Positions 1 through 64,000 of a stretch of DNA of 64,000 nucleotides are shown piece after piece. Positions within the stretch are counted from its first letter, which is position 1. Every line of letters begins with the position of its first letter. The notes beneath the pieces are model-generated. The model made no database searches and had not been told where the DNA came from. It saw nothing but the letters and a program-made list of their open reading frames with translations. Source of the stretch: Diplonema papillatum (Eukaryota; Euglenozoa; Diplonemea; Diplonemida; Diplonemidae); NCBI GenBank assembly GCA_030068145.1, contig JAPJBO010000036.1:372001-436000 (forward strand). Reading direction: 5' to 3'. Both the position numbers and the translations under genes were made by a program.

Positions 1-195
1 CCTCGGGGGTAAAAGACTGCGTGTTTTTCCCGTTCAAGGAAATCTTAGTTCGTAGTTGGTAATGTTCAGGCGCTACTTGCCTCTCATGTATGTTCGATTG
101 CTAGCATCAAGTCTTCTTCGCGGGAGTGCAGAGTCTTGTTTTCTTTTCTTTCTTTTTCCACTTTTTTCTTCTATCTTTCGTTGGCGAACCCTTCT

Positions 196-336
196 TTTTT
201 TGTATAAGCACCTGCTTTGTAGGAAATACTTGAGGAGGCTGCCAGTCGCAAAAGATCAAAGGAGGTAAATGTGCTGTAGCCCACACGAAACACAGGTAAA
301 TCTGGGTTTAGTGGCGGGCGTAAGCGTTCAACAAAC
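196..336 (+). repeat. Dispersed repeat R1, copy 1
   Basis: About 140 bp, closely similar to 24311-24470 and 46115-46270. All three copies contain the core TTTGTAGGAAATACTTGAGG or a near variant, then a segment reading GTGGCGGGCG. All are in the same orientation. No terminal inverted repeat or target duplication was found, so the element class is open. Confidence 0.85.
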
Positions 337-1185
337 GGGTGGTGGTGGGCAGGATATTATTTCTGCCTTCTAACTTAAGACTGGTGTATTTCACTGTACA
401 TCGGTCTAATAGGTGGAGATGGACCGGTAACTTGAACAGGGATGTGCTAGCCAAAATTGCAGGCGTGTGGATTGAACCGAAGCCTTATTTGCTTCTACGG
501 CCATAGGCCGACACACGATGCACCCCCCTTGAAACACGGACCACCCGACGCACAACCCTTTAGGAAGCGTGTATTTAAGCAGGCGGACGCGGCTGAGCGG
601 GCGGAAATTTCCTTTCAGTAGTGACCGACCTTCGGAAGGAGCAAGTCACCCTGAGCTTACAATCGAAGAGCGGCTCGCAGCCAAAGCCCATGTAGTCGAC
701 CCATGTGGCGCATGAGGTGTCCGTGTGAATATGAAACGGGGGCTGAGTCCCGTACATACTTGAAAACTTCAAGTTGTGGGCTTCGGCAATGCAACGCGTA
801 CTCGGCATACCTTCAGCGTGAGGGGAACAAGCGGCTCAACTTTAAACAGCGGAGGCAGCGCCACGCAGGACGGCTGGACATCGCACTGCGCGTGCAGAGG
901 GACGTACTTCATCAGCATGTCGGCAGCGGCGTTCGCAGGCAATTCCAAACAAACCTCGACGTAGGAGTTCGTCTGCATTCCGCTCTGTGGTATTTGTTCC
1001 GTTTTTTAGACTGTTTCTTTTTTCTCGGATTCCTCGTAACATTGAACATCTCGTGCTCGTAGACCTACTACTAGAGTGGGTACTGATGTCATTAAGCGGC
1101 CATCTTCCTTTGATAGACAGTAATAAGTCGCCGTATTCCATGGAGGTGCGAAGTTAGAGAGAGAGAAGAGAGGGACGGGTTTGGG

Positions 1186-1226
1186 CGCAGGGACCATCTC
1201 TCCGGGGAGTTTCCGGTCTCCTCACT
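1186..1226 (+). repeat. Dispersed repeat R2, copy 1
   Basis: Short repeat with the core GCAGGGACCATCTCTCCGGG followed by TTTCCGGTCTCCTCAC. Related copies are at 7089-7123, 28911-28951 and 43430-43475. Copies 1 and 3 also share a GGAGGCGCGCTG segment further on. In copies 1 and 2 a GA-rich tract lies just before it. Confidence 0.7.
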
Positions 1227-1472
1227 TCTCTTCGCACTGCTACGGCGGGCGTAAGTCGCTCCGGAGGCGCGCTGCAGGTTGCGGCTCTGCTACAGTGAGT
1301 GGCGGCACCGGAGTTGGTGCTGCAGCGGGCGCTCTGGCCGGCGGGTGAGCTCGTCTCGCGGGGGATCGCCGCCTTGTAACGCTGCGGGCCCTCTCACTTA
1401 GATTGCAGAATGTCTGCGGGCATTGGCCTGCACTAGTCACTCAGGACGACCCCTTCGTACCGCCACATCTAA

Positions 1473-4400
1473 CTACATCCCCCACCAGCCTCGCATGCTG
1501 CATATTTGACGAAATGAAGACGGAATGCACACCACGCAGCACAGCAGGAGCCGCCTGCTGATGGAGAGGAACTCAGGAAGCGAGCGGAGATCGATGCCTA
1601 CAGATACCCGGCCTACCAAAGCTGCGCGGCCGTTCTGAAGAGCCGGGATGGAGTGCACCGGCACTGCGGCACTGTCGGCTTGCGATGTCTGCGCTGCGAG
1701 CCGCACAGGTTGCCCTTCGGGGCCTGCCCACAGAAAGACGTCTTTGCAGCTGATGGAGTCCCGTTCGGCGCCCTGCTCCGCGGCGGCCGAAAGCACCGCA
1801 TCGGCCTTCACGAACGGCAAGTCTACGACCAGCACCCCCGCGTGCAGCACCGCGGCAACCGGGACCGCCCGGTGCGGGGGGAAGCTGCCGAAGAGGAGCG
1901 ACCCCAGCGAGGTGCCGAACAGCTCGAAAGGGATGGAGAGCGGCAGCGGCGAGTTTTCCGGGGACAGCTTGAAGGTCAGCAGCCGGCACCGCCGCAGGCA
2001 CAGCACCGCCGCGTGGGTGACGGCGGACGCGCTGCCGGCGATGGTGCGCCCGATCGACGTGCAGGGCAGGAGGGTGGTGTCGGCGGCGTGGTTGACGATG
2101 AGGGCGTGCTTCCGATGGTCCGCGTCGTGTCGCCAGTACAAGCCACCGGGCACCACGGCCCGCGAGGCGGCCGCGGAAAGGTGCGGCAGCGCAAGGTCGG
2201 GGAGGGCGATGAACTTCGGGTCGAAGTACCCGAAAACGAACCCGTTCGCTTGCGCGACGCGCACCGGCGGCAGGGCGACTGTCCGGTGCATCACGGGGTC
2301 CATCAGCATCGGCCTGACCCACCCGGAGACTTCTCGGGTCAACTCCACGACGATCAAGCCGACTCCGCCCCGGAGCGCTCCGCTCGAGACGGCGGCGAGG
2401 GCGCTGGAAGACCGCGGCTTCTCGTCGCCCACGCACAGCACCTCCACCAGCGGCGTGAAGTCCCGCAGGACGTGGGTCAGCCGCAGCAGCGATTGGACCT
2501 CGCTCGCCTGGCTCGCCGACACCGGCAGTGTGACGACGCCGAGTTTGCCCTTCGCCCGCAGCTCGAGCGCGTCGAAGGCGCACAGCCCGCCGCCACCCCC
2601 CGCAGCATCCGCTGCCCGCCCTCTCTGCACGGCTCCAGCGGGTGCGAAGCCAAGCGCCTTCGCTAAGTCGGCGCTCCGAGCGATGCTCACTTGCGACACC
2701 TGGGACGCCACGTCAGCCGCCGTCGGGGCCCGCGTGACGGCGATCGACCGCAGGTCGGCTCCCCGGGGACTGCGGCGGCAGCAGCACCACGCCGGGGCGT
2801 AGAAGAAGTGCAGGAGCTTGCAGAACTCGCGCTGCTCCGCCTTCCGGTGCCACAGCGCGCGGCCGACGGCCTCCGCCGGCGCCAGCCGCGCGAGGATCCT
2901 AACCGGGACGCCCTCGGGGTAAGGGACTGCGCGGCATGAGAGCAAGAGATCGGGGATGGCCGTTGGCGTGTAGCATTCGCCAGCCGACTCCAGCTCTCCC
3001 GCCTGCTTCCACAGAGCGTGCAGCACGGCCGCCGAGGCCAACGCGGCCGGGCCGGAGCGCGCCCACATTTCGACGGCGGCGTCGTCCAAAAACCGGCGCG
3101 CCGCCGTCAACGCTGAGACCGCCGCCGCCCTCTCTTCGCCGGTCCGCCTGCAGTCCGAAGCGACGGCAGTGAGCACCTCGGCCGCGCCGCCGCTCGCTGA
3201 CGAGGCAATCCGACCGGCCAGCCCGCAAACCAGCGCGTTCCAGTGCCACCCCTTGCGCACGCCGCCGGGCGCCGCCGCTTCCCCGGGGCCGCCGTCGTCG
3301 GCGAGGACCCCGCGCAGCGCGGAGAGGAACGGGTCACAGCCCGCGCGCTGCCGCGCCAGCGAGCGGAGGCAGGCGTACTCGAACAGCAGGCCGTCGACCT
3401 CCGCCGCGGGGGATCCCCGGTCGACCGGAACACCACCGTTTTCGGTGTTCGACGGGCGCGCGGCGAGGATGAGGGGGACCGGGTTCGGGTCGAAGCCGGC
3501 GAGGGCTTCGATGATGGCGGAGCGGACGGAGTGGTGCTGGGTTCGGTCCGAGGCTTCCCGCTGGAAGAGGCGCTGCACCGCCCGCGACCGCCGGGCACCG
3601 GCGAGCTGCCGGACGGCGGAGACCCGCCCGGGGACGGACAGCTCGGAGTGCAGCTGGACGACGCTCTTCCACGGCTCCTGGTGCACGGCCACCGCAGCGA
3701 GCAGCAGCGCTTGGTGGCAGTCGGCCGAGACGTACTGGACGGGGTCCCGGTCGGGCGGAACGGCCAGCAGCTCGGCGATGCTCCGGGCAGGACCCGAGGG
3801 CGCGGGGCCCTCCAGCAGGTCGTCCATTTCGAACGCGCTGAGGTCCAGCGGCCTCTCCGGCCGCGCCACCCGCTCGGTGATCACCTCGCCGCACCGCAGC
3901 CTCGTCAGCCGGATGTCCAGCTCCGCCAGGACACGGTTCAGCCTCGCGCCGCGGACGGCGGGCACGTCGTCATCGTCGTCGCCCCCGACGCCGCCCCCCC
4001 CCCGCAGCGCGACGCACACCGCGATTTCTTCCAAGAACTCCGGCGGCTGCGGGCGCCCGGCGTCCGCCTCCTGCATCGCGGTGAGCGTGAGGCATTCCGC
4101 GGACGCGTCGTACTCCGCGCAAACCGAGATGCGCGGGATGGTGTGCCCGTACACCCAGAATTGCTTGAACCCGAGCAGGTCGACGTCTCCGTGGGCGGAG
4201 AGAAACGCGAGGAACCCGTCGGTGTCGAGGAGGCCGACTTTGACGGCGGCGGTCGCCAGGCGCCTGATTCCGGGGATCCACGGCGACGCGTCGTGCCGGG
4301 CCGCCCGCTTGATCTTGACGCTCGCTGCGCAGAGCTGCAGGGCGACCAACGTCGCTTTGCGCGCTGCGAGCGAGCTCTCGTATGCGCTCTCGCCGGGAAG

Positions 4401-5618
4401 CAGCAACCCGCCCGTCCCCGCTCGGGAGAGAACCACTGCGCCCGGGGGATCCAGCAGCCGCGCTCTCACGGCCTCAGCCTCGTCCAGCAGCCAGCCCACC
4501 GCGTTATTCACGCCGCTCCACTCCATCGTGCACATCCATGCGACCGCGCCGGCGAGACCCACCACGAGCCACGCGTCGTCGAGCGTCTTCGCCACGACTT
4601 CGACGCCGAACATTTGCCGCGCAAACGCGTTGCACATCAGCCGGAAGAGAACCGGCGTGAAGAGCGTGTCCTCCCGCAGCCAGGCCTCCGGGAGCACGAG
4701 GAGCTGCGCGCCGTTCAGCCAAGCCTCGGAGTGGTCCGGCGCGAAGAGGACGGTCACCGGCCGCGAAAGCGGGGCCCCGAGGGCGGCCTCCACCGCGCGC
4801 AGGCAGCGGGTGAACAGGTCGACCAGCCCGTCCGGGCACGGCGGCAGGCTGACGAGCCTGATTTTGCCCTCTGCTGCGATCGACCTGCTTTGGAAAGCGT
4901 TTGACCACGCCGCCACCGCCACGTTGCACGGGGAGAGAGCACGAGCCCGGTCTGGCAGGCTGACCTCCGACCACGAATACCCGAGCGCCTCGTCGGCGGT
5001 GATGGATCCTTCGGCACTCGCGCTGGGGAGGAGTTGGATGTCCCAGGTGCATCGGGTGTCTCCAATGCTATCAGCGCAGGGGACCCACACGCGCGCGGAC
5101 GAGGTCTCGGGCGCGATCACGAGGAGGTGCGGGGTGATCGAGACGCGGGGCGAGCTGCGGGACCTGAACGCCACCCGGACGCACAGCGCGCCCCAGCCCC
5201 GCTGCGCCGGGGTCAGCGCCACGATCACTTCGCACTGCAGCCGCCTCCACTGCTGCATGGCTTCGAGGCCCACGGGGTCGTCCAGCGGCACGGCCGCGGC
5301 TTCCTTGCCGTTTGCCTCCGTTCCCGTCTTCTGCCCCTTCATCGCCTTCGTCGGGTGCTGCACGCTGTACCCGGCGACGGCTTCGAAGTCCGTCTCCGCC
5401 GGTTGGTTCGCCGGCGTCGAAATGCGGGCTTCCTCGCATTTCACCCGGGAAATCGACACCTCCTTCACTTGCCCCGAGTAGTGGAACGCTACGAAGGTTT
5501 CGTCAGCTGCGGCGCCTTGCGCCTCAAAGAACAGCTCCGCCGTTCCATCGATGGTTCCGGACCACGTGTCCGCGGCATCAACGACCACCCTTTGGTGGAC
5601 GAGCCTGCGCGCGACCAT
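1473..5618 (-). CDS. TAF2: TAF2-like TFIID subunit (inactive M1 aminopeptidase fold)
   Basis: A 1381-residue frame that reads as TAF2, the TFIID subunit that contacts initiator DNA. The N-terminal beta region runs from about residue 8 to 220 and includes RVWVPCADS near 176-184, followed by CTWDI. This matches the WFPCVDS...CTWE signature of TAF2. An M1-peptidase-like helical region (about 260-470) aligns around FARQMFGVEVVAKTLDDAWL (332-351) but has no HExxH zinc site, as expected for TAF2. WVYGHTIPRI then PVQYVSADCH introduce a HEAT-like part. The last roughly 400 residues are Ala/Gly-rich and unlike TAF2s I know. Translation runs to a TAG at 1473, but the final 30-40 codons may be intron read-through: a GTAGGC donor-like site follows the codons for NGRAAL. 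The start is the first Met of the frame; another ATG lies just upstream out of frame. Confidence 0.8.
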   Translation of the reverse strand: MVARRLVHQRVVVDAADTWSGTIDGTAELFFEAQGAAADETFVAFHYSGQVKEVSISRVKCEEARISTPANQPAETDFEAVAGYSVQHPTKAMKGQKTGTEANGKEAAAVPLDDPVGLEAMQQWRRLQCEVIVALTPAQRGWGALCVRVAFRSRSSPRVSITPHLLVIAPETSSARVWVPCADSIGDTRCTWDIQLLPSASAEGSITADEALGYSWSEVSLPDRARALSPCNVAVAAWSNAFQSRSIAAEGKIRLVSLPPCPDGLVDLFTRCLRAVEAALGAPLSRPVTVLFAPDHSEAWLNGAQLLVLPEAWLREDTLFTPVLFRLMCNAFARQMFGVEVVAKTLDDAWLVVGLAGAVAWMCTMEWSGVNNAVGWLLDEAEAVRARLLDPPGAVVLSRAGTGGLLLPGESAYESSLAARKATLVALQLCAASVKIKRAARHDASPWIPGIRRLATAAVKVGLLDTDGFLAFLSAHGDVDLLGFKQFWVYGHTIPRISVCAEYDASAECLTLTAMQEADAGRPQPPEFLEEIAVCVALRGGGGVGGDDDDDVPAVRGARLNRVLAELDIRLTRLRCGEVITERVARPERPLDLSAFEMDDLLEGPAPSGPARSIAELLAVPPDRDPVQYVSADCHQALLLAAVAVHQEPWKSVVQLHSELSVPGRVSAVRQLAGARRSRAVQRLFQREASDRTQHHSVRSAIIEALAGFDPNPVPLILAARPSNTENGGVPVDRGSPAAEVDGLLFEYACLRSLARQRAGCDPFLSALRGVLADDGGPGEAAAPGGVRKGWHWNALVCGLAGRIASSASGGAAEVLTAVASDCRRTGEERAAAVSALTAARRFLDDAAVEMWARSGPAALASAAVLHALWKQAGELESAGECYTPTAIPDLLLSCRAVPYPEGVPVRILARLAPAEAVGRALWHRKAEQREFCKLLHFFYAPAWCCCRRSPRGADLRSIAVTRAPTAADVASQVSQVSIARSADLAKALGFAPAGAVQRGRAADAAGGGGGLCAFDALELRAKGKLGVVTLPVSASQASEVQSLLRLTHVLRDFTPLVEVLCVGDEKPRSSSALAAVSSGALRGGVGLIVVELTREVSGWVRPMLMDPVMHRTVALPPVRVAQANGFVFGYFDPKFIALPDLALPHLSAAASRAVVPGGLYWRHDADHRKHALIVNHAADTTLLPCTSIGRTIAGSASAVTHAAVLCLRRCRLLTFKLSPENSPLPLSIPFELFGTSLGSLLFGSFPPHRAVPVAAVLHAGVLVVDLPFVKADAVLSAAAEQGAERDSISCKDVFLWAGPEGQPVRLAAQTSQADSAAVPVHSIPALQNGRAALVGRVSVGIDLRSLPEFLSISRRLLLCCVVCIPSSFRQICSMRGWWGM

Positions 5619-5775
5619 GACATGAGCGAGCGTTCGCCGTTACTGCAACCTCAGACGCCGGTCCCGCGTTCATCCATGCTCGTCGAAAACGGGTTCCGTG
5701 GTTCAAACTCGGAAGCTATTTTCCCGGTTTTTCTTCTAACCTGTCAAAAAAGGAAAAGGCGCGAAGTTTGTTTGT

Positions 5776-5880
5776 ACGTGCCGGGGCAGTTAGCCTGTTA
5801 GTGAGTGAACATGACCGTCAGGCTAGCTTCTCCCAAATAGGCTGCTAGCCTCTTTCGAATTTACAATTCGTTGACCGGCT
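5776..5880 (+). repeat. Hairpin repeat R3, copy A
   Basis: First of at least seven dispersed copies. The shared plan is TTTGTACGTG, a G-rich run, TTAGCCTGTTAGTGAGTGAA, a short ATGACCGTCA-like middle, then GGCTAGCTTCTCCC and a GCTGCTAGCC segment. The two TAGCC/GGCTA halves can pair into a hairpin. Confidence 0.7.
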
Positions 5881-5969
5881 TAATAAAAGCGACGCACTCT
5901 TCTTCAACGGGTGACGGGGGGATGCACCTAAATTTCCGCACTAAGTTAGTCACGGCTGTGAAACGAATG

Positions 5970-6480
5970 GATTATTGTACATCATTGTATTTCCCCCGCC
6001 GACCAAGAATTATTGTATTTTTTATTGTACATTATTGTATATTATTGTACGATTATTGCACATTATTGTACACGCAGTGGTGCAGGGGGTAAGGCGTGTG
6101 AAAGGTTTACGACAGGTTTTACACGGAATGACCCGATGGACTCGACAGACTTCCGAACATGGTATCTTTGTCAGGGGTGCTCGAGCGCAAAAAGACAGCG
6201 TTGCAATTCAAGCGGGGGGTGAAGATGCAGCAGGTGCCATATTAAGGGCTTCAAGAAAGAGCGACAAGCATTCGGAAAGGCAGTTGCCACGACAGGTGTC
6301 TTGGCGAGGAGGACGTCTTGGTGGATCTTCACATCGTACAATAATGTATTGTGTATTATTGTAAATTCTTGTACATTCTTGTACATTGTTGTAAATTATT
6401 GTAAATTATTGTATTATTGTACAGTATTGTATACAATAATGTACGAATATCTGTACAATAAAAATACAATAAAATAAACG
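5970..6480 (+). repeat. Two arrays of ATTATTGTAC-type repeats
   Basis: The stretches 5970-6080 and 6335-6480 are built from variants of ATTATTGTACATT. About 250 bp of ordinary sequence separates them. The second array contains both orientations (GTACAATAATGTA and ATTATTGTACAG), so parts can fold on themselves. The pair may be the degenerate termini of one small element, but I could not define clean ends. Confidence 0.6.
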
Positions 6481-6654
6481 ATTCGTATCACAACCGTGAC
6501 TAAGCGTCATACGACGTGGATACCTGAGCAAAAACTCGGCCGCGCTTTTCGGTGCTACAACCATAATGTGAGTCTTCTTTATTGGGCTGACTGAACCTAG
6601 ATTCACCCGTGTTTCGTGGCTGCACATTTTCCGGCGGGACTTCCTCTGCAAAGG

Positions 6655-6890
6655 ATGTGCCTGCATCCGATGCTACGGATTTTTCAACATTTTGACTCAT
6701 GGCACTAGCCACGACGGCGCTCGAGTCAAACCACGTATTCACGTAAGTTTTTGGTACGATGGACACGATGAGAAGCAAAGCAGAGTCCGCAGAGCGAAAC
6801 AAAGCGTTAAGACGCACAGAACTCTTTCTGGTGTTCTAACGGCACATACGACTTCGCAGTACAGCGCGCCATCTGAACACAAACGTTAGG
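6655..6890 (+). repeat. Direct repeat, left copy
   Basis: Matches 7535-7767 over most of its length. Both contain a TCAACATTT...GACTC segment and then GATGAGAAGCAAA, CAGAGCGAAACAAAGCGT and GACACAAACGTT or a close variant. Each copy is followed, after different spacing, by an R3 hairpin copy with GACGCGGCTTTTTGTACGTG in front, so the two elements probably travel together. Confidence 0.7.
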
Positions 6891-7149
6891 CTGCAGAGTG
6901 CAGTTGTTTGGACGCTTCTGAAAATCAGTGGGGGGGGGGAGAGAGAGAGAGGGAGAGAGACAGAGAGAGAGAACACACATCAAGACACGTCCAAGGGTGG
7001 GGTAGTCACGCCTTAGCAGTACCAGGGGTGTGTTCTCGTGGTCATCGCTGACCTTTCCTGAGAGAGAGAGAGAGAGACGAATTGGAGTGCAGGGACTCTC
7101 CGAGAAGTTTCCGGTCACCTCACTACAACGAACAGATCAGACGCGGCTT

Positions 7150-7262
7150 TTTGTACGTGTTGGGTGGGAGGACTAGCCTGTTGAGCATGATCGTCAGCTA
7201 ATCTCCTCCCCAACACGCTGCCAGCCAGCGGTCTCGTTCCAAATTTCCAGGGCCTGCAGCAC
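7150..7262 (+). repeat. Hairpin repeat R3, copy B
   Basis: Contains GGGAGGACTAGCCTGTTGAG, ATGATCGTCAGC and TAATCTCCTCCCCAACACGC. The AGGA-CTAGC and GCTAATCTCCT halves form the imperfect stem. About 650 bp from copy C, in the same orientation. Confidence 0.75.
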
Positions 7263-7534
7263 GATATGCTGACGTGACTGCAGGGGACTACCGGCGAAGT
7301 CGGTGGCCAGGGCAGTGCTGCAAGCGGGCAGCACCACCGCCGGGTGCTACAGCAACAACCCAAGCACGACCAGCACAAGAGACGGAAGCGCGGGCCTTCG
7401 CCTCCGGGGACGCCCGAGGCGACACCGAAGTCGAGACGCAAGCTGCGAGCACCGGGACTACGGCACATTTCCGGCGCGGTGAGGTCTCGAGTGTCTCCTG
7501 CAAAGCAGGTGCGTGGTCAAAGGATCCCCTCCCT

Positions 7535-7767
7535 GTGTCTGCGTCCAATACTACAGATCTCTCAACATTTCGACTCCCCAAGTGCTCGTCGTGGCACTCG
7601 AGCCCTCACCACGTAATCACGCCCGTGAGCTCCTGACGATAGAACGATGAGAAGCAAAACAGAGGCTGCAGAGCGAAACAAAGCGTGAAGACGCACAGAA
7701 GTTCGCCTGGTGTTCAAACAGCACACATGACTATCACAGTGCATCGTGCCGTCTGGACACAAACGTT
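7535..7767 (+). repeat. Direct repeat, right copy
   Basis: Second copy of the 6655-6890 repeat, with scattered substitutions and small indels. It runs almost directly into R3 copy C. Confidence 0.7.
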
Positions 7768-7807
7768 GTTACCGAAAAACGGTGATCGGAAAAAAGAACA
7801 GACGCGG

Positions 7808-7925
7808 CTTTTTGTACGTGGAGGGGGAGGACTAGCCTGTTAATGAATGTGTGCATGGTCGTTATGCTAATCTCCTCCCCCACCACGCTGCCAGCCAGCG
7901 GTCTCTTTCCAAGTCTACAATTCAT
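7808..7925 (+). repeat. Hairpin repeat R3, copy C
   Basis: Reads GGAGGACTAGCCTGTTAATG, then CATGGTCGTTATGC and TAATCTCCTCCCCCACCACG. Same plan and orientation as copy B, with a longer loop. Confidence 0.75.
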
Positions 7926-8184
7926 TGGTACTACAAAATACGACGTGGCTGCACTCTTCGCTTTTTCTCGCGCGACCCTGTCCCTTTCGTTGGCTAGGCT
8001 CGAGCTCCCACTAGCAGAACTCGAAGATGCAGTGACTGGTTACTGCAGGACTTGCGTAATTACAAAAGAAAAACGGCTACGACGCGAAAAGACACTTCTC
8101 AACTAGGTTCGTGCTCATTTTGTGCACGATCAGAAAGAGAGAGTGCTGTAACGTTATGGAGTTCTACATTGTAGGGGTTGGCAT

Positions 8185-10839
8185 TCACTTCGTGTAGAAC
8201 AAGAGCGCTGTAACGGCGTGCGCTTCCACGCTGTAGTTGAAGGTTCCGACGCTGGGGAACGAGTACACCTGGCTGCCCGTCATGTAGTCCTGCACGTATA
8301 CAGGCGAGCCTTGCAAACCGTACTTACTCTTGTCAACGGTGACTTGGAAGTCACACGAGACGTTCCGCTCAACGGCGGTGAACAGGCACATCATTGTTCG
8401 GAGTGCACCCGGGGTATCCAGTACGTAGCAAGCATGGCCAAGCGAATTGTAGGCAACGCCGAGCTTCACACCGTTTTTCACGCCGCGGGGGTGGCCGTGT
8501 GAAATGCGGGTGCGTGATGAGTTAGAAGTGACTGGCAGGTCTCGGGCTGCGCTGCCGTAGACGAGCCAATCGGAAACGAGCAGCTTCGCGTCGGACAGTG
8601 CGCGAAGGTACTCGATTTCAGGCGTGTACTGATCGTCGAGCAGGTACTGCTGCACCCCCATGGGCGGGTTCTGGTTGTCGCGGCCGATCAGGGAGTACCA
8701 CCCTATCTGCGACCCGAAGAGGAACATCTGCGCGTTCTTCGCGCTGAACACGTTGGGGTCCGGGGCGAAGTCGGCCTGGAAGAACTCGGCGCCCATCGAC
8801 CCGAAGTAGCCCCCGTACACCGCAGAAAACGCGTTGACCATCCGCTCCGGCCCCGTAAAGGGTGCGGAGGCATACCCCGTCAGTGACAGGTATACGTTGA
8901 TCCCGTCCATGAAAGACTCAGCGTTCGACTCCGTCAGCAAGATCGTGTCGTTCCCGATGCCAGCCCTCGCCTGCGCGAGCATGCTGCGGTAGCCTGATAC
9001 CCAGTGGCTCCCGCCTCCGATAGGGTGCCCGTGCGTACTGTCCCAGCACTGCCTCGCCCCCGCCGAAGCGATCTGGTCGAGGTACACCCCGTCCGTTTTC
9101 AGCTCGTTCACGATCGTTTTCACCGTTCCGGCGATCACGTCGTCCCAGTACTGCGTGGCGGGGCACATGACGTTGAACTCGGCTTTGCTGCCGTACGACT
9201 CGTTGTACGCGCTGAGGTCGCTCGATCCGAGGTTCAGCCGAGGCGACGCCTGCTTCGCGGCGTAGTTATACCCCTTGTCGTCGCCCCACGTCTTCGTCGC
9301 GATGTCGAAAATGCGGCCGTTGATGTACGGCGTGACGCGAACACCGGCGGAGCGCAGAGAAGCCATCGTTGCGTTGAAGCCGTCGCGCACGGGGAAGTAC
9401 TCGGGGTAGTGCGTGTCAAACCCGCACGTGATTTCCGACCCGCACTTCGTATAGTCCGACCCTGCCTCATACCCGAGCAGGTCCCACTCGTACCAGTGCA
9501 GCCCCAGCAACGCCTGCCCCAACCCGAATCGCTTCTGCACGGCGAGGACGCCGTTTTCGACCACTTTCGGATCGCCCCCCGTCGTGTTGAAGATGTCGTT
9601 GCCCTGCCAGTGCGAGTTGACCCACACCGTCGTGTTATCCAGCCACTTCGGGTGGTCCGCCCGGGTGCGCAACGGCCCGGCCTGCGTCCAGTCCGCGTTC
9701 GGAAGCACCCACGACCGGTAGATTTGCGACGCATCCCACCAGTCGCCCGTAAAGCAGCCGACCACGATGGGGAAATCGACCACGTGCGTTTGCAGCGGCT
9801 TTCCCGCATTTTCAGCCACCGCGCTGATAGTGAAGTCGACTGTCGGAACCGACCCTGTGCCCACTGTGGCTTGGAAACTTTTCGTAGACCCGTGCTTGTC
9901 GTGAGTGCCGATGTATACACCAGCGCTCGCCGGGTCGTAAGCCGCGAGGTACTGCAGCGTGGCTTGCGCACTGGGGTACCCCCCGAAAAAGCTGGAACAA
10001 GACCCAGCGACCTGGTAGTCCGGGTGGCACTGGGCGAGGTTCTTCATGGCCCAGCTTGTCTCTCCGCCCGAAAATGACTGCTTCATGCCCATCCGGCGCC
10101 GCAGCTCGAAGAACGCGCCGTTTGTGCGCGTCACCCCCGCGCACCGGCTGTGCAGCTCGCACGCTTCCTGCGCTTCCCGAAGAGTGGGGAACCCGAAGCA
10201 GCCCTGCAGCCTGTTTCCATCATCCGCGCAGCCTTCCAAAAACATCCCTTCAACTGCATCGGTCCAGTCACAAGACGATCGGCTTCCACCGGGGTTGATA
10301 GGTGGTCCATCTAGTCTGTTGCTTGCCGAGCAGTCCCGGACGATGCCGAAGCCGTTGTTTTCGAGCAGCGAAGAGCCGTCGTTCAACACGACGTTGGCCA
10401 GTTTGAACGCCCAGTTCCACAGCGTCAGTGCGTTTCCGCTTGAGGAGACCTTCAGCTGGAAGGTGAAGAGGTTGTCGACGGCCGACAAACTGACGGCGAG
10501 GGTGACATTGACGAGATGGTCGGCTGCTTTGCAGCTGGCCCACGACAGGTTCAGCTGGCTCCCCAGCAGAATATAATTGGCATCTGCGCACGTCTGAGCC
10601 GCGGGGCTCAAAGTGTACTGGCTGCCACTCGCATCGGCGACGGTAACGCTCCACAGAAGCCCGCTGGTAGAGCCTGTCACCATCTCTTGCTTGTTGGCAG
10701 CGGTCAAGTGCACGATTGAGCCGAAGCTCGAGCTGTCCGTCGAGAAACTCATCGCTGTTACCGAGTTGCCCAGAGTTACATATTCCGGCGCTGGTGCACC
10801 TGCAGCAGTGAGTGCCAGCAACGCGACTGCCACTGACAT
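8185..10839 (-). CDS. Secreted DUF6259-like glycoside hydrolase with PAN-like insert
   Basis: An 884-residue frame starting with a clear signal peptide (MSVAVALLALTAAGAPA). An N-terminal beta-sandwich is followed by a Cys-rich insert at about residues 193-280: GCFGFPTLREAQEACELHSR, then CAGVTR and a later Cys-containing stretch, the pattern of PAN/apple-like segments. The rest is a TIM-barrel-like glycosidase with LHWYEWD, a VYLDQ strand end (Asp near 587) and LLTESNAESF (Glu near 636). Those two acids are my best guess at catalytic residues, by analogy with retaining glycosidases of this clan. A C-terminal beta domain follows. Many N-x-S/T sites fit secretion. It probably cleaves an external or vacuolar glycan; the substrate is not readable. 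Stop is TGA. No intron is needed. Confidence 0.75.
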   Translation of the reverse strand: MSVAVALLALTAAGAPAPEYVTLGNSVTAMSFSTDSSSFGSIVHLTAANKQEMVTGSTSGLLWSVTVADASGSQYTLSPAAQTCADANYILLGSQLNLSWASCKAADHLVNVTLAVSLSAVDNLFTFQLKVSSSGNALTLWNWAFKLANVVLNDGSSLLENNGFGIVRDCSASNRLDGPPINPGGSRSSCDWTDAVEGMFLEGCADDGNRLQGCFGFPTLREAQEACELHSRCAGVTRTNGAFFELRRRMGMKQSFSGGETSWAMKNLAQCHPDYQVAGSCSSFFGGYPSAQATLQYLAAYDPASAGVYIGTHDKHGSTKSFQATVGTGSVPTVDFTISAVAENAGKPLQTHVVDFPIVVGCFTGDWWDASQIYRSWVLPNADWTQAGPLRTRADHPKWLDNTTVWVNSHWQGNDIFNTTGGDPKVVENGVLAVQKRFGLGQALLGLHWYEWDLLGYEAGSDYTKCGSEITCGFDTHYPEYFPVRDGFNATMASLRSAGVRVTPYINGRIFDIATKTWGDDKGYNYAAKQASPRLNLGSSDLSAYNESYGSKAEFNVMCPATQYWDDVIAGTVKTIVNELKTDGVYLDQIASAGARQCWDSTHGHPIGGGSHWVSGYRSMLAQARAGIGNDTILLTESNAESFMDGINVYLSLTGYASAPFTGPERMVNAFSAVYGGYFGSMGAEFFQADFAPDPNVFSAKNAQMFLFGSQIGWYSLIGRDNQNPPMGVQQYLLDDQYTPEIEYLRALSDAKLLVSDWLVYGSAARDLPVTSNSSRTRISHGHPRGVKNGVKLGVAYNSLGHACYVLDTPGALRTMMCLFTAVERNVSCDFQVTVDKSKYGLQGSPVYVQDYMTGSQVYSFPSVGTFNYSVEAHAVTALLFYTK

Positions 10840-12284
10840 CGTTGCTTTCTTTTCCCTACACGCGTACCTGCAGGAGCTTGGAATGCATCGAGGTAATCTT
10901 GCTCGGTCTTGTTGTGGTTGCCTACTGATCCAATGACAATGAAACGGTATTCAACAACTTTGCTTTCTCCTGCTTTCTCGCATCGTTTAGACCGTTCGTC
11001 TTGGGCTCTGCCATTCGACTCACGTGCGAATCCACATGACAAATGCTGTGAGCGAGAATCACGGCATACCCAAGACGCGCACACATGGCGATGCGGAAGA
11101 GCGAGCCAAATGCAGGTCTCTGATCCTTCCAAGTGTCGCAGCCTAGCATAGAAACGACACGGACGCATTAAGCGAGTTTGAGGGCCTTGTAGCAACCTAC
11201 CATGAAAAAGGATGGGAAGAATCGTTTGAATTTGCACCGTGCTGGGGGTCAAGAAGGGTTTGCAGAAGGCGAGACTCCAATATCGCTTCGACTTCCTCCA
11301 ACTGGCGGCACTTCGAGTACCTTTCGAAAAAAGAAATGTGAAAACGGGTTCGAGAAAGGTTTGGAGAGAGTAGTGCGGTTTACGTCTGATTTAGCTCAGC
11401 GAACGCTTGGTCCATCGTTGACTGTCGGTCGTCACAGCAGGCGGGCTGGTCTGCTTTGGGATAAAGACTCTTGACAGCATTGCCTAGAAGGCGGCCGGAC
11501 TTCTTTCCAAAAGGAAGGAAACCCGAAAAATACGGGGCAGGAACCCCTACGTTTGTGAGGAAAGAGGCGCAGCGCCTCAGCTTTTTAGCTACATGCAATG
11601 TGTGTGGAAACTGAACCGCCCCAAGTAAGACCTTCTGATCATGGTAATTTGCAAATTTGCCACCTGAAACCACGTCCAGGATTTGGGCTCAGCGTAGTGC
11701 GGTCAACGAAAACTAGTTTCCCCTTCTACTTTCTCCTACTCTCGCGGTGTACGGGTTCCCCAGGTTCCCTGTTGGCAGACTGAGGCAAGGTGGGGGTCTC
11801 GGTGCAGGGTCCCACCCCCCTCCGCCCCCTTGTTTGCGTGCGCGGGGTGACGGTTCCAGGCACTCAGACACCCACAGGAACCGCAGAGCCCCAAAACCGG
11901 GTTTTTGGCTGAAACCGGCTTTTTTGCTCGGGCAGACAAAGAGCTAAAGTCCCCTGCCTCAAGCGAACTTTAACTCTAAAAAGTAAGAACTACCCAATTT
12001 GGACGGTGAACACCGCCCCTACGCTCCCAAGAATCGTGAGATATAAGCTTGCGGTGGTGGTGTGCACGTCTATCAAACTCCGGAGATGGTAAGTGAAAAG
12101 ATTCGAATTGCAGTGACACACCGTGACGCGCCATGTAACTGCAGTACTGTACAGTACAGGGGGCCACTTGAAATCATAATTTACAAATTATTTTTATTTT
12201 TTTGAAAACCCGAAACCGGAAAAACCCGGTTTCTGAAACCGGGAAACCGGGTGTGTAAAGTCCCCTGGCTTGAGGATTCCGGGG

Positions 12285-12400
12285 GTTTAGGGTCTCCGTG
12301 TGACCTTTGTTAAATGGGTTCTTAGAGCGGGTTGTTTCTTCGGTGTACGGCTAGCCATGCCCGGGACTGACTGTGACCGACACCAAGTACATTCCTTCGG
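12285..12400 (+). repeat. Dispersed repeat R4, copy 1
   Basis: Shares GTCTCCGTGTGACCTTTGTT, AAATGGGTTCTT and a GACCGACACCAAGTA-like tail with 38810-38975, and the first half with 55515-55600. No terminal repeats were seen. Confidence 0.65.
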
Positions 12401-12525
12401 GTGTAATCTTGGGCCCCCCACGTTGTACGTTTTTCTGACACGTTCGTAGTCTTCGATCAAGTCGGGACTTGGGCAGCAGCGGAAGACGCTGCTGGCTTGT
12501 TGTTGCTGTTGTTGTTAGAGTTTGT

Positions 12526-12604
12526 CTAGTAGCAGTATTGTGCATCCACAACTTTCCCACAGTACATTATGGGATAGTTGTGGGTGCACAGGACTGCTAG
12601 TAGT
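12526..12604. repeat. Foldback (near-palindrome) just past the ALC1 stop
   Basis: Left arm CTAGTAGCAGTATTGTGCAT..., about 34 nt; right arm is its reverse complement with about six mismatches, around a short CAGTACATTA loop. It ends about 30 bp downstream of the ALC1 stop codon on the coding strand. It could be a tiny MITE or an RNA 3'-end hairpin. Confidence 0.75.
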
Positions 12605-12632
12605 TATCAGTCGGAGGCCGTCAATGTGCGGT

Positions 12633-15600
12633 TTAAGACTTGACAGCCCCTTCGCAGCTCTCCGTCACATCGGGTACTTGGTCGACGGCGGTCGGTTCCG
12701 TAGGGCCGTCCCCGCTTGTAGCTTGCTGCTGCTGCTGTTGCTGTCGATGGAGGCTGTCCATTGATGTGAGCAGAGAGAACGGCTGCACTGCAGCCTGGGG
12801 CGCCGCTTCTGTTTCCTCGGGAGTGTCCAGCAGCATGCCGCCGGGCGATCCCCGTGGAGAGTCCACCTTTTGCTGCTTGCTCGGGACACCGTCCTCGTCG
12901 TCGTCCGCGACCCTCGGGCTGTCTCTGACCCGCTTACCCCTCCGGCCCCCCCTCGTCGGGCGCCTGAAGTAGTGGACGAATACCGGGAACCCAGCCAGGT
13001 GCTTAGCGATGTACTTCTCGATCGCGACCCAGTTGCTGTGGTGCCCGCCGAAGAACGGCAGGTGGACCGCCGGCAGCAGGCGCGCGGCGGCCAGCTTCCT
13101 GCACGCGGCCCCGATCTTCGCGAGCGCCGCCTCCAGCAGCGGGAAGTCGACCTTCCCCGCCGCCGACGCGCGCATGACCGTGGCGAGCAGAACCGCGAGG
13201 GACGGGTACAGCGGAAGCAGGTGCACGTCGCCCAGGCGGAGGTCCTGGGCCTTTTTCGCGGCCTCGTAGTGGTCGCCGACGGCGTCGGACAGCTGGTCGA
13301 GGGCCGAAAAGGTGCCGCCGGCGCCCCAGACGCCGCTGTTGTCGACGGGTTGGAACACCAGGTTCACCACGTTGGGCGCGGCCGCCGCCGCGCTGTCCTC
13401 GTCGTCCCCGTTGCAGAGGGAGTACAGGATCTCCGTCGCAGCAGCGCACGACTCTGGCTTCGTGACGTCGCCTTCTACGTGGAACGGTTTGTCACATCGA
13501 CCTTCGTCCCAGACCAGCGTCTCTTCTTCGTCTTGTTCGGCATTCCCAGTCTCCCCTCGCGCTTGCTCGCGCACGCGTTGCATGTACCTCTGCAGTTGCG
13601 TGATCAATTTGTCGACCTCGTCGCGGTACCCCGAGACTGGCTCCACCTGCTTCGTCACGTACCCGGCCGCTTCCCACCGCTTCTTCAACCGGGCACGGCG
13701 GGCGTCTTCCCTTTCGGACGGTGCCACCTCCGGCTTGCACGGCGCATCGTCGGCTCCCGGCTGCGGCGCGGCGCCGCGGCGGACAGGCACCTGCAGCGGG
13801 ATCGCGGCCGCAAGCGCCCGGAGGGCGGCCTCGCCTCTCTTCAACACGTCGTCCTTCGTGTAGTCGACGCCTTCGTAGGTCATGTGCCGCCGGGCCGGCT
13901 TCGGGGCGCCGGGCGGCCCCGCTGTAGTCGGGGGCGACGGTGAGCGGCGGGGGTCTGCGGCAGCGGGCTCCGGTGCACCTTCCACGTCGTATTGGACGAC
14001 ACGCGCCTTCTTCAGCAGGTCGCTCATCGACTCCTCCTCGTTGAGCAGCGCCCGGAACTCCGGGTCCAGGTACGTCTCTATCGGCGTCTCGGCGGCCCCG
14101 GCTTTCTCCAGGGCCACGTCGGCTACCGAGTCGAGGAGGCACACGTCCGGGTCTGTGATCTCCTGCACCGGGGCTCGGTTGGGGCGGTCTGGTTGCGGGA
14201 AGGTCATGGCTGCGGCCGCCTTTACGAGCTCGAGAAGTTCGACGGAGCTGGGGTTGTGCTTTTTTCCGGCGGCCGGGGCGTCGTCGATGACCGGCGACGT
14301 GTCGAGCACCGCTTTGATCAGCGCCGTCTTCTTGATCCCGCGGGAGAGGATGATGTCTTCGATCGTGCCTTTCGACAGCAGCCGGTACACTGTCACCGGC
14401 TTGGTCTGCCCCATGCGGTGGGCGCGGTCCTGCGCCTGCAAGTCCATCGTCGGGTTCCAATCATGGTCGAAGAAAACAACAGTGTCCGCCGTCGTGAGGT
14501 TGAGCCCAAGCCCCCCTGCCCTCGTCGACAGGAGGAACACAAACGAGTCGGCGGACGTCGTGAACGAAGCCAGCGCTTCCCTCCGGTCGGCAGCGCGCAG
14601 GCTGCCGTCCAGACGCTCGTAGGCGTGTCCCCGGTGGATCATGTAGTCCTGCAAAATGTCGAGCACGCTGGTAAACTGCGAAAACACGAGCACTCTGTGG
14701 CCGGTGTCCTTCAGGTGAGCTAACAGCTTGTCGAGGACGAAGAGCTTCCCTGAGTTGAGGACGACGTGTTCGCCGATTTCGTAGGGTTCTCGTTCGATGC
14801 TCGGGAAGAGGTACGGGTGCAAGCAGCACTTCCGAAGCTGCATGACGACGTTGGAGACGGACCCGGCAGCGCCCTTTGCAGCGAGGAGCAGCCCCGCCGT
14901 CTTGCGCAGGAAGCTGCGGTACAGCAGCTTCTGCACCGGCGCGAGCGGGCACGAGAGGACGACTTCTGTCTTCGTCGGCAGCCGCAGCGCGGCCTCGACC
15001 TTCGTGCGCCGGAGCTGGACGTACCGCAGGATTTCCCGCAGGGCGCTGACCGCGGGGGCCCGGGCCTTTTGGTCGCTGCGAGACGCGCCGGCGAACCATG
15101 TCGAGCAGAAGGACTCGCAGTCCTGAAAAAGGGCCGGATTTGCGACATTAAGCAGCGACCAGAGGTCGCGGACGGTGTTCTGCAGCGGCGTGCCGGTGAG
15201 CAGCAGGCGCCGGCGGACGTGCAGGAGCCCGCACCGCCGCTTCGGCTCGTTGAACGCGGCCGCGACGGCCGGGTTTTTGAGCCGGTGCGCCTCGTCGACC
15301 ACAATCAGCGGGCTGTCGAACGCCGTCAAGAAGTAGTCGTCCAGCTTCAGCAGCTCCGGTGTCGTGACGACGCAGTGGATCTTGGGTATGTGCAAGACAC
15401 CGGACGACGGCACTTTTTTCCTCCGAAGGTGATCCGTGACGGAGTCACGGGTTGCCAGCCTTTCTTCCTTGTCCCCGACGTACTTCAACACCCGTACACT
15501 CGGTGCGAACTTTTCGAACTCGCTCGCCCAGTTGTCCACCGTCGACAGGGGGCATACCACGAGGACCGGCGGCTTCCCTTCGGCCAACTCGTCGGTCTCG

Positions 15601-16115
15601 TTGACCAGCCACGCCACCAACGCGATGGTCTGCAGCGTTTTCCCGACGCCCATTTCGTCGCCGAGTATCCCGCCCAGCCCGTTGCGGTACAGGCGCTGGA
15701 ACCACGCGAGGCCGACTAGCTGGTGAGGCTTCGGGGTCCCGCGGATGTAAGGGACGGACGCGGCGGCAGCGGGGGGTGTGTCGATGGACGGGCAGCCGAA
15801 CCGCTTCTTCACGGCGTGCAGCAGCGAGGCGGCGGAGGTGACCGGCTCGCCGCTGCCGCCCGGGAAGCGCAGGGCCAGCTCCTGCGCGATCTTGGCTTGC
15901 TCCCGCTGCGCTTTGGCGCGGCTCTGCTTTTCGGACATGTAGACATCGTCGCGCTTCTTCCGCGTGCGCGCGGATCTGTTGGGGTTGAAGTACACCGGTC
16001 CGCGGCTTCGAGGCTGTGCGTGGCTGTCCGACGAAGAGTCGTCGTCCGCAGTCTTCTCAGAATCGACGTCTGCTTCTTCGTCGTCGCTGCTTTCACTTTG
16101 CTGCACCGCTTTCAT
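12633..16115 (-). CDS. CHD1L: ALC1/CHD1L-like SNF2 remodeller with macro domain
   Basis: 1160 residues. SNF2 ATPase: GDEMGVGKT (Walker A, 152-160), VVDEAHRLKN (DEAH 274-277), LTGTPLQN (306-313), STRAGGLGLNL (530-540) and QDRAHRMGQ (562-570). An acidic/basic linker follows. Residues 883-1052 match the ALC1 macro domain: VDNSGVWGAGGTFSALD aligns with the VDDSGHWGRGGLF loop of ALC1, and HLPFFGGHHSNW aligns with its HLPRIG...NW region, ending in HYFRR. In animals ALC1 slides nucleosomes once its macro domain binds poly(ADP-ribose) at DNA breaks; the same role is inferred. The tail has a basic KRVRDSP patch and a Gln run (GCTG repeats, near 12715-12745). The first 80 residues are acidic. Two truncated copies of this 5' end lie just upstream (16116-16800). 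The start Met is shared with those copies, which supports it. Confidence 0.92.
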   Translation of the reverse strand: MKAVQQSESSDDEEADVDSEKTADDDSSSDSHAQPRSRGPVYFNPNRSARTRKKRDDVYMSEKQSRAKAQREQAKIAQELALRFPGGSGEPVTSAASLLHAVKKRFGCPSIDTPPAAAASVPYIRGTPKPHQLVGLAWFQRLYRNGLGGILGDEMGVGKTLQTIALVAWLVNETDELAEGKPPVLVVCPLSTVDNWASEFEKFAPSVRVLKYVGDKEERLATRDSVTDHLRRKKVPSSGVLHIPKIHCVVTTPELLKLDDYFLTAFDSPLIVVDEAHRLKNPAVAAAFNEPKRRCGLLHVRRRLLLTGTPLQNTVRDLWSLLNVANPALFQDCESFCSTWFAGASRSDQKARAPAVSALREILRYVQLRRTKVEAALRLPTKTEVVLSCPLAPVQKLLYRSFLRKTAGLLLAAKGAAGSVSNVVMQLRKCCLHPYLFPSIEREPYEIGEHVVLNSGKLFVLDKLLAHLKDTGHRVLVFSQFTSVLDILQDYMIHRGHAYERLDGSLRAADRREALASFTTSADSFVFLLSTRAGGLGLNLTTADTVVFFDHDWNPTMDLQAQDRAHRMGQTKPVTVYRLLSKGTIEDIILSRGIKKTALIKAVLDTSPVIDDAPAAGKKHNPSSVELLELVKAAAAMTFPQPDRPNRAPVQEITDPDVCLLDSVADVALEKAGAAETPIETYLDPEFRALLNEEESMSDLLKKARVVQYDVEGAPEPAAADPRRSPSPPTTAGPPGAPKPARRHMTYEGVDYTKDDVLKRGEAALRALAAAIPLQVPVRRGAAPQPGADDAPCKPEVAPSEREDARRARLKKRWEAAGYVTKQVEPVSGYRDEVDKLITQLQRYMQRVREQARGETGNAEQDEEETLVWDEGRCDKPFHVEGDVTKPESCAAATEILYSLCNGDDEDSAAAAAPNVVNLVFQPVDNSGVWGAGGTFSALDQLSDAVGDHYEAAKKAQDLRLGDVHLLPLYPSLAVLLATVMRASAAGKVDFPLLEAALAKIGAACRKLAAARLLPAVHLPFFGGHHSNWVAIEKYIAKHLAGFPVFVHYFRRPTRGGRRGKRVRDSPRVADDDEDGVPSKQQKVDSPRGSPGGMLLDTPEETEAAPQAAVQPFSLLTSMDSLHRQQQQQQQATSGDGPTEPTAVDQVPDVTESCEGAVKS

Positions 16116-16800
16116 GTCGCCCTCTTGCTTTTCTTGTAATGCAACCTGGGTTTGCTTTTGTTTGTGCTATTCGATGAACCCTGGTCTTGGGATGTGTTGA
16201 CCATACAACGAACCTTCTTGAGTTCTTGACAGCTTGCAGACGCGTTTGTCTGTGCCAGCTCCTGCACGATCCGGGCTTGCTCCCGCTGCGCTTTGGCGCG
16301 GCTCTGCTTTTCGGAGGTGTAGACATCGTCCCGCGTGGCTGTCCGACAAAGAGTCGTCATCCGCAGTCTTCTCAGACTCGACGTCTGCTTCTTCGTCGTC
16401 GTTGCTTTCACTTTGCTGCACCGCTTTCATGTCGCCCTCTTGCTTTTCGTGTCATGCAACCTGGGTTTGCTTTTGTTTGCGCTATTCCGATGAACCCTGA
16501 ATTGACCATACAATGAACCTTCTTGAGTCTTGACAGCTTGCAGACGCGTTTGTCTGTGCCAGCTCCTGCACGATCCGGGCTTGCTCCCGCTGCGCTTTGG
16601 CGCGGCTCTGCTTTTCGGAGGTGTAGACATCGTCGCGCTTCTTCCGCGTGCACGCGGATCGGTTGGGGTTGAAGTGTCTTCTCAGAATCGACGTCTGCTT
16701 CTTCGTCGTCGGTGCTTTCACTTTGCTGCACCGCTTTCATGTCGCCCCCTCGCTTTTTTAATAGTGCAACCCCTGGATTTGTTATCGTTTCCGCTTTTGG
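16116..16800 (-). pseudogene. Two tandem copies of the ALC1 5' end
   Basis: Copy 1 (about 16217-16500) and copy 2 (about 16530-16790) repeat the ALC1 leader, start codon and the codons for MKAVQQSES, DDEEADVDSEKT and KQSRAKAQREQA. They then break off after QELA into a shared tail containing CAAACGCGTCTGCAAGCTGT. The two units are spaced about 305 bp. Each lacks part of the acidic segment: copy 1 loses the RSARTRKK part and copy 2 loses SSDSHAQPRSRG. Neither can encode a remodeller. Both are head-to-tail with the gene. They could act as decoy promoters or leader exons, or be plain slippage products. Confidence 0.85.
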
Positions 16801-18479
16801 GTCTTCTCGTCTAGCGAGGGCGGCGGAAATGAATGTTTCAGCTGATGATTCAGGCTCCACACACTACGCTACTGTTCATCAGTCTAACCCCTTGTTGTTT
16901 ACGCTTCTCTTCACCCAGTGAGTCCGTTGACAACCAACGGCGCATTTCGGACGGAGAAGGAAAGGTTGGTGAAGGCCATATACACGTCTTACCAGGGATA
17001 ATGCTGGCTCGAACGTTGAGGCAATCCCACAAACTCTCATGCATCTTGCTAGCTGATAAGCATCAGGCAATCTTACAAGAAACAAGCGAGAACAGTTGAG
17101 TCGCAACTCTTAACAAAACAGATAGAAAAAAGGGGGGGATATTATTCGCTTTTTCCACACGAAAGGGGGTCGGCTAACTCAGATTCGCTCCCGCATTCGT
17201 GAGAAGCACACGCTCAAGAGGTCTAGTCAAGTATTCTGCAGTACTTTCAAGAGACAAAAGAATCAACCCATGAGGCTCCGGGGGGACCGTCCGCATCCAG
17301 TTGTCCTTCCGGGTGCAGAAATGAACGCGAACCTCGGACTAAGATGCATTGGAACCTGCGACACGTGTGTACAAGACGTTTTTCCGACCCCCGAGGACGT
17401 GTCTCATAAACGGAGAACACGCGCTCCCAACGTGCACCGGACAGCACCTGCTTTGTATTTCGGGGTCTTGTTGCGAGTGGGGGAGATCACCGGCGTGTTG
17501 ATGAGTACCGCAGTATGCCAGCCTTCTCACTTTCGGCGCCTTTTCGACGTGGAGCAACCCTGTGGCGGTTGCGAATCGTTGCCGAAAGCTGGTGACAACG
17601 CCGTTGATGCTGCGGACGGGGGGTTGAGCATGCACACCTTCTAGTGGTGCTTGCATACCACGAAGCAACACACCCTGCTGCAAGTACGCATAGCATGTAG
17701 TAGTGCTACGCATGTAGCTGTATCCCCAGCAGTAAGAAGAATTGCTCATCTCGAACATTCTCCTCCTCGCGCTTTGTGCGGCGATTGGCGATGGGTGAGC
17801 GATTCGCTGTCCAGACCTGGGCTACCAGCCGAAGTGACCAAAGCGGCCTTTTGCTGCGATTTTCGCCCAGTGGCATGAACGAAAAATGGTGAAAGGTGCC
17901 GGGTTCAACAAAAGCTCGCGAACTGGGAAAAGAAGGTCGCGTACACACGTACAACGCAGAGGTACCTGGGGGGAAAATGACGATTAAGGAGATCTAACAA
18001 CAAACAAAGAAGGATCAGCAACCAAAGGTTTTACACAAAGAGAAAGTGAGTACGGAGCGGGGTGACGTTGTATACGTGCCGGCGTGCACTTAGCGCCGTG
18101 GAGGTGAGAAATTCGTGAAAATTGTTTGTACTTGTACCTGCCCTTCCCCTACCCAAGTACTTATACAGGTGGATACGGAAGGTACGCACGCGGCTTCTTG
18201 ACTTGTATGGTCCCCCCGCTGCAAGAAAAGGAAAGCTACGCGGTGTAGAAGAGCCTGCGCTGTTTGTTGGTTGAGCCAGAGAGCAAGATCGTAGCCACTC
18301 CTGTGAACACTGGTCGCCTGTCTTGTCTTTTCAGTGTTACGTTCTACGGCTTCTCTGGTTGACGCCACGGTATTGGCTGAAGTCCACTCCTACCATGCTG
18401 TTCGCTAGATTTGGAGCAACCTGGGCACGGTTCGAAGACGTCCAAGACGACGGTTGGATCTTGGTGGCGGCGGCGTTTC
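16801..18479. other. Intergenic region, nothing recognised
   Basis: Open frames on both strands here (for example 17270-17758) show no conserved motif and do not share the codon bias of the real genes. No repeat ends were recognised. Confidence 0.5.
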
Positions 18480-19106
18480 CGTCGGCGGCTAGCGCTCGCA
18501 GTGCTGGGGACGACGATAAGCCAGACATGAGCGTGGGGATCGTGGTCGCAGTTGAGACAGTGGACACTGTTTTTTAAGCAGCTTCGAAGCAGCAGCATCG
18601 TGGACGCGATTCGAAGAAGCTCAAGACGACGACGAGTCAGAAACTGGCATGGGGATGGTGGTCGCCGTCGACACAGTGGACGCTGTTCTCGAGAGCATCT
18701 TCGGAGGAGCAGCAGACTCGCAGTTCCGCTCGGGAGAAAGCGACTGGCGGGTCCTGCAGCCGCGGAAGGTGGCCTGGATGCGCGTGGCCGCCTGCGCCTG
18801 CTCCTTTTCCTCCTTCGCCTTGTGCCGCGCTTGCTTCCCGCGAAACGTCGCTTGGATCTTCGTCGCCGCCTGGCCCTCCTCCGCCTTCTTCCTCTGCCGG
18901 ATCGGGGAAACCGAGGCCCTCGCCTGCTTTCCCCGGAATACCGCTTGGATCTTCGTGGCGGCGGCCTAGCGCTCGCAGTGCTGGGGACGACGATAAGTCA
19001 GACATGGGCGTGGGGATCGTGGTCGCAGTTGAGACAGTGGACACTGTTTTTTAAGCAGCTTCGAGGCAGCAGCATCGTGGACGCGATTCGAAGAAGTGTG
19101 AAAACG
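18480..19106 (-). pseudogene. Tandem copies of the IQ-protein 3' end
   Basis: Three head-to-tail pieces. The middle one (18620-18965) is nearly identical to 19262-19690. It encodes the last IQ motifs and the terminus TVSTATTIPTPMSDS, with a 9-bp deletion in the TAEKAKEE region and one fewer IQ repeat. On either side (18480-18616 and 18961-19098) are two closely matching, more diverged versions that keep TVSTATTIPT and a downstream segment shared by both. The high identity of the middle copy suggests a recent duplication or gene conversion. Confidence 0.9.
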
Positions 19107-19261
19107 GGTTTTTGCCTAGAGGCTTTTCGTGCTACTTTGCAAATGCTTTGAGCTATCTTCGTGTCTGTGCTTTCAGTCGTCTTCTTAACCATGGTTAAGT
19201 GCGCAAATGGTGTCAGCCGAAGCTGGTAAAGCTTCGGCGCCGCCCACGTTATGTATGAAGC

Positions 19262-22138
19262 TCAAGACGACGACGAGTCAGAAACTGGCGTGGGGATGGT
19301 GGTCGCCGTCGACACAGTGGACGCTGTTCTCGAGAGCATCTTCGGAGGAGCAGCAGACTCGCGGTTCCGCTCGGGAGAAAGCGACTGGCGGGTCCTGCGG
19401 CCGCGGAAGGTGGCCTGGATGCGCGTGGCCGCCTGCGCCTGCTCCTTTTCCTCCTTCGCCTTCTCGGCCGTGTGCCGCGCTTGCTTCCCGCGAAACGTCG
19501 CTTGGATCTTCGTCGCCGCCTGGTCCTCCTCCGCCTTCTTCCTCTGCCGGATCGGGGAAACCGAGGTCCTCGCCTGCTTTCCCCGGAATACCGCTTGGAT
19601 CTTCGTCGCCGCCTTGTCCTCCTCCGCCTTCTTCCTCTGCCGGATCGGGGAAACCGAGGTCCTCGCCTGCTTTCCCCGGAATACCGCTTGAATCTTCGTC
19701 GCCGCTTCGGCCTCCTCCCGCAGCTGCTGCCGCAGCGGCGAGACGGACTGCCGGGCTTTCTTCCCGCGGAACGACGCTTGGATCTTGGTGGCGGCGGCGT
19801 TCTCGTCGACGGCGGCCTCACGCCCGCGCTGCTGGGGCCGGGCGGCGCGGGGCTTTTCGGCCGACGCGTCCGACTGCTTGCGGGGCCGCGCCGCCGGAGC
19901 CGGAGGCGGCGCGGCGGGCCGCTGCTTCTGGAACGAGGCGGATGTCGACTTCATGAACGAGGTCCGCACCGGCGGCGCTGCGCCGGCATGCGCCGCCGCC
20001 ACCGTCGACGTGGAGCCGGCCGGGCGCTTGCTCGGGGCCGGGATGCCTGGTTTTTTGCTCGGCGGCCGGAACTTGTCGCGGGAGCCCATCGGCGCCGTGC
20101 GGATGCGCTTCGGCGCGGAAACAGTCCCCGGCGGCTTCATCGGCGTGATCGGGTCCGAGTCCTCGGAGCCCGGCCCGTACACCGGCCGCGGGCGCAGGGG
20201 CTGCAAGTTCTCGAACAACCGGTGCGTCGGGCCGCGGTGCGTGAACCAGTCAGGCTCGCGCACCACCGGCTCGTCGTCGTCGTCGCCCCAGCAGTCCTGC
20301 TCCTCCTCCCTGCCCCCTCCGGCTGTTCCCCTGTGCTGCACGGGCTCGAGCGGGAACGTCCTCGCGGTGCTTCTCGCGTCGGCGAACTCCTCTACTTCCA
20401 GACCTTCCGTGTACGCCCTGGGGTGGTCGTGCTGGGGTCGAATCCGTTCCGGGCTGATGTGTGGGGACCTGTTTTTCTCGCCGTCGCTGCTCCACAGCGG
20501 GGAGCCCGACTGGACGAGCGGGATGGACGCCGTGTCCGCGTGCCGGTCGAAACACTCTTCCGCCGGCGGCGGCGCCGCCCGCGGGCTGGCCAGCAGCCCG
20601 CGCGCGCCGTATATCGCACCGGGCGTGAGCCGCGGCGACACCACCTCCTCCTCGTAGCACTCCACGAACGACTCCTCGACCTCCTTCCCCTCCGCACGCG
20701 AGCGCGGGCACCCCGGCCGTTGCGCGAAGTCCCCTCCGCTATACCCCCCCAGGTACCCCCCCCCCGCCCCCAGGCCGCTGCGGGGCCAACGGGTGGTCGG
20801 CGAAGGCGCCGTGGGCAGCGGGCGTGGCTCGTCGTCGCCGGGCGGCCGGCTTCGGCGCCGCGGCGGGCTTTGCCGGCGGTCCGTGCAGCCGGCGGGTTGG
20901 AGGAGGGTCGGGCTTGAGTGGGGGATCGGCGGCGATTGCCGGGCGTGGTGCGACGCGGTCGACAGCGAGATCGACCGGCTCCGGAGCTCGTGCGAGAAGT
21001 AGTCGGTGTGCATGGGGTCGGACTCGAGGTGGCAGACGCCGGCCTCGTAGAAGCGCGGGCAGGGGTGGATACAGTTGTCGAGGTGCACGCGATCCTCCGT
21101 CCGCGGGCACTGCATGTGATGCTCACAGTGCGGCTTGCCGCTCGGGTGCAGCGGCAGCCTCGGAGACGAGCTGATCGACCGCGACGGGAACGACAGCGAC
21201 GCCGTCGCCTGCGAAGCACCCGACGAGAACGGAGGAGCAAAATCGCACACGCTCCCCCCCCGGGAGCTACCGGCCGGCGGGGGAGACGTCACGAACGCGG
21301 GCTTCACTCGCCGCGTTTCGCGGTACGAACCCGATTCGTCGTGTCTAGACCACGTGGGGCCGTGGCTTGCTTTGGATGGCGGCCCCCACTGTTCCCTGGC
21401 ACGGTCGCGAGCCGTGGTCAACTCGCGCACGTTCGCATCGAACGAGGCGTTGATGTGCAAGAGGCCGGGCTCGACGACCGCTCGGTCCGTGTGGTACCGC
21501 GCGCTGCCCATGCTATACCCCCCCGGCACCCCGCTGTATGGTGCGTTCGGATTCCGGCTGGTGGTGTGCGCCGGGCTTATCGGCCCGCCCGCTGTGATCG
21601 AGGCGTCCCGGTCATTCATCCGGGGACGCGGCGGTGACGTCCCACGAGGCGTCACGGGACCCTTGTGGATGAACTTCGAGTGCGTCGGCGACTCCGGCCG
21701 GCGCGTCTCGCCCGTGCGGGTCAGCTGGCAGAGGACGTATCGCGGGGTTTCGGTGCTTGAAAAGACCTGCAGGTTGAAGCCGTCGCCGGAGAACTGCTGC
21801 TTTTTGATCTTCTGGTTCTCGGTCGGCCTCTGCAAGGGCTCCACGGTCAGGGAGCGTATCTTCGTGTCTGTGGTCACGTAGACGTAGTCAGTTGTGCCCA
21901 GGTTCGGGCTGTGGAGGACGGGGTCGGGGTGCATGCCGCCGAGTGTGACCGATTTAACCTGGAACGCGGCCAGGAAGGACCGCAGCATTTCGGACGATTC
22001 GCCAGTGAGCTCGCACTCGTTGCCCGCCGTGACGCAGGGGAGCGCCATCACCTGGTCCCGCGTCAGCAGGTGGAAGCTGCGGATCCTAGCGAGCAGCTCT
22101 TCGCTGTCATGCCGCCGGGCATTCTCCCACGTTGTCAT
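19262..22138 (-). CDS. IQ-repeat protein with tandem C/H fingers
   Basis: 958 residues, mostly disordered and rich in Pro, Ser and Arg. At 338-383 there are two consecutive metal-site patterns: C338-x5-C344-x7-H352-x5-H358 and C360-x8-C369-x7-H377-x5-H383. The first differs by one residue from the PBZ finger (C-x5-C-x6-H-x5-H) that binds poly(ADP-ribose), so a PBZ relative is possible but unproven. The C-terminus (from 778) has five IQ motifs (AATKIQAxFRGKxAR), each followed by an SVSPxRQ-like linker, which predicts calmodulin or centrin binding. An N-terminal globular region (1-145) is not recognised. The coding-strand leader contains a 15-16 nt A run. Truncated copies of the 3' end lie downstream at 18480-19106. 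Confidence 0.8.
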   Translation of the reverse strand: MTTWENARRHDSEELLARIRSFHLLTRDQVMALPCVTAGNECELTGESSEMLRSFLAAFQVKSVTLGGMHPDPVLHSPNLGTTDYVYVTTDTKIRSLTVEPLQRPTENQKIKKQQFSGDGFNLQVFSSTETPRYVLCQLTRTGETRRPESPTHSKFIHKGPVTPRGTSPPRPRMNDRDASITAGGPISPAHTTSRNPNAPYSGVPGGYSMGSARYHTDRAVVEPGLLHINASFDANVRELTTARDRAREQWGPPSKASHGPTWSRHDESGSYRETRRVKPAFVTSPPPAGSSRGGSVCDFAPPFSSGASQATASLSFPSRSISSSPRLPLHPSGKPHCEHHMQCPRTEDRVHLDNCIHPCPRFYEAGVCHLESDPMHTDYFSHELRSRSISLSTASHHARQSPPIPHSSPTLLQPAGCTDRRQSPPRRRSRPPGDDEPRPLPTAPSPTTRWPRSGLGAGGGYLGGYSGGDFAQRPGCPRSRAEGKEVEESFVECYEEEVVSPRLTPGAIYGARGLLASPRAAPPPAEECFDRHADTASIPLVQSGSPLWSSDGEKNRSPHISPERIRPQHDHPRAYTEGLEVEEFADARSTARTFPLEPVQHRGTAGGGREEEQDCWGDDDDEPVVREPDWFTHRGPTHRLFENLQPLRPRPVYGPGSEDSDPITPMKPPGTVSAPKRIRTAPMGSRDKFRPPSKKPGIPAPSKRPAGSTSTVAAAHAGAAPPVRTSFMKSTSASFQKQRPAAPPPAPAARPRKQSDASAEKPRAARPQQRGREAAVDENAAATKIQASFRGKKARQSVSPLRQQLREEAEAATKIQAVFRGKQARTSVSPIRQRKKAEEDKAATKIQAVFRGKQARTSVSPIRQRKKAEEDQAATKIQATFRGKQARHTAEKAKEEKEQAQAATRIQATFRGRRTRQSLSPERNRESAAPPKMLSRTASTVSTATTIPTPVSDSSSS

Positions 22139-22690
22139 GCCTCCCCCCCCAGACCGTTGGCCACGCGTCTTTTGCCGTGGCTATTTTTTTTTTTTTTTTG
22201 CTTTGTACTCCTGTCTGGTGTTTGCTGTTTTGTACACGTTGCGCGCTGCGCGCTTCTCCGCTTCCGAGTGGTGAAGCACGCGGAGTTTCGTGCCACCAAC
22301 GGCTTTCAGCTGAACAAGGTGCGCGAGATACGAAATCCGGACGGGCTAAAGGCAGTGGCTACGATGACGACGATGCAGCTATCTTCGACAGCTGGTGCCA
22401 AAACTGTACGGCAAGCCCAAAAGCAGTGTCGTAAAACAGCCGGACGTTCCGCAGCCATGGAAGCGACATCCTTCTTCGTTTTGGGCATTTTCTTCACCCC
22501 ATCTTTGTAGTGGATTCCGGTCTTGCACCGGGAAACTCAATCAGCGGACAGACAGTACAGTGTCCCTTACTAGGTTCGTCCAAGAGACGACCTCAAACTG
22601 ATCGTCCCCGATATATTCCTGTTCGTGTTTAAGATGGATTGGCATTCTCGCCCGTTATCCATCTTGATCAAGGGGTTTGGCTATCCATCT
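22139..22690. other. Leader and spacer upstream of the IQ gene
   Basis: Apart from the poly-A/poly-T tract at 22184-22200, I see no feature. It ends at the left terminus of the 22691-23753 transposon. Confidence 0.5.
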
Positions 22691-23753
22691 TACACGACGC
22701 ACTAGTAAGGTACATAACTTGTGAAAATAACTAGTTATAAAACACACACACAAGCTAGTTATATAAAGCACGAACTAGCTCTGCTAGAAATAAAACTAGC
22801 TCCTGTAGGCATTTTTAGGGTTAAATGCATTGAAGCCCACACACAGCTTGAAAGACCAGGACTTTAAAACCCAGTGTCCCGGTGTCAGACACCGGGAAAC
22901 CCCGATGTGTGAGTCGTACATCCCTTTTTAGAGTTAAGGTTTTTGTTAGTGAAGAAGTGAAGCCACTGGTGAGCACCACGGCGCACGACAGAAACTCTTG
23001 GATTTTTTTCATAACGGAAACTATTGGTGGAAAGTTCTCTCACGACAGAAACCTGATGGAAACTTTCTCGTGGCGGAAACTACTTGCGGAAATTTCTTTC
23101 GTAGGGAATTGTTGGTGGAAACTATAATTAGTTACTATTGGTGGAAATTTCTCTCACGAGAACCTGGTGGAGTTTTTCTTGTGGCGAAAACTACCGGCAG
23201 ATCTTCACGGGAAACTGCGGGCAAAATCTTTTTACAACAGAAACTATGATGGAGATTTCTCATGGCAGAAACTACCGGCGGAAGTTTCTTATGGCGAAAA
23301 ACGTTGGGCGGAAATTTCTTATGGCGAAAAATGTTGGGAAGTTTTTTGTTCCGGATACGATTGGTGGAAACTTCGCCCACCGCAGAAACCTGATGGAAAT
23401 TTGTGTACAGTCTCCTTCTACAGTTCTTCAAATCCTTTCTTTGCTTAGATCGATTGTCACAAAACGGTTCTTGCTTGACGAAGAGACAACCGAGACAGCC
23501 GAGCAGCAGATAGCAAGAAAAAGCGGGCCAGGATCCCCAGTCTGAGCACTGAAGTTGGAAGACACCGTCCTTTTTGACTCAGCTCAATGCAGTTTCACTG
23601 TATTTCACTGGTGATTCTACTGGGAGAGCTAGTTATATAACTAGCACTGCTAGTTATATGCTAGTTGCTAGTTATGTCCGAGCAAGTTATAAATTTCACT
23701 AGTCATTGAGCTAGTTAATAACTAGTGAAACCCCATAACGAGTGCGTCGTGTA
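22691..23753. mobile_element. CACGACGCAC-family element with both ends
   Basis: About 1.06 kb, bounded by TACACGACGCACTAGTAAGG on the left and the inverse GTGCGTCGTGTA on the right. A TA on each side could be a 2-bp target duplication. Inside each end are short palindromes of the CTAGTTATATAACTAG type. The interior (about 22990-23420) is a degenerate tandem array of roughly 30-bp units such as GAAACTATTGGTGGAAATTT. There is no credible transposase, so it looks non-autonomous. The right 270 bp recur inverted at 50087-50450, and the interior array recurs inverted at 63600-64000. Confidence 0.85.
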
Positions 23754-25119
23754 TGCACGGAGGGGTAGGTATGCATGTATGTGTGCCGTGTGTCCGTTAA
23801 CAGGTGCAAGTTGAAAATCCGGAGCGAGCAGCCGACCTTTGCTGTCATGCTGCCCACGTCGCCATCAGCAACGCTAAGGGGCTAGCGTCGTTCTCGTGCT
23901 TGGCTTTCTACTGTGCTGCCAAAGGCAATCGCTGTGCGATGCGCGGGCGATGACCCGTTCGGTCCTTCAGCCGCGGCTTCAGCAAATTCCCTGCGCGCAG
24001 TGTGCGATTCTATCCTTGTTGCTGGGAAACGGTGAGAACAGCAGCGCGCTTTTTATTTTTTTTTTTCGTTCTTTTTTCAGCACACATTCATTGTTAGTTG
24101 TTTATTCATCGGTTTCGCGCGAGCTACTTGTACAAGCTCAGATACACAACGGCTACATAGGTGAGAGGGAGGTATCACCGCACCAGAATCAACAGGACGG
24201 CAAGACTGTCAGAACACGCACGCATTCCAACACTCAGGCACTGCATGTCGGGGTGAGAACAGTGGATACAGCACACAGTACCCGCAGGAGGAACGAGCAG
24301 AACGGGGTTTGTTTTTGTATCAGCACCTGCTTTGTAGGAAATACTTGAGGAGGCTGCCAGCTGCAAAAGATCAAAGGAGGCAAGTGTGCTGTAGCCCACA
24401 CGAAACACAGGTGAATCTGGGTTCAGTGGCGGGCGGAAGCGTTCAACAAAAAGACCCACTTTGTAATTGTATTGTTTCTCCCCAGTAAGCACAAGGCAGC
24501 CCTTCGAGTATTTCCCAGCACATACTGCTGAGGGGACACGCAAACAGGTGAATTTATCTCCTTTTTCGCATGCCAAGTGACATGACGTCCATGCTCCTCG
24601 CAGGCGAATCCGTCCCAGAGGGGGGGCGCCCGCGTCTTTTTGCTCCCCACAAGGTGAGGTTGTGACGTTGTATACTGCTCTTCGTCTACGTGCGGCATAC
24701 AGGGTTCTTTTCAGCCTCGAGCGTCGACTTTCCTACTTCTTCCCCTTCTTCGAAGCTTCCGCCTTCTTTCAGAACCAAAACATTTTTTTTTCCCGGACTG
24801 CTGGGCGTCACCCCCGACATGTGTGGGCATAGTGGTTAACTAACCCCGAAAGAGTCTCTTTTTCTTACCTTGCGCAGTCGATACGCACAACCGCTGCTGA
24901 GGACAGCCTGCAAAGGAGGTGTTTGTCCGAAACAGCAGCTGTGCCTAATTGTAGATTGGTATGACAATGCAGATCTTCAGATCTTCGCAAACCACTGCTG
25001 AGACCTCCTGATGGATCCAATCAACCGAATAGAGTTGGTCGCTAGCAAAGCCCACAAAAGGTGGATCCCGGGTAAGGCTTTTGAGGACGTCCAACCCAAA
25101 AGAGATGATTGCCTACGAA
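23754..25119. other. Spacer with one R1 repeat
   Basis: No gene is supported. A minus frame at 24423-24698 has a short protein-like stretch (LWDGFACEEHGRHVTW) but no known family. R1 copy 2 is at 24311-24470. Confidence 0.45.
24311..24470 (+). repeat. Dispersed repeat R1, copy 2
   Basis: Same orientation as the other copies. Similarity to copy 3 continues past the core through AAAAAGACCCACTTTGTA and then weakly to about 24520. Confidence 0.85.
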
Positions 25120-26068
25120 GGTGACGTGAGGATCACCAGTACGCTTTTTTGGGCCCTTCCAGGCCCACGACGAGGTTTTAGACCAGCTCTGGACGAAGTC
25201 GATCCACGGCGTGTCGTCGTCCTTCCCCGAGCTGCGCGGCCTGCGCGCCGCGTCGCGCGACCGGCTCCGCGGCTTGGGTTGGGCCGCCGGTCGTCGGCCG
25301 CCAGCGTCGGCGCGGGCTAAGGCCACTGATTTGCCTCGATCGAGAGTCATCTTGCACAGTGGGAACGAAGGATGCGTAGAAGGTACACACAACCACTGCT
25401 GAGGACCTCCTGCAAAGGGAGGTAATTGCCGAAGACAGCCGCTGTCCTACCTTACGCTGTAGATACGTGCAACGAGCAGATGTTCACACAACCGCTGCTG
25501 AGGACCTCGTGATGGATCCCAGTCAACCCAAAAGAGAGATGGCCAGATTGCGTACGAAGGTGACGTGAGGAACACATCACCACATCACCAGTACGCTTTC
25601 TTGGAGTCGCTGCGGGGTTGCGTGGTGTCGAGCCCGCCGTTCCAGGCCCACGACGAGGTGTTCGACCAGCTCTGGACGGAAGTCGATCCACGGCGTGTCG
25701 TCGTCCTTCCCCGGGCTGCGCGGCCTGCATGCCGCGTCGCGCGACCGGCTCCGCGGCTTGGGTTGGGCCGCCGGTCGTCGGCCGCCGGCGTCGGCGCGGG
25801 CTAAGGCCACTGATTTGCCTCGATCGAGAGTCATCTTGCACAGTGGGAACGAAGGATGCGTGGAAGGTACACACAACCACTGCTGAGGACCTCCTGCAAA
25901 GGGAGGTAATTGCCGAAGACAGCCGCTGTCCTACCTTACGCTGTAGATACGTGCAACGAGCAGATGTTCACACAACCGCTGCTGAGGACCTCGTGATGGA
26001 TCTCAGTCAACCCAAAAGAGAGGTGGCCAGATTGCGTACGAAGGTGACGTGAGGAACACATCACCACG
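25120..26068 (-). pseudogene. Two tandem copies of the 3' end of the 26069 gene
   Basis: Units of about 470 bp head-to-tail with the gene. Each carries the codons for KPRSRSRDAA and KDDDTPWIDF plus about 200 bp of non-coding DNA. Copy 2 (about 25560-25835) keeps the terminus QPRSDSKKAYW but has a 1-bp insertion (CTGGACGGAAGTCG against CTGGACGAAGTCG). Copy 1 (about 25140-25345) has lost part of the terminus and reads on. In both, the coding part is preceded by an intron-like GTGGCCTTAG, so each could serve as an alternative terminal exon. Confidence 0.88.
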
Positions 26069-27685
26069 TCACCAGTACGCTTTCTTGGAGTCGCTGCGGG
26101 GTTGCGTGGTGTCGAGCCCGCCGTTCCAGGCCCACGACGAGGTGTTCGACCAGCTCTGGACGAAGTCGATCCACGGCGTGTCGTCGTCCTTCCCCGGGCT
26201 GCGCGGCCTGCGCGCCGCGTCGCGCGACCGGCTCCGCGGCTTGGGATTGGGCCTGCGATCGGCAGCCGCCGGCGGCGCCGGCACGGCGCGCGCAGCAGGA
26301 GGCACCAAGCCGGGCGAAGGCGTCCGGATCCGCCTCGGCTGGATCGGCACTCGGTCCGCGTCGACGGTCCTCCTCGCCGCATTGACGGGGCCTCGGTCGA
26401 CGCTCATGAGCCGCTGGTACTCGTTGGCGTAGTGCAGCCAGAACTCCTTCTGCACCCAGTCCGCGTCAGCCCGCCGGCCCCGCCGCTTGCCGCGCCGGCG
26501 CTCTTCGGACGTGTTTTCGGACAGCGTGTCCTGCGTGTCGTCGTTCTCGAAGGTCTCGTGCGTGGAGTAAGACCGATCCGCGCCGTCCTCGCCGGGTGCA
26601 TCCCCGCGTTTGGGCGTCACGCGCTGCTCGAAGTCGAGGTGGTGGTCCGGGGGGTAGTACGGGATGTCATCGTACACGCGCGACAGCGGCGAGATGCGCA
26701 TGCGGGGCTGCTCCTGTTTCCAGTTGCTCCTGAAGTTCCGCCGCAGGTGTCGTTCCCCGGCGTCGCGGTACTCAACCGGGATCGACGGCGGTTCCACACG
26801 GTCCGGGGACCGGTCGAGGCTGTGCTGCATCTGGTTCTGCATGAACAGCACCTGCCCCTGCAGGGCGGCCTGCTGCTGCTGGAGCTGCGAGACGGTGAGG
26901 TGCAGGTCGTCGATGGCGCCGGCGCCGCCCGCGGGCGGCGACCCATACAGCGCAGCGAACGTGGACAGGTGCCGCGGCGAATTCCGCGGCGGCCCGCCCG
27001 GCGACGACGAGGTCCCGGCCCCCCGCACGCCTTCCGCCGCCGCCGCGCCGGCGCCCAGGGGGTGGCGCGCGGGGTCGCTTCCGGCGGGAGCCGCGGGGCC
27101 CGCGGGCTTCGCAGCGTCGTCGGCGGGCGGCGCGGCAGTGCCGGTGACGCGCATGGGCGCCCAGGTTTCGTCGAACTTCCGCTTGACCGCGTTTTGCTCC
27201 CAGAGGATCGCGCCCTTCGTCAGGTCGTCGGCGGCGGCCCGCTCGGTGACCGAGAGCTCTTCGTCGAATATCTCCTTTTTGATCGTCTCGAGGATGAACA
27301 GCAGCTCTTCGAGGGCTCCCACCTCGTCTGTCGCGGGTTCCGACAGGAGGACCTCCCCCCTGTCCCTTGACGACAGGAGCAGCTGCCGTCTCTCACCCAA
27401 CGGGGTTGAAGGCGACGTGACTTGGATGTGAGCTTCGAGCACTTCACGGAGGGGCATCACCTGCTTCACGAACCCGTCCACGTCGCAGATGACGACGAAG
27501 CAGTCGACGACGAGCACGATTCGCCGCAGCACCGTCGGCGTCGGGTCCGGGTAGTTGTTGACCTTGTCCAGCACGTGCGCGAACAACAGCCTCGGGTGCC
27601 GGTAGGCGGAAAGCCCTTCCGGCGTCTCGATCGCCTGCAGCGACAGCGATCGCGGCGCCTTGGGCGCGTCGCCCGGGGCGGCCAT
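26069..27685 (-). CDS. Unknown 538-residue protein, folded N-terminus
   Basis: The N-terminal third looks globular: SAYRHPRLLFAHVLDKVNNY, VLRRIVLVVDCFVVICDVDG and PLREVLEAHIQV suggest a PH-like or longin-like alpha/beta fold, but I cannot assign a family. A segment with an acidic helix (LEELLFILETIKKEIFDEEL) follows. After that come disordered Pro/Ala-rich sequence, a Gln-rich coiled-coil candidate (LHLTVSQLQQQQAALQG), a basic RRRGKRRGRRAD patch and a Ser/Arg tail. The terminus DDDTPWIDFVQSWSNTSSWAW is the part duplicated downstream. The coding-strand leader is purine-rich. Function unknown. Confidence 0.7.
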   Translation of the reverse strand: MAAPGDAPKAPRSLSLQAIETPEGLSAYRHPRLLFAHVLDKVNNYPDPTPTVLRRIVLVVDCFVVICDVDGFVKQVMPLREVLEAHIQVTSPSTPLGERRQLLLSSRDRGEVLLSEPATDEVGALEELLFILETIKKEIFDEELSVTERAAADDLTKGAILWEQNAVKRKFDETWAPMRVTGTAAPPADDAAKPAGPAAPAGSDPARHPLGAGAAAAEGVRGAGTSSSPGGPPRNSPRHLSTFAALYGSPPAGGAGAIDDLHLTVSQLQQQQAALQGQVLFMQNQMQHSLDRSPDRVEPPSIPVEYRDAGERHLRRNFRSNWKQEQPRMRISPLSRVYDDIPYYPPDHHLDFEQRVTPKRGDAPGEDGADRSYSTHETFENDDTQDTLSENTSEERRRGKRRGRRADADWVQKEFWLHYANEYQRLMSVDRGPVNAARRTVDADRVPIQPRRIRTPSPGLVPPAARAVPAPPAAADRRPNPKPRSRSRDAARRPRSPGKDDDTPWIDFVQSWSNTSSWAWNGGLDTTQPRSDSKKAYW

Positions 27686-28099
27686 CGGAACCCAGGAGCG
27701 CCGTGCTCCGAAGAGCCGTGCACCGAATCCTGATTATTTTTCTTCTTTTTTTCCCGGCGGCTTTTTTTCCTTTTGCCCCTGCAGGTGGGTGTGTGCTGGT
27801 TGTCAGGAATCGGAGGAAAGCTGTCGGCAATAGGCAACAAAGACACACGCACAAGCACACGTACTGCCACTACCGCAGATACGATACGCACACTAATATA
27901 CGATACCTTAAAGGAACCTTTTTGACAATGGTCACCAGGAGACTATAAAACCCCCGGATCTCTCAGTGAACTTGCACTCTAAAATAAGCAAAAAACTATT
28001 TGTTCGTGCAATTTAACCTGCAAGAGTTCTGGTTAAACCGCTGCCAACGTTCTTTTTACTGTCTCCAAGGAAGCAGAAACTACAAGCTGACCTCGCAGT
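27686..28099. other. Leader and spacer, nothing else seen
   Basis: Contains the purine-rich leader of the 26069 gene (coding strand) and unremarkable DNA. CACTCTAAAATAAG near 27972 resembles a motif at the edges of other repeats here. Confidence 0.4.
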
Positions 28100-28770
28100 T
28101 CGCGCATGTCGTTCGATGCCACTACGTCAGCATAGCGAGCACCGGAGTCCAAGCGACGAAGAGGCGAGGGACGGCCGGCGGTTCCGGGGAATGGTCGGCC
28201 ACGTCGGTCGTCGAATAGAACTCCACCAGCGCGGACATGACGCCGTAGTGCAGCGGCTGCAGGGTGCGCAGGGCCGACTCGACGCCTTCGAAGTCGCCCA
28301 ACCGGGCGTACCCAGCCAGCAGCAGGCAACGCGTACTCTAACGAGTACTCTACAGTACTCGTAAACAGGCACGCCCTCTGACCTCGTGGTTTCGCGGAGG
28401 GGGTGCCGTCATGTCTTTCAACGACACTACGTCAGCAGAGCGAGCTCCGGAGTCCAAACGACGAAGAGGCGAGGGACGGCCAGCGGTTCCGGGGAAAGGT
28501 CGGCCACGTCGGTCGTCGAATAGAACTCCACCAGCGCGGACATAATGCCGTAGTGCAGCGGCTGCAGGGTGCACGCGCCGAGCCTCCGCAGGGCCGACTC
28601 GACGCCTTCGAAGTCGCCCAACCGGGCGTACCCAGCCTGGCAAAGCGTCGGTTAACGAGTATTCTACAGGCACGCTGTCCTCTGACCTCGTGGTTTCGCG
28701 GAGGAGGAGCCATCATGTCTTTCGACGACACTACGTCAGCAGAGCGAGCTCCGGAGTCCAAACGACGAAA
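28100..28770 (-). pseudogene. Orphan array of a PPR-like terminal exon
   Basis: Three head-to-tail pieces on the minus strand. The fullest (about 28400-28645) encodes AGYARLGDFEGVESALRRLG, then TLQPLHYGIMSALVEFYSTT and a stop after VVWTPELALLT, like a pentatricopeptide repeat at a protein's end. It is preceded by a good acceptor (CGACGCTTTGCCAG). The second (28120-28325) lacks eight residues in the middle and the acceptor AG. The third (about 28720-28765) keeps only the last codons. No parent gene is visible next to them. Confidence 0.75.
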
Positions 28771-30075
<1,305 letters not shown>

Positions 30076-30187
30076 GTGGGTGTGTGTGTGTTGCAATCAA
30101 CGAGGGAAGGGAAACTGGACCTTGCCCGGAAATGTTGAGGCCAGCAACGCGCACTCGACCGGCCATCTTCCGGAGGTACGGGTTGCA

Positions 30188-30232
30188 TAGCGATTTCCCG
30201 CAGCAGCTCCGAGTATTTGGAAAGCGTCTGCT
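30188..30232 (-). pseudogene. Small copy of the nucleotidase 3' end
   Basis: About 43 bp match 30516-30558 with two mismatches (the codons around TLTKYSELLREIA of the nucleotidase). It lies about 330 bp downstream of its source, in the same orientation. Confidence 0.8.
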
Positions 30233-30485
30233 ACACTTCATTGCGGGCACAACATGCAAGAAGGCCTGGAAGAAATCAGGAGCCGCGGGTAGCACCCGAG
30301 AGCGCCACTCACAGCACCTTCAATCTGAGCCCAGACCTGACCCGCACTGACAATCCCGCATGTGTCCTCAGAGCCAATCCTTTTCCCGAAGTTACGGATC
30401 CAGTTTGCCGACTCCCTTCCCACATTGTTCTGTCGGCCAGAGGCTTTTAGCCTAGGAGACCTGTTGCGGTTACCGGAGACGCGGG

Positions 30486-31550
30486 TCAGTCAAACGCTGC
30501 GGGGGTGCTCTTGGCAATTTCCCGCAGCAGCTCCGAGTATTTGGTAAGCGTCTGCTCGTCGGTGGTGTTGACCGCGAAGATGCCGGCCAGGTTCGAGTAC
30601 GGTTTGACCTGCGACGCGTCGGCGGCGAGCTGGCCCTTCAAGGACGGGTCGGTGGAGTTGTACGGCGTGATTTTCGCCTCGTTCGGCGTGAAGTCCGTGT
30701 TCACGTCGGACTTCAGGTACGTGTACGGCACGAGGCTCCCGTCCCGGATGAACGGGGAAAGCTTCACGAGCAGACCCCCCCGGGCTTTAATCACCGCCTC
30801 GGCGGCGCACGTGTCCCAACGGCTCAGCCCGCGGTCTTGGATGTACGCGCAGCCAGCACCGTGCTCGAGGAGCATCAACACTTTGTTCCCGGCCCCGCCG
30901 GACTTAACGCGGGCGGCCGGCTGCTTCTCGAGGTAGGCTTCGAGGAACTTCGAGATGCTGCCGTTGCTCGTCAGCAGCTTCGGCGACGAGTCCGCTGCCG
31001 CCGCCGGAGTGTTCCCGCTGGTGTAACCCTCGGTTGGGCATCCCGACGCGTAGGTGGGCGGGGACGTCAAGGGGCGGAACACGACCCCTGCAACTGCTTT
31101 CCCCTCCTTCGCGAACCCAACGCAGATCGAGCACTGCTCGCCAAGGCCTGTGCTGAACTCGCGGGTGCCGTCGATCGGGTCTATGAACGCCGTGACCCCT
31201 GCCAACTCGGCCGCGCTCGCCGCCAGCTTCTCGCCCAACGCGCGCAGCCTCGCCTGCGCCTCCTTCACGTCGCCCTCCACCTCTCCCGGCACCGTGAGGT
31301 CGTCGACCGTGAACGGCGGCCGCTCCAAATTCACCTTCGCGTCCTCCTCCCCGACCACTTCCAGCCCCGCCTTCGCCAGCAGCTCGGTCGTGATCATGTG
31401 CTGCACGAGGCCGTCGGCCACCGTGAAAATGCTCTTGTCGCCCTTCTCCTTCGCGGTGTCGGCGTTGATCATCGTGTACAGCTTCTGCACCATGGGTGCG
31501 AGGTCCTTGCACGCCTGCTCGCTTGCCCTCAACAGATTCGTCAGAGCCAT
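30486..31550 (-). CDS. BPNT1: 3'(2'),5'-bisphosphate nucleotidase-like IMPase-family enzyme
   Basis: 354 residues. Metal sites of the inositol-monophosphatase superfamily are present: VVGEED (E68-E69-D70), FIDPIDGTREF (D124-PID-G128-T129) and RWDTCAAEAVI (W245-D246). The insert between the GEED and DPIDGT motifs and the N-terminal layout (DKSIFTVADGLVQ) fit the BPNT1/HAL2/INPP1 branch, most likely the phosphatase that removes the 3'-phosphate of PAP from sulfation. INPP1-type activity cannot be excluded. It is Mg-dependent and Li-sensitive in relatives. No targeting signal is seen, so cytosolic. The frame is complete without introns. Confidence 0.88.
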   Translation of the reverse strand: MALTNLLRASEQACKDLAPMVQKLYTMINADTAKEKGDKSIFTVADGLVQHMITTELLAKAGLEVVGEEDAKVNLERPPFTVDDLTVPGEVEGDVKEAQARLRALGEKLAASAAELAGVTAFIDPIDGTREFSTGLGEQCSICVGFAKEGKAVAGVVFRPLTSPPTYASGCPTEGYTSGNTPAAAADSSPKLLTSNGSISKFLEAYLEKQPAARVKSGGAGNKVLMLLEHGAGCAYIQDRGLSRWDTCAAEAVIKARGGLLVKLSPFIRDGSLVPYTYLKSDVNTDFTPNEAKITPYNSTDPSLKGQLAADASQVKPYSNLAGIFAVNTTDEQTLTKYSELLREIAKSTPAAFD

Positions 31551-31768
31551 GATGCCAAGGTTTGCCCTTTTACTTTCTGTGTTATTTTCTTCCTCCGTGG
31601 CGATATTCGCTCAGTGTCGGCTGCCTGTGACGGCTTCAGTTTGATCGGGGCTCACATGGTATTAGATTGTTGCTGCGGGTTTCTCCCGTCGTGAATCCAG
31701 GGTTGGGTCCAAAAACGGTTCAGAAAAGGTCCAGAAAGGGCCCCTTTCGCACGCAGAAGGGGGCGGTG
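31551..31768. other. Leader of the nucleotidase gene
   Basis: The coding strand is purine-rich just before the ATG. Nothing else recognised. Confidence 0.4.
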
Positions 31769-32300
31769 CTGATCGGGTCGCCCCGCCTCGTTTGTGGGAG
31801 GGCCTACTAGTCTGAATCTGAATGAGTTCTCCTCAGAAACAACTTATCAGCCCTCTTTCGAGTTCACAACTTCACGTGTTGCTACGAAGTGCGGAAGTCT
31901 TCGCACTGTTTCCACTTTCCGCGTTTCACGACGGTAAAAAGAGCGACTGAGGGAATTGACTCGCTTGATTACTTTTCGTCCTGCTGGATCAATTCCCATA
32001 GAGCCTTTTCAGGGCGCACCCAATTCTGATCGGGTCGCCCCACCTCATTTGTGAGAGGATGGGCCTATTAGTGACTGAACACGATCGTTGAGATATTCTC
32101 CTCAGAAACAAGTTGTCAGAGTTCCTCTTTCGAGTTCACAACTTCACGTGTGGCTACGAAGTGCGGAAGTCTTCGCACTTCTTGCACTTTCCGCGTTTCA
32201 CGACGGTAAAAAGAGCGACTGAGGGAATTGACTCGCTTGAATACTTTTCATCCTGCTGGATCAATTCCCATACAGAGCCGTATAAGGGCGCACCCGATTC
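31769..32300 (+). repeat. 257-bp tandem duplication carrying R3 copies D and E
   Basis: Unit 1 starts CTGATCGGGTCGCCCCGCCT at 31769 and unit 2 at 32026. They agree over nearly the whole unit, including TTCACAACTTCACGTGTTGC (one change) and GTAAAAAGAGCGACTGAGGG. Each begins with an R3-type hairpin (31790-31880, 32040-32150). Confidence 0.9.
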
Positions 32301-33719
32301 TGGCACCGGTTTCTGCGACCGCTTGACTGCACTCGCCTCTCGAAAGAAACGAAACGTGGGGAAAACAACCATCCTCCGCTGGCAACAGCCAACCCCTCAG
32401 CCAGGAAAGCACACAGAACAGCAGCACAAGCGTATATGATCCCAACCCAGAACAGCAGCACAAGCGTATATGATCCCAACCCTTCTCGTCGACCACTCTG
32501 CGTCGGGAAAGCTAGCACCACTCTTCCTGACGCGTTCTCATTCAACCCGGTTTGGCTACCGAGGGTAATGGTCAGCAAGCTGAAACATATTCGAAACGAG
32601 ACGTCCGAGAGAGTATATTCACATGGGTGAACGATGCATTTGAGGACCTGAAGTCCATGCTTCTGCGATTACCATTTGAATGACGCTTGAGGTACGGTCG
32701 TTATTGGCACCATCTCCTGAGACAACAAGTCTATATAGTCCGCCAAGTTCGCATAGCATACGGGAAACACAGGCCAACTTGCGGTGTGGAAGCTTTGGCC
32801 CGGGGGGTGTTGCAGGGACTTCCTACCCGTTACAACGGTGCGATCGACTCGACCTGAATATTTCTCTTGTGAAAGCTTGTATCTCCGGGCGAAGTCTCCA
32901 ATTTTTCTGCCCGTCCCGACACATGGAGCTACTTGTTACTCGCAACACGTGGTCCAACGGAGTGTCAGTTAGTATCTCTCCGACGTTTGTTTGAGGCTTC
33001 CTCGCAAGTTCCGAGGTCGCACGAAAGACTCCACCAAATAAGAGCGGACCGGTCCTTACAACATGTTGGCATGCGAGCGACCACGAGGTTTTGACTGCCG
33101 CTAGGATGGTTCGAGTGACGATGACCCTGGTTGATCCGGCCCCAGTAGCCGTCAATTTGTTGCATTGGTGTGTTTGTCAGGCCTTCGACTACCCCTGAGC
33201 AACGCACTGTGCACACTCCGTGTCTACGTTGCAGCAGATGAAACGCGTTTGTTGCGCCGCCGCGGGGGCGGCCGACGAGTGGACGTCGTTGTGGCCTCGA
33301 GGCCGGAGCCATTGTCGGGTGACTCAGATCGTGTATCGAGCAAGCTTTTACCCTTATGCTCTACGCGAGATTTCTGTTCCCGCTGAGCTTGCCTTAGGAC
33401 ACCTGCGTTAATGTGTAACAGATGTGCCGCCCCAGCCAAACTCCCCACCTGACTGGTGTCTCCAAACGAGGATTCGCGAGCCGAAGCCCGTTTGTCGCTG
33501 GAAACGGATAAGCTACGGATCCGAAGACCCTAACCCCACAGGGTCCTCGCTCGTTTCGCGTTTGCGTCGGTTCGCGCCGGGATAGCTACATTCGCTAGTT
33601 ACATCAAAATTACGACGCCAGGAGCGCGAACGACTCGATGCATGCACTCCGACTGGTCTTTCCGCACACCACCGCTCATGTCCACTGTCGCGATGCACAA
33701 TTGCACTGCATGCCGCCTT
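32301..33719. other. Spacer, no gene seen
   Basis: A 33-bp direct duplication (GATCCCAACCCAGAACAGCAGCACAAGCGTAT region) lies at 32410-32475. No conserved frame is visible on either strand. Confidence 0.5.
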
Positions 33720-34620
33720 TCAGGGCGCGGTCATTCGGCGCTCGGGTCCAACGTGCCGTAGGCTTCCTCGTGGTCGCACAGCATCCTGGCACGACTGTTG
33801 CGCCTCTTGTCGGTGTATAAAAGCTACGGTGGGGTGGCAGAATCCGCTCATCATAGGGTTGAGGTGATTGGTGCCAATGCACATCCGCGTGCGGCGTCGC
33901 GGTCTCTCACTGCACACGACGCAGTTCTGAGAGCGGCTGCTCATTTTGCTGCACAACGCCCCACCGTGAGCTTTGTGCGCCAGCCGCAAACCCGTGTGTC
34001 TCTGCGTACGCATTCCGTCGCGGAGCCATCAGGTCGCGATCTGCTTGAGGTGCGGGTTCAGTTGCAAGTAGTTCTCGTAGTTCCCCTTGTTCTTGCGGAG
34101 CAGTTCCTGGTACGACTGTTGCGCCTTTGGTCGGTGTACAAAAGCTACCGTGGGGCGGCAGAACCCGGTCATACATCGGGTTGAAGTGTTTGGTGTCAAT
34201 ACACATCCGCATGCGGCGTCGCGGGTCTCTCAGACCCTGCACAATGCCCCACCGTAAGCTTGTGCGCCACGCCAGCCGCAAAAGACCATGTGTTTCTGCG
34301 AACACATGCGGAGCCATCAGGTCGCGATCTTGCTGATGTTCGGGTGCAGTTTGATGCAGCTACCCTTGTTCTTGCGGAGCAGCTCGCGGTACGACTGTTG
34401 CGCCTCTGGCCGGTGTACAAAAGCTACCGTGGGGCGGGAGAATCCGGTCATACATCGGGTCGAGGCGTTTGGTGCCAATGCACATCCGCGTGCGGCGTCG
34501 CGGTCTCTCACTGCACACGACGCAGTTCTGAGAGCGGCTGCTCATTTTTCTGCGCAACGCGCCACCGTGAGTTTTGTGCGCCAGCCGCAAAACCATGTGT
34601 TTCTGCGTACGCATGCGGAG
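33720..34620 (-). pseudogene. Three tandem copies of the 3' end of the 34624 gene
   Basis: Units start at about 33720, 34022 and 34310, spaced about 290-310 bp, head-to-tail with the gene. Each keeps a version of PEAQQSYxELLRKNK (clear in units 2 and 3) and an upstream LDPMYDRILPPHGSF-like stretch that parallels LNPAYEREGLCHPMVAY in the gene. All have frame changes near RPEAQ. About 120 bp of non-coding DNA (with GTCGCGGTCTCTCACTGCAC) separates coding parts. Confidence 0.9.
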
Positions 34621-34623
34621 CCA

Positions 34624-35526
34624 TCAGTCCGTATTCTTGAAGTGCGGGTTCAGTTGCAAGTAGTTCTCCTTGTTCTTACGGAGCAGCTCCTGGTACGACT
34701 GTTGCGCCTCCGGCGTGTCTACTAATGGTCCCAGGTTCGCCGGGTAAGTGTAAGCCACCATGGGGTGGCACAATCCTTCTCGCTCGTATGCCGGGTTGAG
34801 GAACCTGTTGTTCTTCCCCTTCGCGCCGTCTCTCTTGTACCACATCATGTGCGCGGCTCGGCTCGTAGGCACCCACAGCATGACGGCCCCTGAGTTGGTC
34901 CACTGCAGTATAGGCACCAGTTCCTCGTCGCCCGCCTTGACACGCATCTCCGCCTCGTCTTTCGAGAGGTAAAACTCCGTGTACCCCATGCCAGGCTCAT
35001 TGTCGTACTCCAGCTGCTTCATGTAGTTCCTCGACGCGTAGAACCCGATGAAAAAACAGAAAAGGCTGCCAAAGATAAAGTGCACCCTTTCGAGGTTTAT
35101 CTCTTGCATGACTGACATCGGATGATTAGTCTTGGCTTTCATATGCGCAAGCAACTGCTCCTCTCGGTGCTCGTCTTTAAACTCCTTCACGCCGTGCGGC
35201 ATACCGCCGGTGTAAGGAAAAGCTTCCATGATGGTCCGAGGCGAGTAGAGCTTCCCTTCCCGCTCTCGTTGATCGACAATGCTTGCCCACGTGACCGGGG
35301 CATCTTCGTGAGCCGGGTCTTTGGGGGGGATCCCTGCTTCGCGAACGCCCGCGCTGTGGGACACCAGGCTGTCGATCTCGGATTCAGTCATGCCGAGGGA
35401 GGAACGCATCTGATTCATTCTGCCTTTCAGGTACCGGCTACGAGGCAGTTCGGGCGGCTTGTCGGGCACGTTGATCGCCTCGATCTGCTGGTGCACCACC
35501 AGCAGAGGCCGCACACGCCGCATCAT
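34624..35526 (-). CDS. Probable mitochondrial single-pass membrane protein
   Basis: 300 residues. The N-terminus MMRRVRPLLVVHQQ is basic/hydrophobic and could be a mitochondrial presequence. One membrane segment lies at about 148-165 (VHFIFGSLFCFFIGFY), flanked by charged helices, followed by a soluble domain with MGYTEFYLSKDEAEMRVKAG, LQWTNSGAVMLWVP and the C-terminal helix TPEAQQSYQELLRKNKENY. Size and topology resemble accessory subunits of respiratory complexes in protists. I cannot name the subunit. The last 60 codons are the part repeated downstream. Confidence 0.75.
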   Translation of the reverse strand: MMRRVRPLLVVHQQIEAINVPDKPPELPRSRYLKGRMNQMRSSLGMTESEIDSLVSHSAGVREAGIPPKDPAHEDAPVTWASIVDQREREGKLYSPRTIMEAFPYTGGMPHGVKEFKDEHREEQLLAHMKAKTNHPMSVMQEINLERVHFIFGSLFCFFIGFYASRNYMKQLEYDNEPGMGYTEFYLSKDEAEMRVKAGDEELVPILQWTNSGAVMLWVPTSRAAHMMWYKRDGAKGKNNRFLNPAYEREGLCHPMVAYTYPANLGPLVDTPEAQQSYQELLRKNKENYLQLNPHFKNTD

Positions 35527-38127
35527 GATAGGCTATCTGCAAGTGTCTCGTGTGGGAGGAGGGGACTGAGGCGGGGGGGAGGGACTCTAATATTTCGTAG
35601 TAACAATGCTTTGTAAACGCGAAAGAGAACGCTGGCAGCGTGTTTGGGAGAAGATTAGCCTAACGATCATATTCACTCACTATCAATCACTAACAGGCTA
35701 ATCCTCCCCCGGCACGTACAACACAAGCACACGCCTATTCTTTTCCGATACTCGCTCATCCAGCGTCTTTGATTTCTTCCTGTACAGCACGGGCCTCCGG
35801 GTCAAGTGGCAACCGATTTCCCAAACTAAAGCATCAGCACACGATCTCTCACCGACCCCCGTACCGACAGGTCCTGTTCCATTACACACACGAGTGGGTT
35901 GGGTTCGTCAAGAAAGCACTGACCAAGAAGGCGCACAACTACCGAGTGCTGGGCTTGTGCTGGTTCACGAGCTGGCCGATGAGGCTTTTTTCTCGTGAGT
36001 GACTGTAGAACACGCTCAGTAAACGCTTAGTAAACGCTTATTTCAAAATGAGGAAACGTAAACGTTTACGCTGACTCAGTCTACTCGCCTTCTGCTTATG
36101 CTTTTTGTTTGGTGTTTGCTTTGCCTTCGCAGCATCCTGCACTCAGTCTTCAGCTTCTGAACAAAAGCCTCATATGCCATCTTCTCAGTTTCCTTACCCT
36201 GGTGTGCAGCCGCTGAGGGCTCATTTACACCGGAGCTCGATACAGCCTCAACCACAGGGCAGAGCAGACGGGGTTGTGGCACTGAGCTAACTCCGCACTC
36301 AGGTTTTGTAGTTGACGGTATGCTTTCGATACGATCGGTGTCTTGCAGACACGACACGCACAGCATGACAGTCCTCAGGCGGGGCACCTGGAGGTCATCC
36401 TCAGTAGGTGATATCTACACAGGTCACACGGGGCAGCAGGACGACAGTCGGGCTCAGTCCTTTAACCGGGGCATCTGTAGTCAGTGTCATCCTCCTCAGC
36501 AGGTGGTACATTGAGGCACACGGGGTACAGTCGGGGTCCTTGTCTGTCAATGAGGTTCAAAACATTCTTTTTGTCGGCGGGGCTTTTGTCGGCCACGGAA
36601 CGGCTTTTCATTGCATCAAGCTGGACGTGACAAAATGCGAAGCAAAATGGGGGACGGCGACTGTCTGATGGAACGGGCAAGCAAAGAGAAAAATACGCGC
36701 AATCTGATCGGAGGCTAGCGTAACGGCGCGCGGAAGGTGGTGGTGGGTGGTCACAAAAGAGAGAGGAAGGAAGGGCACGAGAAAAAGGTCGAGAAAGCAA
36801 AACTGGGGGCCGCCCGCAGTGCACACGCCAAGGATAGCGTTCCCCCTCCCTTGCTGTGCGCTTTTTCGCTGCCACGACTCCAGTATAAGTAGAAACGAAC
36901 CAACTGACAATGATATTCGTATGTTTGAAACGCCTACCTGCACTATCCCCAGATCTTTTGAAATGGGCTGCAACACATGAAACTTCGCAAATGCGGGCTT
37001 GCTCGAGAGCTTTTTCAGAAGTACTCTCGGGCAGCTTCAAGATTTGACCGCCCTCGACCTCTGTGCGAATGCAACCGGGCACGGAAAGAAGGAAAACGGC
37101 AAAAGAAAACCTGCGAGCAAAGGACTTTGTGATGGACCGGGCGAACACTGACGGAACGCGCACACAAGATGCGACGAAGCGAAGGCGAAAACGAACGGTC
37201 GCCGCATCCGCAAGGCGCATCATATGGAAAAGCGCAGCTTTCCGGGAAATGGTTAATCCTTCCTGGTGCACAACAGGATCCTCGATTTCCCTTCAGTGCC
37301 CAGCTCATGCGGCGTGCGCTGCCACGGACCGGGAGCAAACCAAGCATGTTCTGCTGGAATACCTTCCGACGACCCTGTAACCATGCTATCAACAACACGT
37401 TCTGCAGCAACACCTTCGATCGTCTCCAGGCAGCACAGCGCAACCAACACGTTGTGAACCAACACATTGTGTGCACGTGCTGTGGTGAAACACTCCACCC
37501 CTCACGCCGACGGTAGTATACTTGTGGTATACACCAAGGTCGACCACAAGGTGCAGCGCACCACGACTCGAAGCAAACAGCAACCTCCGACAGCGAGCAC
37601 AACGAGTGACTTCTGGGCCAGTACGAAGAGTGGTAGACCTGTTGCTGACCCACGGTCGCGTTCAGGGAACAAGGCAGGTCGTGGTATCCCAGTGCAGTCC
37701 GGGGGCACTCTGCTGAACAGCCGACAAAACGTTGCCCTGCGTGCTGGCAACCCAAGTAGTGCAGCCTGAAGTCGATAGGCAGCCTTGCATCGTATTGCCT
37801 TGCTGGGGCACTTGGGCGCGGGTTGCCGTTTTCTGTCAACGACTAAAGGCAGCGGTTCTATGCCTTGCGCCTTCTCGCGCGGTACGGAGTCTTCGTGTTG
37901 TACGTGGCTGGCTGGTTGCCTCTGCGATCGCGCTTGTCTCCTGTGCAAGGGAAAGAAGGACGTGTTGCCGGTATTTCAAAACGTAAAACACGCGGGCGCA
38001 TGACCTAAATACTGCTTTCTGTTGTTGGACATAACAAGGTTTGGCATGGCCTGCCTCTCATCGCATGTTTGATGCTGGCACGTCTTCTTTGAGGACTGAA
38101 CTCCGTAAAGCAAGGAATGGCACACAC
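35527..38127. other. Region expected to contain the last NOB1 exon
   Basis: It follows a donor-like site (GCAG|GTGTGTG) at the end of NOB1 exon 3, so it should hold an intron and a short final exon. I searched for the RNPN-type NOB1 terminus and did not find it. A 274-residue minus frame (37015-37839) and several plus frames are unrecognised. R3 copy F (inverted) is at 35625-35725. Confidence 0.4.
35625..35725 (-). repeat. Hairpin repeat R3, copy F (inverted)
   Basis: Contains GATTAGCCTAACGATCATAT, then ACTAACAGGCTAATCCTCCC: a perfect GATTAGCCT/AGGCTAATC stem. It is the only copy in this orientation. Confidence 0.75.
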
Positions 38128-38407
38128 CTGCGAACATCCAGTCGTCGCTGAGGAGGGACGCGATGTGCTCAGCTTCCCTGTCTGCCGAGCTTCTGCTCTT
38201 CCTCCCGCAGTTCATGAGCTGGTCCTCTCGCAGGATGACCGTGCGGTTGGTCCCCTTGCGGCCTCCTCGGGGCTTCGGCAACCGGTAGACGGTGCCCTTC
38301 ACGTTGATGCGCCGCTTCGGGTTGATCCAGATCTCGTCTTCGCCCTTGTCGTTGACCGAGTATGAGACGCGCTTCATCGTATCGCCGGAGCCACAAGACG
38401 GGCAGAA
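38128..38407 (-). CDS. NOB1: NOB1 exon 3: zinc-ribbon end
   Basis: Encodes FCPSCGSGDTMKRVSYSVND, then INPKRRINVKGTVYRLPKPR and GGRKGTNRTVILREDQ. This is the second half of the NOB1 zinc ribbon (CPxCG) and the conserved G-x-x-Y-x-LPxPxGG segment of archaeal and eukaryotic NOB1. It is preceded by a clean acceptor (AAATGCAACCGCAG). Joining exon 2 (...DTTRQ) to this one in phase 0 gives the continuous ribbon C-x2-C...C-x2-C. At the 3' side a GCAG|GTGTGTG donor gives phase 1. If it is not used, the frame runs on about 50 unrelated codons to a stop at 37976. A further exon with the usual Arg/Asn-rich terminus is expected. Confidence 0.9.
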
Positions 38408-38809
38408 CTGCGGTTGCATTTGTGTTTCCGATTTTATTTCCCTTCACTGGGATGGCTGCCGTGACGAACCTAGCTTCTTCGTATCACATGCGGAGAGAGA
38501 GAGAGAGAGAGTGGAGAGAACGACAGTGAGGGTTTGGAGGAGGACGCGGCGTGCGTCGGGGCCCGTGAGGAAGCACCGGCTACCTTGCTAGATAAAACCT
38601 GCCTTGGAAGAGGCACCTTATTACTCGCGGGGGTAGGCACCCCTGCAGAGGCCCTCTCTCGTGGGCCTCCACACGGAAGGAACACTACGATCCGTACGGG
38701 CGTACAGATTGGGGGAGGGGCTTGGGGGGGAAAGCTTTTACTGTATCGGGCTAGACTTTAACGCATGCTTCAACCAGGTTGCCCACTACTCCTTTAGAGT
38801 TGTAGTTCG

Positions 38810-38975
38810 CTTGAGAGTCTCCGGGTAACCTTCGTCGAATGGGTTCTTTTAAAGCTAGTACGTACTGGGTGGGTTTGTGGGGTGGCTTCTTTCGTGTCAC
38901 ACTTTACTTGCTTGCTTTGGCAAGCCTGGTTCGTAGCAATTTGTGATCGGCACCAAGTATAGGGGAATTCTTTTG
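38810..38975 (+). repeat. Dispersed repeat R4, copy 2
   Basis: Shares GAGTCTCCGGGTAACCTTCG, GAATGGGTTCTT and GATCGGCACCAAGTA with copy 1 at 12285-12400. Confidence 0.65.
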
Positions 38976-39653
38976 TGCGGTCGACGATTCACGTCGTTGA
39001 TGCCTGGCGAGTTTGGCAGTCTTTGTGTCCGGTTGGACAAACACAAGATATAGCAACATCATTCGGCGATCGGATCGGTTGCCTCCCACGCGTTTGCGTG
39101 TTTCTTTGCCCGTCTACGGAATTGTGGTGACCGGTCCCCATGCGGCCCCTTCCTGGACCCAGGATAGAACCAATATGGACCCAACAAACGGATTCGCGGG
39201 CGGTTTTATTTTGCAGGCTCACGTCCTATTGCGGCATCGAGTAGTATCGAGGGTTTGCATAATATTATTCTTCACGGCACAAGTAAAGGGGGGGGGGGCA
39301 GCGCTCTTGTTAAGGATCAGCCACTTTGGCCGGATGGCCGGATAAACCAGACCCCCCCTCCCCCTCTACACACGACGCACTTGTTAGCTGTTTTTTTTTT
39401 GGAAAAACTAGTTATATTTCTAACAAGTGATGTAACAAGTGGTCACTTGTTATATAACAAGTGCCACTTGCTATATAACAAGTGATCACTTGTTATATAA
39501 CAAGTGATTGCTTGTTATATAACAAGTGATTGCTTGTTATAACAAGTGTTTGGTTGCAATTTCATGAGGAACCTGGGGTTTGTACCTACCTACGAGAGAA
39601 AGTCACGTGATCTGCAAGACACTCGGCTTTTGGCAAACAAACGGTTGCTGTAA

Positions 39654-40934
39654 GGGACGCCGGATTATTACCCGGGCGGGCCAACTGCCCGCCCAAAGGG
39701 GGGGGACCCACCCACCCCCAAATCTCCCGAGCCCGTGGGAATTTCTTTTTTTTTGAGTTTCCAATTTCACCACCTGCCTTCTTGGCTTCCGACACCGCCA
39801 TACACAGCTGAAATGTACGGGTTTGGTTTGTTCTGGAAAGTCGAAATAAGGGGGGGTTCGGGGGGCAAAGCCCCCCGGCCGAACGGTACGGCTCTATCAG
39901 GTCCAAGTTGCACTGCCCCTCCCCAAAAACATCAACGTAATGGCCCAAACTTGGGCCATTACATCAATGTAACGGGCAGAATTTGACGGAAAACCACTGT
40001 TACATCAATGTAATGGGCCAAATTTGACCGAAATCCACTGTTACATCGATGTAATGGGCAGAATCTGACGGAAAACCACTGTTACATCGATGTAATGGGC
40101 AGAATTTGACGGAAAACCACTGTTACATCGATGTAATGGGCAGAATTTGACGGAAAACCACTGTTACAATCAATGTAATGGCCCAAATTTGACGGAAAGC
40201 CACTGTTACATCAATGTAATGGCAGAATTTGACGGAAACCCATTGTTACATCAATGTAATGGCCCAAATTTGACGGAAAACCACTGTTACATCGATGTAA
40301 TGGCCCAAATTTGACGGAAAACCACTGTTACATCGATGTAATGGGCAGAATCTGACGGAAAACCACTGTTACATCGATGTAATGGGCAGAATCTGACGGA
40401 AAACCACTGTTACATCAATGTAATGGGCCAAGTTTTCCGTCAGATTCTGCCCATTACATCGATGTAACAGTGGTTTTCCGTCAAATTTGGGCCATTACAT
40501 TGATGTAACAGTGGTTTTCGGTCAGATTTGGGCCATTACATTGATGTAACAGTGGTTTTCCGTCAAATTCTGCCCATTACATTGATGTAACAGTGGTTTT
40601 CGGTCAGATTTGGGCCATTACATTGATGTAACAGTGGTTTTCCGTCAAATTTGGGCCATTACATTGATGTAACAGTGGTTTTCTGTGAAATTCGGCCCAT
40701 TACAGTGATGTAACAGTGGTTTTCCGCCAGATTTGGCCCATTACATTGATGTAACAGCGGTTTTCGGTCAGATTTGGGCCATTACATTGATGCAACAGTG
40801 GGTTTCCGTCGGAAAATCTTCATGCAGTTTTGGGGAAAAAATATTCCCACCAGAGGGGGGGGGGGGACCCACCCACCAAAATTTTGGCGAAAGTAGTGGG
40901 CAGTTGGCCCGCCCGGGTAATAATCCGCTGTCCC
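39654..40934. mobile_element. Nested element with 37-bp TIRs and TAA duplication
   Basis: 1281 bp, flanked on both sides by TAA (39651-39653 and 40935-40937). TIRs of about 37 bp begin GGGACGCCGGATTATTACCC (left) and GGGACAGCGGATTATTACCC (right, inverted), with two mismatches over the full TIR, and continue GGGCGGGCCAACTGCCC. A 3-bp TAA/TTA duplication is typical of PIF/Harbinger elements. The interior is non-coding: a 41-bp tandem repeat (TGTTACATCGATGTAATGGG...) in about 11 copies, then about 9 copies in reverse orientation, meeting near 40428. Confidence 0.92.
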
Positions 40935-42115
40935 TAAGCACGCTTGGCATTTGCACACCCGAACCGCTCATTCGGGGTTCTTCTGTGGGTCGAAGTTTCT
41001 TGTCGTGTGAAAACCCCCGGGCCGGGGTACCACCACGGCCAAACGAGTGTGATTTCGTGCTTTTTTGACATCTTCGCCGAAGGCGGTGACCGTACTCCAG
41101 GTATTACACATCACCTCCACTGTGGCATGACACCAAATTTACGGCCAAAAAGCTGCACAACTGCGTATTTGATGCACCAAAGCCAAAAAAGGAGGGTTTT
41201 CGGCCTGTTAACGAACGTTAACAAAATCAGGGGGCTTTGCCTATTTCGGGGAGCGAGATTGACTGTTACCGTTACGCCTTCCTGAAGCCCGAGACTGCCA
41301 GAAAATTACCCCTACTGGCAGCACACAACATCTGGCGGGCAGAAAAGCACTCAGGGGACCATAATATCCCACCCACCAGAAAAGTCCAAGGTCCGTACAC
41401 TCAGGGTGGTGCACCCAAGAAAGCTGCCATGTTCTAGCAAGAATATTTCCCTTGTCGACTTGTTGGAGCACACAGAGAACGACATCCAGGGTGGTTACGA
41501 CCCCAGAACACACCCTCGGATCACAAGACTGGGACACTGGACTCAGAATAGTGTTGAAAACCATCCTATGCCTTCTCAATCAAGCTGGTCCCGGGTGCGT
41601 AACGGTAGCGTAACGGTAGTGTAACGGTAGCATGCACAGGTTTTCGGTACCGGGGATAACCAAATTCCGCAAGATTACACCAGAACTGCACCTAAAATTG
41701 ACTGCGTGCAGTCAGAGTACTGCAAGAGTCCAGATGTCAGCCAGCAAAGCGGCACAGAGAAAAGCCGAAGAATGGTGGCCATCGTGAGCAGCTGCAGCAG
41801 GCCAGCACCACCGCACAAATTCGAGGGATGGGCTGAAAAACTGCGTAGCCGAGAGCGGGCGGAACTGAGCAACGCAGTGCGGGAGTTCCATCCAGAAACC
41901 CTGTTTGCGACTGGGAGCAGTCCGTGAAAGCGGAGGGGTCTTCTTCTTGGGGAGAGCCGGAAGAGCAATTCGCCGAGGCAATTCGAGCCGTTTTCACTGG
42001 ACAGTGTCCGGCCTCTCTGACGATCGCCGTGCTTGGTTCAAGCAGATCCAAGGGTAAAGACGAGCTTCCCCTTCGGTGTCCAGAAGTACAACGCTGGGGG
42101 GCAAGTGCTTGGTAT

Positions 42116-42529
42116 TCAAACTGTGATGTCTCGTGCGCACTCTCTCGTCCTTGGTGGTGGCCTGGGCACGCCCTTCGAAGGCGTCCCACCAGCACGTCCG
42201 ATCCTTTCCTCCCCATACGTGGAAAATACGTCCATCCCCCAGACCTCATCATTGAAGGCGTGCCTGTTCGTCCCCAACTGCGACTCGAGCACGAGCATCG
42301 TCTCTGTACCCGCACGACCTCTGGTGGAACGGCTCTCCTTACCGCAGCGGATCCTGTAGCTACCTGTGTCAAAACGTGTCAACCTGTACCTCCCAGTCTG
42401 TCCTTCCTTCTCAGCCTCTATCTTCGTCTTCGGGGCATAACCGAACACGGGACCGCTCTGCGCAAGGTAGGGCCATAATAGCGTAGCCCCCTCCCCGCCA
42501 TGGCCGGCTGCAGGGAAAGTGGTCGTCAC
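42116..42529 (-). pseudogene. Decayed TE-encoded protein, fragment A
   Basis: The minus frame reads ETMLVLESQLGTNRHAFNDE, then VWGMDVFSTYGEER. The same pattern is at 57057-57808 (ETMGVLETQL..., then EAWGMDLFPTYGRER after a frameshift). Shared protein-level similarity between two repeat-rich sites suggests a transposon protein. Family not recognised. Confidence 0.6.
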
Positions 42530-42899
42530 AAAGGAAATACCCCGAAACTCCCCGAATTTCCCCGAACTCCCCGATACTTTGTCTGGACCAGGTGGAGCCT
42601 TGTGTCTTGCAGATCACTGATTTTCTCTCGTAGGTAGGTGCAAACCCCAGGTTCCTTATGAAATTGCAACCAAACACTTGTTATAACAAGCAATCACTTG
42701 TTATATAACAAGCAATCACTTGTTATAAAACAAGCAAACACTTGTATAACAAGTGATCACTTGTTATATAACAAGTGATCACTTGTTATATAACAAGTGG
42801 CACTTGTTATACATTTTCACTTGTTAGGTCACTTGTTATATAACAAGTGATTGTGCATGACAAGTGCGTCGTGCAGTGCAGTTGCCAAGGAGGCTGGGT

Positions 42900-43050
42900 G
42901 GTCAAATTCTCTAAGGTGAAATGGTCAAAATTCCCTGCCAAAAGTGGGCCCACAAAAATTTTCCAAAGTGTGGTATTTGGGGTATTTGGGGCAAAAAAAA
43001 AATTTTTTTTTCTGACCGCCCACCGTGGTGACCACCTTAGAGAGTGACAG
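42900..43050. mobile_element. Small foldback element (MITE-like)
   Basis: Inverted termini TCTCTAAGGTG (42908) and CACCTTAGAGA (ends 43043), extending imperfectly outward through GGTGGTCA. The middle holds an A-run/T-run palindrome (43000-43015). Confidence 0.7.
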
Positions 43051-43084
43051 GTAGCGTCTCCCCCCTCCACAGTGAAAATAGCCT

Positions 43085-43145
43085 GAGGGGGGGGGGGGTC
43101 AGCCGGCTGATGGATGGATGGATGGTTCTTAACAAGATGCCTGGG
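43085..43145 (+). repeat. CAGCCGGCTGATGGATGGAT repeat, copy 1
   Basis: The same approximately 50-bp sequence, continuing GGTTCTTAACAAGATGCCTG plus a G run, occurs at 51095-51145. It directly abuts the next MITE. Confidence 0.75.
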
Positions 43146-43315
43146 GGGGGGGGGGGTCGAATAATAACAGTTATTTGACACACGTCTGGTTGCCTAAAAA
43201 CACTACCACTGGGTAGGCACCACTTGATCCTGCTACTGCTCGGCTACCCGGAACTTTTTTTAGTATTTGACAAATCGAATAATAACACAGGTGTTATTAT
43301 TCGACCCCCCCCCCC
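43143..43315. mobile_element. MITE with G-run/TCGAATAATAAC termini
   Basis: Left end is a run of G then TCGAATAATAACAG. Right end is GTTATTATTCGA then a run of C. The right terminus is also a perfect 14-bp hairpin (TCGAATAATAACAC / GTGTTATTATTCGA). Confidence 0.8.
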
Positions 43316-43589
43316 TTAGTGCAGTTTAATGGCGTACCTCGGTTTGCCGTTCTACCTTCCATGCTAGCAGGCACACAAGTGCAAGATTAGAAGGCAGCAA
43401 CGCGGCCGGTCCAAATAAGCCCGGTTTGAACGCAGGGACCATCTTTCCGCGGAGTATCCGGCTGCCTCGCTACTAGTGGACCTCATCTCCGTTCCGCCTC
43501 TGGCATACGCGATGCCTTCCCAACTCTTTACGAGGTTGGCCAAGGGAAGTAATCCGAATCGAAGTCCAGGCTGTTCCTCTTCTCTCTGT

Positions 43590-44402
43590 TGGCAACTAGG
43601 ACGGGAAGAAAGGGATTTCACACGCGCATGCACACACACACGCACACGGTGCAGAGCCGAAGGCCCACCCGGCAACAACAAGAGACCATGCTGGCGAACT
43701 TCCGCCGATCCGGTCTAGGAAAAGCACTCAGCCTCATAGAAATGGGGAAGGCGTACAGGAAGGTGGTTGCACAGCCGTGGTTCTGTGGCCATGAATACTC
43801 CACCACCGTGTTGACATCTGTGGGAGGGACGGTTGTGCGGGGTGTTTCGAGGCGCGCAGTTGTTGACCGCGACCGAGGATGTGATCATGAAGATACGCGA
43901 TCACACACGAGAAAGCCGGCCAGAACAACAAGAAAACAGCCCGTTCCCTCCGCACCTGAAATGGGCCGCGACGTTTTTGCCAGAGGAGGCCTATCCGGCA
44001 GGGTGGACGCAGGGAAAGCCGGACTGGAAGGCGAGGGCTGAAGCGGCAGGAAGCTCAAGCACGGATCCGTGCAAAGGAGCTCCCCCTATCGAGGCCCCAG
44101 AAGGCGCGGTGAATACTTCCCGCCCCGGAGTGGTTTGCTCGCATCACAGAAAGCCGCGATGCAGGGAGTGTGTCAGAAAGCGCCTGCCGGCGGAGACCTG
44201 CTGTCGCCTCAAGCAGCATCATCACGGATCGGATGGTCTAAGGCCGCGGATGCACTTTTGCACAGCTCACAGACTAGGACGCTGCGGCGACTGCGTAGCC
44301 GCAAACGAAGCATTTGCCAGCTGCTGCTCGGAGCATCACGCAAACAGAAGGGCGAACAGAGACCCCTACTCCCAGCCCGGGGGTGCATCGGCCGTCACTT
44401 AG
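43590..44402 (+). pseudogene. Cys/His-module protein relic, fragment B
   Basis: Plus strand, overlapping frames. The last 190 codons contain WAATFLPEEAYPAGW followed by two modules: CSHHRKPRCREC...CCRLKQHHH and CTAHRLGRCGDC...CCSEHHA, each C-x2-H-x4-C-x2-C plus CC and a His pair. The same module is at 57057-57350 on the minus strand. Upstream frames (ALSLIEMGKAYRKVVAQPWF) are broken. It sits inside NOB1 intron 2 on the opposite strand, so it is probably TE-derived. Confidence 0.6.
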
Positions 44403-44410
44403 CCGTATAT

Positions 44411-44462
44411 GAGCGTGGTCGTACTTTCGTGAAGGGAGGCACCACGTTTAAAACGGGTCCGC

Positions 44463-44494
<32 letters not shown>
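44411..44494 (-). repeat. Inverted copy of the (GT)n-linked segment
   Basis: Reverse complement of 30022-30075 joined to a short (AC)n tract at 44465-44494. Confidence 0.85.
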
Positions 44495-44500
<6 letters not shown>

Positions 44501-44628
44501 CACACTCACTACTACGGTCGTAAATCGTCACGTCTGAGGCGGCGCGAACCGCGGCTCTGTCAGTGTGCAATGACGGCGCCGATGATCGGCGCAGCCGGGG
44601 GGGCGTTCTAGTTAAAAGTAAGGCAGAC

Positions 44629-44788
44629 CTGCCGTGTCGTGTCCTTGACGAGGTAGTAGCAAGCGAAGCAGCGGAGGATCCACTTTTTCAGGTACTTCAC
44701 GCGGAAGCCTTGAACGCTCACCAGCAGCACGCCTGCGTGCAGCAACACGTTCTGCATGGCGAAGTCAGTCGTCATGCACCCGATTTTC
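44629..44788 (-). CDS. NOB1: NOB1 exon 2: end of PIN domain and first ribbon half
   Basis: 160 nt. Encodes KIGCMTTDFAMQNVLLHAGV, then FRVKYLKKWILRCFACYYLV, matching the invariant TTDFAMQN motif of NOB1 and its first zinc-ribbon pair (C-x2-C). Acceptor CTCTATAAACAG at 44789-44790, donor GTCTGCC at 44628. It joins exon 1 in phase 2, giving an Arg codon across the junction, and exon 3 in phase 0. Confidence 0.92.
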
Positions 44789-45091
44789 CTGTTTATAGAG
44801 TGTGGGGAGGTTGTTGTCGGAGGCATGAAATGGCAAAGCTGTTGCTAGCATGGTGTGATCAGTTTCAGGGTTTGCCGGGGTTTTGCCGGCTTCTTGCCAG
44901 GTTTGCTCCAGGTTCTCGTCGGGGTTGTGCCTGGTTGTTGTGCTACCGTCGATCCCGAAGGACGATCAGTTTGGTGTCTTGCGACCTTTGTATGTTTGGC
45001 AAGGAGGTTTTGGTGGCGCGCTTCAGTTAGAGTGCTTTTTCGGTTTGCCAGCCAGACTTGACTGCACGCATTCAAGAAAAGGTGTGAACAC
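44789..45091 (-). other. NOB1 intron 1, 303 bp
   Basis: Starts GTGTTCACACC after ...GACAACAG and ends CCACACTCTATAAACAG. Removing it restores FNDEDNRKIGCMTTDF without a gap. No repeats are recognised inside. Confidence 0.88.
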
Positions 45092-46008
45092 CTGTTGTCC
45101 TCGTCGTTGAACGCGTCTTGACCCCCTCCGTAGTTGTGGATGTTAGCCGGCGTGATCCAACCGCCGTCGACTTCCTCGGCGTTCTCGACGTCCTCGGCTT
45201 CTCCTTCTTCCGCGTGGAACCCGGCCGATCCGTCTTTGTGTTCGCCTTCGCCTTCGTCCGCGTTCGGCTCCGCGACGCCGTCTTTCTCGTCTCCGCCTTC
45301 CCCGGTCGCGGCGGCGTCGTGCTCCTCGTTTTCCTCGTTTTCCTCGTTTTCCTCCGCTTCGGCGTCGGCCTCAGCCTCCGCCCCCTCGTTGTCCTCCGTG
45401 CCGGCCCACGACCCCCAGCCCGGGAGCGACGGGATCGACGCCGCCGTCGACGTGCCCGGCTTCGACTTGTTTACGACGGGGCCCGCCTTGAGGCCATCGG
45501 GGCCGCGCGCGGCCGGCGGCTGCACCTCGTTGTTTTCAGACGCGAGGGTATGGGCGAGTGCGAGGATGCGGAGATCCGTGCGGGAGAGGGCGCCGAAGTC
45601 GCCGGTTGCCTTCGCCACTTCGACGACGGCCCGCGCACTCTCCTTCGAAGGCTCCCGCAGGACGATTTCGAAGGGGAAGCTATCGACGAATGCCCTGGTC
45701 TTCTTGTCCCGAACCTCGGCCAGCACGTCGGCCGTGGTCGTGAACTCGTCAGCCTGCGTCGCGAGGCCGCCGGCGCCGCGGATCAGCGCGCCGGTGTCGA
45801 GCACGAGGATCCGCTTATCGCCGTGCTTCTTCCCCTTCTTCTGCACGGGCTCCCCTTCCTGCTCGCCGGCTTTTGCTGACTCTTCCTCCTTCAGGTCCTC
45901 TTCGGTGCGGATCTTCTCGTTGTGCAGCTCCTTCGACCGGACCAGCTGCGGCGTGCTTTCCGGCACCGGCACATCCTTATTCTTCGCAACCAGCGCTGCC
46001 CAGCTCAT
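45092..46008 (-). CDS. NOB1: NOB1 exon 1: PIN endonuclease domain
   Basis: 917 nt, 305 codons. NOB1 cuts the 3' end of 18S rRNA in late pre-40S particles. PIN residues: LVLDTGALIRG (D71), VLAEVRDKKTR (E98), DFGALSRTDLRILALA (D145). The usual insert is an acidic, repetitive Glu/Ala stretch (about 205-285). GGWITPANI near the exon end is the conserved WITPSNI motif. The N-terminus (MSWAALVAKN) is typical. The leader before the ATG is pyrimidine-rich on the coding strand, unlike the purine-rich leaders of neighbours, so a trans-splice acceptor is possible but not shown. Confidence 0.92.
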
Positions 46009-46114
46009 CGTGGGGACGCGCGAAAGGGTGAGCGTGCGCGTGAAAGGTTTGTGTGCGGGTGTGGGGGGGGAAAGGGGTGTGGGGTGGTGTTTCGAGTGGC
46101 TGCCTTTTGTTGGT

Positions 46115-46270
46115 TTTATTGTTGTGTAAGCATCTGCTTTGTAGGAAATGCTTGAGGAGACTGCCAGTTGCGAAAGATCAGGTAAATGTGCTGTAGCCTA
46201 CACGAAACAGAGGTAAATCCGGGTTTAGTGGCGGGCGTAAGCGTTCAACGAAAAAGACTCACTTTGTAGC
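46115..46270 (+). repeat. Dispersed repeat R1, copy 3
   Basis: Lies about 100 bp upstream of the NOB1 start. Matches copy 2 beyond the core (AAAAAGACTCACTTTGTA). Confidence 0.85.
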
Positions 46271-47190
46271 CCCCTCTCGCCTCCTTCGAAATGAGCACAG
46301 TCCCTCGAGTATTCAATCACGGTCGAGAAAGGTTTGCGCCTACTGTGATGAGGTAGTTGATCATGCCCCACGAGGCCTTATACATAACACCACGAGGATG
46401 CAGCCCTGCTTAGGTATGCACTCAGCCATCAGGCCATTGGCTGCTGAGCACCTCCCGACCGGTCGATTTGCCACTTTTGTGGCCCTATATTCGCCGAGCG
46501 GTGCTGTCAGCACTTGTTCCGCGTCGCATCAAGTACATGATGCTGGCGGTCGGGAGATCGGCGACCGCAACTCAATGAAGGTGCGGTCAACAGTGTCGCC
46601 ACATGAAGGCCCCCCCTTGACACCTTGACTTGGCTTGAAACGGAGAGAAAATAATTTACATAGGTTTGGTTTGGGAAACAAGACTTGCCGAAAGCGCGAG
46701 CAGCGGGTCGATGAAAACCTCGAAAGAGGGCATCGCAGGCTGCATTTGCAAGGGTGGGGGAGAAGAAGCGTTTTGCGCCATAGGATAATGCAACACTGCA
46801 ATCGCCAGACTGTTGGGCACAACGTGCGGGTAGTAGCTGTCATATCGAACACTGAGCGAAGTCGCACGCTCGGTGTCACTCAATGAGCTTGCTTGAGCAA
46901 CAACCTTCCTAGCCGCGGTCAGTAAATTGTTCACGACAAAAGGACTAGCTTGCTGAAAAAGTGAAAAAGGTGCAAAAAGCTCGGAGGCGCCGCTCGGTGC
47001 CGATTTCGAAGGAGCACAGAGGAAGAAAACAACACAACTCCAAAATGGGCCATTTCTCTAAAGCCGTTGCTTGTTGGACGCATGTACTCCGGCCCCGTGT
47101 TTCTTTTTGTGGGGGTGCAGCAACTAAAAAAGACAGCAAGCCACAATGTGAGTATGGAACGCGGTGTTTCGACTTCCGCTGAGCGTTCAT
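46271..47190. other. Spacer, nothing recognised
   Basis: A CGGTGTTTCGACTTCCGCTG stretch at 47162-47181 resembles 47750-47770 at the 3' end of the 721-residue gene, so the minisatellite is bracketed by similar sequence. Confidence 0.45.
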
Positions 47191-47714
47191 GTAGCTACAG
47201 CAAGTCCATCGCCACGTGACGAAGAACCGCAACCGAACCTCGTAGCTACAGCAAGTCCATCGCCACGTGACGAAGAACCGCAACCGAACCTCGTAGCTAC
47301 AGCAAGTCCATCGCCACGTGACGAAGAACCGCAACCGAACCTCGTAGCTACAGCAAGTCCATCGCCACGTGACGAAGAACCGCAACCGAACCTCGTAGCT
47401 ACAGCAAGTCCATCGCCACGTGACGAAGAACCGCAACCGAACCTCGTAGCTACAGCAAGTCCATCGCCACGTGACGAAGAACCGCAACCGAACCTCGTAG
47501 CTACAGCAAGTCCATCGCCACGTGACGAAGAACCGCAACCGAACCTCGTAGCTACAGCAAGTCCATCGCCACGTGACGAAGAACCGCAACCGAACCTCGT
47601 AGCTACACAGCAAGTCCATCGCCACGTGACGAAGAACCGCAACCGAACCTTGTAGCTACACAGCAAGTCCATCGCCACGTGACGAAGAACCGCAACCGAA
47701 CCTCGTAGCTACAG
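47191..47714 (+). repeat. 51-bp minisatellite, about ten copies
   Basis: Unit GTAGCTACAGCAAGTCCATC, then GCCACGTGACGAAGAACCGC and AACCGAACCTC. Copies are nearly identical; the last two have a 2-bp insertion (TACACAG). Because 51 is a multiple of three, both strands stay open (a 17-residue repeat), but the frames have no start context or other coding sign. The array overlaps the stop codon of the adjoining gene by a few bases. Confidence 0.95.
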
Positions 47715-49874
47715 CGAGTCAGTCGGCACACGGTGCAAGCTGGGAACCAGATGCTTCGACTTCCGCTTTTTCTTGGTATCCTCGGGGAGCAGCAGCCGCC
47801 GGAGCAAATGCATTTCGCGGCGATTGAGCAAGCCACCGCCGCATAGGTCCCTCGACCCGAAGGTATCGGCGACCAACGGGTCTAGCGACGAAGGCGGAAG
47901 CGCGAGCTCGGCCACGCTTTGCGCCGCACAGGGGCCGGGCGGGTGGTGCTGTAAAGTGGTCTGCTGGCAGGCGGCCGCGAGGTGAAGCCTTTGGCGGATG
48001 GATACGGACGTCGAGCTTGACGGAGACGCCAGGGCGCTGGACTTCAAAGCGAGCGTTCCGGCAACGGCGGTCGCCGGGGCCGCGGCGCGCTGGCTGGTGG
48101 TGGGCCGCATGCTCATGTGCAGCGCGACCCTGCGGATGATCCCGTCTTCCAACTCGAACTTCGCCGGCTGCGGCTTGGGGAGGGCCACGGTGGGCACGAC
48201 GACGCGGATGAGGGGACCGGTGGCCACCTTCGCCAGAACCACCAAACTGGCTGCCACGGCCGCCCGAGTCAGCGCCGCCTGCAGGTCCCGCCGCGCCACC
48301 GTCGCATGCGCCGCAGCCTCCGGCTGCGCCACCACAGGTGGTACAGCCCCCGGGACGGTTGGCAGCTCGAGCACCCGCCGGCCCATCGGCTTCAGTTGCC
48401 GCGGCGCCCCGCGCGGCGCCGCGGACGCGGCGCCCGCCGCCTTTTCCGCGGGGCTCCGCCCCGCCAGCAGCGGCACGCGGCGGAGGAACCGGGGATGCAG
48501 CACGGCAAGCCACTTGGCCAGCGACTTCCCCCTGGTCGGTTCCCCCGGGTGGAGTGCCCTGGTGGTGGTCCGCGAAGAGGACTGAGGGTTGCTGGCTTCG
48601 CGGGCGGCGGCTGGGTGAGATGGGGTCTGGGTGCCTATTGAGCAGGCCCCGGGGCCGACTGCAAGCCCTGCTCGCCCCGCGTGCGGGCGGCGAGTGGCCG
48701 CCGGCTGCGGCCGGTGTATGGTTTCCGCGAGGAAGGCTTCGAGCTCCGTTCGTTGCGCTGCGCGTGCAGTTCGGAACAGCGCGCGGATCTCGGCGGCGCG
48801 GCGGCGCTTGCGCCGCGGGGCCGCGAGCGAGCCGAGCGAAAAGTGCGCCTCGAGCTGCAACTCCGGGTACTTCGTCGTGTGGTGCCGCAGCAGGTTCTCG
48901 TGGTGCGTCGCCGTTCCGAGGAGCAGCGGCTTGGCCTCGGCGGGGGCTGGCGACGGGGACGAGCACTTCTCCCCCAGATCCCTTGGTTTCACCAAGCAGC
49001 CGCCCTCCGTCCGTGCGCCCTGCGGGGGTTCGGGGGCTGAAGAGTTCGCCGCCGCAGCGGAAGACGAAGGGCCGGCCTGGGAAAGTGCCGTGCATTCTTC
49101 GTACAATGCGTGGGCCTGGTAAAGTGCCGTGCATTCTTGGTACGATGAAAGTGCCGTGAATTCCTGGTACGACGCAAGGCGGTGGGGTTCCGTGAGCGGA
49201 AACGGGTGCGAAGCCGTCCTCTGGAGCGCGGCCCCTGCGGCCGCGGCATTGCCCTCGGTGCTGCCGATGCGAGGCAGCGCTGCTTGCGGGGTGGCCGGGT
49301 TTGATTCGTCGCAGGCGTATTGGCCGTCTTCTTCTGCCCCGGTGCCTGCCGCAGTACACATCCGATACGAGCTGCTACGCAGGATATCACCAAAGGTAGG
49401 CAGGGATGACGTTCTGAGGTTTTCGGTGACGGGGATTCCATCGCAGCTAGCTTCTTCGTCGTCTTCAGAAAATGGTTCGGCAGTTGCCGGGTCGAAGGGC
49501 GGGAGCAACGAGGATTGCCGGGCGGTGTGCGTGTCGTCTCCGTCTCCTTTGCCGTGTGGGGGAGGCGTGCTTTTTTCGGTTGACTGCCTTGGCTGCGGGC
49601 CGCCGTGGGGCGGGTTTTTGAGCCATGCCAACGCGTACAGCGGCAGCGGGCGTGCCTGCGCGGGCTGCACCTCGATCTGCAGGGTGCGGCCCTGCGTCTT
49701 CAGCCGCTTCGTCTCCCCGCGCGCCTTCGCCGCGATCACGCAGCGGCCGGTCTCGAGCACGAGCCGCTTGTGCTCCTCCCTCCGGCGCCCTTCGGCCGCC
49801 TCCTGCAGCTCCAACGCCGACAGCTTCTGCCCGCAACCCGGCCGCGCATTGCCGGTCGTCAGGCGGATGTGCAT
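47709..49874 (-). CDS. Unknown 721-residue low-complexity protein
   Basis: An N-terminal helical stretch (residues 16-85: LELQEAAEGRRREEHKRLVL, then TLQIEVQPAQ) may be folded. The rest is Ala/Pro/Ser/Arg-rich. A short internal repeat at 235-267 reads SYQEFTALSSYQECTALYQ and YEECTALSQ. A hydrophobic stretch (AAVAASLVVLAKVATGPLI) could be one membrane span. No family recognised. Long uninterrupted frame, high GC and conserved strand support a real gene; the start could be in a missing upstream exon. The 3' end abuts the minisatellite. Confidence 0.55.
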   Translation of the reverse strand: MHIRLTTGNARPGCGQKLSALELQEAAEGRRREEHKRLVLETGRCVIAAKARGETKRLKTQGRTLQIEVQPAQARPLPLYALAWLKNPPHGGPQPRQSTEKSTPPPHGKGDGDDTHTARQSSLLPPFDPATAEPFSEDDEEASCDGIPVTENLRTSSLPTFGDILRSSSYRMCTAAGTGAEEDGQYACDESNPATPQAALPRIGSTEGNAAAAGAALQRTASHPFPLTEPHRLASYQEFTALSSYQECTALYQAHALYEECTALSQAGPSSSAAAANSSAPEPPQGARTEGGCLVKPRDLGEKCSSPSPAPAEAKPLLLGTATHHENLLRHHTTKYPELQLEAHFSLGSLAAPRRKRRRAAEIRALFRTARAAQRTELEAFLAETIHRPQPAATRRPHAGRAGLAVGPGACSIGTQTPSHPAAAREASNPQSSSRTTTRALHPGEPTRGKSLAKWLAVLHPRFLRRVPLLAGRSPAEKAAGAASAAPRGAPRQLKPMGRRVLELPTVPGAVPPVVAQPEAAAHATVARRDLQAALTRAAVAASLVVLAKVATGPLIRVVVPTVALPKPQPAKFELEDGIIRRVALHMSMRPTTSQRAAAPATAVAGTLALKSSALASPSSSTSVSIRQRLHLAAACQQTTLQHHPPGPCAAQSVAELALPPSSLDPLVADTFGSRDLCGGGLLNRREMHLLRRLLLPEDTKKKRKSKHLVPSLHRVPTDSL

Positions 49875-50086
49875 ATCATGTCAGTTTCGACGCTCGCATT
49901 TCTGTTCCTTCTAGCACGCGTTTTCTCAATCGGCTCTACACCGGAGTCAGTTTAACTAAACCTATAGACCAGAGGCTTGTTGATTTCCTATGACGATTAT
50001 GCTGTCTGGCATTTTTGCAAGTTATTTGGGTGACAGGATGGCAATCAGGCGACGAACACGCTCGTAGCCGTTCCGGGAAAATACGG

Positions 50087-50450
50087 TACACGACGCACTA
50101 GATATGGGGTTTCACTAGATATTAACTAGCTCAATGACTTGTGAAATTTATAACTCGCTCGGACATAACTAGCAACTAGCATATAACTAGCAGAGCTAGT
50201 TATAGAACTAGCTCGTGCTAGTTATAGCTAGCTCGTGCTAGTTATATAACTAGCTCTGCTAGCTATAATATATTATTATAACTAGCTCTCCCAGTAGAAT
50301 AACCAGTGAAATACAGTGAAACTGCATTGAGCTGAGTCAAAAAGGACGGTGTCGTCCAACTTCAGCGCTCAGACTGCGTATCCTGGCCCGCTTTTTCTTG
50401 CTATCTGCTGCTCGGCTGTCTCGGTTGTCTTTTGTTTCGTTAAGGCAACT
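50087..50450. mobile_element. CACGACGCAC-family end, partner not found
   Basis: Starts TACACGACGCACTAGATATG. The first 360 bp are an inverted match to the right end of the 22691-23753 element, including the CTAGTTATATAACTAG palindromes and TCAAAAAGGACGGTGTCGTC. No second terminus is seen up to the next gene. Confidence 0.85.
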
Positions 50451-50679
50451 CATGATCACTTCGGTGTGAGGGATTAGTCCTGCTATAAACTACTTGTGGG
50501 TGCCTGTTCCGTTGCGTGGTCTTCTCTCCGTACACTGTTCCACGGAAGGTCCTTGCGTTCAGTTCACGCTTCCTGTGGACGCAAAGACAGTTGATGACTT
50601 CAGGAAGGGATCAGCCCTTCTTGCGTGATGTAATGTGGAGCTGCAGATTCCGTCTGTTGCCACCTTGGGTTGTTAGCCC

Positions 50680-51065
50680 ACCGTCCTCCCCGGTTCTGGG
50701 TTCGGTTCCGAGTTCGGTCTATCGGGCACTGGTTAGGTTTTGGAAGGTTCGGTTTCGTGTTCGGTCCTGGGCTGGTTCTGGGTCGGTTTCGGGTTCGGTT
50801 CCGAGGCATTGCTTCGGTTCTGCGTTCGGCTTCGGGTTCGGTTTCCAAATTTAATTCTGGAAAGTTCGGTTTCGGGTTCGGTTCTGAGTTCGGTTTTGGG
50901 TTCGGCTTCCAAAACTAATTCTGGAAGGTTCGGTTTCGGGTTCGGTTTTGGGTTCGGTTTCCAAATCTAATTCTGGAAAGTTCGGTTTTAGGTTCGGTTT
51001 TAGGTTCGGTTTCGGGTTCGGCTTCAAAACCGAACTCGAAACCAACCCCAAAACCGAACCCTTCC
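50680..51065 (+). repeat. GGTTCG-type minisatellite with inversion
   Basis: Degenerate array of TTCGGGTTCGGTTTC-like words on the plus strand; from about 51028 it flips to ACCGAAC words. A similar short array (ACCCGCATACCCGAACCCGC) is at 59588-59648. The words resemble degenerate G-rich hexamers, but I do not claim telomeric origin. Confidence 0.8.
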
Positions 51066-52514
51066 AGAAATAAAACACCCCGACCCGGGGGGGGCCAGCC
51101 GGCTGATGGATGGATGGATAGTTCTTAACAAGATGCCTGGGGGGGTTTGGCATCGACTCATATGCATTGTTTCCTTGGGGCCTCTGGTCCTCGTGGCGAC
51201 CAGGTGGTCAACCTTCATAGAACTCTCACCCGACCTCAGCTGTTGCAGATTTATGCGCGAAGCTTACGCATACCACGCAGCGCCGGAAAAGAAAGCAACA
51301 GGATGCTCCTATAATAGCGAGTGAACAGGGCAAAGCTGTAGCCTGAATCGGTGTTTTACGGGTATCCGAAACGCGGTACAAACTGCTTGCCTGGGGACAT
51401 GCAGCTGGCAGTTGTAGGTTGCTCGTGGGTTGTTTCGCAATTCATTACTTTTCAGTTGGCTTTGACTTGGTGTTCCCATCAAAGTGATGATCCTCCGTTT
51501 CACCTTTTGGTTGGTCGCTCTTTAAAGCACCTGTGATACAGTACGCCGTTTTTCCTCCCGGATGTGGTCGAATCATTCGAAGGCTCAAGGCTGCCATGAA
51601 AGAGAAACAGGTGTGCAGAGTCGAGAACCAGGGCGCTCGGAGAGCGCATTTCTGACCGAGCAACCACATCAGAGACATTGCTGCGCGGTACTAAACACGA
51701 CGGAGGCTGAACGAAGTGAAGGTCGTCAACCGTACTGAAGCATCGTGTACCTGCTGTATGAGGTACATAAATCACAACAGAGCGTCGGAACGACCTCATG
51801 TCACCATCACTCAACGGCGTCAATTATCGCGGAGGTCTGTTGGGCAGGGCAGCAGCAGCGGAACTCGTGCATTTTGCACCGATGTCCAGTTTCACCTGAG
51901 CTGACCCTTAGTCTCCAGAGGAGCCCACTTGACTTCTAGGAAGAACTATTCGCAGATCACAAGGAAGAGGCGGTGGTCACGTGCCCGTTCCTCTTGAATG
52001 AAAGGCGCTTCGTTTTACTGCGCGTGCCGGTTGATCGTTTTTCCACTTGTTGTTACCCTGTTTCATTTGCAGGGGGGGAATTCGAATCTACCACCAAAAA
52101 CACGTCGCCCGCGACAGGCCGTTCGCAATTGTAGGGCAATCCGCAGGTTGGTAAGTACTCAAAGCAGCACATCTTGCTGAGGCCGCTTCCCTGCAAAACC
52201 TGGGCGGCTGTTGGTGCGTGTGGAGGCGAATCAGATCTTGTTGCGGGACCGAAGCAGCAACCTCAACTGCGCCTTGGAGGCAAGGTTGGAGACCGCGGGT
52301 TCAAGAACACGGCTCCGAATAGGTGCAGTTGTTCTGACAACGCGAAGGAATGCCGCAAGGAATCCGGGAGCGCTGCACCGTCAAGACTCGACGCTATCGC
52401 ACCAATTCAGCACCCTTTCAAGAGGTTCACATCGCAACCTGTAAGAAACGAGAGAACTCAGATGACGGCGGGTGCGGACCGGAGTGAAGACAGACAGTCG
52501 TTCCACATCGAAAC
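51066..52514. other. Spacer with CAGCCGGCTGATGGATGGAT repeat copy 2
   Basis: Copy 2 of the 43085-43145 repeat lies at 51095-51145. No gene is supported; the minus frame at 51500-51823 is unrecognised. Confidence 0.45.
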
Positions 52515-52612
52515 AGCTTTCGAGGCTGTCACCTGTTCACCACCGGAATGAAGGCATGGTCGAGTACGCTCCTACTGGGACACCGGGAGAGAGTCATAGT
52601 AGGAGGTAAGGT
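52515..52612 (-). pseudogene. Truncated copy of the PARN-fusion 3' end
   Basis: Matches 52655-52760 through GCTGTCACCTGTTCACC, a TCGAGTACGCTCC segment and GGAGAGAGTC. It covers the last approximately 85 coding bases plus about 20 bp past the stop, head-to-tail and about 145 bp downstream of the source. Confidence 0.85.
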
Positions 52613-52674
52613 TGTTTCTACTCTGCCCAAGGAGACAGTCTGGAAGACTCCTGAACTTCCAGACTGTCACCTGT

Positions 52675-55437
52675 TCACCGCCGAGAAGGAGGTATTATCG
52701 AGTACGCTCCATGTCCGTCGGGCGTGATGTTGGGGCACCCGGAGAGAGTCGTAGTAGGCGGCAAGCTGGCGACTACTTCGCCGAAGTCTCCAAGACTCGT
52801 GAACCGAACGTCGTCCAAGCTGCCGCCGAGGTGGGTGCAGTTGAGGTTCTGCGGAAAGTCGGCCCGGGTCCCGTACATCATTTGGTACGGCACTGCCGCC
52901 GGCACGACCACGACCAAGTTCTTGCAGTCCTGCGCCAGCAGCGCGTGCAGAGACCCCGAAAAGTAGACGGTGAGGTTCTTGCACTCGCGGATCTCGAGGT
53001 ACTTGACGGAGAACGGGTCGCTGAGGTTCTTGCAGTGCAGCACGATGTTGAGGGGGCCGTTGTACTGGCTGATTTCCCACGTCTCGTCCTCCCGGCGGAG
53101 CTGCAGCCGAGGAGTCGGCCGCCCGTGCACGGGGCCGACGGAGTGCCACTTTTGCTTCGCGGCCGCGGGACTGGCGTCCGGTTCGGCGGTCAGCTGGAGC
53201 CCGCCTTTCCGTTCTTTCGACGTGGTGGCCTTCCTCTTGGAGAGCAGCTGCGCGAGCTTGCTTTCGACTTCGTTGCTCGGAGAACCCGACGGCTTCCATT
53301 TCCCGCTCATTTTCGCCGACGTGCGGAGGGCGCCGTGTGGTGTCGTGGGGGGGCTGCTGCCGCTGGGTTCGTCGTTGGGGGGCGCGGCCGGCGGTTGCTT
53401 GGTGGCGGGTCCCACGGCGTCCATGCGGACGGACTCCGTGTACTGCGCCCGTTCGGACGCGAGCAGCTTGCGCAGCCGGTCGGCCTCGGCTTGGTACCCG
53501 CGCATGCCCTTCTCGAGCATCTCGCTCTGCCGGCGCAGCGCGGCCTCGCGCTCCTCCTGCCGCCGGCGCGCCGCGTCCTGCCTCTTTCGCATCGCCCTCT
53601 TCGCCGCCTTCACGCGGAGTGTGCACCTCCTGGTCTTCCGCCGCTGCTTCCACAGATTCTCCCCAGAAGCCGCTGAATGCACGTAGAGCTTCGAGTACAG
53701 CGACGCAAACCCTGGTTTGGATGACACGGCATGCGTTAGCGTGTGCGCCGGCACGGGCTCCGGTGTGGGTGGCGTTGCGTATTGGTCCGGCGCAAAGGGA
53801 ACTGGAGAGGTTGAAAAAGAATTCGGGGACCTCCGTCTTTCGGGCGGTTCGGGTGCGGAGGCCGCCAAACAACTAGTTTGGTTGTCGAATAGCCCACACC
53901 CCCGTCCTCCTCCTGGTCCACTGGTTGCGCTGTCCCGCTCTGGGTTCGATGTCCGATTCCCACAGCGCAGCTGAGACCTCGGCGCCGCGGCTGCGCCTGC
54001 GGACGACGGCGCGGGGGTTGCAGGAGGCTGAGTTCGCCCGCCTGCAGCCGGCCGGAGCCGAGCCTCCTCGGCCGCCGGCAAGCCGCCTGCACCGGCCCGG
54101 CGGAGCGCGAGCTTCAAGGAGTCCAGCGACGACAACGCATTCGGGCGCTTCGCTCGCCCGGCCGGTCCCGCCGGAATGTGCAGAACAATGTCGTCTCCTC
54201 CTCCTCCTTCCCCAGCCGCCCGCCCGCCCTCCTTTTTTGCGGCCTCCTCTTCGGGTTGGGAAGGCTGATCGCTGGGTTGCTGCACGGTGGCGGGGGAAGC
54301 AATCGTCTCGACGGGGCGGTGTGGGGTGTCGTCGATGATGGGGGGTACGGACCACCCGCGGGCGGTGCAGGTGCGCTGCGCGGAGAGAGCGTTGGCGGAG
54401 TCGGAGAACGTGAGGAGGGCCCGCTTCCGGTAGTCGAGCCAGCAGACTTCCGTCGGGTTGATGTCGGGGAAATACGACGGCAGATCCACCGCTTCACTTG
54501 CCGCCTCGACGAGGACAGACCGGCTGTAGTACTCGCGCGTGGGGAGTACGACAGGAGACGCGCACGGTTCGAACGCGAACGGGACCCCGTGTATGAACAA
54601 CCGATCCGTCCACCTGTCCAACGGGAACTCCGGGAAACCCTTTCCCCCCGGGTCCCCGCAGACGTACTGGTAGCAAACACCGGTCATAAACGCGTCGACG
54701 CCCGCGTTGTGGTGCCGGGTGCCGGCCGGCAGGAAGCTGGCACCGGCCGACGCGCATGCATCGGCGAACGTCTGCGCCAGGCTCTTCGCGCTGCCGGTGC
54801 TCCGAAGGGCTTCGCGGATGTCTGTAATCCCGGGGAACCTGTCGTGGACGCGGGCCAGAAACTGCTCCACGGACGCGGGAAGCCCGTCTCGGTCAAGCCA
54901 CTGCAGGCACAGCAAGATGTCCAGGACGCACTGGAACCCAACGATCTTCACTTTGCTCCCTACGAGCGTCTCCCAGAAGCGGCGCGCGTCACTAGCTGAC
55001 ACGCCGTGGGTCAGCCAAGCCGAGAAATCGTAACTGTGGGCTGCGAGCATTTTGAGGGATGCTGGCGTGCAGCGAAATGACGCGTCGCGCCCTGGCTGCG
55101 GAAAGAGGGGGTTCGCCGCGATGTCCGGCGAGACGTCGACCGAGAACACGCGGTGCGTGAACTCCCGTGCGACCGGGTCCCACCGGAAGACGGCGACGCC
55201 GACCTGCGTCACGAGGAACTCGGCTGCGAACCGGCGGTAGTCGTCGAACACCTCCCTAGGCCCCGCGTATCGGGTCCAGCCGCGGGACGGGATGCCGGTG
55301 AACTCCGTGTCGACGGCCGCGAACGAGGCTCCGACGAGACTCTCCGCGAAGTCATCGTGCGCCGAGCCCGCGTTGTCGCAGTTCACCCGAAGGATGTCAA
55401 GCTGCTGCACAAGTCGGGCGGCGCATCGGCGGAGCAT
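52675..55437 (-). CDS. PARN-like deadenylase fused to a CAP/CARP-like domain
   Basis: 920 residues. The N-terminal DEDDh nuclease of the CAF1/PARN group has AAVDTEFTGI (D43, E45), IVGFQCVLDILLCLQWL (D173) and HHNAGVDAFMTG (H243, D248). A segment at about 300-350 (VCWLDYRKRALLTFSD) resembles the small RRM of PARN, so PARN fits better than TOE1; the R3H insert is not evident. The middle is disordered with a basic coiled coil (RRRQEEREAALRRQSEMLEK). Residues 774-900 contain TWEISQYNGPLNIVLHCKNL, then YLEIRECKNLTVYFSGSL and LLAQDCKNLVVVV: regular strands with Cys-Lys-Asn turns, as in the beta-helix of adenylyl cyclase-associated protein and cofactor C. That joins mRNA decay to an actin/tubulin-cofactor-like module in one frame. 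No internal splice is needed. Confidence 0.8.
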   Translation of the reverse strand: MLRRCAARLVQQLDILRVNCDNAGSAHDDFAESLVGASFAAVDTEFTGIPSRGWTRYAGPREVFDDYRRFAAEFLVTQVGVAVFRWDPVAREFTHRVFSVDVSPDIAANPLFPQPGRDASFRCTPASLKMLAAHSYDFSAWLTHGVSASDARRFWETLVGSKVKIVGFQCVLDILLCLQWLDRDGLPASVEQFLARVHDRFPGITDIREALRSTGSAKSLAQTFADACASAGASFLPAGTRHHNAGVDAFMTGVCYQYVCGDPGGKGFPEFPLDRWTDRLFIHGVPFAFEPCASPVVLPTREYYSRSVLVEAASEAVDLPSYFPDINPTEVCWLDYRKRALLTFSDSANALSAQRTCTARGWSVPPIIDDTPHRPVETIASPATVQQPSDQPSQPEEEAAKKEGGRAAGEGGGGDDIVLHIPAGPAGRAKRPNALSSLDSLKLALRRAGAGGLPAAEEARLRPAAGGRTQPPATPAPSSAGAAAAPRSQLRCGNRTSNPERDSATSGPGGGRGCGLFDNQTSCLAASAPEPPERRRSPNSFSTSPVPFAPDQYATPPTPEPVPAHTLTHAVSSKPGFASLYSKLYVHSAASGENLWKQRRKTRRCTLRVKAAKRAMRKRQDAARRRQEEREAALRRQSEMLEKGMRGYQAEADRLRKLLASERAQYTESVRMDAVGPATKQPPAAPPNDEPSGSSPPTTPHGALRTSAKMSGKWKPSGSPSNEVESKLAQLLSKRKATTSKERKGGLQLTAEPDASPAAAKQKWHSVGPVHGRPTPRLQLRREDETWEISQYNGPLNIVLHCKNLSDPFSVKYLEIRECKNLTVYFSGSLHALLAQDCKNLVVVVPAAVPYQMMYGTRADFPQNLNCTHLGGSLDDVRFTSLGDFGEVVASLPPTTTLSGCPNITPDGHGAYSIIPPSRR

Positions 55438-57056
55438 TCACCGCCTTCCCCTTTCGGGCCCTGAACGGGCTTGTAGTTTTTAGAGTTGGCATTCACTTTG
55501 AACAAAATTTTGAATTCTTAAAGTCTCCGGGTGGCCAAAGTTGAATGGGTCCTTTGGGATAGATAAGATCCGGTGGTTGATATTTTGGTGTACACAATAC
55601 ACTATTGTAGTGAATGAACCGAGTAAAACACTCGCGCGAGCGACCGGGTCCCACCGAAAGACTGGAATCCTGCTCTAATAAGCGGCAAAAACAGAACCGT
55701 GCGTGCACACTGTCGTGTGAAGCCCTTAAAAAAGGCTCTGTCCCACTTGGTTGCCATCAAGAAGAGAAAGAAGAATAGGAGAGCAGCGACGGTGGATTTG
55801 GTGCTTGGAGTACAAACACGCTCGTGTTGGTACCGGCAGCGATGCGGGCACTGATGAAGCAGAGACCGATGGTTCCGAGATTGAATGTGGTGATAACAAT
55901 CAGGAAAGTGAGATGATCATCACCGAGGACCCAACTACAGAGATACCTGCGGGTCAATTGGCAAAAAAGGTTGCTCGAGCCTTGCAGATTCGAGCAGTTT
56001 GTAGCGTACGACAACGACACCGACGTAGCTACTCCTCTAGATGCTACCCCAGCATCTAACGACTTCACCGAAGGATGCCACGGGACGTTATCTTCTCTGA
56101 GCCACCGATTGCCCAACAGCAATCCTTACCGTGTTGCTTCTCTCACGCAGCATGCGCAAAATTCTGGCGTTGCACGCAGACTGTTTTCTGAAACATTTCC
56201 TACACACGAAGAGTTGGATACCCTTGGGGTATCCCCTGCCCTCTGACCAGCAGGCGCAACGGGAAGTCCACAGGGCACAGACACTGGGTCTCGTAAGGGC
56301 ACGCCTGCTGCAAGAACGCCGCCCAGGACTCGTTGTTTTGGCAGCAGCACTGTCTATTGCACATGTGAATGTTCTTGTAGATGCCCTTCGGGCGCTCTTG
56401 TCGGGCCACGTTACGAGAGGGACTATTCACCTCGTCGCGAGATACCAGCGTCAAACAAGCGTCGCACCAGGAAGTAGACCACCTCCAGCATGCCAGAAAG
56501 AGTTGGGCTTCCCGTTGAGTGTCATTTCGGCGGCTTCGGCTCTTGTAACAGCTCTCGGCGCTATGCCTGGCTACCAACAGGTGTGTTGCAACACGGTGGC
56601 AAGCTTTGGGACAGCTTTTGAAAGAACATTCAGTGTTTCTCTGTCTCGGCTGCAACTCGGATACCCACCCAGTTTCACTGCTATGGCTGTATGAGAAGTC
56701 TCTAGCTCTCGAAGAAAAAAATGACCCTTTGGGACAACGTGACCGGGCAGGGAGGGTTCGGGTCTCTGAGGGCACCGAGGTGGTTGGTTGTCAATGTTGT
56801 GTTGCGCTTGCGATGACCCCCCTTTTCCTTGATATCGGGGTTCTACGCAACAAGAGCGCGACCGTATACTCAGTTTGCGACGCCACCCCGCCTGACAGTA
56901 ACTGGGATGTAACCTTTGGGCAGGCAGGACTTTTTTGGCACTGTTGTACCCCCAGGGTGGCCCTAAGCGGCCAGATTGCGGAGTCGTTAGCAGAATCTGA
57001 CCTGACCCCCCCCCCCACGGTGCACTAAACGGTGGACCGGTCAAGGGCTGGTGCGG
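55438..57056. other. Spacer upstream of the PARN fusion
   Basis: R4 copy 3 lies at 55515-55600. GCGACCGGGTCCCACCG at about 55637 repeats part of the PARN coding region (about 55171), a possible 5' echo of 20-odd bp. A Cys-rich minus frame (56200-56560: WCDACLTL, HMCNRQCCCQNNESW) may be part of the 57-kb relic. No complete gene. Confidence 0.45.
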
Positions 57057-57808
57057 TCAATGAAGGTCGGCGTGTTTCTTGCAGCTGTCGCACGTCGGCA
57101 TCTCATGGTCGAGACATCGGTGGTGATGGTTGCGACAGCATTCCGTTGTCGTCTTACATGTGGTGCACTGCGTCATCCGGTGCTCGGCACACATTTTCCG
57201 CTCACCCCACTTTTCGTGTCGGGGAATCCCTTCCGGTACGAGCCACGGGTCTCCTCCGACAACGGCCGACTTCTTGCCCTTCTTCTTCTCCGTGGTGTCG
57301 TCGAAGGCCGTCCATCTCGCTGCACGCTCCGCCCTCTCTCTTCCGTACGTCGGGAAAAGGTCCATCCCCCACGCCTCGCCTTCAGCTGCGTCTCCAAGAC
57401 TCCCATCGTCTCCTCGCCGCCGCGGAAAATTGGCCTCATCTCGTAGCCCGTTGGGCTCCCCGGCGTCGGCCGTCCTACTGGGAATTGGAAGAAATAGGAC
57501 TTCAGGTCCCGAGCAGTTGTTGGTACTCGTGGCCCGGGAAAAGCAGGAGGTTCGGGCCCGAGATCCCATCGAGGTGCCGCAGCACGATGCGGACAGAGGA
57601 GCGGCAACGAGTCCGCACCGCCCCTTGCCCACATCAAAGCCTGGGCGGCGGCCGTCGGCCAAGCTCCCCAGGCAGTGATCTGGTCTGCCAGGTTCTTCGC
57701 ACCGAGTCCAGAAAAATCTGAAAACTCGTTAACACCGTCTGAGTGATGGCCGCCGCACCCAAGCTGCGCCATGTACTGCGCCATCTGCAGGGGGTCGTCG
57801 GTGTTCAC
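57057..57808 (-). pseudogene. Cys/His-module protein relic, fragment C
   Basis: The upstream frame (57808 down) reads RDLKSYFFQFPVG and ETMGVLETQL. After a frameshift near 57400 the next frame reads EAWGMDLFPTYGRERAERAA and ends with two modules, CAEHRMTQCTTC...CCRNHHH and CLDHEMPTCDSCKKH, stop at 57057. Both have C-x2-H-x4-C-x2-C, identical in spacing to 43590-44402. The ETM.VLE.QL...WGMD.F.TYG block is shared with 42116-42529. Confidence 0.65.
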
Positions 57809-58463
57809 CCCTGAGTCCGATAAAGCTGTCCCCTTTGGCTCTGATCTTCACCCGTCGATGAAGATTCGGAGGTCGTGTTCAGCCGCAAAACACAAACCGA
57901 CGAGTAATCGTGACTTATGCCTGCAGAATTGGCTTTGAAGGTACTACTTTAGTACTCAAGGTGGCGAGTCGCTGAGCGTAGTCGGCACGCGGCATCGCCG
58001 GGCCTTACGGAGCAGGGCCACCGGCATGCCGCGGAAGGACTCGACCTTCCTGGCCGCCGAGTCGCGGACACGCGAGTTTTTGACGCGGTGGATGCCGACG
58101 ACAGCGGGCTGCTGACGTTCAAGGAGTTGATCAAGTATAGCCGGTCCCGGACGTCGTGTTCCGGCACGTGGTCGGCGACGGGGGCAATCTCATGAGTCGC
58201 CCCCGCCATGCTCACCCGAGCTGCTTGTCTACGCGACCCAGGCTATGCCCATAGTCATGATTGTGCACCACGGGTTTTTAAGGACAAACAGAAACTAAAG
58301 GTAACCTGCACCAATTTAGACGCGTTTCGGCCCGGAATTCGGGAAGCTTTGAAATGTTGTCGTACATTCTGCCGGTCCCATCATTTGTGTAACGGAAACA
58401 CGAAACGAGTGCAAAAACTGCTTGGGTCAGACTTCAAAATACCGCCAAAAAGTGAAACTCCCA

Positions 58464-58820
58464 GGGAAAAGTCCAAAACTTTCAGAACCCCCAAAAAGTC
58501 CAAAAAGAAATTCCGGTCCAAAGAAATTCCGGTCCAATGATTTTCCGTTCAATGACGCTCGTGGCAGACAACTGACCCCCAGCTTTCGTCTATCGCACAG
58601 TAAGGAATCGCGTTGGGAACTGCGTTCTCCAAGTTGTGGGGCGCTGTTAACGGACTTGCGCGCCTTTGACTGTAGACACCACATGTATCATATCCTATCG
58701 TATTCCCGGATTTTAACTTCCTTATGGGCGTGAACCCTACTGTAAAATACTTGGACCGGAAGCTTTTTGGACTTTTGGCCCAGGTTATGGGGTTTTGAAA
58801 AGTATTTCGACTTTTCCCGG
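58464..58820. mobile_element. Foldback element with about 75-bp arms
   Basis: Left arm GGGAAAAGTCCAAAAC..., AAAAGTCCAAAAAGAAATTC and CGGTCCAA; right arm (58749-58820) is its inverse with one 10-15 bp insertion. About 200 bp of unrelated sequence lies between the arms. Confidence 0.75.
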
Positions 58821-58952
58821 TCCAACATTATTCCGAACACGGTAGCAAGCGCAACGGTAGGGTACAGTTGTGCGGTGGGACCCTCTGAAATTTACAAACC
58901 AGCCCAGATTTCGGTTCGGAACAGGTGGATTTTTACTGGGACACTAGTAAAA

Positions 58953-59122
58953 ATGACTAGTGCACTAGTAAAAATGACTAGTGTTTTTACTAGTGCACTA
59001 GTCATCAAAACACCTTTTTCACTTTTACTAGTGCACCGTGCCGTGAGACTCTTTCCACCCCCGGCCGAGGTTTTTTACCCCCGGGTTAAAAAGAGACTTT
59101 CCGGGGGTGGAAAGAGTCTCAC
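58953..59122. repeat. Two adjacent perfect inverted repeats
   Basis: The first has 22-bp arms (ATGACTAGTGCACTAGTAAA...) at 58953-58974 and 58984-59005, whose core ACTAGTGCACTAGT is itself a palindrome. The second has 22-bp perfect arms (GTGAGACTCTTTCCACCCCC...) at 59043-59064 and 59101-59122. They may be the remains of one foldback element. Confidence 0.9.
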
Positions 59123-59684
59123 GGGGTGCCAGCCGCCTGAGTTCGTCTGCATTGTGCTTGCGGTTCTGAGCAACTCGACTTGCAGCAAGCTGACTAAGCG
59201 TGCACCTGTTGATCACCTGCTGTGCATGTGCATGCGACCGAGCACTCGCGTTGCAAACTACAACACACCAGCTCTCGCGACTTCTCAAAGTTCACGCCAT
59301 CCTGTAGCAACATGGATGTTTTAATTCCATTCTCGGGAATCTAGTTTTCCCAACCATTGTACTTGCGATTCTGAGCTACTCGACTTGCAGCAAACTGACC
59401 AAGTGTGCACCTGCTGATCACCTGCAAACGACCGAGCACTCGCGTTGCAAACTACACAACTCCAACTAATCAAAATTTCACGCTGTCCAAGTGAAATATC
59501 GCTCAATATTGTCACTGAATAAATAGCTATTTTTGGATTTAAAAAAGAAAACTGTTAATGTTTCCTCATCAATCGCATGCCCAATCCCGCAAACCCGCAT
59601 CCCCGAACCCGCATACCCGAACCCGCAAACCCGCGTACCCGAACCCAGATAGTATCACCACTTCAGTTGTCAACAAACGCGGCT

Positions 59685-59800
59685 TTGCTCCTACGAGCCG
59701 GGGGAAACCAGTAATGAGTGAATGTGAACATGATCGTTTGGTCATGAATCTCCTTCCAAACACGCTGCCACGGCGACGCGTGGCTTTCGGCACTACGAAC
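59685..59800 (+). repeat. Hairpin repeat R3, copy G
   Basis: AATGAGTGAATGTGAACATG, ATCGTTTGGTCATGAATCTC and CTTCCAAACACGCTGCCACG follow the R3 plan; the first stem half is eroded. Confidence 0.6.
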
Positions 59801-60886
59801 TGTCCAACGTCGCTGAATCCTTTCCTGTGTGAATCTTTCCGACACATCGCCGTGAGAGCATCAATTTTTCCACTCGGCACGCCCGATAGAGAGAAACGGC
59901 ACATGTTTGAAACAGCTGCTCTAGGGAAAGAAAGACGAAGAAAAAGAAAGAGGGAAGGCGGTTCTATTGTGGCGGGACAACAATCAACGACGAGATATAA
60001 TGTTGTACAAGGCAATCGCCACCGTTCTCTAGTCGGGGACGGGGAGGTATCGTGCCGCGTGGGCTCGAAGAACTTGTTGTGTCTTCGTGTTGCGCTAAAA
60101 GACCAAATTGTGAACGGCTTGACGCTCAGAGAGAAAGGGGCTGATAGATATTCTTCCTACCTCTTTCCCAGGTCAGCGCAGTAGCGATAGAGGTCGGTGG
60201 GGAGCCTGCCGAGGCGTGACTTTCTCTCAGGACAGCTCCTCACGCATTCACTTGCTTTGATGTGGAAGAAATGAGGTGCGGAGAGCGTACCTCGACGCTA
60301 GATGTGTCCCCAAGCAGCTTCCGCCGGTTGAACACCGTTTCAGAGGCCATGGGACTGCTAAGCCCAAGCCCCCCATGGAGCCACCCCGGATCTTACCGGG
60401 CCCAATGCTACCAGAACTTCCGACGGGACCGAGTCGTGCTATTTGAGCTGGTGCGACTCTGTTGCGTAAGTTGATTCATGGAAGATGCGTAGGTTTGTTT
60501 TATTCTTTTACTTGTAAGTTGTCGACAACTTGGTTGTGTTGAGATGTCATTCAGATGAAAATCTAAAGCCGCCCATGTCAATTCTTGTTACTTGGGGTGG
60601 TCGAAAAGAAGAGGTACCTCTTGTATTCGGCGTGCCGATCCTGCAATTTCTCCGAAAAAAGAAATAAAGACTCTCCTCCTCGCCCGTCTCACCGCTCCGT
60701 ACTCGCTGCTCTTGTCCTTGCTGCCGCGTGATGCCAGATTGATGGTGCGTAACAAACGTAGAAAAGTCATGCAGAGATTCTCGTGTGTATGCCACGAACT
60801 TCTTCACGTGCGCGGAGTCGCTGCGTTGACATGACAATGGTCAAGATGTAAACTTTTAGAGAAGTGTCCAGGGCTAAAACACCATT

Positions 60887-61111
60887 TCAAAACCATGACT
60901 GCGGCGTTGGTAGACCGCGCGATAGCGGGTCGGCGAGCTGCTCCTTCGTGGAAACATACGCCAATTCCAGCCGCTGTTCTCTGAGGGCGGTAGTCCTCTT
61001 CGCCGAGCTGAGCACCTCAGCCGTGAGGAAATCGCGGCAATCGCCCGCGCGCCTCGGAGTGAACTCATACGGTGTTGTCCACCATCGCCCTTTTACATAG
61101 TCGCCCTTCAT
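60887..61111 (-). pseudogene. Retroelement RNase H fragment
   Basis: The frame reads KGRWWTTPYEFTPRRAGDCR, then LREQRLELAYVSTKEQLADP and LSRGLPTPQSWF. The LELAYVSTKEQLADPLSRGLP end matches the RNase H terminus of Ty1/copia-type polyproteins (VxTxxQLADxLTKxLP). No integrase or reverse transcriptase follows in frame, so it is a relic. Confidence 0.6.
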
Positions 61112-61528
61112 GGAAGGAGGGGTGAGATCCGCACTACGCCTTTCAACAAAGCGGGGGCCTCCAGCCTGTGTATTGGCTCGCCCGACTCAGAAGCATCCTA
61201 TGTGCCCTCTTCAGCGAAGAAACCAGAAGTCGATGTGCACCTACCAAGAGCAGACGGCAAGTAAGGCCGGTGACAAGGTGCGAGCCGTGCCGCAGCGGCA
61301 GGGCTTCGCAAAGCTGTGACCCTGAGCGGCAGGTTTCATCCTACCCGCAGGCCCGGTGGAAGCAAGGAGTCAGGCAAGAGAGAAGAACCGCAGAATGAGC
61401 GCAGACGCTGGGCAATGCTGTTGAAGAAAGAGTTCAACACCGACAGCCAAACAGACCTTCAGGCAGGAACAGCCTACGGCGGTGAAGTAACAAACCTCAT
61501 CCGAGTGTCGGGTGAGGTTCGGTCTGAG

Positions 61529-61713
61529 GGCCAGAACCTTGTGTCTTTTTAAAACGCTCCCCAAAAAAAAATTTGGGGGGAAAAAAAAATTGCTCAACTT
61601 CCTCAAAAATTACCGCAGTTTTTGTTCCAAAATTTTAAAATTCAAAAAAAACCCAAAAGTTTTCCGGAAATTTTTTTTTTGGCCATTTCCAAAAAGACAC
61701 AAGGTTTTGACCC
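61529..61713. mobile_element. MITE with AACCTTGTGTCTTTTT termini
   Basis: Left GGCCAGAACCTTGTGTCTTT; right inverse AAAAAGACACAAGGTTTTGA. The interior is A/T-run rich with CCCCAAAAAAAAATTTGGGG, a further palindrome. Confidence 0.8.
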
Positions 61714-62224
61714 TGCATGATACCGACCTTCTAATCCACGAAAAGCGTTGAAAAGAGCAGAGCGAACAAGAGACTGCGGCAAACCGGGAAGTAAGGCAAA
61801 CGGTTCGAAAAACGACGCTGGGGAAGAACCAGCATAGATGCCGCAATGGCGTTTGTTCGTGGTTTGCGCGACAACATGACTACTACTCAAGGGACTCAAG
61901 GTACAAAGGGGATGGGATTGTGGTCCACTATTTCGGCCACGCGCTGCACATTGGACAAAAGGGGTACTTCCCTGCAGAATGTCCCATTCACTATGAAGAA
62001 CAGTGCCCGCATGCAACGCTGGATTCACCATTCCTTCCGAACTTTGCTTAAATTTGCTTCAATTTTGCTTGAGCAAATTTAAGCAAATTTAAGCAAAATT
62101 AAGCGAATTTAAGCGAATCTGAAGTAAATCTGAAGCAAATCGACTTTGCTTTTTTCGGGGGTCACCAACTTTGCTTAAATTTGCTTTGCTTGCCAACTAT
62201 GGAATTGTAATGCAAAATAGGGAC

Positions 62225-62278
62225 TAGTCCCCTGAGGGCACATTTCACATTGGGACTAGTCCCCTAAGGCACTTTTCC
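62225..62278 (+). repeat. GGGACTAGTCCCCT direct repeat
   Basis: Two copies, each itself a palindrome (GGGACTAGTCCC), followed by GAGGGCACATTT / AAGGCACTTTT. Just before it (62045-62140) lie tandem AAATTTAAGC words in both orientations. Confidence 0.75.
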
Positions 62279-63599
62279 CCAAAAAGAAATACCGTGCGTG
62301 TTGCTCCCTTGCAAGAGCTGGCTGAGGAGTGCAAGTCGTGCGTGATCCTGTTCAATCGTATGATCACCTACTACCCGATCGGCTTCGTGCGCTTGTACAA
62401 AAAGGGCCGCACCCCATTCCAAAAGCTGACAAAGATCTTGCTCAGCCTTGATGGACTTCCTGTGGCGACGTTGCTGACGGAACGCAAAGGGCGTCAACAA
62501 GGCTTGAAAACTGACAGCAACAAGAGCGAAGTTTCGCCGAGCTGTTTGCTACGCTTTGGTTTTCAGAATCGAAGTCTTTTGCGCTGTCCCTGCTAGGGAC
62601 CCCACGCGTGACTGGCAGCAAGATGTCATCGACGCAAGGAAGTTCATCTTGGAAAGAGCCGGAAAGCAAGCTGACGGCAACAGCTGAGCTCGAGCCCTTT
62701 GCGCTCGACACCGTGCTGGGACTGCCTGTTTGTCGTCATGCCCGGTCAGATTCCTGCAACAGCTACCAGCATTTCGATTGGGTGTACAAGTACAAGTGAG
62801 CGGACACACTACTTTGAGACCATCTGAGTCGAGAACACGTTTAACGGGCTCGGGACGAAGCTTCATAAGAGCAATAAAAAATTGACTCGTCAACTTTGGA
62901 GGGTGTCCGGGACAAAGCGCACTTGATGTACCCTTCTGTGACAGGGGTACGCAAATGTGCCCCGAACATCAACAGAGCAGCAGCTCGCGCAACTTCCCGG
63001 AACAGACTTCACGGCGGAGGAGTTTAGCAAGATCGTGTACCGCACGTCTTCGAGTAATCGTCGAAATACGACGACTACTGGGAGGTTATGCATCAGTTTA
63101 CGGAGAAATCGCGCGGTTAACACCGGAGCTCTCTCCAGCATTCTGAGGAGGAGGTTAAGAAAAGGATGCTATCATTCCTTCCGAGCCTTGGGCGCAGACA
63201 GTAGCTAGTAAAAGCGACGCTTCGCTATGATCTTCGCCACACAGTCACGGGCGGGCAGAAAACACCGCGTCGATACTGTTACTTGCCGGTGCCTATGTGC
63301 AAGATCACTGCGTCTGGCTAGGAAACACCTTCGGGCCCATAATCAAGACGGTTGCCAAGACGAAGGCCAATATCCCTGTGGGTGAGCCACAGCAAGTCGC
63401 GCAACCGTAATGCGGCAGAAGAGAACAGTCTGGAACACAGCAGGCCGCCAGCCAAAAGTCGAAATTTGAGTGTTTCAACAGCTGGTGTGGGTGGTTTTTT
63501 GACGTTTTCGGGCATGCCGTTTTCGGGCATGCCCTTTCCGAAGTTCCCCCACTACCTTTACGAACTTGGTTTGTGTCAAGTTCCTAAGGGAGCCTCCAA
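62279..63599. other. Possible eroded coding DNA, not assigned
   Basis: The plus frame at 62294-62500 (VILFNRMITYYPIGFVRLYK, then PFQKLTKILLSLDGLPVATL) looks protein-like. Around 62950-63160 another set of frames reads TDFTAEEFSKIVYRT and VIVEIRRLLGGYASVYGEI. No family, and frames are short and broken. TE relics are the likeliest explanation. Confidence 0.4.
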
Positions 63600-64000
63600 C
63601 TATTTTTTTTTTCCTTGTTTTCTGACGAAGAAATTTCCGCCGGTGGTTTCTGCTATGAGAAGATTTCCATCAGGTTTCTGCCACGAGAAATTTCCACTGA
63701 TGAAGGTTCCGTTAGAAAACATTTCCACCAACAATTTCTGTGAGAAAAGTGTTCCGCCAAGCTTCCCGTGAAAGAAATTTCCGCCGGTGGTTTCTGCCAT
63801 GAGAAATTTTCCATCAGTTTTCTGTCATGAGAAAATTGTCCATCACCAGTTTCCCTTCCCACGAAAGAAAACTCCGCCGGTAGTTTCCACGAGAAAATTT
63901 CCGGCCTGCACAGTGACAAAACAGAAATCTGGAAAAAAAATTGTCCCAGAACTTTTCTGACTTTTTTTAGAGTGAAAGTTTTTGACACACCGGGTTTTCC
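63600..64000. mobile_element. Inverted partial copy of the 22691-23753 interior
   Basis: A degenerate array of about 30-bp units (GAAATTTCCGCCGGTGGTTT, CTGCCATGAGAAATTTTCCA) is the reverse complement of the array at 22990-23420. It ends with AGAGTGAAAGTTTTTGACAC at the window edge, resembling the motif next to the other copy. Truncated by the window. Confidence 0.8.

Follow-up and report, generated by a model that had tools for sequence, protein, structure and literature searches.

Truncated copies of gene ends in Diplonema papillatum are probably relics of short local duplications

In a 64-kb stretch of the genome of the marine protist Diplonema papillatum (the window; C36:372001-436000 in an assembly of 271 Mb and 2910 contigs), several genes are accompanied by truncated copies of their own ends. 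Are such echoes a property of genes, or do they reflect something that happens along the whole genome? An earlier note on the window had listed them at seven loci, and a search by self-BLAST and repeat finding recovered partial copies at all seven, each on the same strand as its gene, as that note had stated. ORF genes were called with a codon-usage model rather than taken from the published gene models, and their 5' ends are uncertain where introns exist. The features of the seven loci are as follows.

12633..16166, minus strand: ORF of an ALC1/CHD1L-like SNF2 helicase (Pfam SNF2-rel_dom, 2.5e-62)
15874..16798, minus strand: ALC1 5'-end array, the gene part plus two upstream copies
19262..22180, minus strand: ORF of an IQ-motif protein (Pfam IQ, 5.9e-20)
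18447..19261, minus strand: downstream pieces of the 3' end of the IQ gene
26069..27733, minus strand: ORF of 554 aa, no Pfam match
25153..26068, minus strand: downstream tandem copies of the 3' end of ORF 26069
28079..28769, minus strand: PPR-like terminal-exon array, ~2.3 copies, period 305
30486..31610, minus strand: Inositol_P-family ORF, a nucleotidase in the earlier note (Pfam Inositol_P, 5.2e-26)
30190..30232, minus strand: 43-bp downstream copy from gene 30486 (source 30514-30556, 95.3%)
34624..35532, minus strand: ORF of 302 aa, no Pfam match
33784..34623, minus strand: downstream copies of the 3' end of ORF 34624, period about 280-321
52675..55437, minus strand: CAF1-family ribonuclease ORF, a PARN fusion in the earlier note (Pfam CAF1, 5.7e-36)
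52519..52656, minus strand: single diverged downstream copy of the 3' end of gene 52675 (source 52657-52804)

The ALC1 protein has 1160 aa, from a 1177-aa ORF with a putative ATG at 16115, and two of its best relatives carry labels that we read as Hemistasia and Euglena. The CDS parts of its array are 88.8-95.3% identical, and each upstream copy carries one private frame-shifting deletion (65 and 59 nt). Segment 19257-19612 of the IQ gene recurs at 18616-18962 with 98% identity over 342 CDS columns, accompanied by weaker downstream pieces at 18986-19074 (81%) and 18447-18512 (85%). At ORF 26069 the array (25153-26280) has a period of 483-484, made up of ~212 coding and 272 non-coding bases, and a further weak match lies at 24871-25034. 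With the gene part included, the array of ORF 34624 spans 33784-34725. The echo of gene 52675 is weak, at 66.5% identity overall and 77% over CDS columns. Degenerate terminal copies holding both UTR and CDS were thus found beside genes, except for the 43-bp unit at 30190-30232, whose source lies entirely within the CDS, without the stop and without non-coding DNA. The claim that the units include a stop or start plus adjoining non-coding sequence therefore fails for this unit and often holds otherwise.

The PPR-like array had been described as lacking a parent. We located the parent ORF on contig C293 (L031:1635-2246), where it adjoins its own array, and a missing parent was accordingly rejected. 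Beyond the end of this ORF lie three copies, two of them close (period ~304) and one diverged, and the array in the window is a 98.4% copy of L031 2208-2901. The Pfam PPR match of the ORF was below cut-off (E 0.0047).

Gene-end echoes are a real feature of this genome and an already known one; the new part is their quantification. The earlier note knew of no description, but the feature has been published: Valach et al. 2023 (PMC10161547), in the passages that treat them, report 'repeat-bounded gene structures' in dozens of D. papillatum gene models. There, many cases comprise a 5' region with 5'UTR and CDS, and the 3' kind appears as 'other cases'. Their SufC example has 12-13 upstream copies with PacBio support, and its array is absent from the mature mRNA. 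We placed the SufC gene at C37:309421-310137 (TIGR01978). A repeat cluster in its flank (L033:526-6038), with shortest periods of 415 and 476, extends into the gene, and we take this array to be the published example, DIPPA_19968.

The survey of echoes covered 304 kb, comprising the window and 24 other 10-kb loci, of which the first 20 were hand-picked on 20 contigs and the last 4 came out of a random list of 80 places. Copies within 2.5 kb were regarded as local. The Pfam scan covered 20 of the 24 ORFs in these loci. We counted 27 ORF genes, 10 in the window and 17 in the other loci. Seven of the 24 ORFs are excluded from the latter number: one in L007 and one in L009, which match reverse transcriptase or RNase H, and five others (four in L017, one in L019), some of which are themselves echo copies. 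Echoes within 2.5 kb were present at 6 of the 10 window genes and 7 of the 17 others, and matched non-gene intervals had a copy within the same distance in 31-35% of draws (31% with draws kept clear of all 24 ORFs plus a 500-bp margin). For the 24 loci the comparison was 7/17 genes against 34% of intervals on any side (P 0.36). Within 1 kb it was 7/17 against 21% on any side, or about 12% per side. In this small sample, the control suggested by the earlier note, run against matched non-gene intervals, gave similar rates within 2.5 kb and an excess at genes within 1 kb that was confined to the 3' side.

Echoes were found at the 3' end of five window genes and seven others, and at the 5' end of one gene in each sample. 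Taking all 27 ORF genes, 12 had a 3' and 2 a 5' echo (one-sided sign P 0.0065), and the 24 loci alone gave 7 versus 1 (P 0.035). In these loci the 3' count (7/17) exceeded the per-side background both within 1 kb (12%, P 0.0024) and within 2.5 kb (18%, P 0.024), binomial values that ignore the dependence of neighbouring genes and come from a small sample with several thresholds tried. The 5' side showed no excess within 1 kb (1/17, 24 loci), and an inverted copy of a gene end was seen at none of the 27 genes. When repeat cover of ORF ends was scored instead, 3' ends were covered at 5/10 window ORFs and 6/24 ORFs elsewhere, and 5' ends at 1/10 and 5/22, against 18.8% and 13.1% of non-ORF points (P for 3' 0.026 and 0.084). 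This test was set aside in favour of the interval test because it misses echoes that fall short of the stop codon.

Local copies also occur well beyond gene ends. With copies up to 2.5 kb apart counted, the 304 kb contain 71 direct clusters, 15 of them in the window and 56 in the other loci, and 9 inverted clusters, of which the window has 1 and the other loci 8. Comparing each sequence with its own reversal gave a single match in 304 kb against the 71 direct clusters, and a chance origin was rejected. By the first gene list, transposon ORFs included, 44 of the 71 have no ORF gene within 1 kb. Copies are adjacent in 34 clusters and spaced in 37. Identities range from about 73 to 99% (5th-95th percentile; middle half 77-91%), periods from 84 to 1632 bp, and the duplicated stretches mostly measure about 80-500 bp, sometimes more. 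Such breadth points to a recurrent process without a fixed unit; recurrence had been proposed from the window, and the echoes at 7/17 ORF genes in the other loci bear it out. The arrays first listed were all gene-linked, but several of the window's 15 direct clusters lie off ORF genes. Local repeats of the window outside the seven loci include the following.

31769..32302, no strand assigned: local tandem duplication of two copies with a period of about 257, away from ORF genes
39929-40813 and 59150-59467: examples of local direct clusters away from ORF genes
47190..47729, minus strand: 51-bp minisatellite, about 10 copies

The last 21 bases of ORF 47709-49880 run into this minisatellite, which did not enter the count as an echo. 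Among CDS bases separated from an ORF end by more than 500 bp, repeats cover 2.1-2.4% (0-1.2% in the window, 5.1-6.7% in the other loci), compared with 13.9% of the DNA outside ORFs. Low cover of CDS interiors is as expected if selection removes duplications within genes. In the first annotation of the 24 loci, cover was 20.6% for whole ORFs compared with 13.0% for other DNA, partly because echo copies themselves form ORFs.

The four genes that each have two or more echoes fit for alignment (ALC1, 26069, 34624 and the PPR-like ORF on C293) show the fate of the copies. Echo-private substitutions numbered 11, 9 and 13 at 200, 201 and 200 sites of the three codon positions, and the 10 echo indels include 6 that shift the frame. 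The even spread over codon positions and the frame shifts revealed no coding constraint on the copies of these four genes, which therefore look like non-coding DNA. Gene-side differences (7, 9 and 11 by codon position) are not divisible between the gene and the echo ancestor. Over all gene-echo pairs, with overlapping pairs counted repeatedly, mismatches amounted to 5.1, 4.8 and 8.4% by codon position, and a mild excess at third positions is what a pair with one constrained copy should show. On the same repeated counting, CDS columns differed at 6.1% and non-coding columns at 5.1%.

These data are best explained, and we think probably correctly, by regarding the echoes as relics of a genome-wide process of short, in-place, same-orientation duplication, filtered by selection that spares gene interiors. 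Short stretches throughout the genome would be duplicated next to themselves in the same orientation, most likely through tandem or partly tandem duplication where DNA breaks or forks stall, and the resulting arrays could then expand and contract by slippage or unequal exchange. A duplication within a gene would usually break the gene and be lost; one that covers a gene end would leave an intact gene and a truncated copy free to evolve. Upstream copies would add a second start and a trans-splice acceptor and are probably selected against. Downstream copies would merely lengthen the 3'UTR, which would fit the greater number of 3' than 5' echoes in the sample. The echoes would then decay as non-coding DNA, the behaviour documented for the four genes above.

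By analogy, the echoes probably originate in break repair. Local copies are direct rather than inverted (71 versus 9), as such repair would produce. The relevant passages of PMC7407515 describe tandem, partly tandem and ectopic-donor insertions at inaccurately repaired breaks in rice, and those of PMC8355091 describe short tandem duplications that follow fill-in of break ends by Pol alpha-primase/CST in mammalian cells. Adjacent copies, spaced copies and one dispersed copy (C293/C36) match the insertion types described for rice. Clean junctions occurred in two young simple duplications only, with 8 and 1 bp of microhomology. Among the roles guessed at by the earlier note, relics of template switching or repair would fit best.

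Duplication blind to position does not fully predict the excess on the 3' side. Genes may tolerate a lengthened 3'UTR, copies may stay recognisable for longer when their partner is constrained, or the 3' end may be a genuine hot spot. A constrained partner would slow divergence and could in this way contribute to the excess, although no slowing is visible in the all-pairs comparison. If the 3' ends of genes do attract duplication, gene borders within polycistrons would be broken by transcription, poly(A)/trans-splicing or R-loops, and repair would duplicate the border. We hold this possible but rather unlikely, and we are equally doubtful that 3' ends are two- to three-fold hot spots of tandem duplication whose 3'UTRs are continually rebuilt from copies of CDS ends. 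The counts by side (12 versus 2, and 7 versus 1 in the 24 loci) and the 3' excess over the 12% and 18% backgrounds argue for such hot spots, as do copies at least 90% identical within 2.5 kb (5/17 against 7.6%, P 0.0074). However, the latter give P 0.086 within 1 kb, and raising the identity cut-off to 92% gives, for the 24 loci, P values of 0.20 (1 kb) and 0.074 (2.5 kb). When all 24 ORFs are kept, 10 have an echo within 2.5 kb and the sides stand at 9 to 4. The sample is small, several thresholds were applied and ORF 5' ends are uncertain where there are introns; moreover, the genome paper, where it treats these structures, calls the 5' kind 'many' and the 3' kind 'other cases' (PMC10161547).

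That the echoes serve as spare exons, 3'UTR modules or poly(A) modules under selection appears very improbable. Their constant orientation and the frequent inclusion of the stop with adjoining non-coding DNA would suit such a role, as would the long 3'UTRs of D. papillatum, for which PMC10161547 gives a median of about 800 bp. Against a coding role, the echo-specific changes (11/9/13) lack codon-position bias and deletions shift the frame (6/10 indels), and on these grounds spare coding exons were rejected; the authors' RNA-seq, as presented with the SufC example, excludes that array from the mature mRNA. The spare exons or 3'UTR modules suggested earlier thus find no support. An assembly artefact is the least credible reading of all: the five of 71 clusters with at least 99% identity (L004, L006, L007, L010 and L022) could be mis-joined, but the middle half of identities lies at 77-91%, copies carry private deletions, and PacBio reads span the SufC array according to its authors. 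With copies this divergent, artefact was rejected as a general cause. Terminal repeats of transposable elements were likewise dropped as a general cause, since the gene echoes do not fit them. One separate pair does fit such repeats: at L007:4201-6366, two identical (100%) 91-bp repeats in direct orientation stand on either side of an ORF whose reverse-transcriptase match is sub-threshold.

Repeats of other kinds were also noted. Within window positions 39427-42853, inverted arms (39427-39628 and 42596-42794, 90.6%) are built of short palindromic units, and between them lies the 41-bp array at 39929-40813, itself partly inverted; the segment is possibly a DNA transposon or foldback element. 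A 28S rRNA fragment lies at 33309-33437 (Rfam LSU_rRNA_eukarya), and the genome is reported to hold about 3600 pieces of this kind (PMC10161547). A dispersed ~139-bp repeat has three same-orientation copies in the window (197-335, 24312-24450 and 46119-46252, the second and third 94% and 88% identical to the first) and another at L031:1433-1561. Positions 29714-30021 hold a 308-bp perfect GT microsatellite.

A 37-base query, which we take to be the diplonemid spliced-leader exon, gave 517 perfect genomic matches and none for its reversed control. In all four matches inspected (L024:1501, L025:1501, L026:1501 and L031:4053) unrelated sequences adjoin the leader at the splice point, and partial leaders were found stacked at 18 places, against 0 for the reversed control. 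These copies look like retroposed trans-spliced mRNAs, which occur in dinoflagellates. A literature search gave no report of retroposed leader-bearing mRNAs in diplonemids among the 10 papers listed out of 1,398, and the genome paper was covered in part; it reports 110 SL RNA genes (PMC10161547).

A habit of local duplication would explain why some exons in D. papillatum are mis-annotated and some UTRs are long, and it makes the genome a natural, high-density archive of short tandem duplication. What most deserves further testing is the 3' excess; if it is confirmed across the genome, break formation would be linked to the processing of mRNA in polycistrons.

The structures of Valach et al. 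and those described here are alike in being degenerate tandem copies of gene ends (UTR plus part of the CDS) that adjoin the gene upstream or downstream. The text on these structures in PMC10161547 proposes no mechanism; in the present sample, 3' cases outnumber 5' cases and local direct duplications are frequent off genes too. Break-repair duplications, as treated in the corresponding passages of PMC7407515 and PMC8355091, share the direct orientation, the 10-1000 bp size range and the tandem, partly tandem and ectopic types. In contrast to them, D. papillatum has multi-copy arrays (13 units in the published example), and the link to repair is one that we infer. Partial gene duplicates, in the sections of the Katju review devoted to them (PMC3449122), are likewise truncated gene copies whose frame is often broken; they are catalogued as gene pairs, whereas the units in D. 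papillatum are often smaller than an exon and sit at the border of their parent.
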